Positions 1 to 64,000 of a DNA stretch of 64,000 nt are shown here, one piece after another. Below the pieces are notes generated by a model that searched no databases, was not told the DNA's origin, and saw only the letters and a program-made list of their open reading frames with translations. The position numbers and the translations under genes were made by a program. The stretch is taken from NCBI GenBank assembly GCA_018056425.1, contig JAGPFR010000003.1:1-64000 (forward strand). The letters are read 5' to 3'. The stretch's first letter is position 1; each line of letters starts with the position of its first letter. The stretch is from Lachnospiraceae bacterium. GTDB lineage: Bacteria > Bacillota > Clostridia > Lachnospirales > Lachnospiraceae.

Positions 1-345
1 TTCTTTCTTATAAGAAAGAGTCCGGATGACCGCAAGCATTCCCTGGGGTGATTTCTGGCTCGAGATCTTCTCAAAGACGTGGTCCGATACCTTGATGACC
101 GCATCGCCCGGAAGAGATGCCGATAGAGATTTGAACCTTTCCCAAAGACTGCCTTTTGCCGACTCAAGTTCTTCGAGACAGCTTTCCGATATGAAAATCT
201 CCCGGACCATATCACCGGGAGATTCGATCACAAGCTTGGTCCCCTCCGCTATGAATACTCCGTCCTCTTTTCTGGCGGATGCTTTCTGCGAATACAGGGC
301 TGTTCGTTTTATTTTTTCATTGGATGTTGATGAAATAAATTGCAT
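1..345 (-). CDS. SpoU/TrmH-family 23S rRNA 2'-O-ribose methyltransferase, partial
   Basis: The first 115 codons are visible; the C-terminal catalytic SPOUT domain lies beyond the left edge. The start is the ATG at 345-343, one base after the proC stop, so it is probably co-transcribed with proC. The visible part reads as the N-terminal RNA 2'-O-ribose methyltransferase substrate-binding domain: an early K-x-x-x-A-L-Y-S region, the hallmark F-I-A-E-G-T-K-L-V segment near residue 30, then VSDHVFEKIS and PQGMLAV near residue 105. In this family the domain grips rRNA before SAM-dependent ribose methylation. The exact family member (RlmB or YsgA type) cannot be told from this half. Confidence 0.85.
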   Translation of the reverse strand, partial: MQFISSTSNEKIKRTALYSQKASARKEDGVFIAEGTKLVIESPGDMVREIFISESCLEELESAKGSLWERFKSLSASLPGDAVIKVSDHVFEKISSQKSPQGMLAVIRTLSYKKE

Positions 346-346
346 A

Positions 347-1144
347 TTAAAGTTTCGAAGATTTCTCACACGCTGCTACAACCGCATCGATGACCGCACC
401 TCTGAATCCCTTTTCCTCAAGAGTCTTAACACCCTCGATGGTGGTTCCGCCGGGTGATGAGACCATGTCCTTAAGGTCCCCGGGATGACGGCCTGTCTCA
501 AGCATGAGCTTTGCGCTGCCCATAACGGTCTGAGCCGCAAACATGTAAGCCTGGCTTCTCGGCATTCCGCACTGTACTGCGCCGTCCGCAAGAGCCTCCA
601 TAAACATAAATACGAAAGCGGGTGATGATCCGCTGAGTGCGCATACCGCATCCATAAGTCTCTCGGGAACGATCGATGCCTTACCGAATGATCTCATGAT
701 CTTAAGAGCAAGCTCCGCCTCATCATCGGATACATTGGCATTGGGGCTGATCGCGGTGCATCCCTCTCCTACAAGTGCGGGAGTGTTGGGCATGGTGCGG
801 ATGATCTTGGCCTTATTCGATCCGAAGCACTTCTCGATAAAGTCAATGGACTTACCCGCCATGATGCTGATAATAAGTGTCTGCTCGGGAGTGGATACTG
901 CGATCTCTTTGATAACTTCCTGAGCAAAGATGGGCTTAACGGCAAGAACGAGGATATCAACCTTCTTGGAAAGCTCGACATTGTCCTTGCAGATATTTAT
1001 CTGATATTTGTCCTTAACGGTCTGTGCCATTTCGGAAGACTTGTCGCTTCCGTAAATATCGGTGGCTGCGAAAAGTCCGCTCTTAACGATGCCGCCGATG
1101 ATGGCTCCTCCCATATTTCCGAGTCCGATAAAACCGATCTTCAT
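347..1144 (-). CDS. proC: Pyrroline-5-carboxylate reductase ProC
   Basis: Catalyses the last step of proline synthesis, NAD(P)H-dependent reduction of pyrroline-5-carboxylate, in the cytoplasm. The protein is 265 aa from the ATG at 1144, chosen because a good AGGGAGG site sits 6 bases before it; an upstream in-frame start would add 14 residues with no homology. The Rossmann motif G-F-I-G-L-G-N-M-G-G is at the extreme N-terminus. MPNTP and the C-terminal SSPGGTT-x-x-G-x-x-x-L-E signature are both present, so the enzyme looks complete. It is followed after one base by the partial rRNA methylase gene. Confidence 0.97.
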   Translation of the reverse strand: MKIGFIGLGNMGGAIIGGIVKSGLFAATDIYGSDKSSEMAQTVKDKYQINICKDNVELSKKVDILVLAVKPIFAQEVIKEIAVSTPEQTLIISIMAGKSIDFIEKCFGSNKAKIIRTMPNTPALVGEGCTAISPNANVSDDEAELALKIMRSFGKASIVPERLMDAVCALSGSSPAFVFMFMEALADGAVQCGMPRSQAYMFAAQTVMGSAKLMLETGRHPGDLKDMVSSPGGTTIEGVKTLEEKGFRGAVIDAVVAACEKSSKL

Positions 1145-1267
1145 ATCTGATTCCTCCCTGTGATGCGGGGACTTTACTGCCATCATTTACCGTTCCCCGC
1201 TTTAAGTGGCAGATGATTAAAAAAGATGACAGGAGAAACGTCCCCCTGTCACCAGTAAAAATCCGGA
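1145..1267. other. pfkA-proC intergenic region with nested inverted repeats
   Basis: No gene is seen in these 123 bases. Besides the palindromic terminator at 1215-1253 there are two overlapping inverted repeats: GCGGGGA near 1166 with TCCCCGC near 1194, and CTGCCA near 1178 with TGGCAG near 1207. They are mutually exclusive and lie just upstream of the proC ribosome binding site, so they could shape the proC leader. No known riboswitch is recognised. Confidence 0.4.
1215..1253 (-). terminator. Palindromic repeat copy acting as pfkA terminator
   Basis: On the minus strand, TGACAGG and CCTGTCA (1227-1251) form a perfect 7-bp stem around a loop holding the GGGACGTTTC core. A T-rich run (TCTTTTTTAA) follows at once, giving a Rho-independent terminator 15 bases after pfkA. 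The core is shared with the other dispersed palindromes of this window. Confidence 0.75.
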
Positions 1268-2236
1268 TTAAAGAAGTCTTGATACTTCGTATTCGTATTC
1301 GTCGATGCTCTTGGTCATTGCAAGACCTTCCTCGATGTCTACGTCCATGAACTTACCGTCTCTGTATCCGACTACTCTGTTGGTCTTGCCGGCGATAAGA
1401 ATATCAACGGCTCTCGCACCCATGATGGATGCATAATATCTGTCCTTCGCAGTGGGTGATCCGCCTCTTTGCATGTATCCGAGGATGGTGGCTCTGGTCT
1501 CGATTCCGGTAGCGGCTTCGATACGTCTTGCCATTGATGCAGAATGTCCGATTCCCTCTGCGTTGATGATAAGGTGGTGGCTCTTACCCTTCTTACGGCT
1601 GAGGATGATGTTGTTGATTATCTTCTGCTCGTCGAAGTCATATTTCTCGGGAAGGAGGATGTCCTCCGCACCGTTTGCAATTCCGCACCAGAGTGCAATG
1701 AATCCGGCATTACGTCCCATAACCTCGATGATCGAGCATCTCTCGTGTGATGAGGAAGTATCCTTAACCTTATCGATAGCCTGCATAGCGGTATTGACTG
1801 CGGTATCAAATCCTATGGTGTAATCGGTGCAGGAGATATCAAGGTCGATGGTTCCGGGAAGACCGATTGTGTTGATTCCGAGTCTTGAAAGAGCCTGAGC
1901 TCCTCTGTAGGAACCGTCTCCTCCGATAACTACCATTCCGTCGATTCCGTGCTTACGACAGATATCCGCGCCCATCTGCTGTCCCTCATGAGTCTTAAAC
2001 TCGAGACATCTTGCGGTTCCGAGAATGGTTCCGCCCTTCTGGATGATATCGGAAACATCATGAGAATGCATATCAAAGATATCTTCATTGAGAAGACCCT
2101 GATATCCTCTTCTGATTCCCTTTACTTTAAGTCCCCTGGCAAGAGCAACACGGACAACGCTTCTGATTGCTGCGTTCATTCCGGGTGCGTCACCGCCGCT
2201 TGTAAGTACGCCGATTGTTTTTACTTCCTTAGCCAT
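1268..2236 (-). CDS. pfkA: ATP-dependent 6-phosphofructokinase
   Basis: Glycolytic enzyme that phosphorylates fructose 6-phosphate to fructose 1,6-bisphosphate. At 322 aa it has the normal bacterial PfkA length. The N-terminal LTSGGDAPGMN motif is present. GGDG at residues 105-108 (Gly rather than Asp at the last position) points to ATP rather than pyrophosphate as donor. The catalytic loop reads TIDLDI (129-134), where most PfkA proteins have TIDNDI; the two Asp residues are kept. IEVMGRNAGFIAL and GYMQRGGSPTA also match the family. A GGAGG site precedes the ATG, and a promoter is visible at 2287-2315, so it is probably transcribed alone from there. Confidence 0.97.
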   Translation of the reverse strand: MAKEVKTIGVLTSGGDAPGMNAAIRSVVRVALARGLKVKGIRRGYQGLLNEDIFDMHSHDVSDIIQKGGTILGTARCLEFKTHEGQQMGADICRKHGIDGMVVIGGDGSYRGAQALSRLGINTIGLPGTIDLDISCTDYTIGFDTAVNTAMQAIDKVKDTSSSHERCSIIEVMGRNAGFIALWCGIANGAEDILLPEKYDFDEQKIINNIILSRKKGKSHHLIINAEGIGHSASMARRIEAATGIETRATILGYMQRGGSPTAKDRYYASIMGARAVDILIAGKTNRVVGYRDGKFMDVDIEEGLAMTKSIDEYEYEVSRLL

Positions 2237-2286
2237 ATATGCCTCCGGGTAATTGCAATAACCCCACTAATTTTTTCCAATCAAAT

Positions 2287-2315
2287 ATTTTAAATAGTTT
2301 TTTGCTCTAAATCAA
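2287..2315 (-). promoter_or_regulatory. Probable sigma-A promoter of pfkA
   Basis: On the minus strand TTGATT (2315-2310) and TAAAAT (2292-2287) are separated by 17 bases. The two hexamers and the spacing are identical to those upstream of pseB. The -10 box is about 50 bases before the pfkA start. Confidence 0.6.
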
Positions 2316-2336
2316 TGAAAAAATAGCAAAAATTAC

Positions 2337-3332
2337 TCAATGCTCATCAAGATCGGTAAGAAGTTTTTCCCTGAGCTGCTCTACGCTGAGCCACTCGGTA
2401 TTGGTTCCCGATGAGTACTCAAACTCGGGAGCAACCAGCTTTCCGCCGGGAACGATATCCCTGTCCCTCCACCAGTTGTAGTGAGGATAGATAATGTAGT
2501 GCTTCTCGTACTCATAGGTGTGAAGCGAATCTTCCCTGGTGATCATGATCTCGTGAAGCTTCTCGCCCTCACGGATACCGACTTCTTTTTTCACGCATCC
2601 GGGAAGCATTGCCTCTGCAAGATCGGTGATCTTGAAGCTGGGGATCTTGGAGATGAATGTCTCTCCGCCCGAAGATTCTTCAAGAGCTTTGATAACGAGC
2701 TCAACACCCTGCTCAAGGCTGATCCAGAATCTGGTCATACGGAAATCGGTGATGGGAAGTTCCTTGCCGCCTTCTTTGATAATGTTTTCAAAGAAAGGAA
2801 TTACGGATCCGCGGCTTCCCGCTACATTACCGTAACGAACTACCGAAAACCTGGTTCCGTTTTCTCCGCCGTAAGCATTAGCCGCACAGAAGAGCTTATC
2901 GGATACGAGCTTGGTTCCGCCGTAGAGGTTGATGGGATTTACCGCCTTGTCTGTGGAAAGAGCAACAACCTTCTCAACACCTGCTTCAAGCGATGCATTG
3001 ATGACATTCATCGCACCGTTGATATTGGTGAGGATTGCTTCGTTGGGGTTGTACTCGCACGCGGGAACCTGCTTGAGAGCGGCTGCGTGAATTACGTAAT
3101 CAACACCCTTCATGGCCATGCGGAGTCTTCCGGCATCCCTTACGTCTCCGATGAAGAATCTGAGAACATCGGAATGCTCCCTGTATCTGTTCTGCATGTT
3201 GAACTGCTTGAACTCGTCACGGCTGTATATGATAAGTTTCTTAGGCTTATAGTGAGCCAGAACATAATCAACGAAATGATGTCCGAAAGAACCTGTTCCT
3301 CCGGTTATAAGGATTGTCTTGTTATTGAGCAT
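2337..3332 (-). CDS. pseB: UDP-N-acetylglucosamine 4,6-dehydratase (inverting), PseB-like
   Basis: SDR-superfamily dehydratase/epimerase of the PseB/FlaA1 group, which starts pseudaminic acid or related 4-keto-6-deoxy sugar synthesis from UDP-GlcNAc. The protein is 331 aa. The nucleotide motif ITGGTGSFG is at residues 8-16, and the SDR active-site pair appears as NLYGGTK inside STDKAVNPINLYGGTK. HAAALKQVPACEYNP and RYGNVAGSRGSVIPFF are typical of PseB. An AGGAGG site precedes the ATG. None of the later pse genes is in the window, so whether it feeds flagellin glycosylation or the surface polysaccharide encoded nearby is open. Confidence 0.88.
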   Translation of the reverse strand: MLNNKTILITGGTGSFGHHFVDYVLAHYKPKKLIIYSRDEFKQFNMQNRYREHSDVLRFFIGDVRDAGRLRMAMKGVDYVIHAAALKQVPACEYNPNEAILTNINGAMNVINASLEAGVEKVVALSTDKAVNPINLYGGTKLVSDKLFCAANAYGGENGTRFSVVRYGNVAGSRGSVIPFFENIIKEGGKELPITDFRMTRFWISLEQGVELVIKALEESSGGETFISKIPSFKITDLAEAMLPGCVKKEVGIREGEKLHEIMITREDSLHTYEYEKHYIIYPHYNWWRDRDIVPGGKLVAPEFEYSSGTNTEWLSVEQLREKLLTDLDEH

Positions 3333-3359
3333 AAAAATTCCTCCTGAACGTACCGTATT

Positions 3360-3388
3360 ATTTTATCATACGCCCGCCGTCTAATCAA
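3360..3388 (-). promoter_or_regulatory. Probable sigma-A promoter of pseB
   Basis: Minus-strand TTGATT (3388-3383), 17-base spacer, TAAAAT (3365-3360). The start codon is 28 bases beyond the -10 box with AGGAGG in between. Confidence 0.65.
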
Positions 3389-3412
3389 AGTAAATTAATC
3401 GTTTAAGTAGGC

Positions 3413-6400
3413 TTATTTTACGGCAACATTGTCCCTTCCGAACATGACATAAAGACTGCTCAGAAGGTCATCCGAAATATTAACGCCCGTCGCCAGGACT
3501 TTCAGCTGCTTTTCAGCCTGCGTAAATACAACGCATTTTTCCTCTCCGGGATAGATTTTAAGCGCTTCTTCGAGAAGCTCGAGACCTCCCTCGTACGCCT
3601 TCCTGTCGGAAAACCTTACGAAAAGTCCGTGTGCGGGGATGGAGCCCTCAGAAGCCTTCGGGCGCACGGGCATTCCCACATTCTGACCGCTTCTTCTCCC
3701 GAAGCCCCTGAAATCCGGAGAAGAGGCATCTTCAAAGGTCACCACATCCATCGCAATGACCTTCGCACCTCTGTCATCGGTATCATCATATCTGCCTCTT
3801 ACGAAAAGCTTCTCATCCTCACGGATAAAAGAACCCGCCTTCTCATAAGTCTTGGGAAATGCGACAGCATCTATCTCACCCGTCAGATCCTCGAGTCTGA
3901 AAGTTGCCATCAGATCCCCGTTTTTCGTGGTTCTCTGAGTGACGTTTCGGGCTATTCCACAAACGGTCACGTAGTCGCCGTTTTTGATGTTCTTTTCACC
4001 TTCATCATCACCGGTACTTTCCTCATCTTCCGTTGAAACAAGATCCGATGAATCTGCGGTGACATATTTTTTGATAAGAGGAAGCCAGTCATCAAGCGGA
4101 TGACCGCTGACATAAATCCCGAGAACCTCCTTTTCAAGAGCGAGCTTTGTCTCCGAATCGTAATCGGGAACATCGGGAAGACTGCCCATTCCGGGGCCTT
4201 CGTTTTCATCCTCATGAATCTGACCGGCATCTGCAGCGGGAAGATCGAAAAGTGACATCTGGCCTTCGATCTGTCCTCTTTTCGAATCGATGAAAGATTC
4301 CATGATCCTTTCAAAAGTCTCAAGGCACTGCTTTCTGTTGGGTGCGATCTCGGAAAGAGCGCCCGAGCGGATAAACGCATCCACTGCTCTTGTTCCTACC
4401 TGCGACCCCGAAACCCTCTTCAGGAAATCCATGTAATTCTTAAAGCGTCCGTCCCTTTCCCTGAAGCCTTCAATTGCGGCAACCACGGGATAGCCGATTC
4501 CTTTTATCGCACTTAACGGATACCTGATGCAATCCCCTTCGGGGCAAAAGAGTGCGCCGCTTCTGTTAATGTCGGGCGGAAGAATCTTAATCCCGAGTGC
4601 CCTAGCTGCAGAAATATATCCCGAAAGCTTTCCCGGATTTCCGATCTCGGAATTCATTAAAGATGCCATGAATTCAAGAGGATAATGATATTTAAGATAA
4701 GCCGTCTCGTATGCAAGATACGCATAGCATACAGCATGCGCCTTGTTGAAACCGTAGCTTGCAAATTCCATAAGCGCGGCGTAGATCTTCTCCGCAACTT
4801 CTTTCCTAATACCGTTTGCTATGCAGCCGGGAACGGGCTTGGGGAGCTTATCTTCGGGCGTTCCCTTTGCTCTTGCCTCTTCTATCTCACGGGCATTTCC
4901 GTTTATGAAAATATCGCGCTCATATTCCATGAGAGAAGCTTTTTTCTTGCTCATGGCTGCGCGCACGATATCACTCCTGCCCATTGAATAACCGGCAAGA
5001 GCTCTTACTATCTGCATTACCTGTTCCTGATAAACGATGCATCCGTAAGTGGATGACAGGATTGGTTCAAGCTCGGGGCACAGATATCTGATGGACGATC
5101 TGTCCTCCTTACCCCTGATATAATCATCGATTGACTTCATGGGACCGGGCCTGAACAGTGCTATACCCGCGATGACATCGTCGAGGTTTTCAGGTTTAAG
5201 AGACCTCATGAACATGCGCATTCCGCGTGATTCAAGCTGGAATACGCCGTCGGTATTTCCTTCCCAGAGAGATTCGAAAACCTTCCTGTCATCAAAATCC
5301 ATCTTCGAAAAATCGATCGTTTTGCCGGATCTTTCCTTAACCGCTTTTAATGTATCTTCGATGACTTTAAGATTTCTCAGTCCGAGGAAATCCATCTTAA
5401 GGAGTCCGAGCTTTTCAAGCGGCTCCTTGGTATATTGCGACTGGATATTGTCTTCCGTTCCGAGTGAAAGCGGAACAAAATTATCGGCTTCATCGGCACA
5501 TATTACGACCGCTGCCGCATGTGTGGAAGAATGCCTGGGAAGTCCCTCAAGTTTTCTTGCCATGTCGATGACTTTTCTGACATCCGGGTCATTTTCGTAC
5601 TCTGCTTTTAACTCCTTAACTTCTTCGAGTGATTCATCGAGCGTCACACCGAGTTCCCTCGGGATCATATTCGATATGGCAGAGCCAAAAGAGTACGGAA
5701 GATCCATCACTCTCGCAACATCCCTTACAACGCCTCTTGCGGCAAGGGTTCCGAAAGTAACTATCTGTACAACGTTTCTTTCACCGTATTTATGCGAGAC
5801 ATATTCAAACATCTCCTGTCTCTTATCAGGCGCAAAATCAACGTCGATATCGGGCATGGATATTCTGTCGGGATTTAAGAATCTCTCAAAGACAAGATCG
5901 TATTTAACAGGATTGATCTCCGTTATCCCGAGGCTGTATGAAACTATGCTGCCCGCCGCGCTTCCTCTTCCGGGACCTACGCTTACATCATGGGTCTTGG
6001 CATAATTAATGAAATCCCATACGATCAGAAAATACGATGAAAAGCCCATGTCGCGGATAACGCCGAGCTCATAATCCAGCTTCTCCGAAAGGCTCCTTCC
6101 GGAAGAATCCTTAAGAGTATAGAGCTTATCCCCATAGCGCCTCTTAAGTCCCTCTTCGCACAGATGCCTTAAGTAGCTTTCATTGTCGAATCCTTCCGGC
6201 ACCTTGTAATCGGGAAGCCTTGTTACTCCGAATTCGATCGTTACGTTACAGCGGTCTGCTATCTTTTGTGTATTTTCAAGTGATTCGGGAGCATATCTGA
6301 AAAGAGAACGCATCTCTTCTTCCGAGCGGACATAGAACTGCCCGGGAACATACCGCATCCTGTCTTCATCCATAAGACGGCTCCCCGTCTGAAGACATAA

Positions 6401-7057
6401 AAGAGCATCATGTGCTTCGGAATCGGAAGCATATGTATAATGACAGTCATTTGTACAGATGAGCGGAATGTTTGCAGCTTTTGAGATCGATAAAAGCTCG
6501 GTATTAACAAGAGTCTGCTCGGGAAGTCCGTGGTCCTGAAGCTCTAAAAAGAAGTATCCGTCTCCGAATATACGCTTATATTCAAGCGCAGCATCAAATG
6601 CCTCTTTGCGGAGACCGTGCGTGATAAGAGATGCGATCTCACCGTTTAAGCATGCGCTCGATGCAATGAGACCTTCATGGTATTTTTCGAGAAGCTCTTT
6701 ATCTACTCTGGGTTTGTAATAGAAACCTTCGGTAAAACCAAGGCTTACGAGTTTTAAAAGATTTTGATATCCCTTATTGTTTTCACATAAAAGGATCAGA
6801 TGATAGTATCTGTCGTCACGGGTGGTCTTATCGAATCTTGAGCCGGGAGATACGTAGACTTCGCATCCGATAATCGGTTTGATCCCCTGCTTTCTGCATT
6901 CATCATAAAAATCGATCACGCCGTACATTACGCCGTGATCGGTTATTGCCGCAGAGTTCATTCCAAGCTCTTTAACCCGTGCCACGTAATCCTTGATACG
7001 GTTGCATCCGTCAAGGAGCGAATACTGGGTATGCGTATGGAGATGAACAAAACTCAT
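3413..7057 (-). CDS. dnaE: DNA polymerase III alpha subunit DnaE
   Basis: Replicative or lesion-tolerant DNA polymerase of the C family, DnaE type; Firmicutes usually also carry PolC, which is not in this window. The protein is 1214 aa. An N-terminal PHP domain opens with VHLHTHTQYSLLDG. The polymerase palm carries the metal-binding PDIDVDF near residue 400. A helix-hairpin-helix region follows (GYPVVAAI area). The C-terminal OB fold (VTVCGIARNVTQRTTKNG) has an insert rich in Asp and Glu just before it. No proofreading exonuclease is present. The gene is last in a run starting at 10564 with three glycan genes and only 37 bases from its upstream neighbour, so it may share their transcript. Confidence 0.96.
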   Translation of the reverse strand: MSFVHLHTHTQYSLLDGCNRIKDYVARVKELGMNSAAITDHGVMYGVIDFYDECRKQGIKPIIGCEVYVSPGSRFDKTTRDDRYYHLILLCENNKGYQNLLKLVSLGFTEGFYYKPRVDKELLEKYHEGLIASSACLNGEIASLITHGLRKEAFDAALEYKRIFGDGYFFLELQDHGLPEQTLVNTELLSISKAANIPLICTNDCHYTYASDSEAHDALLCLQTGSRLMDEDRMRYVPGQFYVRSEEEMRSLFRYAPESLENTQKIADRCNVTIEFGVTRLPDYKVPEGFDNESYLRHLCEEGLKRRYGDKLYTLKDSSGRSLSEKLDYELGVIRDMGFSSYFLIVWDFINYAKTHDVSVGPGRGSAAGSIVSYSLGITEINPVKYDLVFERFLNPDRISMPDIDVDFAPDKRQEMFEYVSHKYGERNVVQIVTFGTLAARGVVRDVARVMDLPYSFGSAISNMIPRELGVTLDESLEEVKELKAEYENDPDVRKVIDMARKLEGLPRHSSTHAAAVVICADEADNFVPLSLGTEDNIQSQYTKEPLEKLGLLKMDFLGLRNLKVIEDTLKAVKERSGKTIDFSKMDFDDRKVFESLWEGNTDGVFQLESRGMRMFMRSLKPENLDDVIAGIALFRPGPMKSIDDYIRGKEDRSSIRYLCPELEPILSSTYGCIVYQEQVMQIVRALAGYSMGRSDIVRAAMSKKKASLMEYERDIFINGNAREIEEARAKGTPEDKLPKPVPGCIANGIRKEVAEKIYAALMEFASYGFNKAHAVCYAYLAYETAYLKYHYPLEFMASLMNSEIGNPGKLSGYISAARALGIKILPPDINRSGALFCPEGDCIRYPLSAIKGIGYPVVAAIEGFRERDGRFKNYMDFLKRVSGSQVGTRAVDAFIRSGALSEIAPNRKQCLETFERIMESFIDSKRGQIEGQMSLFDLPAADAGQIHEDENEGPGMGSLPDVPDYDSETKLALEKEVLGIYVSGHPLDDWLPLIKKYVTADSSDLVSTEDEESTGDDEGEKNIKNGDYVTVCGIARNVTQRTTKNGDLMATFRLEDLTGEIDAVAFPKTYEKAGSFIREDEKLFVRGRYDDTDDRGAKVIAMDVVTFEDASSPDFRGFGRRSGQNVGMPVRPKASEGSIPAHGLFVRFSDRKAYEGGLELLEEALKIYPGEEKCVVFTQAEKQLKVLATGVNISDDLLSSLYVMFGRDNVAVK

Positions 7058-7094
7058 ATGATATCAACCCTGCAGGTTCCGATACTTAATGTGA

Positions 7095-8666
7095 TCAGTA
7101 TCTTGCATATACAACAAGATCATCATCGCGGCCGATCTGTTCATATCCCGCTTCGCGGCACATATCATCAACCCTGCCGCCCGAAGGAACCGCGATATAT
7201 CTGCATCTTAACATGTAGAAATTCTTTTCCGTATAACTGCTTCCGCCGCTTGTATCCATGCAGCAGCTTATTCCGGTTCCGGAAGGAAGTGCGTAGAGCA
7301 TCTGCCACTCGGTGGTGACATATGTACCGTCGACATCATCCCTGAATTCCCAGATGATCGCATTCTTGTAAGACGGAACATCGGAAAGATCAAGTACTAT
7401 GCCTTCCCTGAAAGCATTCTCCCAGTACATGTAGGCAGCTTCAGTCGATGCGGTCTTGGTCGGGATTCCGAAATCGTAATCATTGCCCATGCAATGGAAA
7501 ACGCCGAAATATATAACAACCGCACTCATGACAAGGCCGCAGACAAGTCCCTTCTTCTTATCAAGTATCATTACGAGAACTCCCGCCATGATAAAAGTAA
7601 GAAGGTGCTTGCTTCCCTCGGTAAGCTTGTACATGAGAAGGATCGCCATCAGAAATGCAAAGTCCGCAAAGAGCATGTAAAGACCGGAGATAAACTCCTT
7701 ACTCTTATCCTTCTTCTTAAGATCCATAACCGTCATGATACACTGAAGAACCATCATGATAAGGAAGATCCAGAAGAATATTCCGGGTGCGGAATCGGAT
7801 GTAAATGCAGCCTTCATGAATCCGAAGAAATCCCTGCCCTTGTAGTACAGAGTTCCGAAAAGGTGATGAACTCCCGCTCCGAATCCGTCGGTAAAAAATG
7901 TCGTAATGAAATCCGTATAGAAAAACGGCATCAGGTATTCAGCGCTCAGGAAGTGATTGAGCAGATAATAGATAAATCCCGTAACTCCGAATGTTGCTGC
8001 GGCCAGAACAATGTCAACGATCTTCCGTTCTTTTCTCGCTGTGACGATCATCACAACAAGAGAAAAAACAAGGAACAGGATCAGATAAGGTCTCATGAAC
8101 GTCATGATAACCGCAAGAACTATGGCACCTCCGAGCTCAGATTTCCTGCCGCCTCTCATATATGAGATCATCAGTGCCCAGTAGATGATAAGATGCGAAA
8201 AGCATATTACCTCGGGCATACTCGAATAGATGTATCTTGCATTCAGGAAAAAGGAAAGAAACCATACGGAGATTACCGCGGTCTGTTTTACATTCGGCTT
8301 AACGAGCACTCCGAATGAGATCATCGCAATGACATAAATTATAAGATTATAGATAAATACGGTTTTCTGAGTCCATCCGAATATAGCTCCGAAGATAACC
8401 CAGGGCCAGACAAGAACCGGGCTCCATGCGGCAAAGCTCAGGGAAAGTGCCTTGCTTTCATTGAATCCGTAGAATCCTCTGGGATAACCGTAATCGATTA
8501 TCGACTCTACCTGTTTAAAATAAAACAGTTCATCGTTCCACTGGCTTGTAAGAAGTGATACGGGAGCCGGATTTATGATATTTCTTATGAGTACGCTAAG
8601 AACAGGAAGTAATCCCAAGATCGCAATACATATAAAACCGGAAATTTTTTTATTCTTAGTTTTCAT
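7095..8666 (-). CDS. Polytopic membrane protein, GT-C glycosyltransferase-like
   Basis: A 523-residue protein with roughly ten hydrophobic segments followed by a soluble C-terminal domain of about 120 residues. The first loop contains an acidic pair after helix 1 (WNDELFY), the place where lipid-linked-sugar-dependent GT-C enzymes carry catalytic acids; that similarity is only suggestive. The start is taken as the ATG at 8666, overlapping the upstream GT2 gene by 11 bases, so the two are translationally coupled. A polyprenyl-phosphate-sugar synthase (GtrB-like GT2) directly upstream is the usual partner of a GT-C transferase. Substrate unknown. Confidence 0.7.
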   Translation of the reverse strand: MKTKNKKISGFICIAILGLLPVLSVLIRNIINPAPVSLLTSQWNDELFYFKQVESIIDYGYPRGFYGFNESKALSLSFAAWSPVLVWPWVIFGAIFGWTQKTVFIYNLIIYVIAMISFGVLVKPNVKQTAVISVWFLSFFLNARYIYSSMPEVICFSHLIIYWALMISYMRGGRKSELGGAIVLAVIMTFMRPYLILFLVFSLVVMIVTARKERKIVDIVLAAATFGVTGFIYYLLNHFLSAEYLMPFFYTDFITTFFTDGFGAGVHHLFGTLYYKGRDFFGFMKAAFTSDSAPGIFFWIFLIMMVLQCIMTVMDLKKKDKSKEFISGLYMLFADFAFLMAILLMYKLTEGSKHLLTFIMAGVLVMILDKKKGLVCGLVMSAVVIYFGVFHCMGNDYDFGIPTKTASTEAAYMYWENAFREGIVLDLSDVPSYKNAIIWEFRDDVDGTYVTTEWQMLYALPSGTGISCCMDTSGGSSYTEKNFYMLRCRYIAVPSGGRVDDMCREAGYEQIGRDDDLVVYARY

Positions 8667-9603
8667 TATCAATATTCCATCTGTCACGGATCACATACTG
8701 GGGCGAATTGTTCATGCTGATATATATTCTGCCGATGTATTCGCCGATGAGTCCGAGCATCAAAAGGACCATTCCTCCGAAGAAGACAATAGCGCTCATC
8801 AGTGCCGCATATCCCATCGCAGCTTCCGGAATGGGCATGATAAGTCTTCTGATTATTACATAAAGTCCGTACAAAAGACCCGCACATGCCGAGATCGCAC
8901 CGATAAAAGTAGCGATTCGAAGGGGCTTTACGGAGAAAGCGGTAAATCCGTTAAACCAAAGACCGAGGAGTTTCTTAAGCGTATAACCGCTTGTGCCCTC
9001 CATACGGTCCCTGTGATCTATGTCGACATTTACGATGGACTTGGTGCTCCTGAGCACAAGTCCTATAACATAGGGATACGAATTCTCATATCTGATCATA
9101 TCCTCTACGACAAAACGCTTTACGGCAAAATAGCTTGATACGAAAAGCTCCTTCGGTTTGGAAAGCATTATGCGGAGCATCATGTCATTTACTCTGCTTC
9201 CGAAGTTCCTGAATCCGGAATGCTTCTTATGATCGTACTTGGCATAAACCGCATCAGCTCCGTTTTCAATCTGCTCAAGCAGTCTGCCCACCTGATTTGC
9301 GGGAGTCTGTCCGTCGTCATCAAGCGCAACGCAGATATCTCCGTCGGAGTATCTGAAGCCAGCCATGAGTGCGGAGTGCTGTCCAAAATTTCTTGCAAAG
9401 GAAAGTCCCTTTATGCGCTTATTTTTCTCACACAATCCTGCGATCACCTGAGCGGTCCCGTCGGGTGATGAATCATTTATGAGGAAAATATCATAATCAT
9501 ATCTGTCTGCCATTCCCGCCATGGTCGTTTCAATCTCGGACACAACTGCGGGAAGCGTCTTTTCCGAACGGTAGCATGGAATAATAAAACTTACTTTTTT
9601 CAT
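8656..9603 (-). CDS. GT2 glycosyltransferase, GtrB/polyprenyl-phosphate sugar synthase type
   Basis: A 315-residue protein with an N-terminal GT2 domain (VSFIIPCYRSEKTL, NDSSPDGT, the nucleotide-sugar DxD-like DDDGQTP near residue 97) and two C-terminal membrane helices from about residues 228 to 295. This architecture is typical of GtrB/DPM1-like enzymes, which load a sugar from UDP or GDP onto undecaprenyl phosphate on the inner leaflet. The sequence GEYIGRIYISMNNSPQYVI at the C-terminus is characteristic. It sits between another GT2 gene and a GT-C-like membrane protein, with which it overlaps. Confidence 0.9.
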   Translation of the reverse strand: MKKVSFIIPCYRSEKTLPAVVSEIETTMAGMADRYDYDIFLINDSSPDGTAQVIAGLCEKNKRIKGLSFARNFGQHSALMAGFRYSDGDICVALDDDGQTPANQVGRLLEQIENGADAVYAKYDHKKHSGFRNFGSRVNDMMLRIMLSKPKELFVSSYFAVKRFVVEDMIRYENSYPYVIGLVLRSTKSIVNVDIDHRDRMEGTSGYTLKKLLGLWFNGFTAFSVKPLRIATFIGAISACAGLLYGLYVIIRRLIMPIPEAAMGYAALMSAIVFFGGMVLLMLGLIGEYIGRIYISMNNSPQYVIRDRWNIDNEN

Positions 9604-9619
9604 ATTGATCAGCCCCGGA

Positions 9620-10564
9620 TTACTTATTATTTCTCGAGCTTTCGAGTCTGTCGTGAATACGTGTCAGTCTGTATTCGAAATCCTTACGGTCCTTGGAATC
9701 CACAACCTTGAGGACCATACCGGTAAAGAGTGCCAGAAGTCCCGCCATGAATACAAATCCGCAGGTGATAAGAGTGGGAAATCTGGGAACAAGTCCGGTA
9801 GCCGCATAATCACCGATGATGGGAACCATGAAGACAAGACTAACCAGCATAAGAAGAGTCGCGATCAGTCCGAAGAATTCCATGGGGCGGTAATTTCTGT
9901 AAAGAGACATCATCTTACGGATAACCTTGAATCCGTCGGGAAGAGTATTGAGCTTGCTCTCGCTTCCCTGAGGTCTGTCCCTGTATTCTACAACCACATT
10001 ATCAACCTGAAGATCGTAATTGACAGCATGGATGGTCATCTCGGTCTCAATCTCAAATCCCTTGGAAAAAACAGGGAAGGTCTTTACGAAATCATAGGAC
10101 ATGGCCCTGTAACCGGTCATGATATCCCTGATATCCGCTCTGAATAAAGAATTGATGCCCCATCTCATGAGAGAATTTCCGAAATTGTGGAAGGGACGCT
10201 TATTTTCCGTAAAATATGTGGATGAGAGTCTGTCTCCGACTACCATATCGGAATTCTTCTCAAGAACCAGCTTAACCATCTCGGGAGCACTCTCAAGGGG
10301 ATAGGTATCATCACCGTCTATCATCAGATAGCACTCGGCATCGATCTCCCTGAACATTCTCCTGATAACATTTCCCTTACCCTGCTTGTATTCATTTCTG
10401 ACTACCGCGCCGCACTCTCTTGCGATCTTCTCGGTGTCATCGGTCGAATTGTTGTTATATACGTAGATGACCGCCTCGGGGAGCACATTTTTAACATCTC
10501 CGATGACCTTGGCGATGGTCTGTGCTTCGTTATAACAGGGTATCAGAACTGCAATCTTATCCAT
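9620..10564 (-). CDS. GT2 glycosyltransferase, DPM1/polyprenyl-phosphate type
   Basis: The start is the ATG at 10564, preceded by GGAGTGAAA; a longer reading frame upstream has no homology and crosses the promoter. The 314-residue protein starts with the GT2 motif IAVLIPCYNEAQT, has VYNNNSTDDT and the DxD-like MIDGDDTYP, and ends with two membrane helices and a charged tail. Family members transfer a sugar to a polyprenyl phosphate. It is the first gene of the run 10564 to 3413 and is divergent from the plus-strand hydrolase gene. Confidence 0.9.
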   Translation of the reverse strand: MDKIAVLIPCYNEAQTIAKVIGDVKNVLPEAVIYVYNNNSTDDTEKIARECGAVVRNEYKQGKGNVIRRMFREIDAECYLMIDGDDTYPLESAPEMVKLVLEKNSDMVVGDRLSSTYFTENKRPFHNFGNSLMRWGINSLFRADIRDIMTGYRAMSYDFVKTFPVFSKGFEIETEMTIHAVNYDLQVDNVVVEYRDRPQGSESKLNTLPDGFKVIRKMMSLYRNYRPMEFFGLIATLLMLVSLVFMVPIIGDYAATGLVPRFPTLITCGFVFMAGLLALFTGMVLKVVDSKDRKDFEYRLTRIHDRLESSRNNK

Positions 10565-10612
10565 TTTCACTCCATAAAACAAATAATTAGATATTTGTAC
10601 ACAATCAGTGAT

Positions 10613-10618
10613 ATTATA
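10613..10618 (-). promoter_or_regulatory. Extended -10 promoter of the 10564-3413 gene run
   Basis: Minus-strand TGGTATAAT gives a perfect -10 with the TG extension, 49 bases before the ATG at 10564. No good -35 hexamer is seen. It lies in the 66-base gap shared with the divergent hydrolase gene. Confidence 0.5.
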
Positions 10619-10630
10619 CCATAGTAAGAT

Positions 10631-12163
10631 ATGAAAAAAACATCGGAAAACAAAACTAAAAAGCACCCTTTTAAAACAATTCTGATCACGCTCGGATCGG
10701 CAGTTATTATAGCCGGTTTGGGCTTTTGTCTGTGGTTTTTCGTAATAAGGCCCGGAAAAGGCATAAAGAGCGCTCCCGTGGCAATGCGTTGCCCCATAGA
10801 GCATATGGCAAGAGGAGTTCTTTTCGATACCACGGTGGATGGTGAATTCCAGGACCTGTTCGCATATATGTATGAATCAAACGTATCGGACGACCTCTTT
10901 ACCCGCTATTTTGCTTATGATTCTTTCTTTTCACCTTATACGATCACCTCGATAAGGCAGTACGGCAAGTACCTTACGGATGTCCTCGGTCAGGTAAGTG
11001 ACGAAGAATTCCCTTCATATCTGATCCTCGGTATCGATCCCTATTCTTCATATATCCAATCCTGCAGAAATACGGATCTGTTCCGCGATAATCTGGATTT
11101 CCTCTGTCAGCTTGCAGGAACGCACCCCGCGAGCGTATTTGCGGTAATGCTCCCCGATGACGGAGCGGCCGTCTGGAACGGATACACCCCCGAAGAGTTA
11201 AACGATGCAAGGCTTTCCTACATCCTGCTCGTCCGCAAATTCGCCGAGTGCCCCAATATTCACGTTTACTACCGCCCTCTCGAAGAGTGGGTTCTTTACA
11301 GCGACTGCATCAGGGAAAACGGATCTCCCGACACCCTCCTTGCACGCACATATAACAATCTCATGGCAAACGACGTTGCAACCTTCGATCTGTCCCACCT
11401 TCTTGTTCAGGGAAGCGTAAACGATCTGATGGATTCGGTTATCGCAATGTCAGCAAGGCGTGACGAAGTCTATGCTTCATATGCGGATCTGTCCGGAACA
11501 AATGTTGTTTTCCTCGGAGATTCCATCTTCGGAAATTTCAGGGATGAGACTGCAGTGTCTTCCTTTTTCGAAGAAATGACGGGAGCGACCATTTATAACC
11601 TTGGCGAAGGCGGAATGAGTTCGACCGATGTCTGTAACCCTCATAAGCCCCTGTACCATGCGTTTAATTACCTTATCGGAAAAGAAGACGTTTCGGAAAT
11701 AGACAGATACTACTCTCATTTTGACAGCTACAATTCCTTCAGGCTTGCAGGTGCAAAGTTTGCGGAAAGCACGGGAGAAAACACCGTCTTTATCGTAGAG
11801 TACGGACTCAATGACTATTTCGGCGGCATCACCGCGGATGACTATTACAATTCGATGACAAGCATCATAACGGATCTTCAGAACGCATATCCCGATGCAC
11901 GCATCATCATCCTCTCAGCAGGATACATACAAATGTACAAAAACGGTGCGATGGCGATCGAGAATTACTCCGCTCCTCTCCAGACGTATCGTGATCTTGC
12001 CGCGCAGGTTGCATCCGAACGCGGATGTGAACTGTTAAGCCTTACCGATGATTTCGGATTTTATCAGGAAGGAACCCCTTTCTTCCTTAACGACGATCTT
12101 GTTCACTACAACGAAAGAGGCAGATATCAGATTGCCCAGGGACTTGCAAGATATTTTAAGTAA
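10631..12163 (+). CDS. Membrane-anchored SGNH/GDSL hydrolase
   Basis: A 510-residue protein with one N-terminal membrane helix (residues 15-40), so the rest is probably outside the cell. Residues 60-285 form a domain I do not recognise. The C-terminal half is an SGNH hydrolase: block I GDS with Ser298, block II GEGG near 325-328, block III GLND with Asn394, and block V D-L-V-H with Asp489 and His492. All four invariant residues are visible. Such enzymes remove or transfer acyl groups on carbohydrates, and the surrounding glycosyltransferase genes suggest a surface glycan as substrate (inference). The downstream protease gene begins right after its stop codon. The ribosome binding site is weak. 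Confidence 0.85.
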   Translation: MKKTSENKTKKHPFKTILITLGSAVIIAGLGFCLWFFVIRPGKGIKSAPVAMRCPIEHMARGVLFDTTVDGEFQDLFAYMYESNVSDDLFTRYFAYDSFFSPYTITSIRQYGKYLTDVLGQVSDEEFPSYLILGIDPYSSYIQSCRNTDLFRDNLDFLCQLAGTHPASVFAVMLPDDGAAVWNGYTPEELNDARLSYILLVRKFAECPNIHVYYRPLEEWVLYSDCIRENGSPDTLLARTYNNLMANDVATFDLSHLLVQGSVNDLMDSVIAMSARRDEVYASYADLSGTNVVFLGDSIFGNFRDETAVSSFFEEMTGATIYNLGEGGMSSTDVCNPHKPLYHAFNYLIGKEDVSEIDRYYSHFDSYNSFRLAGAKFAESTGENTVFIVEYGLNDYFGGITADDYYNSMTSIITDLQNAYPDARIIILSAGYIQMYKNGAMAIENYSAPLQTYRDLAAQVASERGCELLSLTDDFGFYQEGTPFFLNDDLVHYNERGRYQIAQGLARYFK

Positions 12164-13792
12164 ATGAAAAAGTTCAGCTTTTCGGACAAAGAGAAGATAC
12201 AGTCCGGAATCGACACGCTGAGTTCGTTCGCAGCTCAGATAAAGAATCCCGCACACTCTCTTATTCCGCCCGGACGAAAACTGAATAAGAAAAGACTCAT
12301 CATGTTTACAGGCGCCGTAATATGTTTTGTTGCGGGGCTTATTTATTCTGTATTTCTTCTTTTTAACGCAAAGCCGCTTAAAGAGCAGCCGGTCTTTGAA
12401 CTGGGCGAGATGCTGCCTTCGGAAGCATCTGCATATCTGGAAGTCGGTCCCGTATCCGGACTGATAATTAAGCCCGATCTGAGCGAAGTCAACTCATCAA
12501 GGCCCGGAGAATACAATGTCGGGATCAGGTATTTCGGCAGGGATCTTAGCACCACCATCTCCATCACAGATACCGTCTCACCGGAATTTGTCTTCAAAAA
12601 TGAAACCATATATATTCCCGTTGGAAAAGAGATCGTACCTGCGGATATGATCGCCTACATTAAAGACGCGGACAAAGACATAACTCTCACATTCGGAGAC
12701 TGGCCGGGCGGAGAAGAAACACTCGTATGCAATTATCCCGGAGAGTACCGGGCAAGCATCACGGCAATTGATTCAAGCGGAAACCTTTCAAGAGGCATAG
12801 TTGCTTTTGTCGCAGATAAACCTCCGGTCCTATCCGTATATGATGATATCTACATTGCGACAGGTTCCGGCGAGGAGCTCTCCGATCACATATCCGCATA
12901 TGATGAAACAGACGGCGATCTGACGGATCTTATCGTCTTCTCGGATGAGAAGATAGATCTTTCGGAAGCTGCGGATTACCCTCTTACAATTTCCGTTACG
13001 GATTCATGCAGGTTTACAACTTCAGAAGACGTAACCGTTCACGTAATGGATGCGGAGGATATACAAAGGCTCATCGGAAAAGGTAAGATCTCCAGGGAAA
13101 ATGCTATCATAATCGGTGCGATAAATGTTTATGATACGGGACTTATATCGAATCAGAATTTCGAAGATACTCTCATAGACTTAATGCCCACGATCGTTCA
13201 TATAGAAGTTCCGGAAAGCGCAGGAACATACAAGACAGGTTCGGGATATATTGCAGAGATCACGGAAGACTCCATATACATCATCACAAACAGACATGTA
13301 ATAGGCTCATCCAAAGAATGCGATGTGTATTTCTACAGCGGAGACAGCGCAAAGGCATCTGTTGCAGGATGTGCTGATGATTATGACGTTGCCGTCATAA
13401 AGGTGCCGCTGTCTTCCATGCCGGAAAACTACGAAAATATCATCTCAACCGTTCATATCGATATGACCTTCTGGGATAAGATCGAAGATGAAGACAATCT
13501 CTCTCTCGGAATCGAGAAGATGGACAGGGACGGAACCATAATTCATTACACTTACGGACAGCTCGTCAACCTGCACGGAAATTTTGAATTCTTTGAACCG
13601 CACGACCAGACGGAAATATCACTCAGATTAAGACCGGGGGATTCCGGCTCTGCGGTATTTGATGTAAGAGGAAGGCTCATCTGCATGGCCTTCGGATACT
13701 CCATCTCCCCGGAAAGGGACTGGGGCGTTCCTCTTGATGAAATAGTAAAGGCCTATGAACAGATCACAGGCCGGGAGCTATATACATATTGA
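12164..13792 (+). CDS. Membrane-anchored trypsin-like serine protease with Ig-like domains
   Basis: A 542-residue protein: short basic cytoplasmic stretch, one membrane helix at about 44-67, two or three bacterial Ig-like (DUF5011-like) domains at about 75-298 marked by SITDTVSP and ISAYDETDGDLTD, then a chymotrypsin-fold peptidase at about 335-540. The catalytic triad is visible as His378 (TNRHVI), Asp408 (DDYDVAVIKV) and Ser494 (PGDSGSAV). No PDZ domain follows, unlike HtrA. The start codon follows the SGNH hydrolase stop with no gap (TAA-ATG), so the two are translationally coupled and likely act together at the cell surface. Substrate unknown. Confidence 0.87.
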   Translation: MKKFSFSDKEKIQSGIDTLSSFAAQIKNPAHSLIPPGRKLNKKRLIMFTGAVICFVAGLIYSVFLLFNAKPLKEQPVFELGEMLPSEASAYLEVGPVSGLIIKPDLSEVNSSRPGEYNVGIRYFGRDLSTTISITDTVSPEFVFKNETIYIPVGKEIVPADMIAYIKDADKDITLTFGDWPGGEETLVCNYPGEYRASITAIDSSGNLSRGIVAFVADKPPVLSVYDDIYIATGSGEELSDHISAYDETDGDLTDLIVFSDEKIDLSEAADYPLTISVTDSCRFTTSEDVTVHVMDAEDIQRLIGKGKISRENAIIIGAINVYDTGLISNQNFEDTLIDLMPTIVHIEVPESAGTYKTGSGYIAEITEDSIYIITNRHVIGSSKECDVYFYSGDSAKASVAGCADDYDVAVIKVPLSSMPENYENIISTVHIDMTFWDKIEDEDNLSLGIEKMDRDGTIIHYTYGQLVNLHGNFEFFEPHDQTEISLRLRPGDSGSAVFDVRGRLICMAFGYSISPERDWGVPLDEIVKAYEQITGRELYTY

Positions 13793-13820
13793 GCCATGGG
13801 GACGTTTCACCCGTGTCACC
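13791..13820. repeat. Dispersed palindrome, copy between convergent genes
   Basis: CATGGG (13795-13800) and CCCGTG (13810-13815) form a 6-bp stem with one T-G pair around GACGTTTCA. The core GGGGACGTTTC is the same as in the other dispersed copies. It fills the gap between the protease stop and the stop of the convergent GT4 gene. Confidence 0.6.
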
Positions 13821-15078
13821 ACTCTTCACTTTTCCTGAACTTCAGCGCTTCCTCGGTAACTACGGATTCATCCCTGACTTCTTCCCTCGAACAGGGACCG
13901 TCCTCCCAGGGGATCACTGTCTTTGCGGGAACTGATTTGGAAGGGACTCCGCATTCATCATCTGCTATTCCCCAGGCATCCGACAGGATACCTATAAGCT
14001 GCAGGATCCTTTCTGCGGCGCAGCCCGCATTCCATGTATATCTTACGGTTTCATACGCTCTTTGTCCGAGCTTTTTCCTGATGTCGGGATATCTGGCAGC
14101 CTGCATGGTGCATGATACCAGTTCGTCCGTATCATCGGATTTAAATACATATCCGTTATATCCGTTTTCGATAAGGTAAGGAACAGCGCCTGCTTCTGCG
14201 GGAACGATAACGCAGCAGGATGAATTCATCGCTTCATTTATAACAGCGCCCCAGCCTTCCTGTCTGTCACTTGTCGAGATAAAAATGTCTGCTTTCTCCA
14301 TATATGTCCTGACTTCGTCCGGAGTCATGGGACCTGTGAAAGTTACATTCTCAATAAGTCTTTTGGCTGCGGTGATCTGCTTTAATTCTTCTTCCATCTC
14401 ACCGGTTCCGATTATATCCATATGATAGGGAATGGCTTCCGCCTTAAGCTTTCCCGCAACAAAAAGAGCATTCTCGGCATGCTTCCAGTCAATGAATCTT
14501 CCTGCCCAGAGTATCTTTACGGGCTCTCCGGGTTTTGATTTATAATCGGCGGGGTCGTCGTTTCCGTACTCTTTTAACTCGGGGAAATAACCCCATTTGA
14601 ATTTCTTGCCGGGGTATGCTCCGAAGATTCCGTAATCGGATGCAACATAAGCACCGGCGCACATGAGATATACCGGGCCTTTTCTGAATGAGGTATGTTC
14701 CCAGTACTTGGCGATAAGCCCTTTGGGATTGTAAGCATAGAGCTGACTCTTCTTGTAGAGTCTTTCGCTTATCCTGAGAGTGAGAGCGCCTTTCTTTAGT
14801 CTTGGCATCACAAGCGACATGTCGGTAGTCCAGCCGATAAGTGCGCAGTCCGCATCCATGATCTTCTTCAGACACTTCTCATGAACCTCGTCGCTTTCAT
14901 AGGACTTGAGCACATAGGGCGGCGTCTCATCCTTCCATCCCATCGAGGTTCTTTCTTCCTCTATTTTTTCGGTCTGGATAAAAACAAAATCCCCCGCGGG
15001 GCCCAGTTTTTCCGTCAGGGCCTCGCAAAAGGGAATCTGATGATGATTTATATAATTGGATACAAAGACTATCTTCAT
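13816..15078 (-). CDS. GT4 family glycosyltransferase
   Basis: A 420-residue GT-B-fold glycosyltransferase starting at the ATG at 15078, whose codon overlaps the upstream stop (ATGA). N-terminal KIVFVSNYINHHQ, and a C-terminal nucleotide-sugar-binding half with ILWAGRFIDWKHAE, IIGTGEMEEEL, the signature STSDRQEGWGAVINEAMNSS (E-x7-E region) and ENGYNGYVF. Members use a retaining mechanism. The last 45 residues or so are a charged tail with no match. Last gene of the minus-strand polysaccharide run that starts at 18828; acceptor and donor are unknown. Confidence 0.9.
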   Translation of the reverse strand: MKIVFVSNYINHHQIPFCEALTEKLGPAGDFVFIQTEKIEEERTSMGWKDETPPYVLKSYESDEVHEKCLKKIMDADCALIGWTTDMSLVMPRLKKGALTLRISERLYKKSQLYAYNPKGLIAKYWEHTSFRKGPVYLMCAGAYVASDYGIFGAYPGKKFKWGYFPELKEYGNDDPADYKSKPGEPVKILWAGRFIDWKHAENALFVAGKLKAEAIPYHMDIIGTGEMEEELKQITAAKRLIENVTFTGPMTPDEVRTYMEKADIFISTSDRQEGWGAVINEAMNSSCCVIVPAEAGAVPYLIENGYNGYVFKSDDTDELVSCTMQAARYPDIRKKLGQRAYETVRYTWNAGCAAERILQLIGILSDAWGIADDECGVPSKSVPAKTVIPWEDGPCSREEVRDESVVTEEALKFRKSEEW

Positions 15079-16403
15079 GAATCTCTGCCGCACATTTCTG
15101 TGTAAATAGCCGTCATCTGATCCGCAACGGTGCCCGGATCATGTTCCTTGAGAGCTCTGAGCCTTGCAGCCTTTGCTCTGTTTTTCGCAGCTTCGGGGTC
15201 TGCCATCACCGCTTCGATGCAGGCACGGAGCGAAGAAGCAACTTCATCGAGAGGCTTTCTTGCATTGCAGTCATAGAGAAGGCATTCTTTTTTATCTTCG
15301 ATGATATCGGGTATTCCGCCGACTCTCGATGCAATGACGGGAGCTTCGCAAAGTGAAGCTTCAACGATCGAATTGGGAGAGTTTTCTATAGAGGATGGGC
15401 ATATGTACATGCCGCACTTTAAGTACTCTTCTCTCATCTGCTCCGCGGAGATCCTTCCGAGGAATTCTACCTTGCCCTGAAGATTTCCGCGCTCTATCAG
15501 TTCTCCGAGATACTTGCCGTATTCGGAGATCCTTACTTTATCCTTGAGGGAATTCATGGAAACGATGTCCTGTCCCGCAACTCTTACCTTAAGTTCGGGC
15601 CAGTTGATATCCATAAGCGCCCTCAGCAGAATGTGGAATCCCTTGAGAGGATAATCCGCGCCGGATATAAAGATCGTATTCGGATCCCTTGTGATATCCC
15701 CGGGAAGAGGCTCATAGAACACTGCTCTCATAACCTCTCCGGCATATTTATACTTAGCTTCGGGCGCAAGCCTTCCGGCCCATTTCCTGTCAAAAGAAGT
15801 CCTGCCGCCGACAAATCCCGCATATCCCGCAGCTTCAAGTTCATTACGGGCTCTTGCCTGGAATTTCTCCTGCTGCTGTTTAATAGAATCCTTCCTGAGA
15901 GTATCCCGAAACGTTGCGGAAGATACGATCTCGTCGGGAAGACATGCCATATAATCTGCGGCAACCGCTGCACATATTCCCTGGAAAGTGATAAGCACTC
16001 TTTCCCTGCCGGGATGATAATGGAAATCATCGCCGCATGCGGCCTTTCCCATTGCAAGCGCATGAGGGTACTCCGTTCCGAAGATGTGAACCACATCGGG
16101 ATGATATTCATCCAGGATCCTGCTCATCCTGCCCTCAAGAGCGGGATCTAAAACCTCGGGATGAACGGTATCTTCACGGAATGCAAAAAAGGTAACTTCA
16201 AAGGTTTCATTAATTACAAAAGAACCCCTCTTGCCGTCATGCTCTTCCGAAACAGGAAATGCAATGGCAAGGCTCACATCAGAGCCCTTTGATGCCATGG
16301 CCGTCATAAGTCCTTCAACCCAGCCTTCCTTGGGAATGCCGGTTATTCCGAGAACCTCGCCTGCCTGAGGCGGTATGAGATTGCAAAGCCATAATACTTT
16401 CAT
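15075..16403 (-). CDS. GT4 family glycosyltransferase
   Basis: A 442-residue GT-B enzyme. N-terminal VLWLCNLIPPQAGEV, with the extended acceptor region containing HIFGTEYPHALAMGKA. The GT4 half carries FISGADYPLKGFHILLRA, VEFLGRISAEQM, CPSSIENSPNSIVEASLC and ASRVGGIPDII. It resembles capsule or exopolysaccharide glycosyltransferases. The start codon directly follows the stop of the priming transferase gene (TAA-ATG) and its own stop overlaps the next GT4 start, so the three genes are one translational unit. Confidence 0.9.
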   Translation of the reverse strand: MKVLWLCNLIPPQAGEVLGITGIPKEGWVEGLMTAMASKGSDVSLAIAFPVSEEHDGKRGSFVINETFEVTFFAFREDTVHPEVLDPALEGRMSRILDEYHPDVVHIFGTEYPHALAMGKAACGDDFHYHPGRERVLITFQGICAAVAADYMACLPDEIVSSATFRDTLRKDSIKQQQEKFQARARNELEAAGYAGFVGGRTSFDRKWAGRLAPEAKYKYAGEVMRAVFYEPLPGDITRDPNTIFISGADYPLKGFHILLRALMDINWPELKVRVAGQDIVSMNSLKDKVRISEYGKYLGELIERGNLQGKVEFLGRISAEQMREEYLKCGMYICPSSIENSPNSIVEASLCEAPVIASRVGGIPDIIEDKKECLLYDCNARKPLDEVASSLRACIEAVMADPEAAKNRAKAARLRALKEHDPGTVADQMTAIYTEMCGRDS

Positions 16404-17846
16404 TTAATCGTCCCGTGTTCCGTTTTGTTTTTCATTCTTAAGAGCAGTGATCTGTTCCTTGTCGACGCCTTCGGTCGAATCGGGCCAGAGCAGAACTTTG
16501 AGTGTAAGGAGCATGAGCTTGAGATCAAGCATCAGCGAATACTTTTCAATATAGATCAGATCGAGCTTTAACTTGTCGTAGGGCGTGGTGTTGTATTTTC
16601 CATAGACCTGCGCAAATCCGGCAAGTCCCGCCTTGACCTTCATACGGTAAGCAAACTCGGGCATTATCTCGACATACTGCTCAATGATTTCAGGGCGCTC
16701 GGGTCTGGGTCCGATGAAAGACATATCGCCCTTTAAAATGTTGAAGAGCTGGGGAAGCTCATCGAGTCTGCATTTTCTTATAAACTTTCCGACGGGAGTG
16801 ATCCTCGTATCACCCTTACTTGCAAGTCTTGCAACTCCGTCACTCTCGGCATCGACTTTCATCGATCTGAATTTGTAGATCTGAAACTGCTTCGCATTTC
16901 TCGTGCATCTGATCTGCTTGTACAGAACGGGTCCGCGGTCATAGAGCTTAACTGCAATCGCCGTAAGGAGCATGAGGGGAGAAGTCAGGATGATAAGTAT
17001 CAGCGAGAAAACTATATCGATCGTACGCTTGATAACTCTTTCTTCGATCGTAAGCGAGTACTCTCTTGTAAGAAGGATCGGAGAATCAAATACATGAAGT
17101 TCCTCCGCACCCGTAAGTATTACGTCGCCGATCTTGGGGAACAGATAGAATCTTATCGAATTGCCGTAGCAATACTTTACGATCTGTTTTCTCTCATCAA
17201 CGGTGATATCTCCGATAACGACGGCATTACATTTACCTGTGGAGAAATCATCTTCTATTCTCTTAACAACCGCATCATATCCCTGCTCAACCTCGATACG
17301 GTCGGTGATCTTGTACTTGTCTTTTCTGGTCTCAAATTTCTCTGTCAGAACATCGGGCTGTTTGCTGCCATAGATCATCAGAAGTTTTCTCGGCGGGAAA
17401 AGATGCCTGTAGATCTTATTAACAATGGGTATGTAGATAACAACGACAAGGAACTGCTCGGTTCCCATATATATGAAATAGGGAAGCTTAAACAGCTGAA
17501 ATGCCATAAGGGAAAGCTCTCCGTAGATCATGATCCCTGCAAGGAGTGTCGCAAACAGCTGGGAGAAAACTATCTCGGAATTCTTCAGATATCCCAGTCT
17601 CATTCCGCCGTACATGTTGGAGAACATAAGGAGGATAACTCCGTATATCGCGATCTCAAGAACGTGACCCTTGAACCAGAAATTTCTCAGAGGCTCAACT
17701 ACGCTGTGCTGGAAATGGAAATACCAATGGAAACCGAAGATTGCGATCTCCAGTGCAATACATCCCATGCAGAGCATCAAGTTGATAAGTCTCTTGGTGC
17801 TCTCCAGCATTTGGTCTTTTCTGTAATGTTTATCGTTACTAATCAT
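16404..17846 (-). CDS. Undecaprenyl-phosphate sugar-1-phosphate transferase (WcaJ-type priming enzyme)
   Basis: A 480-residue polyprenyl glycosylphosphotransferase that starts assembly of a lipid-linked oligosaccharide by moving a sugar-1-phosphate onto undecaprenyl phosphate. About four membrane helices in the first 150 residues, a soluble Rossmann-like middle (LLMIYGSKQPDV), a helix at about 270-295, and the C-terminal catalytic domain with KRTIDIVFSLILI, FQIYKFRSM, RKCRLDELPQLFNILKGD, SFIGPRPERPE and VKAGLAGFAQVYGKY. All key family motifs are present. Genes on both sides are glycosyltransferases with one- to two-base spacing, which supports an exopolysaccharide or cell-wall glycan pathway. 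Confidence 0.94.
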   Translation of the reverse strand: MISNDKHYRKDQMLESTKRLINLMLCMGCIALEIAIFGFHWYFHFQHSVVEPLRNFWFKGHVLEIAIYGVILLMFSNMYGGMRLGYLKNSEIVFSQLFATLLAGIMIYGELSLMAFQLFKLPYFIYMGTEQFLVVVIYIPIVNKIYRHLFPPRKLLMIYGSKQPDVLTEKFETRKDKYKITDRIEVEQGYDAVVKRIEDDFSTGKCNAVVIGDITVDERKQIVKYCYGNSIRFYLFPKIGDVILTGAEELHVFDSPILLTREYSLTIEERVIKRTIDIVFSLILIILTSPLMLLTAIAVKLYDRGPVLYKQIRCTRNAKQFQIYKFRSMKVDAESDGVARLASKGDTRITPVGKFIRKCRLDELPQLFNILKGDMSFIGPRPERPEIIEQYVEIMPEFAYRMKVKAGLAGFAQVYGKYNTTPYDKLKLDLIYIEKYSLMLDLKLMLLTLKVLLWPDSTEGVDKEQITALKNEKQNGTRDD

Positions 17847-17847
17847 C

Positions 17848-18828
17848 TTATTTCTTAAGTCTTTCGTGTGTCTTCTTGATCAGCCTTGCGGGAAAGAATG
17901 CAAACAGAATCAGATTCCTCCTGTGTTTTCCCGACAGGTCTTTGTCTGTGAGGATCTCTCCACGGAACGCTTTAACCTTCTTCATTACCGAAGTGTAAAG
18001 CGTATTATCTTTCGTCATATTTTCGGACGGGACGTGGAGCAGAAACCACATGGCCTGCATCAGATAAAAATGCACCGCTTCCCTTTTATACTCCGGAAAT
18101 TTACGTTCCGTAAGCTCCAGCATCTTATCCGCATTTTCCATTACGTTCTCGTAAAAGCTCTGCTTGTATGTCCCTCTGGTATTACTCTGCCCTCTTAGGA
18201 TTATATGATATCCGGGCTTTCTGACATTCAGAAGCTTTCTTATCGAGGAACTCATATTTACCAGAAGTTCAAAATCCTCATTCAGTCTTCCTTCGGAAAA
18301 AGAAAACCCTTCGAAGAAATCCTTCCGGAAAAGCTTCGTGCAAAACGAGGAATCACCTTTATGCAGAAGAAGGCTTCTGAAAAATTCTCTTCCGGTAAAA
18401 GAATCAGGTATATCAAACCCTTCACCGAAAGCCTTGATCTGCTTACCGTCTTCATCCTCCTCGCACGAAAGGATCTGGGCGGCATCCGCATCATAGTCAT
18501 TCTCCAATGCAGATACCAGATTCATATACATATCGGCCTCAATATAGTCATCGGCATCGATGAAGCCTATATATTTGCCTGTTGCGACTTTAAGTCCGGC
18601 ATTTCTTGCAGAGGACGATCCGCCGTTTTCTTTGGAGATAACCTTTATCCTGGAATCCTGTGCAGAAAAGCCTTTTAACATCTGCAAAGACTCATCCTTC
18701 GAGCCGTCATCCACCGCGATCATCTCGAGATTATCGTAAGTCTGGTTACGGACAGAGCCAACCGACCGCTCAAGGTACTTTGCGGCGTTATACACAGGTA
18801 TTACGATGCTTACTAACGGCTTATCCAT
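17848..18828 (-). CDS. GT2 family glycosyltransferase
   Basis: A 326-residue GT2 enzyme from the ATG at 18828 (an alternative start further upstream would run through the promoter and a palindrome). Motifs: VSIVIPVYNAAKYLERSV, AVDDGSKDES, GGSSSARNAGLKVA and the DxD-like FIDADDYIE. The C-terminal part is helical and basic with no clear membrane anchor. First gene of the run 18828 to 13816. No ribosome binding site is visible; the -10 box lies only 10 bases before the start codon. Confidence 0.9.
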   Translation of the reverse strand: MDKPLVSIVIPVYNAAKYLERSVGSVRNQTYDNLEMIAVDDGSKDESLQMLKGFSAQDSRIKVISKENGGSSSARNAGLKVATGKYIGFIDADDYIEADMYMNLVSALENDYDADAAQILSCEEDEDGKQIKAFGEGFDIPDSFTGREFFRSLLLHKGDSSFCTKLFRKDFFEGFSFSEGRLNEDFELLVNMSSSIRKLLNVRKPGYHIILRGQSNTRGTYKQSFYENVMENADKMLELTERKFPEYKREAVHFYLMQAMWFLLHVPSENMTKDNTLYTSVMKKVKAFRGEILTDKDLSGKHRRNLILFAFFPARLIKKTHERLKK

Positions 18829-18837
18829 AACTAATTT

Positions 18838-18843
18838 ATTATA
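18838..18843 (-). promoter_or_regulatory. Extended -10 box giving a nearly leaderless GT2 transcript
   Basis: Minus-strand TGGTATAAT ends 9 bases before the ATG at 18828, so transcription would begin about 3 bases ahead of the start codon. No -35 match is seen, and no Shine-Dalgarno sequence precedes the ATG. Confidence 0.45.
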
Positions 18844-18847
18844 CCAT

Positions 18848-18878
18848 AGGTGACAAGGGGAAGTTTCTACTGTCACCT
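18848..18878. repeat. Dispersed palindrome, copy at GT2 gene end
   Basis: AGGTGACA (18848-18855) and TGTCACCT (18871-18878) are a perfect 8-bp inverted repeat with GGGGAAGTTTC in the loop. It overlaps the stop codon of the gene at 18877-19626 and abuts the promoter of the next gene. Confidence 0.75.
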
Positions 18879-19626
18879 ATATCCTTCTCTTAACCGCATT
18901 AAATCCCCACCCGATGAAGCAAAAGCAACTGTAGAGGAAGGGAAGCTCCTCTGACTTGCGGTACAGGTTCCAGATCCTGCGCGCCGCATCGGACTTATCG
19001 GATGAAAGAGAATTGCCGGTGCGCCTGTACAAAACCAGATTCTCATCAAGTCCGCAGGCCTTATAGCCCTTTCGGAGCAGTTTAAACCAAAGTGCGGTAT
19101 CCTCGGACTTGATATCCGGAAATACCAGTTCTTCCTTGGGTACAATCTTAGTGTCGAAAACCACAGTCGAAGTAAAGATCGTAGTGTTCCTGAGCGCTCT
19201 TTTGTAAGTGATCTTGGAAGGAACTCTTACGACCTTGCCCATGGGATTTGCATCCTTATCGGCAAATTCATATCCGGTGTAGGAAAATCCGCAATTCTTT
19301 TCTTCCATGAGCTTAAGCTGTTTTTCGAGCTTTCCCTCTTTCCAGAGATCGTCGCCGTCCAAAAACGCGATGTATCTTCCGCCGCTTTCCCTTATGCCGA
19401 GGTTTCTTGCCCCGTGAGCCTTAAGCTTTTTCCCGGGTTCTATCAGCCTGATCGGAGCCTCGATGTGACGGGCCTTATACTTATTGATCGTCGCAACAGA
19501 ATTGTCCGTACTCATATCATCGACAAGAAGGATCTCCATATCGTTAATTTTCTGTGCAAGCACGGAATCAAGGGTATGCTCTATATAATTTTCAAGATTA
19601 TAAACAGGTATTACTACGCTGATCAT
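18877..19626 (-). CDS. GT2 family glycosyltransferase (short)
   Basis: A 249-residue GT2 enzyme similar to TuaG-like transferases. Motifs: SVVIPVYNLENYIEHTLDS, LLVDDMSTDNS, AHGARNLGIRES and FLDGDDLWKE. The C-terminus has one short hydrophobic stretch (FLYSCFCFIGWG). Its ATG overlaps the stop of the upstream membrane-protein gene (ATGA), so it is the last gene of the 22402-18877 operon. Confidence 0.9.
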   Translation of the reverse strand: MISVVIPVYNLENYIEHTLDSVLAQKINDMEILLVDDMSTDNSVATINKYKARHIEAPIRLIEPGKKLKAHGARNLGIRESGGRYIAFLDGDDLWKEGKLEKQLKLMEEKNCGFSYTGYEFADKDANPMGKVVRVPSKITYKRALRNTTIFTSTVVFDTKIVPKEELVFPDIKSEDTALWFKLLRKGYKACGLDENLVLYRRTGNSLSSDKSDAARRIWNLYRKSEELPFLYSCFCFIGWGFNAVKRRI

Positions 19627-20468
19627 AGAATACCTCCGTAAACCAGATAAAATCTCTCGCCGTTTGATGCGGTAAATTCCTCATAGTAAAGGCCTTCGGC
19701 CTCAAAAGAAGCCGGATCGCACCCGCCGGGAACCACAACAATATCCGCACCGAATGAAAAGCCTTCCCTGCATACTTCGGGAGCAAGATAAAACTTGTTG
19801 TCTTCCATCTTAAGAAGATCGTCCCTGAGCTGTCTTAATTCCTGCGAATATGTTCCGAGGCGGTTCTTGGTAAGTCTTCCGTCCCACATATCCCTGCCGT
19901 AAAGAGTAACGACATCTGCGGAAAGCGTGTGGAGAGCTGCGGTGATATCATCATTTGCAAGAACGACATAAGCGCTGCCTGAATCCATGCTGCGATCGCA
20001 GATAAGCTGTGCAACCTCCGCTTCACCGATTGAAGCATTTTCACTTCTTCCCGCCATGGTCTCTTCCGGAGTTCCGAGAGACCCGCATATAAGCACTGCC
20101 GCTGCAAGAAGTGCGTTGCAGAGGATCACCGTACTTTTTTTCTCCCCGGAGAAGTCTTTAAAAAGTTCACCCGCCATTGCGGATACACAGACTCCGCCGA
20201 GAGGGATAAGAGGAATGATCCCCCAGATATCGGGAACGTCATAATATGTTCCGAATACGATCCTTATCACGGATGCGCTCACCGGGAAGATCAAAAGCAC
20301 AAAGGATATGCATGCAAGCAAAAGAAGCGCCTTAATACGATCGTCGGTTTTCCTGCCGGTCTTTTTAAGAACCGTGTACCCTGCTATAAGTGATACGAAA
20401 AGGGAAGCGTTTAAAACAATGCATTCCCTGAAATGGATCATGCAATCTGTCAGGAGGCCTTTAAACAT
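19623..20468 (-). CDS. Membrane protein with extracytoplasmic domain (second half of a split protein?)
   Basis: A 281-residue protein from the ATG at 20468, preceded by a strong AAGGAGG that lies inside the end of the upstream gene. About four membrane helices in the first 140 residues, then a soluble domain (AQLICDRSMDSG onwards, ending YLVYGGIL) like the C-terminal domain of the GT-C-like protein at 7095-8666. The upstream gene supplies only N-terminal helices, so the two together resemble one polytopic protein of about 610 residues. The genes overlap by 19 bases in the -1 relation. Family not identified with certainty; possibly DUF6077-like. Confidence 0.7.
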   Translation of the reverse strand: MFKGLLTDCMIHFRECIVLNASLFVSLIAGYTVLKKTGRKTDDRIKALLLLACISFVLLIFPVSASVIRIVFGTYYDVPDIWGIIPLIPLGGVCVSAMAGELFKDFSGEKKSTVILCNALLAAAVLICGSLGTPEETMAGRSENASIGEAEVAQLICDRSMDSGSAYVVLANDDITAALHTLSADVVTLYGRDMWDGRLTKNRLGTYSQELRQLRDDLLKMEDNKFYLAPEVCREGFSFGADIVVVPGGCDPASFEAEGLYYEEFTASNGERFYLVYGGIL

Positions 20469-21448
20469 TTGAACCTCCTTACCGCAAACATGCAGAGTAC
20501 AAAGAGCACGTAGGTGCATGCGCAAAAACCGATCCCGTACTGTGTCCTGCAGATAAATGCTTCGCATAAAACAGGGAGCAGCGCGGTGATGTATTTTCTT
20601 TCAAATAAAAGATAAAGCAAAAACGGTATCAGGACCCAGATCCTTACGGCGGTTCCGGTCCACATCTGTGAAAGGACGGAAAAGCCCTGTGCATAGGATG
20701 AAAGATCTGCCGCATATGTGAACAGGATCACGGAGATCATAAATACCGAACGCTTAAAGATCTCATTTTCTTTGCCTTTATAAAGGCTTCCGGAAAGTGC
20801 AAACATCGCACAAAGTCCCGATATGAACCAAAACGCGGGCATGATGTTATGGACGATAACTTCGGGCGATGTTCCGAATGCCGCGCTCATTACGGAATAT
20901 AATCCGGTAAGGCACAGGATCTTATATCTCATCGGAACGCCCTCAGCATAGGGACTTCCCGTAAGAGGGTCTATGGAATACATCACATTTCCTTTTACAA
21001 AGACCCTGACAGTCTCAAGAGTCTCATCCCCTGTGGAATTAACCCGGAGTCCGAAGGTAACCGTAAATACCGCGATAAGAACCGCGATCACGGCAAGGGT
21101 TGCAAAAATAACCGCTGATCTTCCCGCGGGCTTACTTTTCTCCTTCTTCGTATCCTTGGTCTTTCCCATGACAACTGTCAGGACCACGAAAGCAAAATAC
21201 GAAGCCGTCATAAGTACGACCATGATGATCCCGGCAAGACTTTTTTCATCCGCGATAAGTCCCGAACGGGTTATCGTAAGAAGATGGGATACAAAAGAAA
21301 CGCACAGGATCACTAAAGAGCCTGCGCAGAATGATGTAAAGACATCCGCTTTCTTTTTCGTAAAGAGAGCGGAAAAAAGCATCAGGGTCCTCCCCGAGAA
21401 AAATGCCACAATTATCAAAAAAAGAATAAGCAGAACCGTTTTTGCCAT
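20450..21448 (-). CDS. Polytopic membrane protein (first half of a split protein?)
   Basis: A 332-residue protein taken from the ATG at 21448 (a GTG 12 bases upstream is also possible; neither has a strong ribosome binding site). Eight or nine hydrophobic segments. The loop after the third or fourth helix has SIDPLTGSPYAEGVPMRYK, followed by helices with conserved-looking aromatic loops. No soluble catalytic domain is present. It overlaps the downstream gene in a -1 relation and is preceded by a GtrB-type GT2, the same GT2 plus membrane-protein arrangement as at 7095-9603. Function unknown; a GT-C-like transferase is an inference. Confidence 0.65.
   Translation of the reverse strand: MAKTVLLILFLIIVAFFSGRTLMLFSALFTKKKADVFTSFCAGSLVILCVSFVSHLLTITRSGLIADEKSLAGIIMVVLMTASYFAFVVLTVVMGKTKDTKKEKSKPAGRSAVIFATLAVIAVLIAVFTVTFGLRVNSTGDETLETVRVFVKGNVMYSIDPLTGSPYAEGVPMRYKILCLTGLYSVMSAAFGTSPEVIVHNIMPAFWFISGLCAMFALSGSLYKGKENEIFKRSVFMISVILFTYAADLSSYAQGFSVLSQMWTGTAVRIWVLIPFLLYLLFERKYITALLPVLCEAFICRTQYGIGFCACTYVLFVLCMFAVRRFKCLKAS
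20452..20477 (-). promoter_or_regulatory. Hairpin sequestering an internal ribosome binding site
   Basis: On the minus strand AGGAGG and CCTCCT form a 6-bp inverted repeat that encloses the ATG of the downstream gene and the heptamer TTTAAAG (20465-20459). The AGGAGG is the downstream gene's ribosome binding site. A ribosome finishing the upstream gene would open the hairpin, a classic translational-coupling layout. Confidence 0.55.
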
Positions 21449-21463
21449 GCCAATCAACACCCG

Positions 21464-22402
21464 TCAGAAGCAGTTTTTCTCATTCTTAAGATACAGAGGG
21501 CGATCCTTTACCTCCAGGTATGCCTTGGCAATATACTGTCCGAGGATGCCCGTGCAGAAAAACTGTACTCCGCTTATAAATACGATAACCGTCATGGTTG
21601 ACGCCCAGCCCGCAACCGGATCTCCGAATGCCAGTCTTCTTACAATGATGAAAATAACCATCACAAAAGCAAGAAAGCAAAAGAGAATACCTACAAGCGA
21701 ACTCAGTACGAGGGGCTTGGTGGAAAAAGCAGTGATGCCCTCGAGAGAATACATAACAAGTCCCCAGAAATTCCACTTGGTCTTTCCGGCGCTTCTGTCT
21801 ACATTTTCAAAATCGATCCACTTGGTCTCATATCCGACCCAGCCGAATATGCCCTTGGTAAAGCGGTTGTACTCGGTAATGGACAGAACGGCTTTAATGT
21901 ACTGTTTGCTCATCAGCCTGTAATCCCTTGCTCCGTCCATGATCTCGGTATCCGAGAGCTTTTTCATAAGCTTATAGAAACGTCTTGCGAAGAAACTCCT
22001 GATAGGAGGCTCTCCCTTTCTGGTGACACGTCTTGTCGCAACCGAATCATATCCCTGATCGAGGTATGAAAACATCTCTTCAAGAAGCGAAGGGGGATCC
22101 TGGAGATCCGCATCCATAAACACAGCATAGTCGGAATCCGCGGCCGCAAGAAGCCCCGCATACATCGCAGCTTCCTTTCCGAAATTCCTCGAAAAAGAGA
22201 TCATGTGAACTCTCGCATCCTGCTCGTGAAGAGTCTTTACCACATCAACGGTTCTGTCCGTTGAGCCGTCATCTATGAAATACACCTTAAGCTCGGTTCC
22301 TCTCTTTTCGAGAAATGCGGTCTGAGCTACAAGTTCCTTATAGAAAAGAGGAATGGCTTCCTCTTCATTTTTGCAGGGTACTATTACGGTAAGTTCCGAC
22401 AT
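21464..22402 (-). CDS. GT2 glycosyltransferase, GtrB/YkcC type
   Basis: A 312-residue enzyme from the ATG at 22402, with GGAGG 5 bases upstream. GT2 motifs: LTVIVPCKNEEEAIP, FIDDGSTDRT, SRNFGKEAAMYAGL, the DxD-like FMDADLQDPP, and YNRFTKGIFGWVGY. Two membrane helices follow at about 225-295. The family makes polyprenyl-phosphate-linked sugars used by GT-C transferases outside the membrane. First gene of the operon that runs to 18877. Confidence 0.92.
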   Translation of the reverse strand: MSELTVIVPCKNEEEAIPLFYKELVAQTAFLEKRGTELKVYFIDDGSTDRTVDVVKTLHEQDARVHMISFSRNFGKEAAMYAGLLAAADSDYAVFMDADLQDPPSLLEEMFSYLDQGYDSVATRRVTRKGEPPIRSFFARRFYKLMKKLSDTEIMDGARDYRLMSKQYIKAVLSITEYNRFTKGIFGWVGYETKWIDFENVDRSAGKTKWNFWGLVMYSLEGITAFSTKPLVLSSLVGILFCFLAFVMVIFIIVRRLAFGDPVAGWASTMTVIVFISGVQFFCTGILGQYIAKAYLEVKDRPLYLKNEKNCF

Positions 22403-22439
22403 TTTGCCTCCGAACAAAACTCATTACATATTCCGTCAT

Positions 22440-22445
22440 ATTATA
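22440..22445 (-). promoter_or_regulatory. Extended -10 promoter of the 22402-18877 operon
   Basis: Minus-strand TGCTATAAT, a perfect -10 with TG extension, 37 bases before the ATG at 22402 and just after the HPr terminator. No good -35 hexamer. Confidence 0.5.
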
Positions 22446-22461
22446 GCATATCCGGACTCAT

Positions 22462-22498
22462 AAAAAAACAGCGGAGCAATGCGCTCCGCTGAAAAAAT
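22462..22498 (-). terminator. Rho-independent terminator after HPr gene
   Basis: CAGCGGAGC (22469-22477) and GCTCCGCTG (22483-22491) form a perfect 9-bp stem with A-runs on the plus-strand left side and after the right arm. On the minus strand the stem is followed by seven T residues. It could act in both directions. Confidence 0.92.
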
Positions 22499-22511
22499 CT
22501 TGATTCCAGGA

Positions 22512-22778
22512 TCACTCACCCAGGCCGCTCTCCACAACAGCAACAAGAGCTTCAAGAGCCTTATCCTCATCCTCGCCTTCACAAACAAATTCTATCTCAT
22601 CTCCGCACTTAATGCATGCTCCGAGAACCGAAAGAACGGATTTGGCATTGGCTGTATTGTCATCACCGAATCTGAATGTGATCAGTGATTTGTACTGCAT
22701 TGCTTCCTTGCAAAGTATACCGGCGGGTCTCAAATGAAGTCCTGTAGGATTTTTGATCAAAACCTTCTGAGATACCAT
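22512..22778 (-). CDS. ptsH: HPr family phosphocarrier protein
   Basis: An 88-residue HPr. The phosphorylated His15 lies in PTGLHLRPAG. The regulatory serine is Ser47 in NAKSVLSVLG, the equivalent of Ser46 of Bacillus HPr. In the family HPr passes phosphate from enzyme I to sugar permeases, and its serine form works with CcpA in catabolite repression. No ptsI gene is nearby. The protein has its own promoter (22848-22876) and a strong terminator, so it looks monocistronic. Confidence 0.93.
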   Translation of the reverse strand: MVSQKVLIKNPTGLHLRPAGILCKEAMQYKSLITFRFGDDNTANAKSVLSVLGACIKCGDEIEFVCEGEDEDKALEALVAVVESGLGE

Positions 22779-22803
22779 TCTTAATGCCTTTCCTAGTCTT
22801 TTT

Positions 22804-22876
22804 AGACGCCTGCTACCGTCCTTGTGGCAGGCTGTCTTCTAATAAAGATAATAACAGATATAAAACATAAAAACAA
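22804..22876 (-). promoter_or_regulatory. Promoter and leader hairpin of HPr gene
   Basis: Minus-strand TTGTTT (22876-22871), 17-base spacer, TATTAT (22853-22848). Downstream a hairpin of AGAC-A-GCCTGC with GCAGGC-GTCT (22837-22804) sits in the leader ahead of the start codon. It could instead mark the 3' end of the glmM transcript, but no T-run follows it on the minus strand. Confidence 0.5.
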
Positions 22877-22880
22877 TATT

Positions 22881-24230
22881 TTAGAACATCCTGTCCTGTA
22901 TGAGATTTGCCAGTTTCTCGGCCTCCTCACGGATCATATCCTGATCCTTGCCCTCGATCATAACTCTTACGAGGGGCTCGGTTCCGGAAGGTCTGATAAG
23001 GACTCTTCCCTCTCCGGCAAACTTCTCTTCAAGCTTCTTTATCGCATCCGCGATCTCGGGATATTCGAGGTACTTATCCTTCTTATGGTTTGCAACCTTG
23101 GCACCGACAAGCGCCTGTGGAAGAACTTCCATGACCTTCGCAAGTTCGGAAAGCTTCTTGCCCGAATCGACCATAACCTTGAGAAGATGAAGTGCGGACA
23201 AAAGTCCGTCACCGGTCGTATTTTCATCGAGGAAGATAATATGTCCGGACTGCTCTCCTCCGAGGGATGCTCCGATCTCTTTCATCCTCTCCATAACATA
23301 TCTGTCACCGACAGCTGTTCTTTCGAGGTTGATACCGTTCTTCTCACAACTGATCGAGAATCCGAGGTTACTCATTACGGTAGCAACGATGGTGTTCTTC
23401 TTGAGGGTTCCCTCAGCCTTCATGCTGCATCCGACAATCGCCATAATCTGGTCGCCGTCGACGATCTTACCGTTTTCATCAACAGCAAGGAGTCTGTCGG
23501 CATCTCCGTCAAAGGCAAGTCCGACATCAGCCTTCTCGTAAACGACTCTCGCACAGAGTTCCTCCATGTGGGTCGATCCGCAGTTGGCATTGATGTTGGT
23601 TCCGTCGGGGTGATCATGGATAGCGATAACATTAGCCCCTGCTTTTCTAAGTGCTTCGATCGAGGTGTAATGGGATGCGCCTTCGGCACAGTCTGCCACG
23701 ATCTTAAGTCCGCTCAGATTAACGGGAACGCTTCTTACGGCGTGATTGATATACTCTTCTCTTGCGTCGGTACGGATCTTGATCTTACCGACTCCCGATC
23801 CGATGGGGAACTGAATGTCCTCCATATTTCTCTTTATCTGATCTTCAATCTCATCTTCAAGAGCATCGGGAAGCTTAAATCCGTCGGCATCAAAGAACTT
23901 GATACCGTTAAACTCCACAGGATTGTGTGATGCGGAGATAACCACTCCCGCATCCGCCATGTACTTGCGGGTAAGATATGCCACAGCAGGTGTGGGGATG
24001 ACTCCCACATAGATACAGTTAGCTCCCACGCTGCAGGCACCTGCCATAAGAGCCGATGCGAGCATGTCGCCCGAGATCCTTGTATCGCAGCCGACCATGA
24101 TGGTGGGCTTGTGGTTCTTCTTTTTGGTCAGGACATAAGCACCTGCCTGACCCAGTTTCATTGCAAGATCGAGAGTAAGTTCTTCGTTGGCTATTCCTCT
24201 TACTCCGTCAGTTCCAAACATTCGAGACAT
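22881..24230 (-). CDS. glmM: Phosphoglucosamine mutase
   Basis: Interconverts glucosamine 6-phosphate and glucosamine 1-phosphate for peptidoglycan precursor synthesis. 449 residues, normal length. N-terminal MFGTDGVRG, the phosphoserine loop SASHNP with Ser101, the metal-binding loop FDGDADR in the middle, and the C-terminal sugar-phosphate site RPSGTEPLVRVM are all present. It follows cdaA and cdaR in the order common in Firmicutes, where GlmM can bind and inhibit the diadenylate cyclase CdaA. Confidence 0.97.
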   Translation of the reverse strand: MSRMFGTDGVRGIANEELTLDLAMKLGQAGAYVLTKKKNHKPTIMVGCDTRISGDMLASALMAGACSVGANCIYVGVIPTPAVAYLTRKYMADAGVVISASHNPVEFNGIKFFDADGFKLPDALEDEIEDQIKRNMEDIQFPIGSGVGKIKIRTDAREEYINHAVRSVPVNLSGLKIVADCAEGASHYTSIEALRKAGANVIAIHDHPDGTNINANCGSTHMEELCARVVYEKADVGLAFDGDADRLLAVDENGKIVDGDQIMAIVGCSMKAEGTLKKNTIVATVMSNLGFSISCEKNGINLERTAVGDRYVMERMKEIGASLGGEQSGHIIFLDENTTGDGLLSALHLLKVMVDSGKKLSELAKVMEVLPQALVGAKVANHKKDKYLEYPEIADAIKKLEEKFAGEGRVLIRPSGTEPLVRVMIEGKDQDMIREEAEKLANLIQDRMF

Positions 24231-24248
24231 TTTCCGTTCTCCTTAGCT

Positions 24249-25529
24249 TCAGACATCTTCCACCTGAGTCAGCTGTACTCGTACATAGACCGGGTCAGCC
24301 TTAACATGTTCACTCAGGTTAAACTTAACGGGGATTGCCAATATATCTCCGTCATGTATGTCTGTTAAATTATTTGCGGTCAGATAAGAATCGATCTCAA
24401 CTATTCCGGTGAGTGATTCCGAGCTTACCGCATTAAGCTCGGTTTCAAGTCCTACCAGTCTTACGCTGATATCTTCTGTTGCAACTATCTCGGCTTCAAA
24501 TCCGTCGGGAATATCGTGAAGCAGGAGGGAATCCGATGTGATGGTCAGATTCTTCTCAAGCATCTTCTCGACATAAGCGGTAACCGAAACTTCGGCATCA
24601 AATTCCTTGTCTTCGAATTCGACTCCGCTCGGCAAATATCTGCTCAGGTCATAAGTTGCGGTGATATCGTTTCTTGCAGATCCTATATCAACGGGATCGG
24701 TTATCTCGATCTCGGAGATGTTGTTGAGTACGCTGGTATCACCGGCTATGGTAACGATCTCGGGATCGATCGTAATGTCACCTGTGTAGACATATCCTGC
24801 AGAAGGCTCTCCGGTAACCGATGCAAAAATGGGGACCGTCTTGGTCGAAAGAACGGTTACCGTTGTGGTTACGTAATCCGTCTGCTTTACGATCATCTCG
24901 TTTTCGATCTTCACACCCATGGCATCGCACAAAACAAGTTCCATGTCTGCCGAGATAGTCTTAACCGCACCGTCGAGATCAATCGTAACAAGTGCGTAGG
25001 AAATTCTGTCCACTGCGGATGCGGGACCGGATACTTCAAGTCTGTTTCTGTCGAGCTTAACCTGACCCTGTACGCATCCTTCTCCGACTTCACCTACAAG
25101 CTCATAGATGATGTTGATATATTTGGTCTTCTTTTCATCAACGTTTACGAGAAGTTCTTCGTGATCCGCAATAATCCTCTCAGCTCTGTCGAGTGAATAG
25201 GTTATGGGAACCCTTCCGTCCTCCGTGATCTCCGCAAAATCTGCAACCGCCGTGATATCCGATGCGGAAAGCGTGCTGATAACGGATTCGGGTGCCCTGA
25301 CCGTAACCTTGGCTACATCCGTCTGGTCAAGAATCTGGAATACCTTGCCCTGGCTTTCCAGGAGATCCGCATTCAGGAACGTTACCCGTACATTGGAAAA
25401 AGAAACCGTGCCGACGGGGTTTGAGATCTGAGCAACAAGTACCCAGAGAACAAACGCAAGTGCTATCGACAAAAGCTTTAATCCGAAGTTATTTGTAATT
25501 ATGCTGCCGAGGCGTTTTAAGATCTTCAT
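24249..25529 (-). CDS. cdaR: CdaR/YbbR domain protein, regulator of CdaA
   Basis: A 426-residue protein with one N-terminal membrane helix (about residues 15-35, LKLLSIALAFVLWVLVAQ) and an extracytoplasmic part made of about four YbbR repeats; the recurrent segments VRAPE/VSGPASAV and the LSRYLPSGVEF-like turns mark them. In Bacillus and Listeria CdaR binds CdaA and tunes c-di-AMP synthesis. The start codon overlaps the cdaA stop by one base (TAATG), so the pair is translationally coupled. Confidence 0.93.
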   Translation of the reverse strand: MKILKRLGSIITNNFGLKLLSIALAFVLWVLVAQISNPVGTVSFSNVRVTFLNADLLESQGKVFQILDQTDVAKVTVRAPESVISTLSASDITAVADFAEITEDGRVPITYSLDRAERIIADHEELLVNVDEKKTKYINIIYELVGEVGEGCVQGQVKLDRNRLEVSGPASAVDRISYALVTIDLDGAVKTISADMELVLCDAMGVKIENEMIVKQTDYVTTTVTVLSTKTVPIFASVTGEPSAGYVYTGDITIDPEIVTIAGDTSVLNNISEIEITDPVDIGSARNDITATYDLSRYLPSGVEFEDKEFDAEVSVTAYVEKMLEKNLTITSDSLLLHDIPDGFEAEIVATEDISVRLVGLETELNAVSSESLTGIVEIDSYLTANNLTDIHDGDILAIPVKFNLSEHVKADPVYVRVQLTQVEDV

Positions 25530-26395
25530 TATTTTCTTCGCCTCCGTCTCTTGCTTGCATCCTCGTTTCCTTCTTCGGTTAAGAGTCCGAGTTCAGAAAT
25601 GATGTAGTTCTTAAGAGCTTCCTCGCTTAAATTTCTCTCGAGCTGTCCTTCATGAGCTGCGGATATTCTTCCGGTCTCCTCGGATACGATGATCACGATC
25701 GCATCATATTCTTCGGACATTCCCATTCCGGCTCTGTGTCTTGTTCCGAGTTCCTTGCTGATGGACTGGGACTGGGTCAGGGGCAGATAACATGTAGCTG
25801 CCGAGATACGGTTGTTTCTGATGGTAACCGCGCCGTCATGAAGAGGCGTATTCTTTTCAAAGATATTGATAAGGAGCTGGTTGGTTATGTCGGCGTCAAC
25901 CTTGATACCGGTCTCGTCAATCCTTGAAACCGACTCCTTGTTCTCGATTACAATGAGCGCTCCGGTCCTTACTCTGGCCATCTGCGAGCAGGCTCTTACG
26001 ATCTCATTAATGCTCTGTCTGGAAAGGATCTCCTCAGCGGGCTTCTGTCCGAAATCAAACATGCCGCCGATAACATTGGTCTTTCCGAGGGACTCAAGTG
26101 CTTTTCTGAGCTCCGGCTGAAGAACTACGATCAGTGCGATGACCGCAAACTGAAGGATGTTGCTTGCGAGCCAGAGGATCGTATCCATGTGGAAGATCTT
26201 CGCAAGTCCGATAAAAACAACAATGACAAGAAGGCCCTTTAAGAGGGACCATGCTCTGCTCGTGTGTATCCACCTGATCGTGTAGTAGAGCAAAACGGCA
26301 ATGATTATGATCTCGGTATAATCCTGCCATTCGATCGTACCCATGTAGGTGGCGAAGCTGTTCAGATATTCCATTGTGTCGGTGAAAAATGTCAT
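25529..26395 (-). CDS. cdaA: Diadenylate cyclase CdaA
   Basis: Makes cyclic di-AMP from two ATP, a second messenger for potassium, turgor and cell-wall balance. 288 residues: three membrane helices in the first 95, then the DAC (DisA_N) domain. The catalytic DGA is at 187-189 and RHR at 219-221, with ATCYLPLTQSQ between them, so the enzyme should be active. The C-terminus is a basic tail (KRRRRRK). Operon with cdaR and glmM downstream and two unknown membrane proteins upstream. Confidence 0.97.
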   Translation of the reverse strand: MTFFTDTMEYLNSFATYMGTIEWQDYTEIIIIAVLLYYTIRWIHTSRAWSLLKGLLVIVVFIGLAKIFHMDTILWLASNILQFAVIALIVVLQPELRKALESLGKTNVIGGMFDFGQKPAEEILSRQSINEIVRACSQMARVRTGALIVIENKESVSRIDETGIKVDADITNQLLINIFEKNTPLHDGAVTIRNNRISAATCYLPLTQSQSISKELGTRHRAGMGMSEEYDAIVIIVSEETGRISAAHEGQLERNLSEEALKNYIISELGLLTEEGNEDASKRRRRRK

Positions 26396-26420
26396 CCGTC
26401 AGCCTTCTTATCTTACGTGA

Positions 26421-27449
26421 TTATCTGCGTTCTTCTCCGGGAATGGGAGCGGTCAGATAGTCTGTGTCAAATTCTTCGGTCTCGTCAGTGACGATGGGTT
26501 TACGGCTTGCGACAGTATGGGACTTGTGTGAACGGTTGATGTTCTTTACTCTTCTGTCGGGAGTTGCCACATTCATCTTGGGCACTGCCTTAACGTAGTA
26601 ATAATATTCATCGTCTTCAAACTGTACGCGTTCCGTTCGCGTGTAGTCCACGCAGAACCGGAAGAACTGTATTACTTTACCTGCTCCTACCGCGAGGATG
26701 CATCCGAGGAAAACTCCGAAGATGTTAAATCCCGCATCCTTCACAACTCCGCCGATAAGAACAACTATCAGGCAAAGAGCCGCACCGGAAAGCATCGCGA
26801 TCGTCCAGCAGTGCTCGATGGGAAGTCTTCTAATCACGTAGACAACGATGGTGGTAAGTGCAAATGCAAAGATCAAAACGAGCATCTGCTTATTTCCGAG
26901 AAGCGAATCAATGATGAGTCTGATCTCGGCCATAAGATCCGAAATGTTTCCGGAAACATTTGCCGCATTGGTCGTAACAACGTTAAGCGCAAAATACACG
27001 ATGACTCCGCAAACAACAGAAAGTGCAGAAGCGGGTCCTCCGATAAGTCCCATTACTACGGGTACAACGTAGGGAACATGAAATACGAAGAGCATTGGAG
27101 TGATCACTATGCAAAGTGATTCCGAAGGGGTAAATCTCAGGTAAAGGAGATATACAAGCAGATAGATCACCGCAATGATGATTGCAACCTCGGGCGAGAG
27201 TGCGAAAACATGTGCGAGTGAAACGAGTGCTCCGAATAAAAGTATCGCTCCGGTCGGAAGGAAAGAAGCCGCAAGGGCTATGATAAGAACGATGCCGATA
27301 TTGTTGAGCCTGCTCATGTATCCGAGTTTACCGTTGATCATGAGCATCATGATGAATGTAAGTAAAAACTTTACTACGGGAATCGCGAAAACGTCATATT
27401 TTGCAAAGAACGCTTTGATGGTATCCCTGATCTCTAAAAGCTGTGTCAT
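26421..27449 (-). CDS. Polytopic membrane protein of unknown function in the cdaA operon
   Basis: A 342-residue protein with about eight to ten membrane helices in the first 260 residues, including Gly/Pro-rich segments (VMGLIGGPASALSV, GGVVKDAGFNIFGVFLGC). A cytoplasmic tail follows, with an acidic-tyrosine patch (EDDEYYYYVKAVPKM) and a basic stretch. It is not similar to any transporter family I can name. It ends 25 bases before cdaA, so it is co-transcribed with the c-di-AMP genes, which hints at a role in envelope or turgor control. Confidence 0.7.
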   Translation of the reverse strand: MTQLLEIRDTIKAFFAKYDVFAIPVVKFLLTFIMMLMINGKLGYMSRLNNIGIVLIIALAASFLPTGAILLFGALVSLAHVFALSPEVAIIIAVIYLLVYLLYLRFTPSESLCIVITPMLFVFHVPYVVPVVMGLIGGPASALSVVCGVIVYFALNVVTTNAANVSGNISDLMAEIRLIIDSLLGNKQMLVLIFAFALTTIVVYVIRRLPIEHCWTIAMLSGAALCLIVVLIGGVVKDAGFNIFGVFLGCILAVGAGKVIQFFRFCVDYTRTERVQFEDDEYYYYVKAVPKMNVATPDRRVKNINRSHKSHTVASRKPIVTDETEEFDTDYLTAPIPGEERR

Positions 27450-27464
27450 AACATTTCCTTACTA

Positions 27465-27854
27465 TTACTGTTTATCATACATGCGCCTGAGCACCTTAAG
27501 ATTCCTGAAATATTTCTTAAGACTCCTGCGCGAAGTGTTGTACCTGATGGTGCAGACTACATATGTTATCATCACGTAGATACCGACAAACCACAGGTAC
27601 CTGATCATGATGTCCCTCGCAAATTCAAGTATGTCTATATCGTACATGCTTGCCAGAAATGTCTCGAAATTATAATAGACATATAATCCGAGAATAAGCG
27701 CATATGACAAAGTAGCGCAGACAACGGCCTTCAGAATGCCGACTGCGATATAGTCGCCCTTGAAAAACCTGACGACGTTCATATGCTTTTTTCCTTCTCC
27801 GGCCTCGTATGCGGCCATTCTGGTCATGAGTATGACCCTGTCTTCATTAAGCAT
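27465..27854 (-). CDS. Small membrane protein of unknown function in the cdaA operon
   Basis: A 129-residue protein starting at the ATG at 27854 (a longer version from 27881 is possible; neither has a clear ribosome binding site). Two long hydrophobic segments, about 43-65 and 86-107, are separated by an acidic loop (YDIDILEFARD). The N- and C-terminal parts are charged; the C-terminus is very basic (SRRSLKKYFRNLKVLRRMY). No family is recognised. It lies 15 bases before the next membrane-protein gene and is the first gene of the cda operon. Confidence 0.6.
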   Translation of the reverse strand: MLNEDRVILMTRMAAYEAGEGKKHMNVVRFFKGDYIAVGILKAVVCATLSYALILGLYVYYNFETFLASMYDIDILEFARDIMIRYLWFVGIYVMITYVVCTIRYNTSRRSLKKYFRNLKVLRRMYDKQ

Positions 27855-27884
27855 CTTTAAACCACATTCCCAAACACACAATCA

Positions 27885-27934
27885 GTCACCTGCCCTATGC
27901 CAAGCCCCGTAAAGAGGCTGATATGACAGGTGAC
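27885..27934. repeat. Palindrome after yvyF, possible terminator
   Basis: GTCACCTG (27885-27892) and CAGGTGAC (27927-27934) are a perfect 8-bp inverted repeat; an inner AGCC/GGCT pair adds a second stem. The outer arms resemble those of the copy at 18848-18878, but the GGGGACGTTTC core is missing. It sits 20 bases after the yvyF stop, without a T-run. Confidence 0.5.
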
Positions 27935-27953
27935 CGTATGTTTTAAATCAAGA

Positions 27954-28364
27954 TCATTTGTCAAGGAAACGCATCTTCGGGTTGTCTCTGGGATCTTTCC
28001 TGACCTGCTGCTGTGCAGCCTTATGAGCATTGACGATACTGTTAATGGAATTCGTTACGCTCGCTTTGCATCTGTCACAATATCTTCCGGATCTGATGGG
28101 TGCTCCGCAGCTTTCACAGTTAAGCATGAGAGCGGAATCTTCGGTAACTTCGAGTCTGTCATCTCTGAGCCATGCACGGATCTGACCGGGCTCTACCCCG
28201 CACGCTTCCGAAACTTCGGTAATACCTACGCCCTTGTGCTCTCTGATATAATTCTTTACTTCCTGAAACTTAGCCTCAGACGCCTCCCTGCAAAGAGGGC
28301 ATATAGGCGGTCCTGCAACATAATTGAAGAGTTTGCCGCAGTTCTTGCAATTTCGTACATTCAT
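27954..28364 (-). CDS. yvyF: YvyF-family flagellar operon protein (Zn ribbons plus HTH)
   Basis: A 136-residue protein from the ATG at 28364, with GGAGGTGG upstream. Two CxxC pairs form an N-terminal zinc ribbon (CKNCG and CPLC), a winged-helix-like segment follows (GITEVSEACGVEPGQIRAWLRDD), then a second ribbon (CESCG and CDRC). This matches the TIGR03826/YvyF family found next to flgM in flagellar operons. Its position directly after comFC is the same as in Bacillus subtilis. Its molecular role is not established. Confidence 0.85.
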   Translation of the reverse strand: MNVRNCKNCGKLFNYVAGPPICPLCREASEAKFQEVKNYIREHKGVGITEVSEACGVEPGQIRAWLRDDRLEVTEDSALMLNCESCGAPIRSGRYCDRCKASVTNSINSIVNAHKAAQQQVRKDPRDNPKMRFLDK

Positions 28365-28391
28365 TAAGATCCACCTCCGCAAATATTATTA

Positions 28392-29132
28392 CTATATTCC
28401 GGCTCCGGACGCTAATGTCATACAATATACACTCTCGGCTCCTGCCTCAAGAAGTACTTTAGCACAAGCATCCATTGTGGCACCCGTCGTATATATATCA
28501 TCAACCAATAATATACGTTTAGATTTTACTACATTTTGCCCGCTCTTGAAAGCATTTTTGAGATTTTTTTGGCGCTCCGCGGGGCTCAAAAGCTTCATTG
28601 GAGCGGTATTTCTGACACGTTTTAACGCATCATTGCAAAAAGGAACTTTTATCAGCCCGGAAAGCTCCCTTGCATAGTCCCCGGCCTGGTTATATCCCCT
28701 TTTCAGCATCCTGCCTTTTGAAAGCGGTACGCAGGTTATCATGTCGGGCTTAATGCCGTCCACATAATCCCCAAGCACTTTAAGTGAGCTCTCCGCAAAA
28801 AAGGACGCATATTCACGCCTTCCGAGGTATTTGAATCTGTAGACCGCGCTGCTTATGCAGGGATATTCAAATACGCTCCTGCATCTTACAAAAAGGTGCG
28901 GTCTCCTTTCACAGTCGTTACATATCCGGCTTTCGGAATTCAGCTTCTTCCCGCATTTTTCGCACCAGGGATATCTGAGTGCCTTAAGCTTTTTCATACA
29001 GGGCAGGCATATTTTTTCGCCGTAAGGCGCAGGCTCATCACACACGGGGCATCGCCTCGGGAAAACAAGATCAATTGCCCGCGCTACCGCACGCTTCAAG
29101 AAGCCTTTCGGTAAAAGAAGAATATCTGTCAT
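28392..29132 (-). CDS. comFC: ComFC-like phosphoribosyltransferase-domain protein
   Basis: A 246-residue protein of the ComFC/GntX family. Two N-terminal zinc-binding clusters (CPVCDEPAP, CLPC, CEKCGKKL, CNDC) precede a phosphoribosyltransferase domain with the PRPP loop ILLVDDIYTTGAT and KRGYNQA. In Bacillus subtilis ComFC is needed for DNA uptake in competence; in other bacteria the family has a role in DNA handling. The start at 29132 overlaps the recD2 3' end by 62 bases; a moderate AGAGG precedes it. comFA is absent here, so a competence role is uncertain. Confidence 0.9.
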   Translation of the reverse strand: MTDILLLPKGFLKRAVARAIDLVFPRRCPVCDEPAPYGEKICLPCMKKLKALRYPWCEKCGKKLNSESRICNDCERRPHLFVRCRSVFEYPCISSAVYRFKYLGRREYASFFAESSLKVLGDYVDGIKPDMITCVPLSKGRMLKRGYNQAGDYARELSGLIKVPFCNDALKRVRNTAPMKLLSPAERQKNLKNAFKSGQNVVKSKRILLVDDIYTTGATMDACAKVLLEAGAESVYCMTLASGAGI

Positions 29133-31317
29133 TCGAACCTCTCGTATCTGTCATACGGTGAATCGTCTGTGAGCTTCCGAGCAGTACCACGCAGGACTTG
29201 GCCCTTGTGATGCCCGTATAAAGCAGGTTCCTGTAAACAAGCGGCATGGGCGGGTCAAGTACCGGAATGATGACCGCGGGATATTCGCTTCCCTGGGACT
29301 TATGGATCGTCATCGCATATGACAGGTCAAGTTCATCCAGATCCGAAAAAGAATACTTCGCAACTCTTCCGTCATCAAACAGGACCGTCATCGTACGTGC
29401 CGCTTCATCAATCCTTCTGATCCTTCCGAGATCCCCGTTGAAGACTCCGGTCCCGGCTCTTTGAAGGGACTCAAGTCTGTCATCCGTCGTCCACTCAAGC
29501 TTGTAATCGTTCTTGGTCTGCATGACCTTATCCCCTTCGCGGTAGAGGGTATCTCCGTAGATATATTCCCTCTTCGTATCCGCCGGCGGGTTAAGTATCT
29601 GCTGCAGGAACCTGTTAAGTTCAAATGCTCCCAACGCACCCTTTTTCATCGGAGTAAGCACCTGGATATCAAATGCGCTGCAATGGATATAAGCCGGAAG
29701 CTTATCCGAGATCATCCATCCGATGGTCTGCCTGATCACGGAAGAATCATCCCTTTCGAGGAAAATAAAATCCTTTATCGACGACGAGAGTTCTATATGC
29801 TCTCCCTTATCGATCTTGTGTGCGTTTATTACTATGTTACTGGTCTCGTCCTGACGGAAGATCTTCTCGAGCTTTACCATCGGGAACGCGGGGCACAGGC
29901 AAATATCATTTAAGACGCATCCGGGGCCCACGCTCGGAAGCTGTGAGGCATCTCCCACGAGGATGAGTCTGGACGAGATCGGGACTGCGGATAAAAGTGC
30001 TTTAAAAAGTATTATGTCAACCATTGACATTTCGTCAATAATTATGACATCCGCTTCCAGAGGCTCCTGAGCATTCTTTTGGAACATTACGGACTGGCCC
30101 GTTTCGTCTTCGATCGAGGTCACTCCGAGAAGCCTGTGAATGGTCGTTGCCTCATACCCGGTCGCCTCGGTCATACGTTTTGCTGCTCTTCCGGTGGGTG
30201 CGGCAAGAAGTATCTCGAGACCCTGGTTCATAAAATACCCGATGATCATATTTATGGTCGTCGTCTTACCTGTTCCGGGACCTCCGGTCAGAATAAAGAG
30301 CCCGTTCTTGATGCATTCCTTCACCGCGCTTATCTGAAGCGGGTCGGTCTGCATGGAATTACCCTCGGCAATTTTGATGATGTCCCTTTCGATCTTCTCA
30401 TCAAGTCCGGGAAGATCTTTCATCATCGGTATGTTTTTTTCCGCGAGCATCCTTGCACAAGAAAGCTCCGCAAAATAAAACGCAGGAAGGTATATCCTGT
30501 CTTTATCCTTCTTGAGCTTGCCCGCATGTATCAGTTCATCAAGTGCCGCTTCTACGCTTCCGTGTTCGGGACCGAGGAGCTGCGTTGAATAGTCAATTAA
30601 GATCTCCTTCGGAAGATAGCAATGGCCCTCCGAAGCTGCTTCCGTAAGTGCGTAGGTTATTCCGGCCATGCACCTTTCCTGACTTGCGGGATCCATTCCG
30701 AGTTTGAATGCGATCTCATCAGCGGTCTTAAATCCTATGCCTCTGATATCTTCCGCAAGCTTATAAGGGTTGGTCCTTATCAGAGTGATATAGTCGGGAC
30801 CGTAATTGTCATATATCTTAACCGCCATGGACTGGGAGATTCCCAGGCCCGCCATCTGAACCATCGCATCGCGGAGGTCTCTTTTTTCCTCCATTGCGAC
30901 CGCGATCTCCATGGCCTTTCTCTTACTGATGCCTTTGATCTCCGCAAGGCGTTCGGGTTCTTCCTCGATGATCCTGAAGGTATCGTCCCCGAATTTGCTT
31001 ACGATCTTGGATGCGAGTTTTTCACCGACACCGCTAACCGCCCCCGATGCCAGGTATCTTTCCATAGCCTGTGAATCCGCGGGAGGAATGATCTTATAGG
31101 AAGATACTTTGAACTGGATCCCGAACCTGGGATGGTCAACATACTCGCCGGTTACTTCTATCGTATCGCCCTTTGAAACGTCCGGCATTTTACCGACGAG
31201 AGTTTCATCCGCTCCATCGCAAATAAGCGAGAGCGCTTTGTAGCCGTTCTCGTGCTTTTCAAAAAAGACCTTATCTACATAGCCTTTTAATACATTTTCT
31301 TCCTGTGAAAAATCCAA
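29071..31317 (-). CDS. recD2: RecD2 family ATP-dependent DNA helicase
   Basis: A 5'-3' superfamily 1B helicase of the long RecD-like class found in species without RecBC. 748 residues: an N-terminal OB-like region, helix-hairpin-helix repeats (AVSGVGEKLASKI, EIKGISKRKAMEI, GIGFKTADEIA), then the helicase core with Walker A GGPGTGKTTT near residue 348, Walker B IIIDEMSM, GDASQLPSVGPG, and the C-terminal UvrD-like motif YAMTIHKSQGSEYP. The family acts in replication-fork and mismatch-linked repair. First gene of the recD2-comFC-yvyF run. Confidence 0.96.
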   Translation of the reverse strand: MDFSQEENVLKGYVDKVFFEKHENGYKALSLICDGADETLVGKMPDVSKGDTIEVTGEYVDHPRFGIQFKVSSYKIIPPADSQAMERYLASGAVSGVGEKLASKIVSKFGDDTFRIIEEEPERLAEIKGISKRKAMEIAVAMEEKRDLRDAMVQMAGLGISQSMAVKIYDNYGPDYITLIRTNPYKLAEDIRGIGFKTADEIAFKLGMDPASQERCMAGITYALTEAASEGHCYLPKEILIDYSTQLLGPEHGSVEAALDELIHAGKLKKDKDRIYLPAFYFAELSCARMLAEKNIPMMKDLPGLDEKIERDIIKIAEGNSMQTDPLQISAVKECIKNGLFILTGGPGTGKTTTINMIIGYFMNQGLEILLAAPTGRAAKRMTEATGYEATTIHRLLGVTSIEDETGQSVMFQKNAQEPLEADVIIIDEMSMVDIILFKALLSAVPISSRLILVGDASQLPSVGPGCVLNDICLCPAFPMVKLEKIFRQDETSNIVINAHKIDKGEHIELSSSIKDFIFLERDDSSVIRQTIGWMISDKLPAYIHCSAFDIQVLTPMKKGALGAFELNRFLQQILNPPADTKREYIYGDTLYREGDKVMQTKNDYKLEWTTDDRLESLQRAGTGVFNGDLGRIRRIDEAARTMTVLFDDGRVAKYSFSDLDELDLSYAMTIHKSQGSEYPAVIIPVLDPPMPLVYRNLLYTGITRAKSCVVLLGSSQTIHRMTDTRGSNDRYSSFTERLLEACGSAGN

Positions 31318-31513
31318 GTTACATTACTCCCTAAAAGAAGATTCAATCCGGGCTGAGTGTCCGGACAGCTATGCGCGAAAGCGCGAAATCAGATGTGTGG
31401 CGGTACCTGTTAAGGATATCACTATACACGCAATAAAACAAATTAAGGTTACATTAAGCAAAGTAGCATGTCCGGTTCCTCAGAAGCTTCACCGCTTCAT
31501 CCATCCCAAGACC
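31318..31513. other. Non-coding leader region upstream of recD2
   Basis: No gene is seen. A short GCGC-GAAA-GCGC hairpin (31373-31384) lies in the expected recD2 leader, and a weak minus-strand -10 (TATAGT) is near 31423. The segment CCTCAGAAGC near 31477 matches the complement of the spacer of the repeat array at 52113-52372, which suggests an eroded array unit. Confidence 0.4.
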
Positions 31514-31697
31514 GGGCTAAAAATTCTGTGTTTTTCGGGTTTTTGTTAGCCCAGAATCCCTCAAAAACCTCTCTTTTTCAAGGTTCGGGCTAAAATTATC
31601 GCGAATTTTGGGATTTTTTTAGCCCGTTTCCCCTCTGAAACTTCCCTTTTTCCGGAAATGGGCTAAAATTCTCACGTTTTTCGGGATTTTGTTAGCC
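31514..31697. repeat. Array 1: three 73-bp units bounded by GGGCTAA/TTAGCCC
   Basis: Three 39-nt elements begin at 31514, 31587 and 31660, exactly 73 bases apart. Each opens with GGGCTAAAA and closes with TTAGCCC (the third with TTAGCCG), so each can fold into a hairpin. The 34-nt spacers share length but little sequence, except a GTTTCCCCT start after the second unit. The same layout and orientation recur in array 2 at 52113. The array lies between the terminator of the flagellar run and recD2. Confidence 0.85.
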
Positions 31698-31736
31698 GGC
31701 CGTACCTAAAAAGCCGGGCGCTCCGCCGTCAAAAAG

Positions 31737-31778
31737 TTTAATACCCCCGGCGGCGCGAAGCTCGACGGGGGTATTAAA
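31737..31778 (-). terminator. Strong bidirectional terminator after flgJ-like gene
   Basis: TTTAATACCCCC (31737-31748) and GGGGGTATTAAA (31767-31778) form a 12-bp stem with a GC-rich loop. On the minus strand CTTTTTG follows. It closes the mreB-flhO-flhP-flgJ run. Confidence 0.88.
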
Positions 31779-31792
31779 TATATGGAAATAGT

Positions 31793-32203
31793 TTAGTTGT
31801 TTTTAGGCTTGATGTATGCGACCTGATCAGCGGGTATAGAGTTCGGATCAAGGCCGTAGTTTCGGCGGAGCTGTTCGTAGAGCTGCTGTGCAAGTCCGAG
31901 TCCTTCTTTTTCGGTGGACTGTTTTGCAAGTTCCTGAATCGTCTCGCCCTTGAAGTAATCCACGAGGTTCTCGGTCGAAGCATCCTTGGATTCGTCGCCG
32001 TTTCGGATGACCGTCTTATCCATATGTTTGAAAACCTGCTCGAGAAGGTAACTTTCAAATTGTTTGCATACGGAAAGCAATTCGTCGTCGCTTGTCGCAT
32101 TCTGCGCTTTGCTTGAAAGAGAATTCGCAAGCTCGGTCGCCTGGGTCTGACCGGTAACGGAAGTATAGTAATCAGTGAGTGATGAAATGTTTGACAGATC
32201 CAT
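31793..32203 (-). CDS. flgJ: Rod-binding (FlgJ N-terminal-like) flagellar protein
   Basis: A 136-residue protein consisting only of the rod-binding domain: ELLSVCKQFESYLLEQVFKHMDKTV in the middle and VDYFKGETIQELAKQ after it (the usual family has F-x-x-ML-x-x-M in this place). The peptidoglycan hydrolase domain of enterobacterial FlgJ is missing, as is normal in Firmicutes. It probably caps the growing rod. The start is 3 bases after the FlgG-like gene stop, and it is the last gene of the run. Confidence 0.85.
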   Translation of the reverse strand: MDLSNISSLTDYYTSVTGQTQATELANSLSSKAQNATSDDELLSVCKQFESYLLEQVFKHMDKTVIRNGDESKDASTENLVDYFKGETIQELAKQSTEKEGLGLAQQLYEQLRRNYGLDPNSIPADQVAYIKPKNN

Positions 32204-32206
32204 TTA

Positions 32207-33025
32207 TTATCTCCTCAGGTTGTTGGCCTCTTCGAGCATTGTGTCTGAAGTGGTGATTACTTTGGAGTTAAGTTCGTAAGCTCTCTGAGTGGTGATCATG
32301 TTTACCATCTCGTCGGCAACCTGTACGTTGGAGCCTTCGAGGTAACCCTGGTTGATCGTACTCTTTTGAACGGAATTGTTGTTATATTCGTTGATCGCTC
32401 TTCCGCTTGCTGCGGTCTCTTTGAAAAGAGTATCGCCTTCGCGGGAAAGTCCGTTAGGATTATTGAACTGCCAGAGTCCGATGGTGATGCCGAGGGACTG
32501 AGGATTGTTCTTGTCATCGGGATAGCAGATCTCGCCGTCCTTGGTAACGGAAATTCTGCTGGTGACATACTTTGAATCAAGAACGATGGGATTTCCCTTT
32601 GTATCGAGAACGGGATTTCCGTCGGATGTTGCGAGCATGTTGCCGCCGTTTGAAGCAAGAGTCCATCCGAAGTTACCGTTTCTGGTGTAGTAGGTATTTC
32701 CGTCCGCTCCCTTTATTCCGTAAAAGCCATTACCGGAAATTGCAAAGGCGGTATCGCTTTCGGATGCAAAGAACGCGCCCTGAGTAAAACTCGTGTTGAG
32801 TGAAGATACTCTGGTTCCGAGACCGACCTGTGCGCTTCCGGGCTTGGTGTCGCCGTTAGCCGATGTGGTCTTGGTCTGGAGCTCCTGATAAAGAAGGTTC
32901 TTGAACTCAATGCTCTGGGATTTGAATCCGGTGGTATTGACGTTTGCAAGGTTATTGGCGATATTGTCAAGGCTGGTCTGCTGTGCGAGCATTCCGGTTG
33001 CGCCCGTCCATAAACTTCTTACCAT
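32207..33025 (-). CDS. flhP: Flagellar rod/hook protein, FlgG/FlhP type
   Basis: A 272-residue axial protein. N-terminal MVRSLWTGATGMLAQQ and the flagellar basal-body rod signature LDNIANNLANVNTTGFK. The C-terminus SNVQVADEMVNMITTQRAYELNSKVITTSD is the typical coiled end of FlgG proteins. In the cell it forms part of the distal rod. Position after an FlgF/FlhO-like gene and mreB/mbl matches the mbl-flhO-flhP order of Bacillus; by sequence alone flgG is an equally good name. Confidence 0.93.
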   Translation of the reverse strand: MVRSLWTGATGMLAQQTSLDNIANNLANVNTTGFKSQSIEFKNLLYQELQTKTTSANGDTKPGSAQVGLGTRVSSLNTSFTQGAFFASESDTAFAISGNGFYGIKGADGNTYYTRNGNFGWTLASNGGNMLATSDGNPVLDTKGNPIVLDSKYVTSRISVTKDGEICYPDDKNNPQSLGITIGLWQFNNPNGLSREGDTLFKETAASGRAINEYNNNSVQKSTINQGYLEGSNVQVADEMVNMITTQRAYELNSKVITTSDTMLEEANNLRR

Positions 33026-33047
33026 TGTTACCCTCCTTCTAAACTAC

Positions 33048-33824
33048 TTATACTTTACCGATCCTTGTAACTGCCGTCTCAAGTGTCGAGTCAATCGTCT
33101 GAATGATCTTCTGGTTGCTCTCATACTGTCTTGAGATAGTAATGAGGTTTACCATTTCCGTTACGGTAGAAACATTTGAAGCTTCGAGATATCCGCTGTA
33201 GATCTGACCGTCAGCTGTCTGCATCTCCGCGCCCTGTATTGGCTCCCAATATGTCTCTCCGTATTTTGCAAGATAATCGTAATCTTTAAAATCGGCAACC
33301 TGGATCTGTGCAATGACGTTGCCGTCCTGCATAACTCTTCCCTGTCTGTCGATACTGGTTTCTTTTAACGGATCTACTTTGATGTGTTTTCCGTTTACAT
33401 CGAGGAGATAATCGCCTTCGTGAGTTACGATGTTGCCCGAGTTATCAAGCTGGAACTGCCCGGCTCTTGAATACTTGGTGCTGGTCTCTCCTGCTTTATT
33501 GGTAAATTCGATCGCGAAGAATCCGTTTCCGCCGAGTGCAAGGTCGTAGGTGTTTCCGGTGATCCTGAATGAACCCTGTGACCAGTCGGTGTAGTTCTCA
33601 CCGATCTTGACTCCGCGGCTGGTGTAACCTTCTCTGGTAACGAGGTTATAACCCACGGTCGAATCCTTGATCTTAAGATCGAGTACCTGATCAAAGGACT
33701 GACTGGTCGTACCTTCTTTTTTATATCCGACGGTAGTGACATTGGCCATATTGTTACTGAGAACGTCCATACGATTCTGCTCGTTGATCATTCCCGTATA
33801 TGCTGTATATAGTCCTTTAACCAT
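33048..33824 (-). CDS. flhO: Flagellar rod/hook protein, FlgF/FlhO type
   Basis: A 258-residue axial protein with the rod signature MDVLSNNMANVTTVGYKKEG at the N-terminus and EASNVSTVTEMVNLITISRQYESNQKIIQTIDS at the C-terminus. Central hook-like domain includes LALGGNGFFAIEF. It probably forms the proximal part of the rod. An AAGGAG site precedes the ATG. A 40-base palindrome lies between the mreB stop and this gene. Confidence 0.92.
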   Translation of the reverse strand: MVKGLYTAYTGMINEQNRMDVLSNNMANVTTVGYKKEGTTSQSFDQVLDLKIKDSTVGYNLVTREGYTSRGVKIGENYTDWSQGSFRITGNTYDLALGGNGFFAIEFTNKAGETSTKYSRAGQFQLDNSGNIVTHEGDYLLDVNGKHIKVDPLKETSIDRQGRVMQDGNVIAQIQVADFKDYDYLAKYGETYWEPIQGAEMQTADGQIYSGYLEASNVSTVTEMVNLITISRQYESNQKIIQTIDSTLETAVTRIGKV

Positions 33825-33840
33825 ATATAATCTCCTTGAT

Positions 33841-33880
33841 GTGAGCCATGGGGACGTTTCATTTTGGCCAGGTGGCTCAC
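33841..33880. repeat. Dispersed palindrome, copy after mreB
   Basis: GTGAGCCA (33841-33848) and TGGCTCAC (33873-33880) are a perfect 8-bp inverted repeat; GGGGACGTTTC follows the left arm. It is 3 bases downstream of the mreB stop, within an otherwise continuous run of cotranscribed genes. Confidence 0.78.
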
Positions 33881-33882
33881 TA

Positions 33883-34881
33883 TTACTCTATCGAACTTCT
33901 GAATGTCGAGATGAACTCTACGTACTTACCGGTTCCTATAGCTACAGCGGTCATGGGGTCTTCTGCGGTCATACAGGTAATACCGGTTCTGTCGGTAATG
34001 AGATCTTCAAGTCCTCTGAGAAGCGATCCGCCTCCGGTAAGAACGATTCCGCGGTCTGCGATATCTGCGGAAAGTTCGGGAGGAGTTCTCTCAAGTACGG
34101 AGTGGATGGCTTCGACGATGCTGTTGGTGGAATCTTCGAGTGCCTCTTCCATCTCTTCACTGGTTACTTCGATGGATGTGGGAAGTCCCTTTACAATGTG
34201 ACGTCCCTTAACTTCCATCTTCTCCACTTCAGGTCTTCTGAAGCAGGTTCCGATCTTGATCTTTACATCCTCAGCGGTTCTTTCACCGATGCTGAGGCTG
34301 TGATTTTTTCTCATGTATTTAACGATCGCGTCGTTGAAGTCATCTCCGGCAACTTTGAGCGAAGCACTCTCAACCGCACTTCCGAGGGAAATGACTGCGA
34401 TGTCGGTGGTACCGCCGCCGATATCAACGATCATGTTTCCGCAGGGCTTGGAGATATCGATTCCCGCACCGATCGCAGCAGCAATGGGCTCCTCGATGAT
34501 AAGGGTCTCTCTTGCGCCTACCTGGTAAGCTGCATCTTCAACCGCTTTCTTCTCAACTTCGGTAACGCCTGAAGGTACGCAGACAGCGATCCTGGGCTTT
34601 CTGAGAAGTCTGTGTCCTACCGCCTTCTGAACGAAGTACTTCATCATCTTCTCGGTTACCTGGTAATCTGAAATAACTCCCTGCTTGAGGGGACGTACGG
34701 CTACGATATTTGCAGGTGTTCTGCCGAGCATAAGTCTTGCGTCTTCGCCGATAGCCTTTACCTTCTTGGTATTCTTATCAATTGCTACAACCGAGGGCTC
34801 TTTTAATACAACGCCCTTGCCTTTTATGTATACGAGAACGGAAGCCGTTCCGAGATCTATTCCGATGTCTAATGCTGCCAT
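33883..34881 (-). CDS. mbl: MreB/Mbl actin-like cell-shape protein
   Basis: A bacterial actin of 332 residues that guides lateral cell-wall synthesis beneath the membrane. Phosphate-1 loop DIGIDLGTASVLVY, RPLKQGVISDYQVTEKM, the phosphate-2 loop MIVDIGGGTTDIAVISLG and the adenosine motif GIVLTGGGSLLRGL are intact. The name mbl is chosen from context: in Bacillus subtilis mbl is followed by flhO and flhP, as here. Sequence alone cannot separate MreB, Mbl and MreBH. Confidence 0.93.
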   Translation of the reverse strand: MAALDIGIDLGTASVLVYIKGKGVVLKEPSVVAIDKNTKKVKAIGEDARLMLGRTPANIVAVRPLKQGVISDYQVTEKMMKYFVQKAVGHRLLRKPRIAVCVPSGVTEVEKKAVEDAAYQVGARETLIIEEPIAAAIGAGIDISKPCGNMIVDIGGGTTDIAVISLGSAVESASLKVAGDDFNDAIVKYMRKNHSLSIGERTAEDVKIKIGTCFRRPEVEKMEVKGRHIVKGLPTSIEVTSEEMEEALEDSTNSIVEAIHSVLERTPPELSADIADRGIVLTGGGSLLRGLEDLITDRTGITCMTAEDPMTAVAIGTGKYVEFISTFRSSIE

Positions 34882-34929
34882 TGCTAAAACCCCTTTCGGA
34901 TACTTACTTAAATATATATAATCCGATTT

Positions 34930-34949
34930 ATTATACCCGATTTTCGGGG
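34930..34949 (-). promoter_or_regulatory. mreB/mbl promoter with palindrome in the spacer
   Basis: Minus-strand TATAAT (34935-34930) is 49 bases before the mbl start. CCCGATTTTCGGG (34937-34949), an inverted repeat, fills most of the space where the -10/-35 spacer should be, so a repressor could bind there. The -35 is weak (TGTTAT). Confidence 0.5.
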
Positions 34950-34994
34950 AAAATAACAGAGCTTTTTGTCTTTATTGACGCACTGTCAACATAT

Positions 34995-35034
34995 ATAAAA
35001 AAACGCACGGAAAAGCATCTGCTGCGTCCGTGCG
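34995..35034 (-). terminator. Terminator of the cobalamin operon and its trailing GT2 gene
   Basis: CGCACGGA (35004-35011) and TCCGTGCG (35027-35034) form an 8-bp stem; on the minus strand seven T residues follow. It is 52 bases after the stop of the GT2 gene. Confidence 0.88.
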
Positions 35035-35086
35035 AATAGGTAGGGTTATCCTTACAGGATGTATATCGGAAAAGAAAACGAAAAGC

Positions 35087-35905
35087 TTAACCCCCACGAT
35101 AGATTTTTTTTACGAGGGAATTGTAGAGTCCGGAAAACGGACCTGACTGAATGGCATGACGTAAGGGCTGGAGCGTTACGATCATGTACAGCCTGCAATA
35201 GAAACGCTGCCACGGGGTAAAATACATGGATGTGATCTCTTTATGCTCATCAGCAGAGCGTTTGGCCTGCCTCGGATCATCGGAGTATCCGCCGCCTTCA
35301 TAGCGGCATACGGGCTCTTCGACATAAACGGTCGCAGTATTGTTTTTAAGAACGCTCCAAAGGAAGTGCTCGTAATCTGCGCGCACTTTGTACTCCGGTC
35401 TGAAGAGACGTTTTGCAAAACACTCCTTTGAATACAGGATTGCCTGATGGCAGGGGATATTTCTGTAGCAGACAAGAGGCGTGATCTTCGGTGATATATA
35501 CTCAACGCTTCCGGTCATGGATGAGAACCTGCTTCCGTAGAGGATCAGAGGCTTTGCTTCCGAAGGCGCGCCGTTTGATGAGATGTATTCATTTGCGGCT
35601 TTTTCAAATCGTGACAGAACATTTTCGTCGTAAAAGAAATCGCCGCAGTTCATGAAGATATAATAGTCACCTGAAGCATTTGAGATGCCCTGGTTCATGC
35701 CGTCGTAAATGCCGGTATCTTTCTGTTCAAAAATTCTGACACGGCTGTCGTTAAGTGCTTTGACCGCATCTATGGAACCGTCCTTTGAAAGACCGTCCTT
35801 AATGACGATCTCAAGATTGACATCCTTCTGGGAAAGGACGTTACGAACGGTCTCTGTCAGTTTTTCTCCCGCATTGAGGGATACGACTATTATTGAAAAC
35901 TTCAT
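35087..35905 (-). CDS. GT2 family glycosyltransferase, translationally coupled to the cobalamin operon
   Basis: A 272-residue GT2 enzyme of the WcaE-like type: FSIIVVSLNAGEKLTETV, VIKDGLSKDGS, EQKDTGIYDGMNQGI and FMNCGDFFYDE, then CHQAILYSKE. Its ATG overlaps the stop of the Cys-rich protein gene (ATGA), so it is read from the end of the cobalamin operon, though a role in cobalamin synthesis is not expected. A terminator follows. The junction upstream of its start carries a copy of the dispersed palindrome core. Confidence 0.9.
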   Translation of the reverse strand: MKFSIIVVSLNAGEKLTETVRNVLSQKDVNLEIVIKDGLSKDGSIDAVKALNDSRVRIFEQKDTGIYDGMNQGISNASGDYYIFMNCGDFFYDENVLSRFEKAANEYISSNGAPSEAKPLILYGSRFSSMTGSVEYISPKITPLVCYRNIPCHQAILYSKECFAKRLFRPEYKVRADYEHFLWSVLKNNTATVYVEEPVCRYEGGGYSDDPRQAKRSADEHKEITSMYFTPWQRFYCRLYMIVTLQPLRHAIQSGPFSGLYNSLVKKIYRGG

Positions 35906-36171
35906 GTTAATTCTCTTGGTGAAACTTCCCCGTGTCGCCTGTTCTTCAGGTATTCCATCACTTTATCGTAGTTGCCGGGAACATGAGGGAAGTTGCAGTT
36001 TTTGCAGCTCTTTATTTTTCTGTCCCCTTTATCGATTATAGTATAATTTCCCGGACAGGCAAGGTTATAGAGAGGACAAAAGCAAAAAAGACAGTTCATA
36101 TCCCCTTCGATATTATGACAGGGATAATACTGACACTCTTTATTTGCAAAAAACTTACTTGAGTTTTCCAT
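35902..36171 (-). CDS. Cysteine-rich small protein of cobalamin gene clusters
   Basis: An 89-residue protein with eight Cys in the pattern C-x4-C, C-x2-C-x-C, then a lone C and C-x2-C (CQYYPC, CLFCFC, CPGNY, CKNC), ending in a FPH motif. It matches the Cys-rich small domain often found beside or fused to cobalamin synthesis proteins; a metal-binding role is likely but unproved. It overlaps cbiA by 17 bases with AGAGG inside cbiA. Its last dozen codons are made from a sequence containing the GGGGAAGTTTC repeat core. Confidence 0.8.
   Translation of the reverse strand: MENSSKFFANKECQYYPCHNIEGDMNCLFCFCPLYNLACPGNYTIIDKGDRKIKSCKNCNFPHVPGNYDKVMEYLKNRRHGEVSPRELT
35918..35939. repeat. Dispersed palindrome core inside a gene end
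   Basis: The minus strand reads GGCGACACGGGGAAGTTTC followed by ACC, matching the copy at 18848-18878 over the core. It encodes the C-terminal residues R-H-G-E-V-S-P of the Cys-rich protein. Confidence 0.55.
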
Positions 36172-37543
36172 CCTTGACCTCTTTCATCTTGGCAATAAAG
36201 TCATCGATAAATGCGGGATTTGATCCGTAGTAAAAATGAGGAAAGCCCCAATATCCGTTATGATCCGTGATCATGCATTTCCAGATAGTTCCTCTTCGCG
36301 GTTTCTTCGCAGTGCAGCTATCACCATTCATATCCGAATCATAGTAGTGGAACTCATGGCCTTTCATGCCGGATAATTTGCCGCCTTCTTCGATCTGCAT
36401 ATATCCGAATCTTACAAGATGTCCGACGTACTTACATCTGCCGTCATAAGCACCAACGGTTTCGTATACATTCCCTTTATCATCCTCGACAGATTTTCCC
36501 AGATACATAAATCCGCCGCACTCGGCAAGCGATGGGATGTTTGAATCCGTAAGCTTCCTGATCGAAGAAAGCATGCTCTTATTTGCGGACAGTTTCTCCA
36601 GATAAAGCTCCGGATATCCTCCTCCGAGCAGCAGTCCGTCCGCATCTTCCGGAACCGACTCATCTTCAAGAGGTGAGAAGTATTTTATCTTCACTCCTCT
36701 TTCTTCAAACATTTCGATATTATCACGGTAGTAAAAACAAAACGCATCATCAAGCGCAACTGCAAGTGTAAGGCCATCGCCTGCATGTGATGAAAAAGCC
36801 TGTGTTTCATCCGGTGCGTTTACAGCAGGTGCACTTTGCATGATCTCGATCATCGAATCCATATCGATATTTTCTTCAAAAACTTCTGATGCGGTTTCTA
36901 TCTTCTTATCGGTTTCTTCCGATTCGTTCGGAAGTTTTAATCCGAGATGTCTGCTCTCAAAATCTATGCCCTTTGTCTTCGGGAAAAATCCGAGCATTTT
37001 AATATCAGGCCTTAAGACGCTCAATGCTTTCTCCAGTTCGGGTAAAAGCTGTTTATAAAAGCCTGCGCTGATATTATTCAGGATTATTCCTTTAATAAGA
37101 TTCTTATCATCATCGTGGGTGACGCCTTTGATCATGGAGATGATTGTTCTTCCGACTTTGCCCGCATTTACGACGAGAACGACAGGTGTCGAAGTAACTG
37201 CCGCAATCTCATAACATGAACCTGAAACGGAAGTTACATCATTTCCGTCGTATAATCCCATGACGCCTTCGATCACGGCATAACCTCCTTCAGCTTTTGA
37301 AAGAGATTTTCCAATCCTTTCTTCTCCCATAAAGAAGATATCGAGATTTCTGCTTTCTATCCCGAATGCCTTTTTATGGAACATGGGATCTATGTAATCC
37401 GGACCGCATTTGTATGACTTAAGATCATGGCCTCTTTTTTGAAGGCATCTTAAGAAGGCACAGGTAAGAGTTGTCTTTCCGCTTCCGCTTGTCATACCTG
37501 CGATCAAAAGTCTGTTTACATTAAATGTTTTATTTCCGCTCAT
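36155..37543 (-). CDS. cbiA: Cobyrinate a,c-diamide synthase
   Basis: ATP- and glutamine-dependent amidation of the a and c side chains of cob(II)yrinate. 462 residues from the ATG at 37543, whose codon overlaps the upstream stop (ATGA). N-terminal dethiobiotin-synthetase-like ATPase: AGMTSGSGKTTLTCAF, YKCGPDYIDPMFH, EGVMGLYDG. C-terminal class I glutamine amidotransferase: LLLGGGYPELY and the nucleophile Cys in SLAECGGFMYL. The catalytic His is in GHEFHY. Complete by length and motifs. Confidence 0.96.
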   Translation of the reverse strand: MSGNKTFNVNRLLIAGMTSGSGKTTLTCAFLRCLQKRGHDLKSYKCGPDYIDPMFHKKAFGIESRNLDIFFMGEERIGKSLSKAEGGYAVIEGVMGLYDGNDVTSVSGSCYEIAAVTSTPVVLVVNAGKVGRTIISMIKGVTHDDDKNLIKGIILNNISAGFYKQLLPELEKALSVLRPDIKMLGFFPKTKGIDFESRHLGLKLPNESEETDKKIETASEVFEENIDMDSMIEIMQSAPAVNAPDETQAFSSHAGDGLTLAVALDDAFCFYYRDNIEMFEERGVKIKYFSPLEDESVPEDADGLLLGGGYPELYLEKLSANKSMLSSIRKLTDSNIPSLAECGGFMYLGKSVEDDKGNVYETVGAYDGRCKYVGHLVRFGYMQIEEGGKLSGMKGHEFHYYDSDMNGDSCTAKKPRRGTIWKCMITDHNGYWGFPHFYYGSNPAFIDDFIAKMKEVKDGKLK

Positions 37544-39525
37544 ATCGTAAAAGAAAAGATCCACACGGGATTTTGAGCACTCATCAAATGATACCCGCCT
37601 GCTTTTCTGACACCCGTGACGGAAATCTGAACTATCTCTTCGTCACTTACATCCGCTTCATTCATAAGTTTCTTGACTTCTTCGAATGTCTCAAGGCTTA
37701 CGGCATTGATTACATATCTGATGCCCTTCTTTATGCCTGAAAGAGTCCTTATAATCTCCGAAAGCTTTCCGTCTGATCCGCCGATAAATACTTTATCCGG
37801 AGCGGGAAGTCCGGTGAACGTGCCTGGTGCATTTCCCTCAATGACTTCTATGTTATAAAGTCCGGCCTTTTTGATATTTTCCCTGATAAGATCCAGGGCT
37901 TCCGGTTTCCTTTCAAAAGAATACACTTTAAGATTCCTCGAAAGAGATGCGGCTTCTATGGATACGGATCCCGTTCCCCCTCCGATGTCATACATCACAT
38001 CGCCTTCGCAAAGATTCAGTCTTATGATGCTCTCGTGGCGGATGCATTCTTTGGTCATCGGAATATCGCCCCTGATCATATCGCTGTCTTTGATGACATT
38101 TATCAAAGGTTTCCTATCAGGTGCATCGTTAAGAATAAATGCCGTAACTATTCCGGGGGCATTGTAATCAAGTGCTTCATCCGGGGTCATTGTGATGATC
38201 TTCTCATCGTCATAGGAAAGGTTGACGCCTGCAGAGATATTAGCATTAATGCCGCGCAGCTTCATCATCTCCGCAATCTTTGAAACATCCTTGCCACCTG
38301 ACATCAACGTAATGACTTTACGGTTATACTTTATCGCATCTCCGAGAGCTGCCAGGTTCTCATCGGAATCTTTTCCGTGAAGACTGAAAAGAACCGCATC
38401 GTCGTATGTGAGTCCAAGTTTTGCGGACAGATATGAGATGGAAGAAATACCGGGGAGAACATTTACCTTAACGTCCGCGTTCCACTCTTTTAAAGCTGCG
38501 TTCATTTTGTGTGACCCGCTGTAATAACCGGAATCACCCGAGTAAAGAATAACCGGACGCAAAGGCTTTTCGGATTCAATAACGGGAATGATATCCTTTG
38601 CAAGATACATCGGATACTTCTCAGACTTCTCAATATGCTCAATAAGTCTTGTCGCGCCGAATACTGCATCCGCATCCTTTATCGCGAGGCTTACATCCGC
38701 AGTCTCACATCCGGATGAGCCCATTCCGATCCCTGCGATCGTGATGATCATTTCGGGAGCTTCGGATCCTAATATCATGGAAAGAGCATCGCCCGTACTT
38801 ACACCCTCTTCCTTTGAAGGTCTTTCGATAATGTGTGCGGTGATCCCCTCATCACGTGCCGCGAGGATCTTCTCATCAAAGCCTCCCGCTCCGCCGCTTT
38901 CTTTTGTCACAAGATGTTTTATCGAATACTGCCTGATAAGTGCGGCATTCATATCCTTTGAAAACGGACCGTGCATCGCAATGATATGGGATTTTTCTAT
39001 CCCTGCTTTTTCACATATCTCAAGGCTTTCGATTGAAGGAAGAACCCTGACATATGTTCTTCCGAGAACTTCTTTCGATACAACATCGCAGTATACTCCG
39101 AGTTCCTTGCTGCCTGTTGTAAGCAGGATATTCGAATCGGTTTTATTAAGGGCCTTTGCGCAGTCTTCAGAAGATGCATACTTAGGGAAGCCCTCCGCCA
39201 CGGATTCATCCCCCGACCTGATAACCCTTACGTATTTCAGATCCGCAGACTTACATGCTGCTTTGATATTTTCGGTAACTTCGGACGCATATGGATGGGT
39301 TGCATCAATTACGATGGCATCAATCGAAAGATTTGTTTTAAAAAAATCCTTCATCGCATCCGCATCCATTCTGCCTACGTGGACCACGCGTGAGGGATCT
39401 TCTTTCATCATCTCCTCGCCGTACGTTCCCGCAACGCAAACGATGTGCTTTATCTTATGCGCGGACAAAGCATCGGACAAAGTTCTTCCTTCTGTTGTTC
39501 CCGAAAAAACAATACATCTGATCAT
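37540..39525 (-). CDS. cbiJET: CbiJ-CbiE-CbiT triple fusion (precorrin-6A reductase and precorrin-6B/7 methyltransferases)
   Basis: One 661-residue polypeptide carries three consecutive steps of anaerobic corrin synthesis. Residues 1 to about 253 match CbiJ/CobK reductase (VFSGTTEGRTLSDALS, DATHPYASEVTENI, TTGSKEL). Residues about 258-465 match CbiE, the C5 methyltransferase (IAGIGMGSSGC, YSGDSGYYSGS, LPGISSISYLSAKLG). Residues 470-661 match CbiT, the C15 methyltransferase/decarboxylase, with the SAM motif DIGGGTG at 513-519. CbiE-CbiT fusions (CobL) are known; adding CbiJ is less usual. Start and stop codons overlap those of cbiH and cbiA (ATGA at both ends). Confidence 0.93.
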   Translation of the reverse strand: MIRCIVFSGTTEGRTLSDALSAHKIKHIVCVAGTYGEEMMKEDPSRVVHVGRMDADAMKDFFKTNLSIDAIVIDATHPYASEVTENIKAACKSADLKYVRVIRSGDESVAEGFPKYASSEDCAKALNKTDSNILLTTGSKELGVYCDVVSKEVLGRTYVRVLPSIESLEICEKAGIEKSHIIAMHGPFSKDMNAALIRQYSIKHLVTKESGGAGGFDEKILAARDEGITAHIIERPSKEEGVSTGDALSMILGSEAPEMIITIAGIGMGSSGCETADVSLAIKDADAVFGATRLIEHIEKSEKYPMYLAKDIIPVIESEKPLRPVILYSGDSGYYSGSHKMNAALKEWNADVKVNVLPGISSISYLSAKLGLTYDDAVLFSLHGKDSDENLAALGDAIKYNRKVITLMSGGKDVSKIAEMMKLRGINANISAGVNLSYDDEKIITMTPDEALDYNAPGIVTAFILNDAPDRKPLINVIKDSDMIRGDIPMTKECIRHESIIRLNLCEGDVMYDIGGGTGSVSIEAASLSRNLKVYSFERKPEALDLIRENIKKAGLYNIEVIEGNAPGTFTGLPAPDKVFIGGSDGKLSEIIRTLSGIKKGIRYVINAVSLETFEEVKKLMNEADVSDEEIVQISVTGVRKAGGYHLMSAQNPVWIFSFTI

Positions 39526-40256
39526 ATATCGTATCCTCTGGGTGTAATGAGCATGTCACCCGTGATCTTTGTTTTGGAATTTCCGATAAAGACAGTAACA
39601 AACATATCTACATTTTCACCTACAAGCTCAGAAAGTGTGCAGAGCTTCTTTTCCATACCGTTCCTTCCGATATTTCGTACATACCCGCATGAAGTATCGG
39701 GTGATAAAACCGTAAGCAGGATCTGACATGCACGCTTCAGATAATCGGATCTTTTTTTACTCGAGGGATTATAGATTGCCATGCAAAAATCACCCTCGGC
39801 AGCTTTAATAAGTCTTTTCTCGATAACTTCCCAGGGTGTGAGAAGATCGCTTAAACTGATCACGCAAAAATCATGAGATAAAGGAGCGCCAAGGATTGCA
39901 CTTCCGCTCAGAGCAGCTGTTACTCCCGGAACGATCTCGACATTCCTGAAGTTATTCTGTCCGGCAATTTCAAGAAGAGGCGATGCCATTCCGTATACGC
40001 CTGAATCCCCGCTGCAGATAAGAGCTACGGTCTTACCGGAAAGTGCAAACTCCACGCATTTTTCGCAGCGCTCTATTTCTCCGCGCATTCCGTTTTCGTA
40101 AAACTCTTTACCGGAAAATTCATCTCTTACAAGATCAATATATGTTTTGTATCCGGCTATGATGTCGCACTTTTCAAGAACGGATCTTGCCCTGAGCGTC
40201 ATATCATCCGCATTTCCCGGACCTATTCCTACAACATATATTTTACCGTCACTCAT
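39522..40256 (-). CDS. cbiH: Cobalt-factor III / precorrin-3B C17-methyltransferase
   Basis: A 244-residue SAM-dependent methyltransferase that drives ring contraction. Start at the ATG at 40256, with GGAG 8 bases upstream. KIYVVGIGPGNADDMT at the N-terminus, CSGDSGVYGMASP in the SAM-binding loop, GVTAALSGSAILGAPL and HDFCVISLSDLLTPWE are typical of CbiH/CobJ. No CbiG fusion, which occurs elsewhere; cbiG is the adjacent separate gene. Confidence 0.95.
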   Translation of the reverse strand: MSDGKIYVVGIGPGNADDMTLRARSVLEKCDIIAGYKTYIDLVRDEFSGKEFYENGMRGEIERCEKCVEFALSGKTVALICSGDSGVYGMASPLLEIAGQNNFRNVEIVPGVTAALSGSAILGAPLSHDFCVISLSDLLTPWEVIEKRLIKAAEGDFCMAIYNPSSKKRSDYLKRACQILLTVLSPDTSCGYVRNIGRNGMEKKLCTLSELVGENVDMFVTVFIGNSKTKITGDMLITPRGYDI

Positions 40257-40268
40257 TTTCACACTCCG

Positions 40269-41270
40269 TTAAATACATTTAAATCCGGCTCTTTTTGCGA
40301 TTGCTATCGTCATTCCGTTTTTTGCGGTTTTCTTAAGGATCAAACTTCCGCATCCGCTTCCGAGGATTGCAGATCTTTCGCAGACATTGTCAACGCCTGT
40401 CTTTTCACGTACAAACTCGGATGATGTAAATTCTCCGGGGGCTTTGTTTAACAGATCACTGTCAAAGGATAAAACAGGGATCCTGTATTTGTCCCTGAGA
40501 CTTACTATCGCAGGCTCATCCTCTTTAATATCGATGGTGCAGAGAGCATATACATCGCTTACATCAATTTTATTTTGCGAAAGTATATCAAGAAAGAATT
40601 CTTCAACCTCTCCGGGATCTTTATCCTTCTTCATTCCGAGGCCGACCGTATACATCTTGGGCTTAAGAAGAAGCTGATGCTCCGCATCCGTTTCATCCGC
40701 AACGATCACATCAACAGGTTTTTCCGGAGGAAAATCTTTGATTGAAAGAGTAACCTTCTTTCCCTCCAGTGCTCTTGTCGAAACTTTTTTGATACCTTTT
40801 TTATCCGTGATCGTCAGTCTGTTCTCAACAGCATAACTGTCCACTGAAAAAGATTCATTAACATCACTTGAAGTTGTGATAACAGGAACTGCATCTATAA
40901 GACCTGCGATGATCTCCGCAAGCTTATTTGCAGATCCTGCATGTCCGGAAAGAACAGGAATAACAAATCTTCCCGCATCATCTACTACAACCACGGGACA
41001 ATCGGTTAATTTATCCTTCGGAAGTCCGGACAAAGCCCTGACCGCAATTCCCATGGCACCGACAAATATCAGAGCATTTCCTTCAGTGAAATTATCGGAT
41101 GTCCATTTATATACATCAGACCCGGGTCTTATAAAACCATCCGGAATAGCTTCAGATTCCGTGATTGCATAGGCAGTAAGGCCAGTTACGCCCTTTACGG
41201 CGCAGGCTTCATTTATCTTCTGTATTAAGTTTGCGCCGCGAGGCGAAAAACAAATCGCAAGCTTTTTCAA
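40269..41270 (-). CDS. cbiG: Cobalt-precorrin-5A hydrolase
   Basis: Opens the lactone ring and releases the two-carbon fragment of cobalt-precorrin-5A. 333 residues. Central domain has FVGAMGIAVRAL, VVVVDDAGRFVIPVLSGHAGSAN and VITTSSDVN; the C-terminal CbiG domain has VGLGMKKDK and the late SGCGSLILKK. It starts with TTG, not ATG; TTGA overlaps the corrected cbiF stop and AGGA lies 5 bases before. The TTG start may limit expression. Confidence 0.94.
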   Translation of the reverse strand: MKKLAICFSPRGANLIQKINEACAVKGVTGLTAYAITESEAIPDGFIRPGSDVYKWTSDNFTEGNALIFVGAMGIAVRALSGLPKDKLTDCPVVVVDDAGRFVIPVLSGHAGSANKLAEIIAGLIDAVPVITTSSDVNESFSVDSYAVENRLTITDKKGIKKVSTRALEGKKVTLSIKDFPPEKPVDVIVADETDAEHQLLLKPKMYTVGLGMKKDKDPGEVEEFFLDILSQNKIDVSDVYALCTIDIKEDEPAIVSLRDKYRIPVLSFDSDLLNKAPGEFTSSEFVREKTGVDNVCERSAILGSGCGSLILKKTAKNGMTIAIAKRAGFKCI

Positions 41271-42027
41271 TGTTTCCTACCCTGTCTGAATTCTGTAGTA
41301 AATTCCGGATCATACAATTTGGATCTTTCGTAATCCGAATCTGAGATCACGTCGCCTACGAGTACGATCGCTGTCTTTGTGATATTTTCCTTAGCAGCTT
41401 CCGCAGCGAGAGTTTTTAATGTACAGACTATCTTTTTTCCTCGGGCCAGGTTGCCTTGTAAATCAATGCTGCGGGAGTATCTTCCGAATAACCGCCCGAG
41501 ATGAGTCTTTTGCTGAGTTCTTCCAGCATCCCTGAGCTTAAGTAAATTGCCATTGAAGATCCGTGGGATGCAAGGCTTTCGATCTTTTCTTTTTCGGGAA
41601 CCGCGGTTTTACCTTCCATTCTGGTGATGATCAGAGTCTGCGAGATTCCCGGAAGAGTGTACTCAAGATTAAGGGATGATGCCGCACCGAATGCTGCACT
41701 TACACCGGGGCAGGTCGCGTAGGTTATTCCCTTCTTATCAAGTTCATCCATCTGCTCACGGATCGCTCCGTATATGCTCGCATCGCCGGTATGAAGTCTC
41801 ACAACTTCTTTACCTGCCTCGGCCGCAGGTATCATTACATCAAGAACTTCCTCTAGAGTCATTTTCGAGCTGTCGAAAATTTCCGCGCCTTCTTTGGCAT
41901 TATCAAGCAGTGCGGGATTAACCAGGCTTCCCGCATAGATGATGACGTCTGCATTTTCAATAAGCTTCAATCCGCGAACGGTTATAAGATCCGTTGCACC
42001 GGGACCTGCTCCGACAAAATTGATCAT
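41267..42027 (-). pseudogene. cbiF: Cobalt-precorrin-4 C11-methyltransferase, frameshifted
   Basis: The intact frame from the ATG at 42027 gives 199 residues that match CbiF/CobM (INFVGAGPGATDLITVRG, YAGSLVNP, LHTGDASIYGAIREQMD, CPGVSAAFGAAS, QTLIITRMEGKT) and stops early after TWPEEKR. The expected C-terminus (ALVLVGD-like TAIVLVGDVI, SKLYDPEFTTEFR) is present in the -1 frame down to a TGA at 41267. The break is in a run of six A in GAGGAAAAAAGATAG; seven would restore a normal protein of about 253 residues. Either a real mutation, recoding, or a sequence error. The ATG overlaps the cbiD stop. Confidence 0.88.
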
Positions 42028-43136
42028 ATGACAGTCTCTTTCTTTGCTTCTTCGATAAAGCTTTCGGCATTTTCGGTTTTTCCGAGAAGACCGTATGCAT
42101 TTGCATAAACCATGCACTCAACCTTCATCCTGCCTGCGCTTCTCTTATTCAGATAAAAAGAAATCTTATCGGTGATATATTCAAAACATTTATCCTTGAT
42201 GTTTTCCTTAACAAGGATTTCAATTGCTTCCTCGGTTGCAACACAGTCGAGGATCTTGTTGATAACAGCATTATCCGCACCGCACCTTGCGGCCGCTGCG
42301 GCCATGAGTTCCATTCTGCAGTCGCCTTCTTTGGAATGCGTGTTCATGATTCCGCCGGATACCTTAACCAGTTTTCCGATGTGACCGCACAGGAGCATCT
42401 TCTCAAATCCCAGTTCCGCCGCCATATCGATCGTATCGCCGATAAAGTTTGAACACTTTACCGCACGATCGAGATCAAAATCATAAGTATCCCTCATGAA
42501 ATCAAGACCGTAATTTCCGGGTGATATTACAGCAACCGTTGCACCCATTTCCTTCAGCTGGTTCAGCTCGACTTTGATCGTATCAAGAAGGGCTCTGGTG
42601 CTCATAGGCTCAACAATCCCCGTAGTTCCGATGATGGATATTCCGCCTTCAATCCCGAGTCTGGGATTAAAGGTCTTAAGTGCAATCTCTTCACCTCCCG
42701 GAACGGAGATCTCAACTTTCAAACTGCCTTCATGATCGAATACACCGGCAACCTGAAGCACTTCTTCCGTGATCATCTTACGAGGTACCGAATTGATCGC
42801 GGCATTTCCGACGCTCTGATCAAGTCCGGGACGGGTTACGGTTCCGACGCCTTCACCGCCTGTGATGATCACTCTCTCATCAGCATCAGGTGCATAGGAA
42901 ACCTTCGCATACACCCGCATTCCGTTTGTGATATCGGGATCATCCCCGGAATCTTTTCTGACGGCGCATTTTACGAAGGAGGCGGTTCTCGTGATATCTT
43001 CAATGTCAGGCTTATACACGATGCCGGCAGGAGTTGTTATCTCTATTTTGTTTTTCTCGCTCCCGGATAAAAGCATCCATGCTGCAGCTTTTGATGCAGC
43101 GGCTGCGCAGCTTCCGGTCGTAAAGCCTTTTCTCAT
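42024..43136 (-). CDS. cbiD: Cobalt-precorrin-5B C1-methyltransferase
   Basis: A 370-residue enzyme of the anaerobic corrin route, diagnostic for that route together with CbiG and CbiK. N-terminal MRKGFTTGSCAAAASKAA is the family hallmark. GGEGVGTVTRPGL, the central NPRLGIEGGISIIGTTGIVEPMS region and LCGHIGKLVKVSGGIMNTHS are present. Its TGA overlaps the cbiF start; it lies 9 bases after cbiC. Confidence 0.96.
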   Translation of the reverse strand: MRKGFTTGSCAAAASKAAAWMLLSGSEKNKIEITTPAGIVYKPDIEDITRTASFVKCAVRKDSGDDPDITNGMRVYAKVSYAPDADERVIITGGEGVGTVTRPGLDQSVGNAAINSVPRKMITEEVLQVAGVFDHEGSLKVEISVPGGEEIALKTFNPRLGIEGGISIIGTTGIVEPMSTRALLDTIKVELNQLKEMGATVAVISPGNYGLDFMRDTYDFDLDRAVKCSNFIGDTIDMAAELGFEKMLLCGHIGKLVKVSGGIMNTHSKEGDCRMELMAAAAARCGADNAVINKILDCVATEEAIEILVKENIKDKCFEYITDKISFYLNKRSAGRMKVECMVYANAYGLLGKTENAESFIEEAKKETVI

Positions 43137-43145
43137 TATTATCCT

Positions 43146-43769
43146 TTACATGTTATACAAAACGGCATTGCATATGGCAGCCGAGATATTGCTTCCGCCT
43201 TTTCTTCCCCTGTTGATGATGTACGGGACATCCGAATCAAGGAAAAGCTCCTTTGAGGCGACGACGTTTACAAATCCGACGGGAACACCGATAACAAACT
43301 TCGGAGTATAAATCCCATCTTCCATCATCTCATGAAGTCTGATAAGTGCAGTCGGTGCATTTCCTATTGCAAATATGACATCTCTGTCAAGTCTTGCAGC
43401 TTTCTCCATCGAAACCGCAGCCCTGGTAACGCCTCTGTCCTTAGCCTCGGCTGCAACCTCTTCATCAGCCATATAGCAAAGAGCTTCGCCTCCAAATGTT
43501 GCAAGCTTCTTCTTATTGATCCCTGCAAGTGCCATGTTCGTATCGGTCACGATATAAGCACCGCCCCGGATAAGTTCCTTCATCTTCTCCACGGCACCTT
43601 CGGAAAAAGAAAGCGTCCTGGCATATTCAAAATCCGCGGATGTATGAATACAGCGTTTGATAACAGGTTCATTAACGGGATCAAGGACAATGCCCTTTTC
43701 CTCGAGCTCACTTGTGATTATCTCAAAACTTCTTTTTTCAATTTCCGCGGGAGCTAATTTCTCAAACAA
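43146..43769 (-). CDS. cbiC: Cobalt-precorrin-8 methylmutase
   Basis: A 207-residue CbiC/CobH enzyme that moves the C11 methyl to C12, giving cobyrinate. IEKRSFEIITSEL with the S-x-x-x-I pattern, the catalytic His in IHTSADFEYA, GAYIVTDTNMALAGINK, AIGNAPTALIRL and IGVPVGFVN are all family motifs. The start is a TTG with GGAG 7 bases upstream; no ATG is available at the right place. It overlaps cobD by 8 bases. Confidence 0.95.
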   Translation of the reverse strand: MFEKLAPAEIEKRSFEIITSELEEKGIVLDPVNEPVIKRCIHTSADFEYARTLSFSEGAVEKMKELIRGGAYIVTDTNMALAGINKKKLATFGGEALCYMADEEVAAEAKDRGVTRAAVSMEKAARLDRDVIFAIGNAPTALIRLHEMMEDGIYTPKFVIGVPVGFVNVVASKELFLDSDVPYIINRGRKGGSNISAAICNAVLYNM

Positions 43770-44808
43770 TGTTTTCTCCGATTCTTTCTATCAATTCCTT
43801 GTTGTCGTTTTCATTTCTTACGGCTATCCGGTAGAAGCCTTCGCCCAGTCCCTCGTAATCACTGCACTCCCTTATAAGGATCCCCTTATCAAGAAGTTTT
43901 TCATCCAGTCCCGAGGGACCTTCAAATAAAACAAAGGAAGTATCACTGTCATAAACCCTGAGCCCCAACGCCTTCAGGCTTCCGGTAAGATAGTCCCTTC
44001 CATCTTTTATGGCATCCAGTGTATCTCTCAGAAACTTTCTGTCTTTCAGAAGATCATATCCTGCCTTTATGGCAGCTTCACTTGTTACGGGAAGATTCCA
44101 TTCGGGGAGCTGCGCTGCAATTTCTTTTATCGCTTCGTGCGATGCAAAGACAACCCCCGCTCTTATTCCCGGAACATTAAACAGCTTGGTGAATGATCTG
44201 ATGATATATAAATTGTCGTATTTTTTAATAAGGTCGATGCTTTGAGATCTGTAGGAATTCCTGCATCTTTCGGACATCAGATAAAAACTTTCATCAAGGA
44301 GCACCCTCGCTCCTGCTGAATCAGCTTTTCTTATCGCTTCTTCAAGCACGTCAGCTTTGATATTTTTTCCCGTAGGATTAATAGGATTGCACAGGAAAAC
44401 AAGTCCTGTTTTATATGTGATGGAAGAAAGATCCTCCATAGTAAGATCAAAGTCCGATTCTTTTAAAGTATTGTGATAGCAGATATCAACGCCGGCTCCG
44501 TCCAGCGCTCTTCCGTATCCAGTATATGACGGAGCAAAAATAAGAGCATTGTCCGGATGAATGCTTCTGATGATCGCAGGAATAAGCTCAGAAGCACCTG
44601 CTCCCGCAAGAACATTTCCGTAATCGAGGCCTTCTTCTGTTGCTATCTTTTCCCTGATGATCCTTTGATCCTGATCCGGGTATTCTTCACATCTGTCCAG
44701 TGAATGCATGAGTGCAGTCTTCATTTCATCACGGATTCCCAGGGGATTCAGATTAACGGAAAAATCTATATTTACTTTATTTCTGTATATATCTCCGCCG
44801 TGACTCAT
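43762..44808 (-). CDS. cobD: Threonine-phosphate decarboxylase CobD (HisC-like)
   Basis: A 348-residue class I/II PLP aminotransferase-fold protein: HGGDIYR, IDFSVNLNPLG, GNVLAGAGASELI, FLCNPINPTGKNI, LLDESFYLM, the PLP lysine in RSFTKLFNVPGIRAG. In the family it decarboxylates threonine phosphate to aminopropanol phosphate for the nucleotide loop. The adjacent cbiB product uses that compound. The ATG shares a base with the cbiB stop (TGATG). Confidence 0.93.
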   Translation of the reverse strand: MSHGGDIYRNKVNIDFSVNLNPLGIRDEMKTALMHSLDRCEEYPDQDQRIIREKIATEEGLDYGNVLAGAGASELIPAIIRSIHPDNALIFAPSYTGYGRALDGAGVDICYHNTLKESDFDLTMEDLSSITYKTGLVFLCNPINPTGKNIKADVLEEAIRKADSAGARVLLDESFYLMSERCRNSYRSQSIDLIKKYDNLYIIRSFTKLFNVPGIRAGVVFASHEAIKEIAAQLPEWNLPVTSEAAIKAGYDLLKDRKFLRDTLDAIKDGRDYLTGSLKALGLRVYDSDTSFVLFEGPSGLDEKLLDKGILIRECSDYEGLGEGFYRIAVRNENDNKELIERIGENIV

Positions 44809-45824
44809 CAAACCCTCACTAATAAATTCACTGCTGCCATAATTACAAGTACAGTCAAAACGGTTATGCCTTCCGTCATAAACATAAGATTATTGGATCT
44901 TTTTACATCCTGTGTTTCGGCTTTTCTGACCTCATCCCCGATAAACGGTTTGTCGACCATCACGCCTCCGTACAAATGAGGACCGCCGAGTTTCAGCCCG
45001 AGCGCTCCGGCACATACGCTTTCCGTCTGAGCGGAATTTGGGGACTTGTGATTAAGTCTGTCCCTCTTCCAGATCTTTGCCGCATTTTTCGGATCATATT
45101 TCTTACTGAACAGTCTCAGCAAAAACGCTCCCGCTATCATAAAAAGGGCGCTTATCCTGGAAGGAATGAAATTAAATACATCATCAGCCTTAGCAGCCAT
45201 GAAACCGAAATCCTTAAACCTCTCATTCTTATATCCGAGCATAGAATCCATCGTATTGACTGCTTTGTACAAGAATCCGAGAACCGGCCCACCGATCGCT
45301 GTATAGATGAGAGGCGCTATAACTCCGTCCGATGTATTTTCCGAAACGGTCTCGACCGCAGCTTTTGCGATCTCCTCTTCCGAAAGCTCTGCGGTATCTC
45401 TTCCTACTATCATCGAAAGCTTGTATCTGGCTCCCGCAATATCTCCTTTTTTAAGCTCCTTCGAAACAGCCATGCTCTCTCTGCATAGGCTTCTTGCGGC
45501 AAGAATGTAGCATGTAAGGATACTCTCTATAACAACTCCGAGATACTTATTTATCAAATACGAACCTGCAACTATAAGCGCAGTTATGAAAACAGTGGTT
45601 AAGATCACGATAAACCACAGAAGAATTCCGCGTCTTTTCTCCCTGCCGGGATTTCTGACCGAAGCGCCATTCGTCTCACCGAGAAGCTTCTTCTCAAGGA
45701 TCATTATGAGCTTTCCGATTGCTCTTATGGGATGGGGCATAAAATGCGGATCGCCGACTATCTGATCAAGTAAAATTCCGCAGATCAACGCGATCATATG
45801 CAGTTGCAACAATATTCTTACCAT
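44808..45824 (-). CDS. cbiB: Adenosylcobinamide-phosphate synthase
   Basis: A 338-residue membrane protein with about five helices that attaches aminopropanol (phosphate) to adenosylcobyric acid. LLDQIVGDPHFMPHPIRAIG near the N-terminus, VGRDTAELSEEEIAKAAVETVSEN, DGVIAPLIYTAIGGPVLGFLYKA-VNTMDSMLGY (two parts) and the late GGPHLYGGVMVDKPFIG mark the family. The start at 45824 has GGAG 4 bases upstream and overlaps cobC by 59 bases; a second start 27 bases downstream is possible. Confidence 0.95.
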   Translation of the reverse strand: MVRILLQLHMIALICGILLDQIVGDPHFMPHPIRAIGKLIMILEKKLLGETNGASVRNPGREKRRGILLWFIVILTTVFITALIVAGSYLINKYLGVVIESILTCYILAARSLCRESMAVSKELKKGDIAGARYKLSMIVGRDTAELSEEEIAKAAVETVSENTSDGVIAPLIYTAIGGPVLGFLYKAVNTMDSMLGYKNERFKDFGFMAAKADDVFNFIPSRISALFMIAGAFLLRLFSKKYDPKNAAKIWKRDRLNHKSPNSAQTESVCAGALGLKLGGPHLYGGVMVDKPFIGDEVRKAETQDVKRSNNLMFMTEGITVLTVLVIMAAVNLLVRV

Positions 45825-46383
45825 CGGTCTCCAGATCCATTACCCAGCAATCCAGGTTCTTAGTCATAAAGTGAAAATAGTTTTCACCGGTCAGGTGACT
45901 TAAGATCCCCATGATATTTCCGCCGTGACAAACTATCGCAATACAATCATCCGTCCTCATGTCACCGAGTGCTTTCTTAAGTCCTTCCAGAGATCTTGCT
46001 ATAAGATCTTCTCTTTTCTCCGCACCCGGAATCGGATCTTCACCGTTTGAATCGATCCACTTCTGATAGACCGCATCCCCGTTCAGATCTGCGTAGTTCT
46101 TGCCCTCGAAATATCCGAAGTCAGTTTCGGTCAATTCATCGATCACAGTGATATCTCTGTCATCAAAAAGGATCCGTGCAGTCTCCCTTGCTCTTAACAT
46201 TGGGCCGCTGTAAACCTTTTTTATCTGTCTGTAAAAAGAAGCCGGAATCCGCGATCTTAATTCCCGGGCAGCTCTTATTCCTTCTTCGCATAAAGGCTGA
46301 TCGGTCCGGAGGCCTATATATCTCTTTTCGATATTTCCGATCGTCACGCCGTGTCTTATCAGATAGACTTTTTTATTTGCCAT
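45766..46383 (-). CDS. cobC: Histidine phosphatase, probable alpha-ribazole phosphatase
   Basis: A 205-residue histidine phosphatase with the phosphohistidine motif YLIRHGVT, the arginine-bearing SGPMLRARETARI, the catalytic Glu in ELTETDFGYFEGKNYADL and the second His in IVCHGGNIMGIL. By context it removes the phosphate from alpha-ribazole phosphate or adenosylcobalamin phosphate. Sequence alone would allow other phosphoglycerate-mutase-like activities. The ATG overlaps the cobS stop (TGATG). Confidence 0.88.
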   Translation of the reverse strand: MANKKVYLIRHGVTIGNIEKRYIGLRTDQPLCEEGIRAARELRSRIPASFYRQIKKVYSGPMLRARETARILFDDRDITVIDELTETDFGYFEGKNYADLNGDAVYQKWIDSNGEDPIPGAEKREDLIARSLEGLKKALGDMRTDDCIAIVCHGGNIMGILSHLTGENYFHFMTKNLDCWVMDLETDGKNIVATAYDRVDLRNFT

Positions 46384-47168
46384 CAAAGTAACCTCAAAAT
46401 CAAATACATGACCGCAGTCGCAAGAACCGCACCGGTTTCTGATACGCTGACAAGCATGCCGGCGGTATCACCCGTAACTCCTCCGAATTCTTTTTTCGTT
46501 TTATATTTGTAATAAAGAGTATATCCTGCAAAGAATACAAGTGCGGGAAGAGCCGTTATCGGATCAAGGATCAGCATCGCTGCAGCCGAGATAACAAGCT
46601 GCAGACACAGGAGTACGACACTGCTCTTTTTTCTGTTACCGGTTTCCTTTGAAAGCATTCCGCTTTTCTTCGCTTTCTTTAAAAAGAGAGAAGTAAGCCC
46701 CGATATGCATCTGCTTACCACAAAGATCAGTGCGATCACGATCACGCTTTCTTTGGAAAGTGCATCGAAGCTTAGGATAAAAGCAGATGATGCAAGTGCG
46801 GTCAGGATAAGCTTAACAAGTGAGATAACCGAGAATGCGCCGATGTGAGGATCTTTTAAGATCTCAAGTTTCTTCGCAGGTTCTCCGTATGAATTAAGTG
46901 CATCCGCGGTATCCATAAATCCGTCCAAATGAAATCCGCCCGTAACAAGGATTGGGATAAGTACCGAAACGATCGCCCTTACGAAGGGATTAATATGTGT
47001 GCTTAAAGGACCGATGTTTACAAGACAGATAAGCGCGCCGATAACCGCACCGACAAGAGGGAAGAAATCAAGACTGGAAGACATGTCATCTTCCTTCCAT
47101 TCAAATCTCGGCATCGGGATCCTTGAATAAAGCGTAAATGAAATTGCTATCCTTCTGAAAATCTTCAA
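46383..47168 (-). CDS. cobS: Adenosylcobinamide-GDP ribazoletransferase (cobalamin synthase)
   Basis: A 261-residue integral membrane protein with about six helices. It joins adenosylcobinamide-GDP and alpha-ribazole (phosphate). YSRIPMPRFEWKEDDM, FFPLVGAVIG, the acidic catalytic-site motif GGFHLDGFMDTADAL, and KILKDPHIGAFSV-like EILKDPHIGAFSV are highly typical; GGVTGDTAGML near the C-terminus is the second conserved site. Two bases separate it from cobU. Confidence 0.96.
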   Translation of the reverse strand: MKIFRRIAISFTLYSRIPMPRFEWKEDDMSSSLDFFPLVGAVIGALICLVNIGPLSTHINPFVRAIVSVLIPILVTGGFHLDGFMDTADALNSYGEPAKKLEILKDPHIGAFSVISLVKLILTALASSAFILSFDALSKESVIVIALIFVVSRCISGLTSLFLKKAKKSGMLSKETGNRKKSSVVLLCLQLVISAAAMLILDPITALPALVFFAGYTLYYKYKTKKEFGGVTGDTAGMLVSVSETGAVLATAVMYLILRLL

Positions 47169-47169
47169 A

Positions 47170-47697
47170 TTAATTCCCTTCGTTTTTAGAAAGCAGATCG
47201 TAAACCCTGTCGCAGTAGTCCCTGATCAGTTCATTGGTTCTGCTAAGCGTCTTCACATAATTACGTGTAGAATCGTCATACCCGTCGCCGTCTTTATCAT
47301 ACTCATCAGTGACGATGATAAGGTTGTGTACTTTCTCCGACAGTTCTTTTATTTCCGCAGAAACCTTCGCCGCTACGGATTTGGGGTTCGCATCTTTACA
47401 CTGATCATCAAAGATGTAATTGGCAACAAGATTTGCAACGCACTCAAGAAGTACCGTCGATAGGCACGCATCATTTTTATCATCAAGTATTCCTGCAATG
47501 CCTCGCTGCTTTTCTATTGTGATAAATCCCTTACCTTCTCTTTGCTTCCTGTGTTTGATAACGCGCTCCCTGCCCGCATCGTCCATTACGTTCATCGTGG
47601 CAAGGTAATATACTTTTTCATCACCCGTTTCGAGAGCAAGTTTCTCGGCAAGCGCAGATTTTCCGCTATTTGATTTCCCCACTACAAGCGTGATCAT
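47170..47697 (-). CDS. cobU: Adenosylcobinamide kinase / guanylyltransferase, divergent CobU
   Basis: A 175-residue CobU-like P-loop protein. Walker A reads VVGKSNSGKSALAEKL, lacking the usual GGARSGKS form. YLATM and the His-bearing KHRKQREGKGFITIE correspond to the guanylylation site. The second half (IIVTDEYDKDGDG, RNYVKTLSRTNELIRDYCD) aligns only loosely with the usual SNEVG and FRD-x-x-G-x-x-N motifs. Context between cobT and cobS strongly supports the role. Its start overlaps the cobT stop (ATGA). Confidence 0.85.
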   Translation of the reverse strand: MITLVVGKSNSGKSALAEKLALETGDEKVYYLATMNVMDDAGRERVIKHRKQREGKGFITIEKQRGIAGILDDKNDACLSTVLLECVANLVANYIFDDQCKDANPKSVAAKVSAEIKELSEKVHNLIIVTDEYDKDGDGYDDSTRNYVKTLSRTNELIRDYCDRVYDLLSKNEGN

Positions 47698-48764
47698 TTA
47701 TCATCAAACCTTTCGTACTCCTTTATCGGAGTATCGGAAAAATAAGTTCCGCTCATATACATCGACATTGCCATATCAAGAAGAGGAAACATCATAACCG
47801 CTCCGCTTCCTTCACCGAGTGCAAGATTTGCGTATATCACGGGATGTAAGTTAAGTTCTTTCGAAAGAACCTTCATTCCGATTTCTTTTCCCAGATGGGA
47901 TGCAATCATGTAATCCCTGCATCCGGGTAAAAGGCGATCTGCGATAAGTGCCGAGACCATGCTGATAAATCCGTCGATTACAACAGGCACCTTATAAATT
48001 GCGCCTCCGATAAAAACACCGGTAAGACCCGCAATATCAAGTCCTCCGACTTTGCAAAGTGCATCGAAAGCATCGGTTAGTCCATCCGGGAAATGATATT
48101 CAAGGGCTTCGGTTATTACTTCAACTTTACGTGCAAGTCCTTCGTCCGAAAGACCCGCGCCTCTTCCCGTGCACTGCTTTACGTCAAGTCCTGTGAGGAT
48201 ACTCAAAAGTGCAGATGATGTAGTGGTATTTCCGATCCCCATCTCACCGGTTGCGATGATCGAGATTCCTTTATCTTTAAATTCCTTTACGCAGTCTGTT
48301 CCTGCTTCGATAGCTTTTATGGCTTCTTCGGAATTCATCGCAGGCTCGTGCAGGAAATTTCTTGTTCCTCTCGCGACTTTCTTATCGCGGGCGCCTTCGG
48401 GAGTATCATCAGAGTCTATTCCTATATCAACAGTCATTACTTCTGCCGGATAATCCTTAAGCATGATGCCGACAGAGCTTTTCTTCCTGCCCATAAGCGC
48501 AGCCACTTCGTAAGTAACTTCCTTGCCTGTCTGGGATACACCCTCACTGACAATTCCGTTATCCGCACACATGATGATCAGTCCTTTTTTCGAAAGGTTA
48601 AAATCAGTGCTTCCTTTTATCGCAGCGATCCTGCAAACGGCATCTTCAAACGTGCCGAGTCCGTCAATGGGCTTTGCAAGAGCATCCCATTTTTTCTTTG
48701 CAAGAAGTTTTATATTTTCATCAGGCTTCTCTATCTTGACAGAGAGCAGCTTTTCCTTAGTCAT
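47694..48764 (-). CDS. cobT: Nicotinate-nucleotide-dimethylbenzimidazole phosphoribosyltransferase
   Basis: A 356-residue enzyme that activates the lower-ligand base as its alpha-ribotide. KPIDGLGTFEDAVCRIA, IIMCADNGIVSEGVSQTG, the substrate loop TGEMGIGNTTTSSAL, GRGAGLSDEG and the catalytic Glu in LALGEGSGAVMMFP are in place. No gene for the oxygen-independent 5,6-dimethylbenzimidazole route (bza) is next to it, so the native lower base is not known. ATGA overlap with the fusion gene upstream. Confidence 0.96.
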   Translation of the reverse strand: MTKEKLLSVKIEKPDENIKLLAKKKWDALAKPIDGLGTFEDAVCRIAAIKGSTDFNLSKKGLIIMCADNGIVSEGVSQTGKEVTYEVAALMGRKKSSVGIMLKDYPAEVMTVDIGIDSDDTPEGARDKKVARGTRNFLHEPAMNSEEAIKAIEAGTDCVKEFKDKGISIIATGEMGIGNTTTSSALLSILTGLDVKQCTGRGAGLSDEGLARKVEVITEALEYHFPDGLTDAFDALCKVGGLDIAGLTGVFIGGAIYKVPVVIDGFISMVSALIADRLLPGCRDYMIASHLGKEIGMKVLSKELNLHPVIYANLALGEGSGAVMMFPLLDMAMSMYMSGTYFSDTPIKEYERFDDK

Positions 48765-51082
48765 CTGTTTATTCCAAGTACCTTGTAGATATAATCCATA
48801 TCGAGGCTGTTTCTCAGATTCTCCGCAAGCTTATCGTAGACGACTTCCCTGCGGTCCTTATAATCTTCAACAGATCCTGTGTTAATGCTCTTTCCGCGGG
48901 ATTTTGAAACTGCCGAGGCAACTCCGCTGAGGATTTCTTTTTTATCGAAGAATCCGTGCACATAAGTTCCGTAGACATTACCAAGACAGTATCCTGTTTT
49001 GCCGGAAGTAAACTCGGTAAGATCCGTGCTCGGAACGGTTTCTCCCATATGGATCTCATATCCGGTTACGGGCGAGTCTTTGAGCGTGTCAAGGACACCG
49101 GTTGCATTTACAACTCTTCCGCTGTAAACAGTTCTGATCTTCTCACTTCCGATCACGGTCCTGACAGGAAGTAGTCCCAGTCCGGTTTCACTTCCGCCTT
49201 CCTCGGAGCATTCGGGATCTTCAACGCTCTCTCCGAGCATCTGATACCCGCCGCAGATTCCGATGACTACCGTGCCTTCTTTTGCCTTCTTAATAATATT
49301 ATCATACAGGCCCGATCTCTTAAGTTCCCTGAGGTCTCCGATGGTATTCTTGGATCCGGGAATGATCAGTATATCCGGGTCACCCATTTCCGAAGGAGCA
49401 TCAACATACCTTACAGATGCATCCTCAATCTGGTCGAAGGTATCCAGATCCGTGAAGTTTGAGATAGCCTTAAGCTTTATGACAGCAACATCAAACTTTC
49501 CGGGCTTCTTATTAAGGAATCTTTCGGAAAGCGAATCCTCATCATCTATCTTAAGATCCATGTAGGGAACCACTCCGACAACCTTCGTTCTTCCTTTATC
49601 CTCAAGGATATTTATTCCACTTTCGAACAGCTTTCCGTCGCCTCTGAATTTATTTACTATAAGACCCTTTACGCGTTTTCTTTCTTCGGAAGTAAGAAGG
49701 TCCAGTGTTCCGAGCAGCTGCGGGAAGATTCCTCCCCTGTCGATATCACCTACGAGAAGAACCGGTGCATCTATCATCCCGGCAAGTCCCATGTTTACGA
49801 TATCGCCTTCTTTAAGATTGAGTTCAACAGGAGAACCCGCACCCTCAACGACAATGATGTCATTATTTTCCGCAAGGGTATCGTATGCCTTCATGATCTC
49901 GGGAATATAGTCCTTCTTATGCCGGAAGTAATCCATCGCCTTCATATTGCCGACCACCTTACCGTTTACGATAACCTGAGAACCCATTGCGGATGTGGGC
50001 TTAAGCAGGATCGGATTCATCTCTGCAAGCGGACGGACCTTAGCACACTCCGCCTGAACAACCTGCGCCCTTCCCATCTCAAGGCCTTCATCCGTGATAT
50101 ATGAATTGAGTGCCATGTTCTGCGACTTGAAAGGAGACACTTTATAACCGTCATTTGCAAAGATCCTGCAAAGTCCCGCGGCAATAAGACTTTTTCCGGC
50201 ATTCGACATCGTGCCCTGGATCATGATGACTTTTGCCTTGCGGGAAGAATGCTCCGGATCAGGTGACAGGGTCGAAGCATCAGAAGACTTATTCACCTCT
50301 TCGGACCCGGATCCGTTTTCCCAATACTGATCACCGAGAAGATCCGACTTAACGCCCTCGATCTTATATAACTTCCTTATAAAGCTTTCGGTACATACTT
50401 CATGAGGAGTTCCGATCTTAAGGATCTTTCCTTCTCCTACTGCAACAACAATATCCGATACCTTCCTTGCGATATCGAGTTCGTGTAGTGACATAAGGAC
50501 TGCAATGTTTTTTTCTTTTGCGATGCCGCATATCTTATTCAACAGATCTATCTTATATCTGATATCCAGATAGGATGTGGGCTCATCAAGGATAAGGACG
50601 TCCGGTTCCTGACAGATTGCCTTGGCAAGGAGCACGCGCTGCTTTTGTCCGTCGCTGAGCTGAGCAAAATATAAGTCTGCAAGTTCTACAGTATCTGTCT
50701 GCTCCATCGCATCAAGAACCTTAGCTTTATCTTCTGATGATAAAATTCCGAGTTTTCCGGTATATGGATATCTTCCGACTTCGACAACTTCCCTGCAGGT
50801 CATGAGCTCCGGTTTTATTTTCTCCGTCATGACCATGGACATGGTCTTTGCGATATCATACGCAGGCATCTCAGATTTATCCCTGCCTGCGAGGATAATC
50901 ACTCCGCCGCGGCTTTTAAGTTCACCGGTCAGAGTCTTAAGAAGCGTTGTTTTTCCGGAGCCGTTTGGTCCGATCAGAGTAACGATCTTACCGGGTCGTG
51001 CTTCAATGCAGATATCCGAGATCAGATCACTTTCATAGCCGATATTTAAATGTTTGGTTTTTATTCCTGATTCTTCGGGCAT
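48761..51082 (-). CDS. cbiP: Fusion of a B12/siderophore-type ABC ATPase with cobyric acid synthase CbiP
   Basis: One 773-residue protein. Residues 1-250 are a BtuD/FecE-type ABC ATPase: Walker A GPNGSGKT (38-45), signature LSDGQ (142-146), Walker B DVLILDEPTS (161-170) and the switch His in MSLHELD. An acidic Ser-rich linker (about 252-282) joins it to a complete CbiP/CobQ: GTMSNAGKS (290-298), PFKSQNMALNSY, the amidotransferase nucleophile Cys610 in GICGGYQ and His709 in TYVHG. CbiP amidates four side chains of the corrin. The permease gene lies 2 bases upstream (51084), so the ATPase half is its obvious partner. Confidence 0.95.
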   Translation of the reverse strand: MPEESGIKTKHLNIGYESDLISDICIEARPGKIVTLIGPNGSGKTTLLKTLTGELKSRGGVIILAGRDKSEMPAYDIAKTMSMVMTEKIKPELMTCREVVEVGRYPYTGKLGILSSEDKAKVLDAMEQTDTVELADLYFAQLSDGQKQRVLLAKAICQEPDVLILDEPTSYLDIRYKIDLLNKICGIAKEKNIAVLMSLHELDIARKVSDIVVAVGEGKILKIGTPHEVCTESFIRKLYKIEGVKSDLLGDQYWENGSGSEEVNKSSDASTLSPDPEHSSRKAKVIMIQGTMSNAGKSLIAAGLCRIFANDGYKVSPFKSQNMALNSYITDEGLEMGRAQVVQAECAKVRPLAEMNPILLKPTSAMGSQVIVNGKVVGNMKAMDYFRHKKDYIPEIMKAYDTLAENNDIIVVEGAGSPVELNLKEGDIVNMGLAGMIDAPVLLVGDIDRGGIFPQLLGTLDLLTSEERKRVKGLIVNKFRGDGKLFESGINILEDKGRTKVVGVVPYMDLKIDDEDSLSERFLNKKPGKFDVAVIKLKAISNFTDLDTFDQIEDASVRYVDAPSEMGDPDILIIPGSKNTIGDLRELKRSGLYDNIIKKAKEGTVVIGICGGYQMLGESVEDPECSEEGGSETGLGLLPVRTVIGSEKIRTVYSGRVVNATGVLDTLKDSPVTGYEIHMGETVPSTDLTEFTSGKTGYCLGNVYGTYVHGFFDKKEILSGVASAVSKSRGKSINTGSVEDYKDRREVVYDKLAENLRNSLDMDYIYKVLGINR

Positions 51083-51083
51083 T

Positions 51084-52088
51084 TCAGTGATCCTTTTTTC
51101 TTTTCAACATTACATATATGACAACGGGCACGAGCAGAACTGCCGTCACCGAACTTATACTTACTTCAGTTGGTGCAAACAGGGTTCTTGCGATCGCATC
51201 ACTTAAGAGCGTTACGATCGATCCGCCTATGAAGGATGCCGGAATTACGATTTCCGCGCGGTCTGTTTTGAGGGACGATCTTACCAGATGAGGAACCGCA
51301 ATCCCGACGAATGATATGGGACCCGCAAACGCTGTAACACATGCTGCAAGCAGGCTTGATACAAGTATCAAAACAATGCGCAGCATTCTGATATTTACAC
51401 CGGCATTTCTCGCGTAGTTTTCCCCGAGCCTGTATGCGTTCATCGGCTTAACGATCGTAAGTGAGATGAAAAGGCAGAATAGTATTACTACGGTAAATAC
51501 ACTGATCTCTGACCAGTTTATTCCGGATAAACTTCCCATCGACCAGTTATGGAGATTTACGATATTCGAATCATCCGCAAAGGTTACAACGAAATCAGTG
51601 ATCGCAGAGCAGATGTATCCGATCATGATCCCGCATACAACAAGTATGCCCATGCTCCTAACCTTCTGCGAGATTGCAAGCACAAATGCCATTACAATAA
51701 GCGAACCGATAAATGCGGAGACCACCATTCCGGCAAGGCCGATGTAATTTCCACTGTACAATACGTAGATCAGCATAAGTGCAACGAAGAGCTTAGCACC
51801 GGAAGAAATGCCCAGCACGTAAGGTCCGACTATCGGATTTGCAAAGAATGTCTGCAAGAGATACCCCGACAGAGCCAGGGCCCCGCCCAGTACAAGTGCC
51901 GCCACTGCCCTCGGAAGCCTGATGTTCATGATGATCGCTGCGGTAGTTTCATCCGCCCTGCCCGCAAAGACATCCATGATCTCCCGTGCGGTGACATGCG
52001 TGCTTCCGAGCAGGATGTTCATCGCAAGCAGCCCCGCCGCCAGCAATATGCATATTGTGAAAAATAGTACGCCTCTTTTTCTGCTCAT
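51084..52088 (-). CDS. btuC: ABC transporter permease, FecCD/BtuC family
   Basis: A 334-residue permease with nine to ten membrane helices. RLPRAVAALVLGGALALSGYLLQ, NPIVGPYVLGISSGA, the ATPase-contact region GENYARNAGVNIRMLR and GPISFVGIAVPHLVR are typical of B12, siderophore and haem importers. It pairs with the binding protein at 52429 and the ATPase half of the fusion. Whether it moves cobalamin, cobinamide, cobalt-sirohydrochlorin or something else cannot be read from sequence. Weak ribosome binding site (AGGG). Confidence 0.93.
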   Translation of the reverse strand: MSRKRGVLFFTICILLAAGLLAMNILLGSTHVTAREIMDVFAGRADETTAAIIMNIRLPRAVAALVLGGALALSGYLLQTFFANPIVGPYVLGISSGAKLFVALMLIYVLYSGNYIGLAGMVVSAFIGSLIVMAFVLAISQKVRSMGILVVCGIMIGYICSAITDFVVTFADDSNIVNLHNWSMGSLSGINWSEISVFTVVILFCLFISLTIVKPMNAYRLGENYARNAGVNIRMLRIVLILVSSLLAACVTAFAGPISFVGIAVPHLVRSSLKTDRAEIVIPASFIGGSIVTLLSDAIARTLFAPTEVSISSVTAVLLVPVVIYVMLKRKKDH

Positions 52089-52112
52089 CTTTTGAACCCT
52101 GTCTTAAGGTGC

Positions 52113-52372
52113 GGGCTAATAAATTGTCCCATTTCCGGTTTTTTTTAGCCCATTTCGCCTGCCGGAAGCTCTTTTGGCTTCTGAGGGGGCTAATAGAACG
52201 CCCCATTTCCTGCTTTTATTAGCCCGTTTCCCCTGTCGGGAGCTCTTTTGGCTTCTGAGGAGGCTAATAGAACGCCCCATTTCCTACTCTTATTAGCCCG
52301 TTTCCCCGCCGGGAGCTCTTTTGGCTTCTGAGGGGGCTAATAGAACGCCCCATTTCCGGCATTTTTTAGCCA
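52113..52372. repeat. Array 2: four 73-74 bp units bounded by GGGCTAA/TTAGCCC
   Basis: Four 39-nt elements begin at 52113, 52187, 52261 and 52334 (spacings 74, 74 and 73). The inner two are nearly identical; the outer two diverge. Each starts with (G/A)GGCTAATA and ends with TTAGCC; spacers of 34-35 nt share GTTTCCCC and CTCTTTTGGCTTCTGAGG. Same orientation and unit layout as array 1, 20.6 kb away. It fills the 340-base gap between btuF and btuC inside the cobalamin operon; nothing else is seen in that gap. Confidence 0.9.
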
Positions 52373-52428
52373 CCGGATTCTTCCGCAGCACACGTCTCTT
52401 CCGAAGTGCCGAGTCGCCGGGCCATCGC

Positions 52429-53970
52429 TCAGTACAGCCTGTTTATATAAGTATAATCCCTCTCTACCCCACTGAAAATGTCGTTGAGGTCCATGATGAA
52501 ATCCGCCATTCCCGTGGTCTGCTGGAAAAGGTTACGCTCGGTGCAGTAAACCCTGCCTTCCTTAACCGCTTTAAAATCCGCAAAAAGGGGATTGAGCTCG
52601 ATCAGCTCATCTATGGAAGTTATCTCTCCTCCGATAGTTGAATTATATATCAAAATGTCCGCATCCTTCGCCCCTGCATAGAAATCCTCCGCCTGCATGT
52701 TCATGGTCGAGAGTGCGTCCCCGCCGTCCCCTGAATTTTCAGGAACATAATGTCCGCCGGCGATTCCGATCATGCTCGTGATATAATCACCGTCCTTGCG
52801 CACGTTGATCATGCCGTTTGACGTGACATGAAAAAAGGCGACTTTCATTCCGGTGTCCGGCCTTTCTCTCAGGATTTCATCAAGAGCTTCGAGCTGGGCG
52901 TTAAAGTAAGCATCAGCTTCCTCTTCCTTATCGAAAAGAATACCGTAGAGCCTGATCCATTCAAGTCTTCCCAAAGGATCCTTTTCATAGCTTGATGTTT
53001 CGATAAGAACAGGTATTCCGAGCTCATTAAGTTTCTCTATAACCGCGGGATTGTGGTAGATCATGGTATTTTCTACGGCAAGATCGCATCCCGTATTCAA
53101 CAGAAGCTCATAATCCGGTGCCCGATATTTACCCGCATAGAGAATATCTCCTGCAGCCATGGCCTGCGCAGCTTCTTCCACATAACAGTCACTTTCCTTG
53201 GTTCCGGAAAGCGTGATGCGGTCAAGAGCACCGCAGGTAACCACAAGATCCATTGCGGAAGAACTCACCAGATATACACTGTCAAGCGGTTTATAAAGAA
53301 CACAAACGCCCTCGGGCAATCCATCCGGAACGCTTTCGCCTTCCGGAACCAGCAGATACTCTCCCGAATTATCGATCGAGATCACCGAATAATCCCCGAA
53401 TCTTGTAACCCTGTAACCGACTGCATACTCAGGGATCATCTCTCCCGTTTTCGAAAGACCTGCTTTTTCAAGAGCTTCAAAAATCTCATTTTCGGAAACG
53501 ACAGAATTGTCATAAACCTCGCTCGATGTTACTGTCGTCTCACCCCAGACAACCGTATACTCAATCTCATGAGGAGTGCTCATGGCAACAGTATCACCGA
53601 TAACCGTAAGAGGCTCTGTGATATTATCGATACTTACCGTAAAAGTAGAAGGTCCTCCGGGATTTTCATTATCGTATCTTACGCCTCCTACGATCATGTA
53701 ATCGTAATTGACACTGTTCCATACAAAGACCGCAGTAAGATCTCCATCCACGGATGAGACCTCAACAGGAGACTCGATATACGCTTTTCCGGTGCCTCCT
53801 TCGAAGCCGATATCGATCAGATAAGTTTCTTTTACCGTCGCAAAAGACTCTTCTTCATTCGTCTGATTAACAAAGGTAACCCCCTGCGAAGTGCAGGAGG
53901 TTACGCTTAGTAATACCACTAATGAAAAAAGTATAGATATGTTATTCTGTATTTTTTTCTTCAGTTTCAT
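52429..53970 (-). CDS. btuF: Substrate-binding lipoprotein of a B12/iron-complex type ABC importer
   Basis: A 513-residue lipoprotein (signal peptide with V-T-S-C, lipid Cys26). Residues about 45-150 are an extra Ig-like domain (GGTGKAYIESPVEV, WNSVNYDYMIVGGVRY, DTVAMSTPHEIEYTV) of a type that recurs in Firmicute surface proteins. Residues about 210-500 are a class III binding protein (PF01497-like; ITLSGTKESDCYVEEAA, LLLNTGCDLAVEN, LGRLEWIRLYGILF). Gene order with the permease and ATPase, and its place 3 bases after cbiK, assign it to the same importer. The ligand is unknown. Confidence 0.9.
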   Translation of the reverse strand: MKLKKKIQNNISILFSLVVLLSVTSCTSQGVTFVNQTNEEESFATVKETYLIDIGFEGGTGKAYIESPVEVSSVDGDLTAVFVWNSVNYDYMIVGGVRYDNENPGGPSTFTVSIDNITEPLTVIGDTVAMSTPHEIEYTVVWGETTVTSSEVYDNSVVSENEIFEALEKAGLSKTGEMIPEYAVGYRVTRFGDYSVISIDNSGEYLLVPEGESVPDGLPEGVCVLYKPLDSVYLVSSSAMDLVVTCGALDRITLSGTKESDCYVEEAAQAMAAGDILYAGKYRAPDYELLLNTGCDLAVENTMIYHNPAVIEKLNELGIPVLIETSSYEKDPLGRLEWIRLYGILFDKEEEADAYFNAQLEALDEILRERPDTGMKVAFFHVTSNGMINVRKDGDYITSMIGIAGGHYVPENSGDGGDALSTMNMQAEDFYAGAKDADILIYNSTIGGEITSIDELIELNPLFADFKAVKEGRVYCTERNLFQQTTGMADFIMDLNDIFSGVERDYTYINRLY

Positions 53971-53973
53971 ATA

Positions 53974-55590
53974 TTAATCTGCAAGCGATACGCTGACCTT
54001 GTGATCATACCAGACTCCCTTGGTTCCGATCAGGGCAAGATCAAATTCCCTGTCAAGATAAGGAACAGGAACATCAAATCCGTTTACGGTCTCAGTCAGT
54101 CCGTCACTGTATGTAACCTCATCCTCTGTGGGCTGTAATAAAACCGCTCCGTCCTTCTGAGCATCCTCTGCAAGTCCGGGATAAAGATTTACGATATTGG
54201 CTGATCCCAGAGTAATGTGTACGGTCATAACACCATCCTTAACGGTAAGTGTAGCCTTGTCATCATACTCCTCATTGATACGGAACATGGTGCTGTCGGT
54301 GGTGAAGATAACTTCATACTCTCCGTCTTCAAGTGAAGCGGTGGAAACCTCAATACCTGAAAGAGCTTCTGCGGTATGTGCTACATAAAGCTCCTTAACA
54401 GCGTCTATTCTTCCGAGTCCTGCTAACTGGCAATCGATGGTTTCGAAATATCCGGAAGCTTCGAACATACTCTTCCAGGAATCCTCTTCATCCCCTGCCA
54501 TATCATTGTTTGCATGATCTCCCGCAACTACCATAAGGGGGCGAAGAATAACTTTGGTATAACCTGCTTCATGAACCGCCTCGAGGATATTCTCGCAAGC
54601 GGTCTCTTCAGGCTCACCCTCTACGGTTCCGATGAATACGTTGTCATATCCGAGATCAGCCATCTGTGTAGCCATTTGGCTGTAAGAAACTTTTGCGGTG
54701 TGTGCGGTTCCGTGACCCATGAATACAAATGCAACGCCTTCTTCAGCAGCTGCATCAAGACTGTCGTATCCTGCAGCCTCTACACTTTCCGCAACTACTG
54801 CTTCGGCAACTGCTTTCTTGTCATCATTGATGACAGTAGCATCATTTCCTACTTCTCCGAGAAGGGGCTCTGCTACGGATACTGTCTCAAAATTATCCTT
54901 GTACTCTTCAACAGCCTCCATGAGCTCGTCATACTCTGCTCCGTGCATCAGATGAGTGGGCTGGATTACAAGATTCTTAACGCCGTTATCAACTGCTCTC
55001 TGAAGAGCCTGTTGAACGTTATCGATCTTCTCGCCGTCTCTTGCAAGGATATGATTGATAATGATCTGAGCGGTAAATGCTCTTCTGACCGACCAGTCGG
55101 GATTTGCATCGGCAATAGCTCTCTCAATTCCTGCGATATCATTCGCGCGGCTTTCATTAAATGAAGTTCCGAAAGATACGACAAGGATCTCATTTTCTCC
55201 GATTTCGTCCGCATTCAGGGGATCATCCTTGGAAGCATCGCCTGTATCTCTTCCGAAATAATCGGGATCTGCAAATTCGCCTTCTACAAGTTCCTTCTGT
55301 GCATCGGTAAGAGCATCCCATGCAGCCTTAGCCTGAGCACAGAGCTCATCGGTCTCCTCGGTCCACTCCTGAACATAGATCGCATCAATAAGATCTGCAA
55401 CTTCCTGTGCAAGCTCTTCGTCGCTGAGAACAGGGGGCTCCTCTTCGGGCTCAGCGGGTTCTGCGGGCTCTTCGGATGCAGGCGTCTCTTCAGCGGCAGG
55501 CTCTTCTGCGGGAGCTGTATTTCCGCATCCTGCAAGCATCATGGCAGTCATTGATGCTGCCAAAACAAGTGACAACAATTTCTTTTTCAT
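53974..55590 (-). CDS. cbiK: Surface-anchored anaerobic cobaltochelatase CbiK
   Basis: A 538-residue protein from the ATG at 55590 (AGGAGGAG upstream). A lipoprotein signal ends in LAGC (Cys22), followed by an Ala/Glu/Pro-rich linker and a helical spacer. The CbiK domain (about 120-395) has ILVVSFGTSFNESR, IIQPTHLMHG-type VIQPTHLMHGAEY, AEPLLG and FMGHGTAH, the His/Glu metal-binding set. A C-terminal domain of about 115 residues (DGEYEVIFTTDSTMFR onward) is not part of CbiK and resembles surface Ig/NEAT-like modules. CbiK inserts Co into sirohydrochlorin; here that would happen outside the cell. First gene after the riboswitch. Confidence 0.92.
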   Translation of the reverse strand: MKKKLLSLVLAASMTAMMLAGCGNTAPAEEPAAEETPASEEPAEPAEPEEEPPVLSDEELAQEVADLIDAIYVQEWTEETDELCAQAKAAWDALTDAQKELVEGEFADPDYFGRDTGDASKDDPLNADEIGENEILVVSFGTSFNESRANDIAGIERAIADANPDWSVRRAFTAQIIINHILARDGEKIDNVQQALQRAVDNGVKNLVIQPTHLMHGAEYDELMEAVEEYKDNFETVSVAEPLLGEVGNDATVINDDKKAVAEAVVAESVEAAGYDSLDAAAEEGVAFVFMGHGTAHTAKVSYSQMATQMADLGYDNVFIGTVEGEPEETACENILEAVHEAGYTKVILRPLMVVAGDHANNDMAGDEEDSWKSMFEASGYFETIDCQLAGLGRIDAVKELYVAHTAEALSGIEVSTASLEDGEYEVIFTTDSTMFRINEEYDDKATLTVKDGVMTVHITLGSANIVNLYPGLAEDAQKDGAVLLQPTEDEVTYSDGLTETVNGFDVPVPYLDREFDLALIGTKGVWYDHKVSVSLAD

Positions 55591-55623
55591 TTTTATTACT
55601 CCTCCTAATCTATACAAAGAAGG

Positions 55624-55656
55624 AAAATAAAAAACTCATCCCGGACAGGATGAGTA
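55624..55656 (-). terminator. Riboswitch-controlled terminator before cbiK
   Basis: ACTCATCC (55634-55641) and GGATGAGT (55648-55655) make an 8-bp stem; on the minus strand TTTTTTATTTT follows. It lies between the aptamer and the cbiK ribosome binding site. A second hairpin, GCAGGG/CCCTGC (55674-55691), lies just before it and may be part of the switch. Confidence 0.85.
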
Positions 55657-55744
55657 AAGGGCGCACACAAAGCGCAGGGCATGAACCCTGCTTATGTGAT
55701 ACGATCAATTACTCGTGATCCGGACATAAATCCTGTATCGTTAT

Positions 55745-55945
55745 ACATGGCAGGTTTCCCGGCTCATACCTTCGAACGCATCTGTGAAAAGAATACGCTC
55801 ACGCAGCTTTCTGCCTTCCCGGTTTCCCAGTGACTTATGCGAAAGTCTGCTCGGTATATACGGTGACGAGTTCGCACAGGCCTTAAACCTGTTTCCCTTT
55901 TAACGTCAGAGGTCGTAAGACCTCGTCGGCACCACATACCCTTCT
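55745..55945 (-). promoter_or_regulatory. Cobalamin riboswitch aptamer
   Basis: On the minus strand the conserved cobalamin-aptamer pieces occur in order: AAAAGGGAAACAGG, then CACTGGG with ACCGGGAAGGC, and the B12 box AGCCGGGAAACCTGCCA at 55764-55748. Binding of adenosylcobalamin or cobalamin in this class normally stops expression; the terminator downstream gives a transcriptional switch for the whole operon starting at cbiK. Confidence 0.95.
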
Positions 55946-55963
55946 TTGTTAAATTGCTACACG

Positions 55964-55992
55964 ATTCTAACACAAAACCGTATATTCAACAA
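55964..55992 (-). promoter_or_regulatory. Probable promoter of the cobalamin operon
   Basis: Minus-strand TTGTTG (55992-55987), 17-base spacer, TGTTAGAAT giving -10 TAGAAT (55969-55964) with a TG extension. Transcription would start a few bases before the aptamer. Confidence 0.6.
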
Positions 55993-56023
55993 GATGACAT
56001 TGTGAACGCATCACTCTGTCATC
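55993..56023 (-). terminator. Hairpin at the end of the uvr operon
   Basis: GATGACA (55993-55999) and TGTCATC (56017-56023) are a perfect inverted repeat, with an inner GTGA/TCAC pair that lengthens the stem. It overlaps the stop codon of the GT2 gene at 56022. The tail on the minus strand is only TTGTTG, so termination is likely but not certain. Confidence 0.5.
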
Positions 56024-56813
56024 ACAGCTTCCCGGAAGCTGCATCTTTAATTCCCCGGAACAATACCTTCTTCGCTTTCTTATAGGGGTAATCCTTCTCA
56101 TACTCGGGTCTCATCTTGTATACCCAGCGAAATCCCCAAAGCTTTGCCCACTTTCCATATAAGAAATGATACAAAACTCCTCTGTCATAAAAGAGCTTGT
56201 CGTTATACCCGTTAAACCATGTGGAGGGTCTGGGAACTTCCTCACCCAGAACAACGGGTGAAGCAAGCATCTTAAAACCGGCTTTTCTCATATCATTTAT
56301 GAACAGAGAATCCTCACCGTTTGAGTACTTGGCACCGCCTCCGAACAAAAGACTGTACTTAACGCCTGCTGCCTTCAGCTTCGATGCCTTAACAGCAATG
56401 CTGTAGGCGGGATATCTTCCGCTGTTGTACCACTTGACCCACTTGTAGTCCTCATTCCAGTAGGTTCTTCTGGTCTCGCACACCCTTACGTTGAAAAAAA
56501 TCGCATCCGCATTCGGGTGATCTTCGAATTCCTTTAAAACCTTCGCCTCATATCCCTCGTCGTATACGATATCCTCGTCCGCAAAAAGAATGATATCGGC
56601 GTTTGAATGATCGATGCAGATATTCCGGTTTAGCCCAACCCCGCGAGTCTGGGATTTGATGGACAGAACCCTGTTTTTGCCAAGATCAAAGAATTCGTCA
56701 GATTCCGTCTCCTCAAGCTGTGATACGATAACCGCATCCGATGCTATATTCATTTTTTCCGCAAGCTCATGTGCATCTTTCCGGACACATGAGACAAGAA
56801 GTTCGAATGTCAT
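56022..56813 (-). CDS. Glycosyltransferase-like protein (GT2 fold) at the end of the uvr operon
   Basis: A 263-residue protein that begins like a GT2 enzyme but with an unusual N-terminus (FELLVSCVRKDAHELAEKM). GVGLNRNICIDHSNADIILFADEDIVYDEG holds the DxD-like ADED site; GGGAKYSNGEDSLFINDM matches the acceptor-side ED motif of GT2 folds. Acceptor and donor unknown. It begins 2 bases after uvrA ends, so it is in the SOS-type operon although no link to DNA repair is expected. Confidence 0.8.
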   Translation of the reverse strand: MTFELLVSCVRKDAHELAEKMNIASDAVIVSQLEETESDEFFDLGKNRVLSIKSQTRGVGLNRNICIDHSNADIILFADEDIVYDEGYEAKVLKEFEDHPNADAIFFNVRVCETRRTYWNEDYKWVKWYNSGRYPAYSIAVKASKLKAAGVKYSLLFGGGAKYSNGEDSLFINDMRKAGFKMLASPVVLGEEVPRPSTWFNGYNDKLFYDRGVLYHFLYGKWAKLWGFRWVYKMRPEYEKDYPYKKAKKVLFRGIKDAASGKL

Positions 56814-56815
56814 AT

Positions 56816-59755
56816 TTAATCTTCCGTCTTTTTCTTACGGCCGGTTTTTCCGGCAGAAGTCTTAGCTGCAGTTTTCTTCGCGGGTGCTTTTGCGAGAGCC
56901 TTCTCTCTTTCCTTAGCTCTGTCAAGCATCTGCTTAACGTATTTGCCGGTGTATGAGGCCTTGACCTTCACGATCTCCTCCGGTGTTCCCTCAGCGATGA
57001 CAGTACCGCCTCTGTCGCCGCCCTCGGGTCCCATATCGATTATGTAATCCGCACACTTGATGACATCCAGATTGTGCTCGATGACTACAACGGTGTTTCC
57101 GCCGTCGGACAGTCTTGCAAGGATCTCAACAAGCTTGTGAACATCCGCAAAATGAAGACCGGTTGTAGGCTCATCCAGAATGTAAATGGTTTTACCCGTT
57201 GCACGCTTTGAAAGCTCGGTTGCCAGTTTGATACGCTGAGCCTCACCGCCGGAAAGTTCCGTGGAAGGCTGTCCCAGCTTGATATAACCGAGACCCACAT
57301 CGTAAAGAGTCTGAATCTTGTTTCTGATGGAAGGAATGTTCTCGAAGAACTTAAGTGCCTCCTCGACTCTCATATCAAGAACATCGAAAATACTCTTTCC
57401 TTTGTATTTGACCTCAAGAGTTTCCCTGTTGTAACGCTTACCTCCGCAGACTTCGCAGGGCACATAAACATCAGGCAGGAAGTGCATCTCGATCTTGATG
57501 ATACCGTCACCGGAGCAGGCTTCGCAGCGTCCTCCTTTTACGTTAAAGGAAAATCTTCCCTTTGAATATCCCATGCTTCTGGCATCTTCCGTGGATGCGA
57601 AGAGGTCTCTTATCATATCGAATACTCCGGTATAGGTTGCGGGATTCGATCTGGGAGTTCTTCCGATGGGGCTCTGGTCGATGCAGATGACCTTGTCCAG
57701 CTTATCTATTCCCGTGATTCCCTTGCACTTTCCCGGAATGGTATGTGCACGGTTAAGCTTCCTCGCTAGATATTTATGAAGGATCTCATTAACAAGAGAA
57801 GATTTACCGGAACCCGAAACACCGGTAACACAGGTAAATACTCCGAGAGGGATCTTTACATCGATATTCTTAAGGTTGTTTTCCGCAGCACCCTTAACTG
57901 TTATCCAGCCCGCAGGCTTTCTGCGCACTTCGGGAACCGGAATGGCCAGCTTACCCGACAGGTACTGTCCTGTTACGGACTCGGGAACCTTCATGATCTC
58001 CTCTGCGGTTCCTACCGCAACAACCTCACCGCCGTGAGATCCCGCACCGGGGCCGATGTCCACGATGTAATCCGCAGCAAGCATGGTGTCCTCATCATGC
58101 TCGACAACAAGAAGAGTATTTCCCAGGTCTCTTAAATGCTTGAGAGTTGCAAGGAGTTTATCGTTATCTCTCTGATGAAGTCCGATACTGGGCTCATCGA
58201 GAATGTAACATACACCCACAAGTCCTGACCCGATCTGTGTTGCAAGTCTGATACGCTGTGCCTCGCCTCCGGATAGAGTGGCCGTCGCTCTGGAAAGTGA
58301 CAGATAATCAAGTCCCACATCAACGAGAAATCCCACGCGGTTCTTGATCTCTTTTAAGATTCTCTCACCGATTATCGCCTGCTGCCTGGTAAGGTTAAGA
58401 CCTTCAAGAAATGACTTAAGATCAAGGATCGAAAGAGTTGTCATCTCATAGATGTTCTTATCTCCGACGGTAACAGCAAGGGATTCCTTCTTAAGTCTCT
58501 TGCCTCCGCACTCCGAGCAGGGAGTGATTCTCATGAACGCTTCATACTCTGCCTTCATGGATTCGGAGAATGTCTCCCTGTATCTGCGCTCAACGTTTTT
58601 GACAAGGCCTTCGAAAACAGTGGGATACACACCCGAACCTCTCTGGCCCACATAATGTACATCAACGCTCACGTCCGTTCCGTTCAAAAGAATATCTTTG
58701 ATCTTATCCGGATAATCTTCAAAAGGTGTATCCAGGTCAAATTTGAATTTCTTGCAAAGTGCCTGAAGAAGCGCATTGGTAAAGCTGCCTTCCTGATTGC
58801 AGGACTGCCAGCCTGTTACAATGATCGCACCGTCATTGATTGAAACGGAAGTATCGGGGATCATAAGCTCTGCGTCAAATTCCATCTTATATCCGAGACC
58901 CGCACATACCGGGCAGGCACCGAACGGATTGTTAAAGGAAAAGCTTCTGGGCTCGACTTCCGATATGCTGACTCCGCAATAAGGACATGCATAGGAAGTA
59001 CTGAAAGAAAGTGTTTCACCACCGACAACATCAACGTTAAGAAGTCCGTCAGCAATGCGGAGTACGTTTTCCGATGAGTCGGTGAGTCTTCTCTGAATTC
59101 CGTCTTTTATGACAAGTCTGTCAACTACGATATCGATGTTGTGCTTATCGTTTTTCTCAAGTGAAATATCCTCGGTAAGGTCGTACATGATCCCGTCGAC
59201 CCTTACTCTTCCGTAGCCGGACTTTCTCGCAGATTCTATAACCTTCTCATGTCTTCCTTTTCTGCCTCTGACAACGGGGGCCATGAGCATGATCTTGGTT
59301 CCTTCCGGAAGTTCCATGATACGGTCAACGATCTGATCTACAGTCTGACGCTCGATCACTCTTCCGCACTCGGGGCAGTGGGGGATACCGACTCTTGCAT
59401 AGAGAAGTCTGAAGTAGTCATAGATCTCGGTTACAGTTCCCACAGTGGACCTGGGATTCTTGTTGGTTGATTTCTGATCGATGGAAATTGCGGGGGAAAG
59501 TCCTTCGATCGATTCGACATCGGGCTTTTCCATCTGACCGAGGAACATCCTCGCATAAGAAGAGAGGGACTCCATGTAACGTCTCTGACCTTCCGCGTAG
59601 ATCGTATCAAATGCAAGCGAAGATTTTCCCGAACCCGAGACACCTGTCATTACGACAAGCGCATCTCGGGGGATCTCCACCGACAGATCTTTTAAGTTAT
59701 TTTCTTTAGCACCGCGAACAACTATCTTGTTCCTGGGCAGCATCTTAACAGCCAT
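56816..59755 (-). CDS. uvrA: Excinuclease ABC subunit A
   Basis: Damage-recognition ATPase of nucleotide excision repair, 979 residues. Two ABC modules each with Walker [10 protein letters not shown] and signature LSGGEAQRI. Zinc-binding CPECG, CPYC/CPVC and the C-terminal [18 protein letters not shown] are intact. It has a longer than usual Lys/Ala-rich tail of about 35 residues ([16 protein letters not shown]), which could bind DNA. It lies 45 bases after uvrB, with a dispersed palindrome in the gap. Confidence 0.98.
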
Positions 59756-59773
59756 TTAAATTCCTTTCAATGT

Positions 59774-59801
59774 GGGCCAAACTGAAACGTCCCCGTGGCC
59801 C
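59774..59801. repeat. Dispersed palindrome, copy between uvrB and uvrA
   Basis: GGGCCA (59774-59779) and TGGCCC (59796-59801) form the stem; on the minus strand the loop holds GGGGACGTTTC. It touches the uvrB stop codon. No T-run follows, so it need not end transcription. Confidence 0.7.
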
Positions 59802-61774
59802 TACCCTAAATTAGTCTTGAGTTCGAACAGTTCATCGCGAAGGATCGCAGCTCTTTCGAAGTCGAGTTCCGCAGCAGCCTTGCGCATTGCAGCCTCGGTC
59901 TGCTGAATGAGAGCCTTAAGTTCCTTCTTGGACATGGACTCGGGATCTTTCTTCCACTTAACATCATCCGCTTCGACCTTCTTGGAAATACTGATGAGGT
60001 CGCGGACTGCTTTTTCGATGGTCTTGGGAGTAATTCCGTGAGCCTTATTATACGCCATCTGTATCTCACGTCTGCGGTTCGTCTCATCGATCGCAGCCTG
60101 CATTGAGCGGGTTATTGTATCCGCATACATTATTACGTGACCCTCGGAGTTTCTCGCTGCTCGTCCTATTGTCTGGATGAGTGAAGTTTCCGAACGGAGG
60201 AATCCTTCCTTATCCGCATCGATGATCGCAACAAGTGTGATCTCGGGGATGTCGAGACCTTCTCTGAGCAGGTTTATTCCTACGAGTACATCAAATACAT
60301 CGGTCCTCATATCGCGGATGATCTTGGTTCTTTCGAGAGCCTTGATATCGGAGTGCATGTAGTTGACCCTGATGTCAGCCTCCTTCAGATAGTCCGTAAG
60401 ATCCTCCGCCATCTTCTTGGTAAGAGTCGTGACGAGGACTTTATGCTTATTTGCAACTTCCTTCTTGATCTCCGTGATGAGATCATCGATCTGTCCCAAA
60501 GTAGGTCTTACGCTGACCTCGGGATCAAGGAGTCCGGTGGGACGGATGACCTGCTGGGCGCGAAGAAGTTCATGCTCAGCCTCGTAGTCCGAAGGGGTCG
60601 CGGAAACAAAGAGCATCTGATCTATATGGGACTCAAATTCCTCAAAGTTAAGCGGTCTGTTATCAAGTGCCGAAGGAAGTCTGAATCCATAATCAACCAG
60701 GGTGGTCTTACGGGATCTGTCCCCCGCATACATCGCACGTATCTGAGGGATCGTCATATGGGACTCATCTATGATGATCAAAAAATCATCCGGGAAGAAG
60801 TCCATAAGAGTAAGAGGCGGTGCACCCGCAGGCAGGTTGTTCAGGTGTCTGGAGTAATTCTCAATACCCGAACAAAAGCCCGTTTCTCTGAGCATCTCGA
60901 GGTCAAACCCGGTTCTTTCGGAAATACGCTGAGCCTCTATCAGACGGTCCTCACCTTTGAAATACTTGATCCTGTCTTTTAATTCTTCTTCGATCGCATC
61001 GCATCCTTTTAACAATGCATCACGGCTTACGACATAGTGAGAAGCCGGGAATACAGCGATATGTTCAAGCTGCGCCACGGGCTTGGCATTAACGTGATCC
61101 ACTTCAAGGATCCTGTCTATCTCATCTCCGAACCACTCGATCCTGATCAGATAATCTCCGCCCTGGGCAGGGTAGTATTCGAGAATATCGCCGTTGATAC
61201 GGAAGAGGCCCGGTTTCTTTTCCAGATCATTCCTCTCATACTGCATCGCGATCATGGTCTTCGCCACTTCATCACGGTCGATACTCTGACCGGGTCTGAG
61301 GGAAAGAATCATGCCCTTATATTCGTCGGGTGAACCCAGACCGTAGATGCACGAAACCGATGCGACAACTATAACATCCTTGCGCTCTGCGAGGGATGCG
61401 GTCGCAGAAAGCCTTAGCTTATCGATCTCATCGTTTATGGAAGAATCCTTTGCAATGTATGTATCCGACTGGGGAACATAAGCTTCGGGCTGGTAGTAAT
61501 CGTAGTAGGACACAAAATACTCAACGGCATTTTCCGGAAAGAATTCCTTCATCTCGCCGTAGAGCTGACCTGCGAGGGTCTTGTTATGCGAAATGATCAG
61601 CGTGGGCTTGTTTAACTGCGCGATAACATTGGCCATGGTAAAGGTCTTACCCGAGCCTGTTGCGCCGAGAAGCGTCTGGAACTGATTTCCGGCTTTGAAG
61701 CCCTCGACAAGTTCCTCGATAGCCTGCGGCTGATCTCCTGTTGGTTTGTATTCAGAGTGAAGTTTGAAATCCAT
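59801..61774 (-). CDS. uvrB: Excinuclease ABC subunit B
   Basis: Helicase-like subunit that verifies damage and recruits UvrC. 657 residues, normal length. Walker [11 protein letters not shown] (K43), the beta-hairpin [16 protein letters not shown], helicase motifs [28 protein letters not shown], and the C-terminal UVR domain ([22 protein letters not shown]) are complete. It begins one base after the upstream radical SAM gene ends and is read from the same promoter. Confidence 0.98.
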
Positions 61775-61775
61775 C

Positions 61776-62648
61776 TTAGAAAAAACTCATCTGTTCATAT
61801 TTATCGGGAAATTCTTCCATGTATTTGAAGCAGTCATCCGGTCTGCAGAGCATACCATGGTTTTTACAGATCCTTCCGAATAGATCCATAAGTTCCCTTG
61901 AATGCGGTGAAGGGACCTCGTATGCATTGCCATAGCGTGCGATGTATTTTTCCTTAAGTCCGGGGAAATGCTTATCCAGCGCGGCGTAGTAGTATTCCCT
62001 GTCACCGTCGCGAAGGGTAAGACCCATGTCAAAACAGATCACGCCTTTAACGCCTACTCTTGCACACTCTTCGAGGATTGATGTGATGTTCTCCGGAGTA
62101 TCGTTAATGTATGGGCAGATGGGTGTAAGCCAGACTACAGTCGGAATGCCGCGCTTTTGGAACTCTTCAAGAACTTCGATGCGTCTTTTGGTATTGCAGA
62201 CGCCCGGCTCGAGTATCCTGCAAAGATCATCGTCATAGGTCGTAAGTGTCATCTGCACGACCGTTTTGGCTTTCCGGTTGATCTCATCAAGAAGATCCAT
62301 GTCCCTCAGGATCAGATCCGATTTGGTCAGGGGAGATACTCCGAATTCATACTTCGATATTATCTCGAGGCATTTTCTCGTAAGTCCCAGCTTTTCTTCG
62401 CAGTGCATATAGGGATCGGACATTGAACTGGTGGCGATCATACAGCGTTTTCTTTTCGACCGGAGGGCGGTCTCGAGAAGCTGTGGAGCATTTTGCTTGA
62501 CCTCGATGTCTTCGAAGGGATGGGTGAACTGATAGCACCTGCTCCTGGAGTCGCAGTAAATGCACCCGTGTAAGCATCCCCGATATATGTTCATTCCGAA
62601 GTGCCCGCCGCTTCCGGTGAGCAATCCCTTGGCATCGACAAAGTGCAT
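61776..62648 (-). CDS. SPL-family radical SAM protein
   Basis: A 290-residue radical SAM protein of the spore-photoproduct-lyase-like group (COG1533). The 4Fe-4S motif is [14 protein letters not shown] (C-x3-C-x2-C). [12 protein letters not shown] and [15 protein letters not shown] with [17 protein letters not shown] are typical. The start at 62648 is fixed by GGGAGGCGG. True SPL repairs UV spore photoproducts; being first in an operon with uvrB and uvrA under a LexA box makes a DNA-repair role plausible, but the group includes proteins of unknown function. Confidence 0.88.
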
Positions 62649-62671
62649 ATCCGCCTCCCGCAAACACACTG

Positions 62672-62700
62672 ATTATACCATTATGAGAGTGGGATGTCTA
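62672..62700 (-). promoter_or_regulatory. Promoter of the SPL-uvrB-uvrA operon
   Basis: Minus-strand -35 TAGACA (62700-62695), 17-base spacer, extended -10 TGGTATAAT (TATAAT at 62677-62672), 24 bases before the start at 62648. The best promoter match in the window. Confidence 0.8.
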
Positions 62701-62708
62701 TGATTTTT

Positions 62709-62722
62709 CGAACAGCTGTTCG
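62709..62722. promoter_or_regulatory. LexA (SOS) box
   Basis: CGAACAGCTGTTCG is a perfect palindrome and a full match to the Gram-positive LexA/DinR consensus CGAACnnnnGTTCG. It lies 8 bases upstream of the -35 of the uvr operon promoter. Confidence 0.85.
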
Positions 62723-62739
62723 GGGAGTTTCATCCCCCG
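62721..62739 (-). terminator. Short hairpin at the end of the small unknown gene
   Basis: CGGGG (62721-62725) and CCCCG (62735-62739) flank AGTTTCATC. It overlaps the stop codon at 62730. The loop bears some likeness to the dispersed repeat core; no T-run follows, so a terminator is only possible. Confidence 0.4.
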
Positions 62740-63041
62740 AGCTTCTCGTTAACGATCTCCTGCATAGCCCTTGCAAGAAGCATCATCACGTTCATGCAAT
62801 ACTCGCCGTCCCATAGTTCACTCAGTACATTGACCACCTCAGCTTCTGCCTCCACCTTTTCTTCCGGGACGCCGTCAAAGACGCCGGATTTCATTTTATC
62901 AGCAAAGATTTTGGCGGGATTTATTACATTGAAATTATTGACAACCATATTCCTCAGTCCGGCAATCTCACTGCGATGAGCAGGCTGGATATCGATATGA
63001 CATCCCCTGTAATCCTGTTTTTTAAATTCAAGATGCATCAT
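62730..63041 (-). CDS. Small protein of unknown function beside a ClpX-like ATPase
   Basis: A 103-residue protein from the ATG at 63041, chosen because AGGAG lies 8 bases before it. It is largely helical, with a C-terminal segment that looks amphipathic (YCMNVMMLLARAMQEIVNEKL). An acidic run (EEKVEAEAEVVNVLSELWDGEY) is in the second half. No membrane helix, Cys pair or known motif. It lies 22 bases after the ClpX-like gene, so the two are probably cotranscribed. Confidence 0.6.
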   Translation of the reverse strand: MMHLEFKKQDYRGCHIDIQPAHRSEIAGLRNMVVNNFNVINPAKIFADKMKSGVFDGVPEEKVEAEAEVVNVLSELWDGEYCMNVMMLLARAMQEIVNEKLGG

Positions 63042-63063
63042 AGTTTTTTCTCCTTTCCGGTTA

Positions 63064-64000
63064 TCACGCAATATTAAGTATTTTGACATTTTGGTCATTC
63101 CAGATTATTTCATCAATATGATCACGGATCCGGTTTTTGATGCCACGGATGCCGAGCCCCGATGCATAGGCTTCATGTGCCAGCAGATCTTTCCGCTCAC
63201 CGCTTATCCGTATGGGAATCCCGAACTCTGCTTCAAGCTCATGGACCGGTCCGCGTTCCGGCTCATCAAGCATCTTTCTGTAATCTTCTTCTCCGATGGC
63301 ATTGAGGCTGATGATCCTTTGGATCCTTCCGCACAGCTCCGATATGCAGCCTGCCTCTATGATGTCCGCCGCATTAAATCCACTGTCATATGCGCTGACA
63401 TTTTCCCGATGCATGCCGAATCCCAGAGCAGGTCCGTTTTCTTTTTCAGCTATTTCTTTTGCTTTCTTTTCAAATGCTCCCGCAAAAAGAAAACTGATAC
63501 CCGAAGTACTGATCATTCTTCTTGCCCTGTCCGGTGTGGAAATCTCGATTTCTCCGCCGTGAATGACCGATAGAAATTCCGACTGTACAGTCTCGCTGAC
63601 ATTGTCACCGCTACTCGTATGCTTCGGAGTAAACATCTTATCGCACTCATCCAGGAAGATTACCGGCTCAAATCGAACATTATCGCACCCCGGGTAACTC
63701 ACTCCCTGAAAAAGACTATGCACTTTCTTGCCGCCGCTCCATCCGTCATTTGTCACATTGGATATATCCCTGAGGTAAACCATATCCGGAAAGATCTTTT
63801 TAAGATTCTCCGCAATAAAGGATTTGCCGGATCCCGTAGGCCCTGCCAGCATCCCGACAAAGCGATGCCCCCTGAGATGCTGGTACATCATAACGGACAC
63901 TTTTCTACATGCTTCATCCTGATTTACTATGTTTTTTACAAGTTCCGCATATATATCCTGCGGCGTGTAGGACAGGTAATCTTTTTTACGTTGTTCATCG
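63064..64000 (-). CDS. ClpX-like AAA+ ATPase, partial (5' end outside the window)
   Basis: The frame stays open to the window edge, so the start is missing; 312 codons minus the stop are visible. Walker A is GPTGSGKS, Walker B VIFLDECDK, and the sensor-2 region GLGIRGIKNRI resembles that of ClpX. Upstream of Walker A, YTPQDIYAELVKNIVNQDEACRKVSV matches the ClpX/HslU N-terminal helix with its Q-D-x-A motif (two short parts). The middle (GGEIEISTPDRARRM) departs from ClpX, and the IGF loop for ClpP docking is not evident. It may be an unfoldase that acts without ClpP. Confidence 0.8.
   Translation of the reverse strand, partial: DEQRKKDYLSYTPQDIYAELVKNIVNQDEACRKVSVMMYQHLRGHRFVGMLAGPTGSGKSFIAENLKKIFPDMVYLRDISNVTNDGWSGGKKVHSLFQGVSYPGCDNVRFEPVIFLDECDKMFTPKHTSSGDNVSETVQSEFLSVIHGGEIEISTPDRARRMISTSGISFLFAGAFEKKAKEIAEKENGPALGFGMHRENVSAYDSGFNAADIIEAGCISELCGRIQRIISLNAIGEEDYRKMLDEPERGPVHELEAEFGIPIRISGERKDLLAHEAYASGLGIRGIKNRIRDHIDEIIWNDQNVKILNIA

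What the first reader, a model, noticed from the sequence alone, without database searches (positions are those of the whole stretch)
31514..52372. Two far-apart arrays of the same 73-74 bp hairpin repeat
Seen in sequence: array 1 (31514-31697) has units starting at 31514, 31587 and 31660; array 2 (52113-52372) has units at 52113, 52187, 52261 and 52334. Every unit is a 39-nt element with GGGCTAA and TTAGCCC ends followed by a 34-35 nt spacer, in the same orientation. Element interiors differ between arrays while the length and ends are kept, which argues for a selected structure rather than a recent duplication. I know no named repeat class with this form. It could be a multi-hairpin RNA, a protein-binding array or remnants of a small mobile element.
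Basis: seen in the sequence. Interest (0 to 1): 0.72.

Follow-up and report, generated by a model that had tools for sequence, protein, structure and literature searches.

The report
Nuclease with helically phased DNA arrays
The two repeat arrays look like part of an undescribed bacterial system in which small nuclease-like proteins each have their own paired DNA sites, repeated at whole turns of the double helix next to the nuclease gene and, in some genomes, scattered between other genes.

Summary
The arrays are rows of inverted half-sites (GGCTNNNA, 37-38 bp outer to outer) at 73-75 bp; chance expectation is near zero. The window's genome holds 53 exact elements, in at least 16 places. A scan of 84,980 species genomes found 60 stretches, all with Lachnospiraceae, Pseudobutyrivibrio, Eubacterium or Clostridiales titles. 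Strong conservation is confined to the half-sites; the interior does not pair above expectation. A ~270-aa PD-(D/E)XK-like protein without a credible Pfam or NCBIfam family lies near these arrays in 10 of 20 genomes. Its distant paralogs carry tandem inverted-repeat arrays of other sequences: 43 of 70 nuclease loci against 1 of 19 random stretches. Periods cluster at multiples of 10.5 bp (R = 0.86, n = 53). In one subfamily a 35-bp dyad stays constant while the linker is 37, 48, 59 or 80 bp. Arrays lie mostly 5' of the nuclease gene (68 of 78). I read this as a nuclease-array system acting on double-stranded DNA, like REPtrons in layout but not in enzyme or architecture. Binding, cutting and dispersal are inferred.

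The parts
31515..31551 (.). array 1, element 1: two inverted half-sites
31588..31624 (.). array 1, element 2
31661..31697 (.). array 1, element 3 (array ends here)
52114..52150 (.). array 2, element 1
52188..52224 (.). array 2, element 2
52262..52298 (.). array 2, element 3
52335..52371 (.). array 2, element 4 (array ends here)
29071..31317 (-). RecD2-type helicase gene, 5' end faces array 1 (context only)
   Evidence: Pfam HHH_RecD2, AAA_19; ORF
31793..32203 (-). rod-binding protein gene, 3' end faces array 1 (context only)
   Evidence: Pfam Rod-binding
51084..52088 (-). FecCD-type permease gene downstream of array 2 (context only)
   Evidence: Pfam FecCD
52429..53970 (-). periplasmic-binding-protein gene upstream of array 2 (context only); this gene and the permease gene lie 7 bp apart in the array-less relative G320
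   Evidence: Pfam Peripla_BP_2

Best explanation
The arrays are double-stranded DNA binding sites of a dedicated PD-(D/E)XK-like nuclease encoded elsewhere in the same genome (its pieces lie at the ends of contigs C58 and C45, outside the window). Each 37-38-bp element is a dyad of two ~8-bp half-sites about three helical turns apart. Elements repeat at whole numbers of turns (5, 6, 7 or 8, depending on the nuclease copy; 7 here), so that half-sites lie on one face of the helix. The protein family has many paralogs; about two thirds of the loci examined carry a detectable array, usually just 5' of the nuclease gene and with a half-site sequence of its own; in some genomes, this one included, arrays of the same type are also scattered between genes. 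SHOWN: copy number, spacing, conservation concentrated in half-sites, linkage of array to nuclease gene, quantised periods, half-sites that differ between paralogs. INFERRED: that the protein binds the arrays as a dimer (one subunit per half-site); that it cuts or nicks them; that break and repair keeps units of one array similar while arrays drift apart; that the upstream array also controls the nuclease gene; and that the dispersed arrays spread as non-autonomous copies, as REP sequences are thought to do with their own enzyme.
For: Linkage: the ~270-aa protein lies near GGCT-type arrays in 10 of 20 genomes (21 labels, two of them one genome), between two arrays in L064, L067 and L174; two more of the 20 (RUG13451, RM5) show it at an array. 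Paralogs (27-44% identical) carry arrays of other sequences. De novo detector: 18 of 27 nuclease rows (15 not GGCT-type, five with a single unit pair) against 0 of 25 FecCD loci and 0 of 135 shuffles; 43 of 70 against 1 of 19 random 10-kb stretches; 15 of 26 in the class-level set; 103 of 153 in the pooled, partly redundant set. Genus: orthologs at 73% identity or more in 3 of 31 genomes (G000, G299, G313), all three rich in arrays. Phasing: modal periods of 53 arrays give R = 0.86 at 10.5 bp, phase -0.009 turn; without half-sites containing GCT n = 38, R = 0.83. Natural experiment: in nucleases 56-79% identical with GATGC half-sites, the dyad GCATC..GATGC is 35 bp in all six loci examined while the other interval is mostly 37 (four loci, period 62), 48 (L216, 73) or 59 and once 80 (L189, 84 and 105). 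Specificity: half-site similarity follows N-terminal identity (r = 0.376, 0 of 2000 permutations as high); four paralogs of 49-85% identity share TACGCGC. Enzyme: invariant RSKSE, PDF and EH-G in 22 aligned members; C-terminal match to PADLOC PDC-S68 (3e-27). Window genome: a second system, TGATGC at 62 bp, at its nuclease (C81) and at C38 and C41.
Against: No binding, cutting or expression data. 50 of 153 pooled nuclease loci show no array with this detector. Of 14 array-bearing genomes searched, 8 have a relative of 48% identity or more (two of these matches contain an in-frame stop, G709 and G714); 5 have none, and G41, whose record is not marked as a MAG, has only 33-34%. G312 and G323 have arrays but no ortholog; they are 84% and 80% complete. 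In the window's own genome the nuclease gene is split over contig ends and its first ~30 residues lie in another frame, so it may be inactive or misassembled. The motif ends in EH and not in the usual (D/E)XK. Loci are related, so p-values are nominal. The detector's tie-break favours element lengths near 38, so constant element length outside the GGCT and GATGC types is weak evidence. Some periods fit poorly: 60 and 77, 71 and 139 in a two-unit array. Pooled pairing at position 7 is above expectation (0.86/0.74). The half-site/protein correlation may be plain co-inheritance of a linked locus; the nuclease domain gives nearly the same r (0.343).
Confidence: 0.7

Rival explanations
1. Regulatory reading: the protein binds the arrays but acts as an autorepressor and regulator that kept a nuclease fold; the upstream array is its operator, the dispersed arrays are a regulon or a sink that titrates it.
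For: 68 of 78 deduplicated arrays lie 5' of the nuclease gene, 53 of these 68 within 220 bp of the start. Array 2 sits inside a likely transport operon and an array is present at the same site in four species.
Against: Among 59 GGCT-type arrays between co-directional genes (nuclease-linked ones included) 37 are nearer the 3' end of the upstream gene than the start of the next (medians 86 and 156 bp), unlike operators. Flanking genes are unrelated to each other (names or by eye). The E, PD and EH residues are invariant across 22 paralogs, which argues for retained catalysis.
Confidence: 0.3
2. Arrays are sites of another, unknown chromosome-organising protein; the nuclease genes are merely a frequent neighbour.
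For: GGCT-type arrays occur in genomes in which no close nuclease was found. A one-face array every 7 turns is what a nucleoid protein might want.
Against: Paralogs with unrelated half-sites are each linked to arrays of their own, and half-site tracks protein sequence. A chromosome organiser would not need a nuclease gene at each private array.
Confidence: 0.1
3. Passive, selfish palindromic repeats (REP/MITE-like) that spread and are only tolerated; the nuclease plays no part.
For: Dispersed; 89 of 90 arrays do not overlap an ORF of 150 aa or more by over 60 bp; array present or absent at an orthologous site (340-661 bp against 7 bp between the genes).
Against: Interiors and linkers change while half-sites and spacing are kept to 1-2 bp across genera; a passive repeat would decay evenly. 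Linkage to one gene family is far above controls.
Confidence: 0.1
4. Multi-hairpin structured RNA.
For: Arms are complementary; positions 5-7 pair above expectation (0.99/0.91, 0.94/0.83, 0.86/0.74), which I put down to arms of the same half-site type. Three of 14 element-strand folds have z of -2 or lower against shuffled interiors.
Against: Interior positions 9-18 pair at or below expectation, position 14 being level; arms differ at position 7 in 31 of 54 elements of the window's genome; no Rfam match; periods follow the DNA helix.
Confidence: 0.05
5. Defence device: arrays hold or license the nuclease on the chromosome so that it can be released against invading DNA.
For: The nuclease domain matches the C-terminal domain of PADLOC candidate defence protein PDC-S68. 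Several paralogs per genome (up to 8 matches, with 8 candidates scored per genome) with diverse half-sites.
Against: No defence neighbours were looked for systematically; a nuclease targeted to self sites would be dangerous; PDC-S68 is only a candidate and matches in one domain.
Confidence: 0.1

Closest known systems
REP/REPIN elements with RAYT (TnpA-REP), 'REPtrons'
   Same: Short palindromic repeats, largely extragenic, unevenly spread among species, dispersed, linked to a dedicated gene, enzyme and repeat co-evolve (abstract and outline of PMC8266576; passages of PMC3733652).
   Different: Enzyme is PD-(D/E)XK-like, not an HUH transposase; no GTAG or CGTC tag; repeats are head-to-tail arrays at whole helical turns, by their pattern double-stranded half-sites and not hairpins with a 2-20 nt loop; found in Clostridia, a group not named in the main text of PMC3733652 (0 occurrences of Clostridi or Firmicutes).
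TIRtrons / TIRYT
   Same: Gene flanked by private inverted repeats that can also form a repeat family (passages of PMC3733652).
   Different: Tyrosine (HUH) transposase gene; long terminal inverted repeats; no phased tandem arrays described in the passages seen.
CRISPR and the non-CRISPR regularly interspaced arrays of the FLSHclust study
   Same: Regular repeat-linker arrays beside nuclease genes (passages of PMC10910872).
   Different: There, spacers are hypervariable. Here the repeat unit is not an identical sequence: only half-sites are constant, and element interior and linker change together, being alike in many arrays (interiors of the first two units at least 80% identical in 30 of 68) and not in others (under 50% in 15 of 68). 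The nuclease there is an AddB-like helicase-nuclease.
PADLOC PDC-S68
   Same: C-terminal ~110 residues match.
   Different: PDC-S68 models are 1202-1273 positions long; the present protein is ~270 aa with another N-terminal part.
Centromere and iteron arrays of plasmids (sopC and the like; recalled, no call)
   Same: Inverted half-sites in tandem at a near-integral number of turns.
   Different: Single locus on a replicon with a partition or initiator protein; here chromosomal contigs, many loci, nuclease partner.

Membership tests
REP / REPtron | GTAG or CGTC tetranucleotide tag at one end of the palindrome | tested here: not met
   strong columns of the GGCT-type units are the two half-sites; no such tag
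REP / REPtron | cognate HUH (RAYT) transposase gene flanked by the repeats | tested here: inconclusive
   the flanking-gene clustering brought out a nuclease, not a transposase; the genome was not searched for a Y1 transposase family
REP / REPtron | stem of 5-13 bp with loop of 2-20 nt acting as a folded strand | tested here: not met
   8-nt arms around a 21-22-nt interior whose positions do not pair above expectation
REP / REPtron | extragenic, dispersed, species-variable, linked to a dedicated enzyme gene | tested here: met
CRISPR array | near-identical repeats with unrelated spacers | tested here: not met
   only 8-nt half-sites are constant; unit interiors are alike in many arrays and different in others
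Described structured RNA (Rfam 15) | match at gathering score | tested here: not met
   only a cobalamin riboswitch elsewhere in the window; best relaxed match over the arrays E = 0.11
PD-(D/E)XK nuclease superfamily | conserved acidic core residues (E, PD, (D/E)XK) | tested here: inconclusive
   invariant E165, P194-D195-F196, E210-H211 in 22 members, but EH and not (D/E)XK; match to PDC-S68 C-terminus; DUF790 at 5e-5 in one member
PD-(D/E)XK nuclease superfamily | fold | not testable with these tools
Insertion sequence or transposon | target-site duplication and terminal repeats bounding the unit | not tested
   only presence or absence at one orthologous site was compared

The most novel reading that the evidence does not exclude
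A new class of genetic element of Clostridia: a fast-diversifying family of stand-alone site-specific nucleases, each with a private, helically phased array of dyad sites that it binds, maintains and spreads. Geometrically these would be natural counterparts of paired zinc-finger or TALE nucleases (two DNA-binding arms three turns apart with the cutting domains between), with dozens of different specificities readable from the arrays.
Probability: 0.45. Interest if true: 0.92.

Novelty: categorically new. Interest (0 to 1): 0.85.

Why it matters
If right, a common gene family (101 of 299 genomes sampled from the window's family, nearly all of different genera) without a credible Pfam or NCBIfam name comes with its own DNA targets beside many of its copies, so that binding specificity can be read off and tested. 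It would add a second, unrelated enzyme class to the idea of enzyme-linked bacterial palindromic repeats, explain a set of intergenic repeats in gut and rumen bacteria, and offer a natural series in which site spacing changes by whole helical turns.

Tried and rejected
Rfam at gathering and relaxed thresholds: nothing credible for the arrays. Viral collection: the one pattern hit, L125, looks like a chance match inside a coding sequence; the 9 relatives of the protein found in viral contigs match the nuclease domain only (residues about 145-267). Plasmid matches cover only C-terminal parts (8 records, mostly AAA-family genes). Of three phage-collection matches one covers 89% but lies on an unannotated 4.2-kb faecal scaffold marked UNVERIFIED. 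PDB sequence searches gave nothing credible. Pfam and NCBIfam scans of 22 members gave only scattered weak matches, the best DUF790 at 5e-5 and AbiGI at 6e-4 in one member each. An idea from memory that the N-terminal part is an AP2/integrase-like DNA-binding domain found no support there and is not claimed. The motif CCTCAGAA recurs in elements and linkers of the genus, but in the window it is not significant (5 against 2.8 expected). Promoter and terminator scans told little. Hairpin RNA and CRISPR readings were rejected for the reasons given. Literature: eight searches of the open-access library that bear on novelty and one on homing endonucleases listed no paper that I recognised as describing this system; two of them returned no paper at all. 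Subscription papers and preprints are not covered, so 'not in print' is not claimed.
Full report
1. THE OBSERVATION. Both arrays are present as described. The stable unit is a 37-nt dyad, GGCTAA...TTAGCC, at periods 73, 73 (array 1) and 74, 74, 73 (array 2). Eleven matches of GGGCTAA-N15..40-TTAGCC in the window (both strands) compare with 0.00 in shuffles. No Rfam family matches.

2. MORE COPIES IN THIS GENOME. The window is in contig 31 of an 84-contig, 2.56-Mb assembly, 90.8% complete. It holds 53 exact elements on the forward reading (reversed-pattern control: 3) and 37 two-element matches (control 0). I looked at 16 places with elements of this type, 15 of them with two or more units. The list of places was cut by the tool, so there may be more. 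A 32-nt match on C43 was set aside as chance-like (L021).

3. RELATIVES. In the genus, exact GGCTAA elements occur in 5 of 31 genomes (52, 37, 13, 4 and 2 copies). With half-sites widened to GGCTNNNR, five genomes are clearly positive (G000, G299, G312, G313, G323); seven more have 1-2 hits, which is control level; 19 have none, among them G321 with its 2 copies. In the family, 5 of 299 genomes matched the two-element GGCTAA pattern: G000, G073 and G089 richly, two by single hits. A scan of 84,980 species genomes with a five-half-site pattern at exactly 73 bp gave 60 stretches, from 19 organisms by my count of the titles, all Lachnospiraceae, Pseudobutyrivibrio, Eubacterium or Clostridiales. 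In all 60 I re-detected two or more units. Half-site types include GGCTAATA, GGCTATAA, GGCTGTAA, GGCTAAGA/G, GGCTAACA and GGCTATGA.

4. SAME PLACE, DIFFERENT SEQUENCE. The array 1 site (RecD2 / rod-binding protein) carries arrays in G299, G312 and RGIG10136 (= G313), and the array 2 site (binding protein / FecCD permease) in the same three, with other interiors and unit numbers. At the array 2 site the gap between the two genes is 340, 661, 648 and 484 bp in G000, G299, G313 and G312 but 7 bp in G320, whose permease is 80% identical. The more distant G316 (48%) has 117 bp to the called start; two further loci could not be read. G320 thus has an array-less site.

5. WHAT IS CONSERVED. I took 86 arrays with 390 37-nt elements and, for genomes with three or more arrays, compared pairing within elements with that expected from mixing arrays of one genome. 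Pairing exceeds expectation at positions 5-7 (0.99/0.91, 0.94/0.83, 0.86/0.74). Positions 9-18 are at or below expectation, position 14 being level (0.34/0.33). In 68 arrays with strict 37/36/37 geometry the strong columns are the half-sites; a few others are weak (0.35-0.64 bit). The element filter required similarity of the 8-nt arms, so only positions 9 onward are an unbiased test. In the window's genome the arms differ at position 7 in 31 of 54 elements, and in G073 the two letters at position 8 combine freely (GA/GG 13, GG/GA 12, GG/GG 8, GA/GA 6); tandem copies inflate such counts. So the arms look like double-stranded half-sites and not like a long stem. Within arrays, the interiors of the first two units are at least 80% identical in 30 of 68 and under 50% in 15 of 68: units may differ almost throughout and still keep half-sites and spacing. 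Of 90 arrays, 89 do not overlap an ORF of 150 aa or more by over 60 bp (the one that does overlaps the nuclease's own ORF); 59 lie between co-directional genes, 7 convergent, 5 divergent, 19 at edges.

6. A PARTNER GENE. Clustering up to four ORFs on each side (within 4 kb) of 90 arrays brought out a ~270-aa protein near arrays under 10 of 21 labels. Two labels, G313 and RGIG10136, are one genome, so I count 10 of 20. It is often beside comEC-like and holA-like genes (names by eye). It lies between two arrays in L064, L067 and L174, and 3 bp from an array in L131. Two further genomes, RUG13451 and RM5, show it at an array. In RUI398 an array stands between the comEC-like and holA-like genes with no such protein found. 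It has no credible Pfam or NCBIfam family. Its C-terminal ~110 residues match PADLOC PDC-S68 (3e-27). Twenty-two members share RSKSE, PDF and EH-G.

7. PARALOGS HAVE ARRAYS OF THEIR OWN. In the genus, orthologs at 73% identity or more are in 3 of 31 genomes, all array-rich; more distant relatives (27-44%) occur in 13 genomes outside the five GGCT-array genomes and as second copies in G000, G299 and G313. Around them, tandem inverted repeats of other sequence and period appear: 18 of 27 rows (three rows are pieces of one gene; 15 positives are not GGCT-type; five have a single pair) against 0 of 25 FecCD loci and 0 of 135 shuffles. In the family, 101 of 299 genomes have the protein; of 70 loci examined, 43 have arrays (35 with three or more units), against 1 of 19 random 10-kb stretches from the same set of genomes. 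At class level 34 of 391 genomes have it and 15 of 26 fetched loci have arrays, some loci being places already seen. Pooled and partly redundant: 103 of 153 loci. Dropped before the later statistics: 17 of 103 for element length outside 33-43 or a protein under 225 aa, and 8 of 86 as identical proteins, leaving 78; for the period test 25 more (two-unit arrays or periods over 110), leaving 53.

8. PERIODS FOLLOW THE HELIX. The modal periods (n = 53) are 52-53 (8), 60 (1), 62-64 (23), 73-74 (16), 77 (1) and 83-86 (4). At 10.5 bp R = 0.86 and the phase is -0.009 turn; without half-sites containing GCT, n = 38 and R = 0.83. An earlier count that was not deduplicated gave R = 0.85, n = 42, with similar values from 10 to 11 bp, so the helical repeat itself is not finely resolved. 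L282 (71) was an outlier there and was dropped. The cleanest case is the GATGC subfamily, whose nucleases are 56-79% identical. In all six loci the dyad GCATC..GATGC measures 35 bp in nearly every copy, while the interval between dyads is mostly 37 bp (L203, L215, L223, L224), 48 bp (L216), or 59 and once 80 bp (L189): steps of 11, 11 and 21 bp. This is the strongest single sign of double-stranded, face-dependent use. It also shows that where both intervals are near 37 bp the detector can name either as the element.

9. POSITION AND CO-VARIATION. 68 of 78 arrays lie 5' of the nuclease gene (53 of them within 220 bp), 8 lie 3' and 2 overlap its ORF. Half-site similarity rises with N-terminal identity (r = 0.376; 0 of 2000 permutations as high; the nuclease domain gives 0.343), which also fits co-inheritance. 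Four paralogs of 49-85% identity share TACGCGC; their periods are 64, 64, 126 and, in a two-unit array, 139. In the three genomes compared, distant paralogs have different half-sites, while three paralogs of G713 at 56-58% identity have similar ones.

10. A SECOND SYSTEM IN THE WINDOW'S GENOME. TGATGC elements at 62 bp lie beside the second nuclease gene (C81) and at C38 and C41. G299 has them at its ortholog and at one further place; G323 has one place; one hit in G308 looks like chance.

11. AGAINST. Of 14 array-bearing genomes, 8 have a relative of 48% identity or more (two of these matches contain an in-frame stop), one (G41) has only 33-34%, and 5 have none. G312 and G323 have arrays without an ortholog. 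50 of 153 nuclease loci have no detected array. The window genome's own gene is split over contig ends with its N-terminus in another frame. No structure could be predicted. Nothing shows binding, cutting or movement.

12. READING. A nuclease-array system is the simplest account of linkage, paralog-specific half-sites and helical phasing. Whether it is selfish upkeep of repeats, control of the nuclease gene, or both, is open. The nearest known layout is the REPtron. Two of its defining features were tested and not met, so I do not file it there, but it may work alike. Nine searches of the open library listed nothing that I recognised as this system. Papers seen: PMC3733652 and PMC10910872 in passages, PMC8266576 abstract and outline, the rest in search listings only.

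Noticed in passing
window 55732-55951 (-): Cobalamin riboswitch (Rfam 68.2 bits) upstream of the transport genes that flank array 2, so array 2 probably lies inside a B12-type transport operon.
   Followed up: partly
L080, L082-L090 (G299): Arrays are bipartite: a block of GGCTAATA-type units abuts a block of GGCTATAA-type units at the same period, as if two specificities share one array.
   Followed up: partly
window genome G000, contigs C58 (4546-4851) and C45 (3-763): The cognate nuclease gene is split over two contig ends near arrays, and its first ~30 residues are in another frame; real damage or assembly error is not decided.
   Followed up: partly
L152 (RUI398), 4119-4301: An array stands between comEC-like and holA-like genes where other genomes also have the nuclease; no relative was found in that genome. 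It may be an array that has outlived its nuclease.
   Followed up: no
L285 7007-7186 (random control stretch of G221): The only control stretch with an array (half-site TTGGGCA, spacings 92 and 51) may be a dispersed array of another paralog.
   Followed up: no
elements and linkers of L022, L083-L085, L089, L098, window 52179-52333: Motif CCTCAGAA / TTCTGAGG or a near variant recurs in elements and linkers of different arrays in the genus; not significant in the window, origin unknown.
   Followed up: partly
L142, L145, L152: Two different half-site types in equal number (GGCTATGA with GGCTAAGA; GGCTAACA with GGCTATAA), which suggests polar, heterotypic dyads; pairing within single elements was not checked there.
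   Followed up: no
L205 2443-2785, L197 2318-2816, L199 947-1060: Other tandem repeats (34, 115 and 35 bp) near nuclease paralogs that the dyad detector does not count; they may be decayed or different arrays.
   Followed up: no
window 31738-31778: Strong inverted repeat next to T/A-rich sequence just past the rod-binding protein gene, by eye a terminator between that gene and array 1; the consensus scan did not report it.
   Followed up: no
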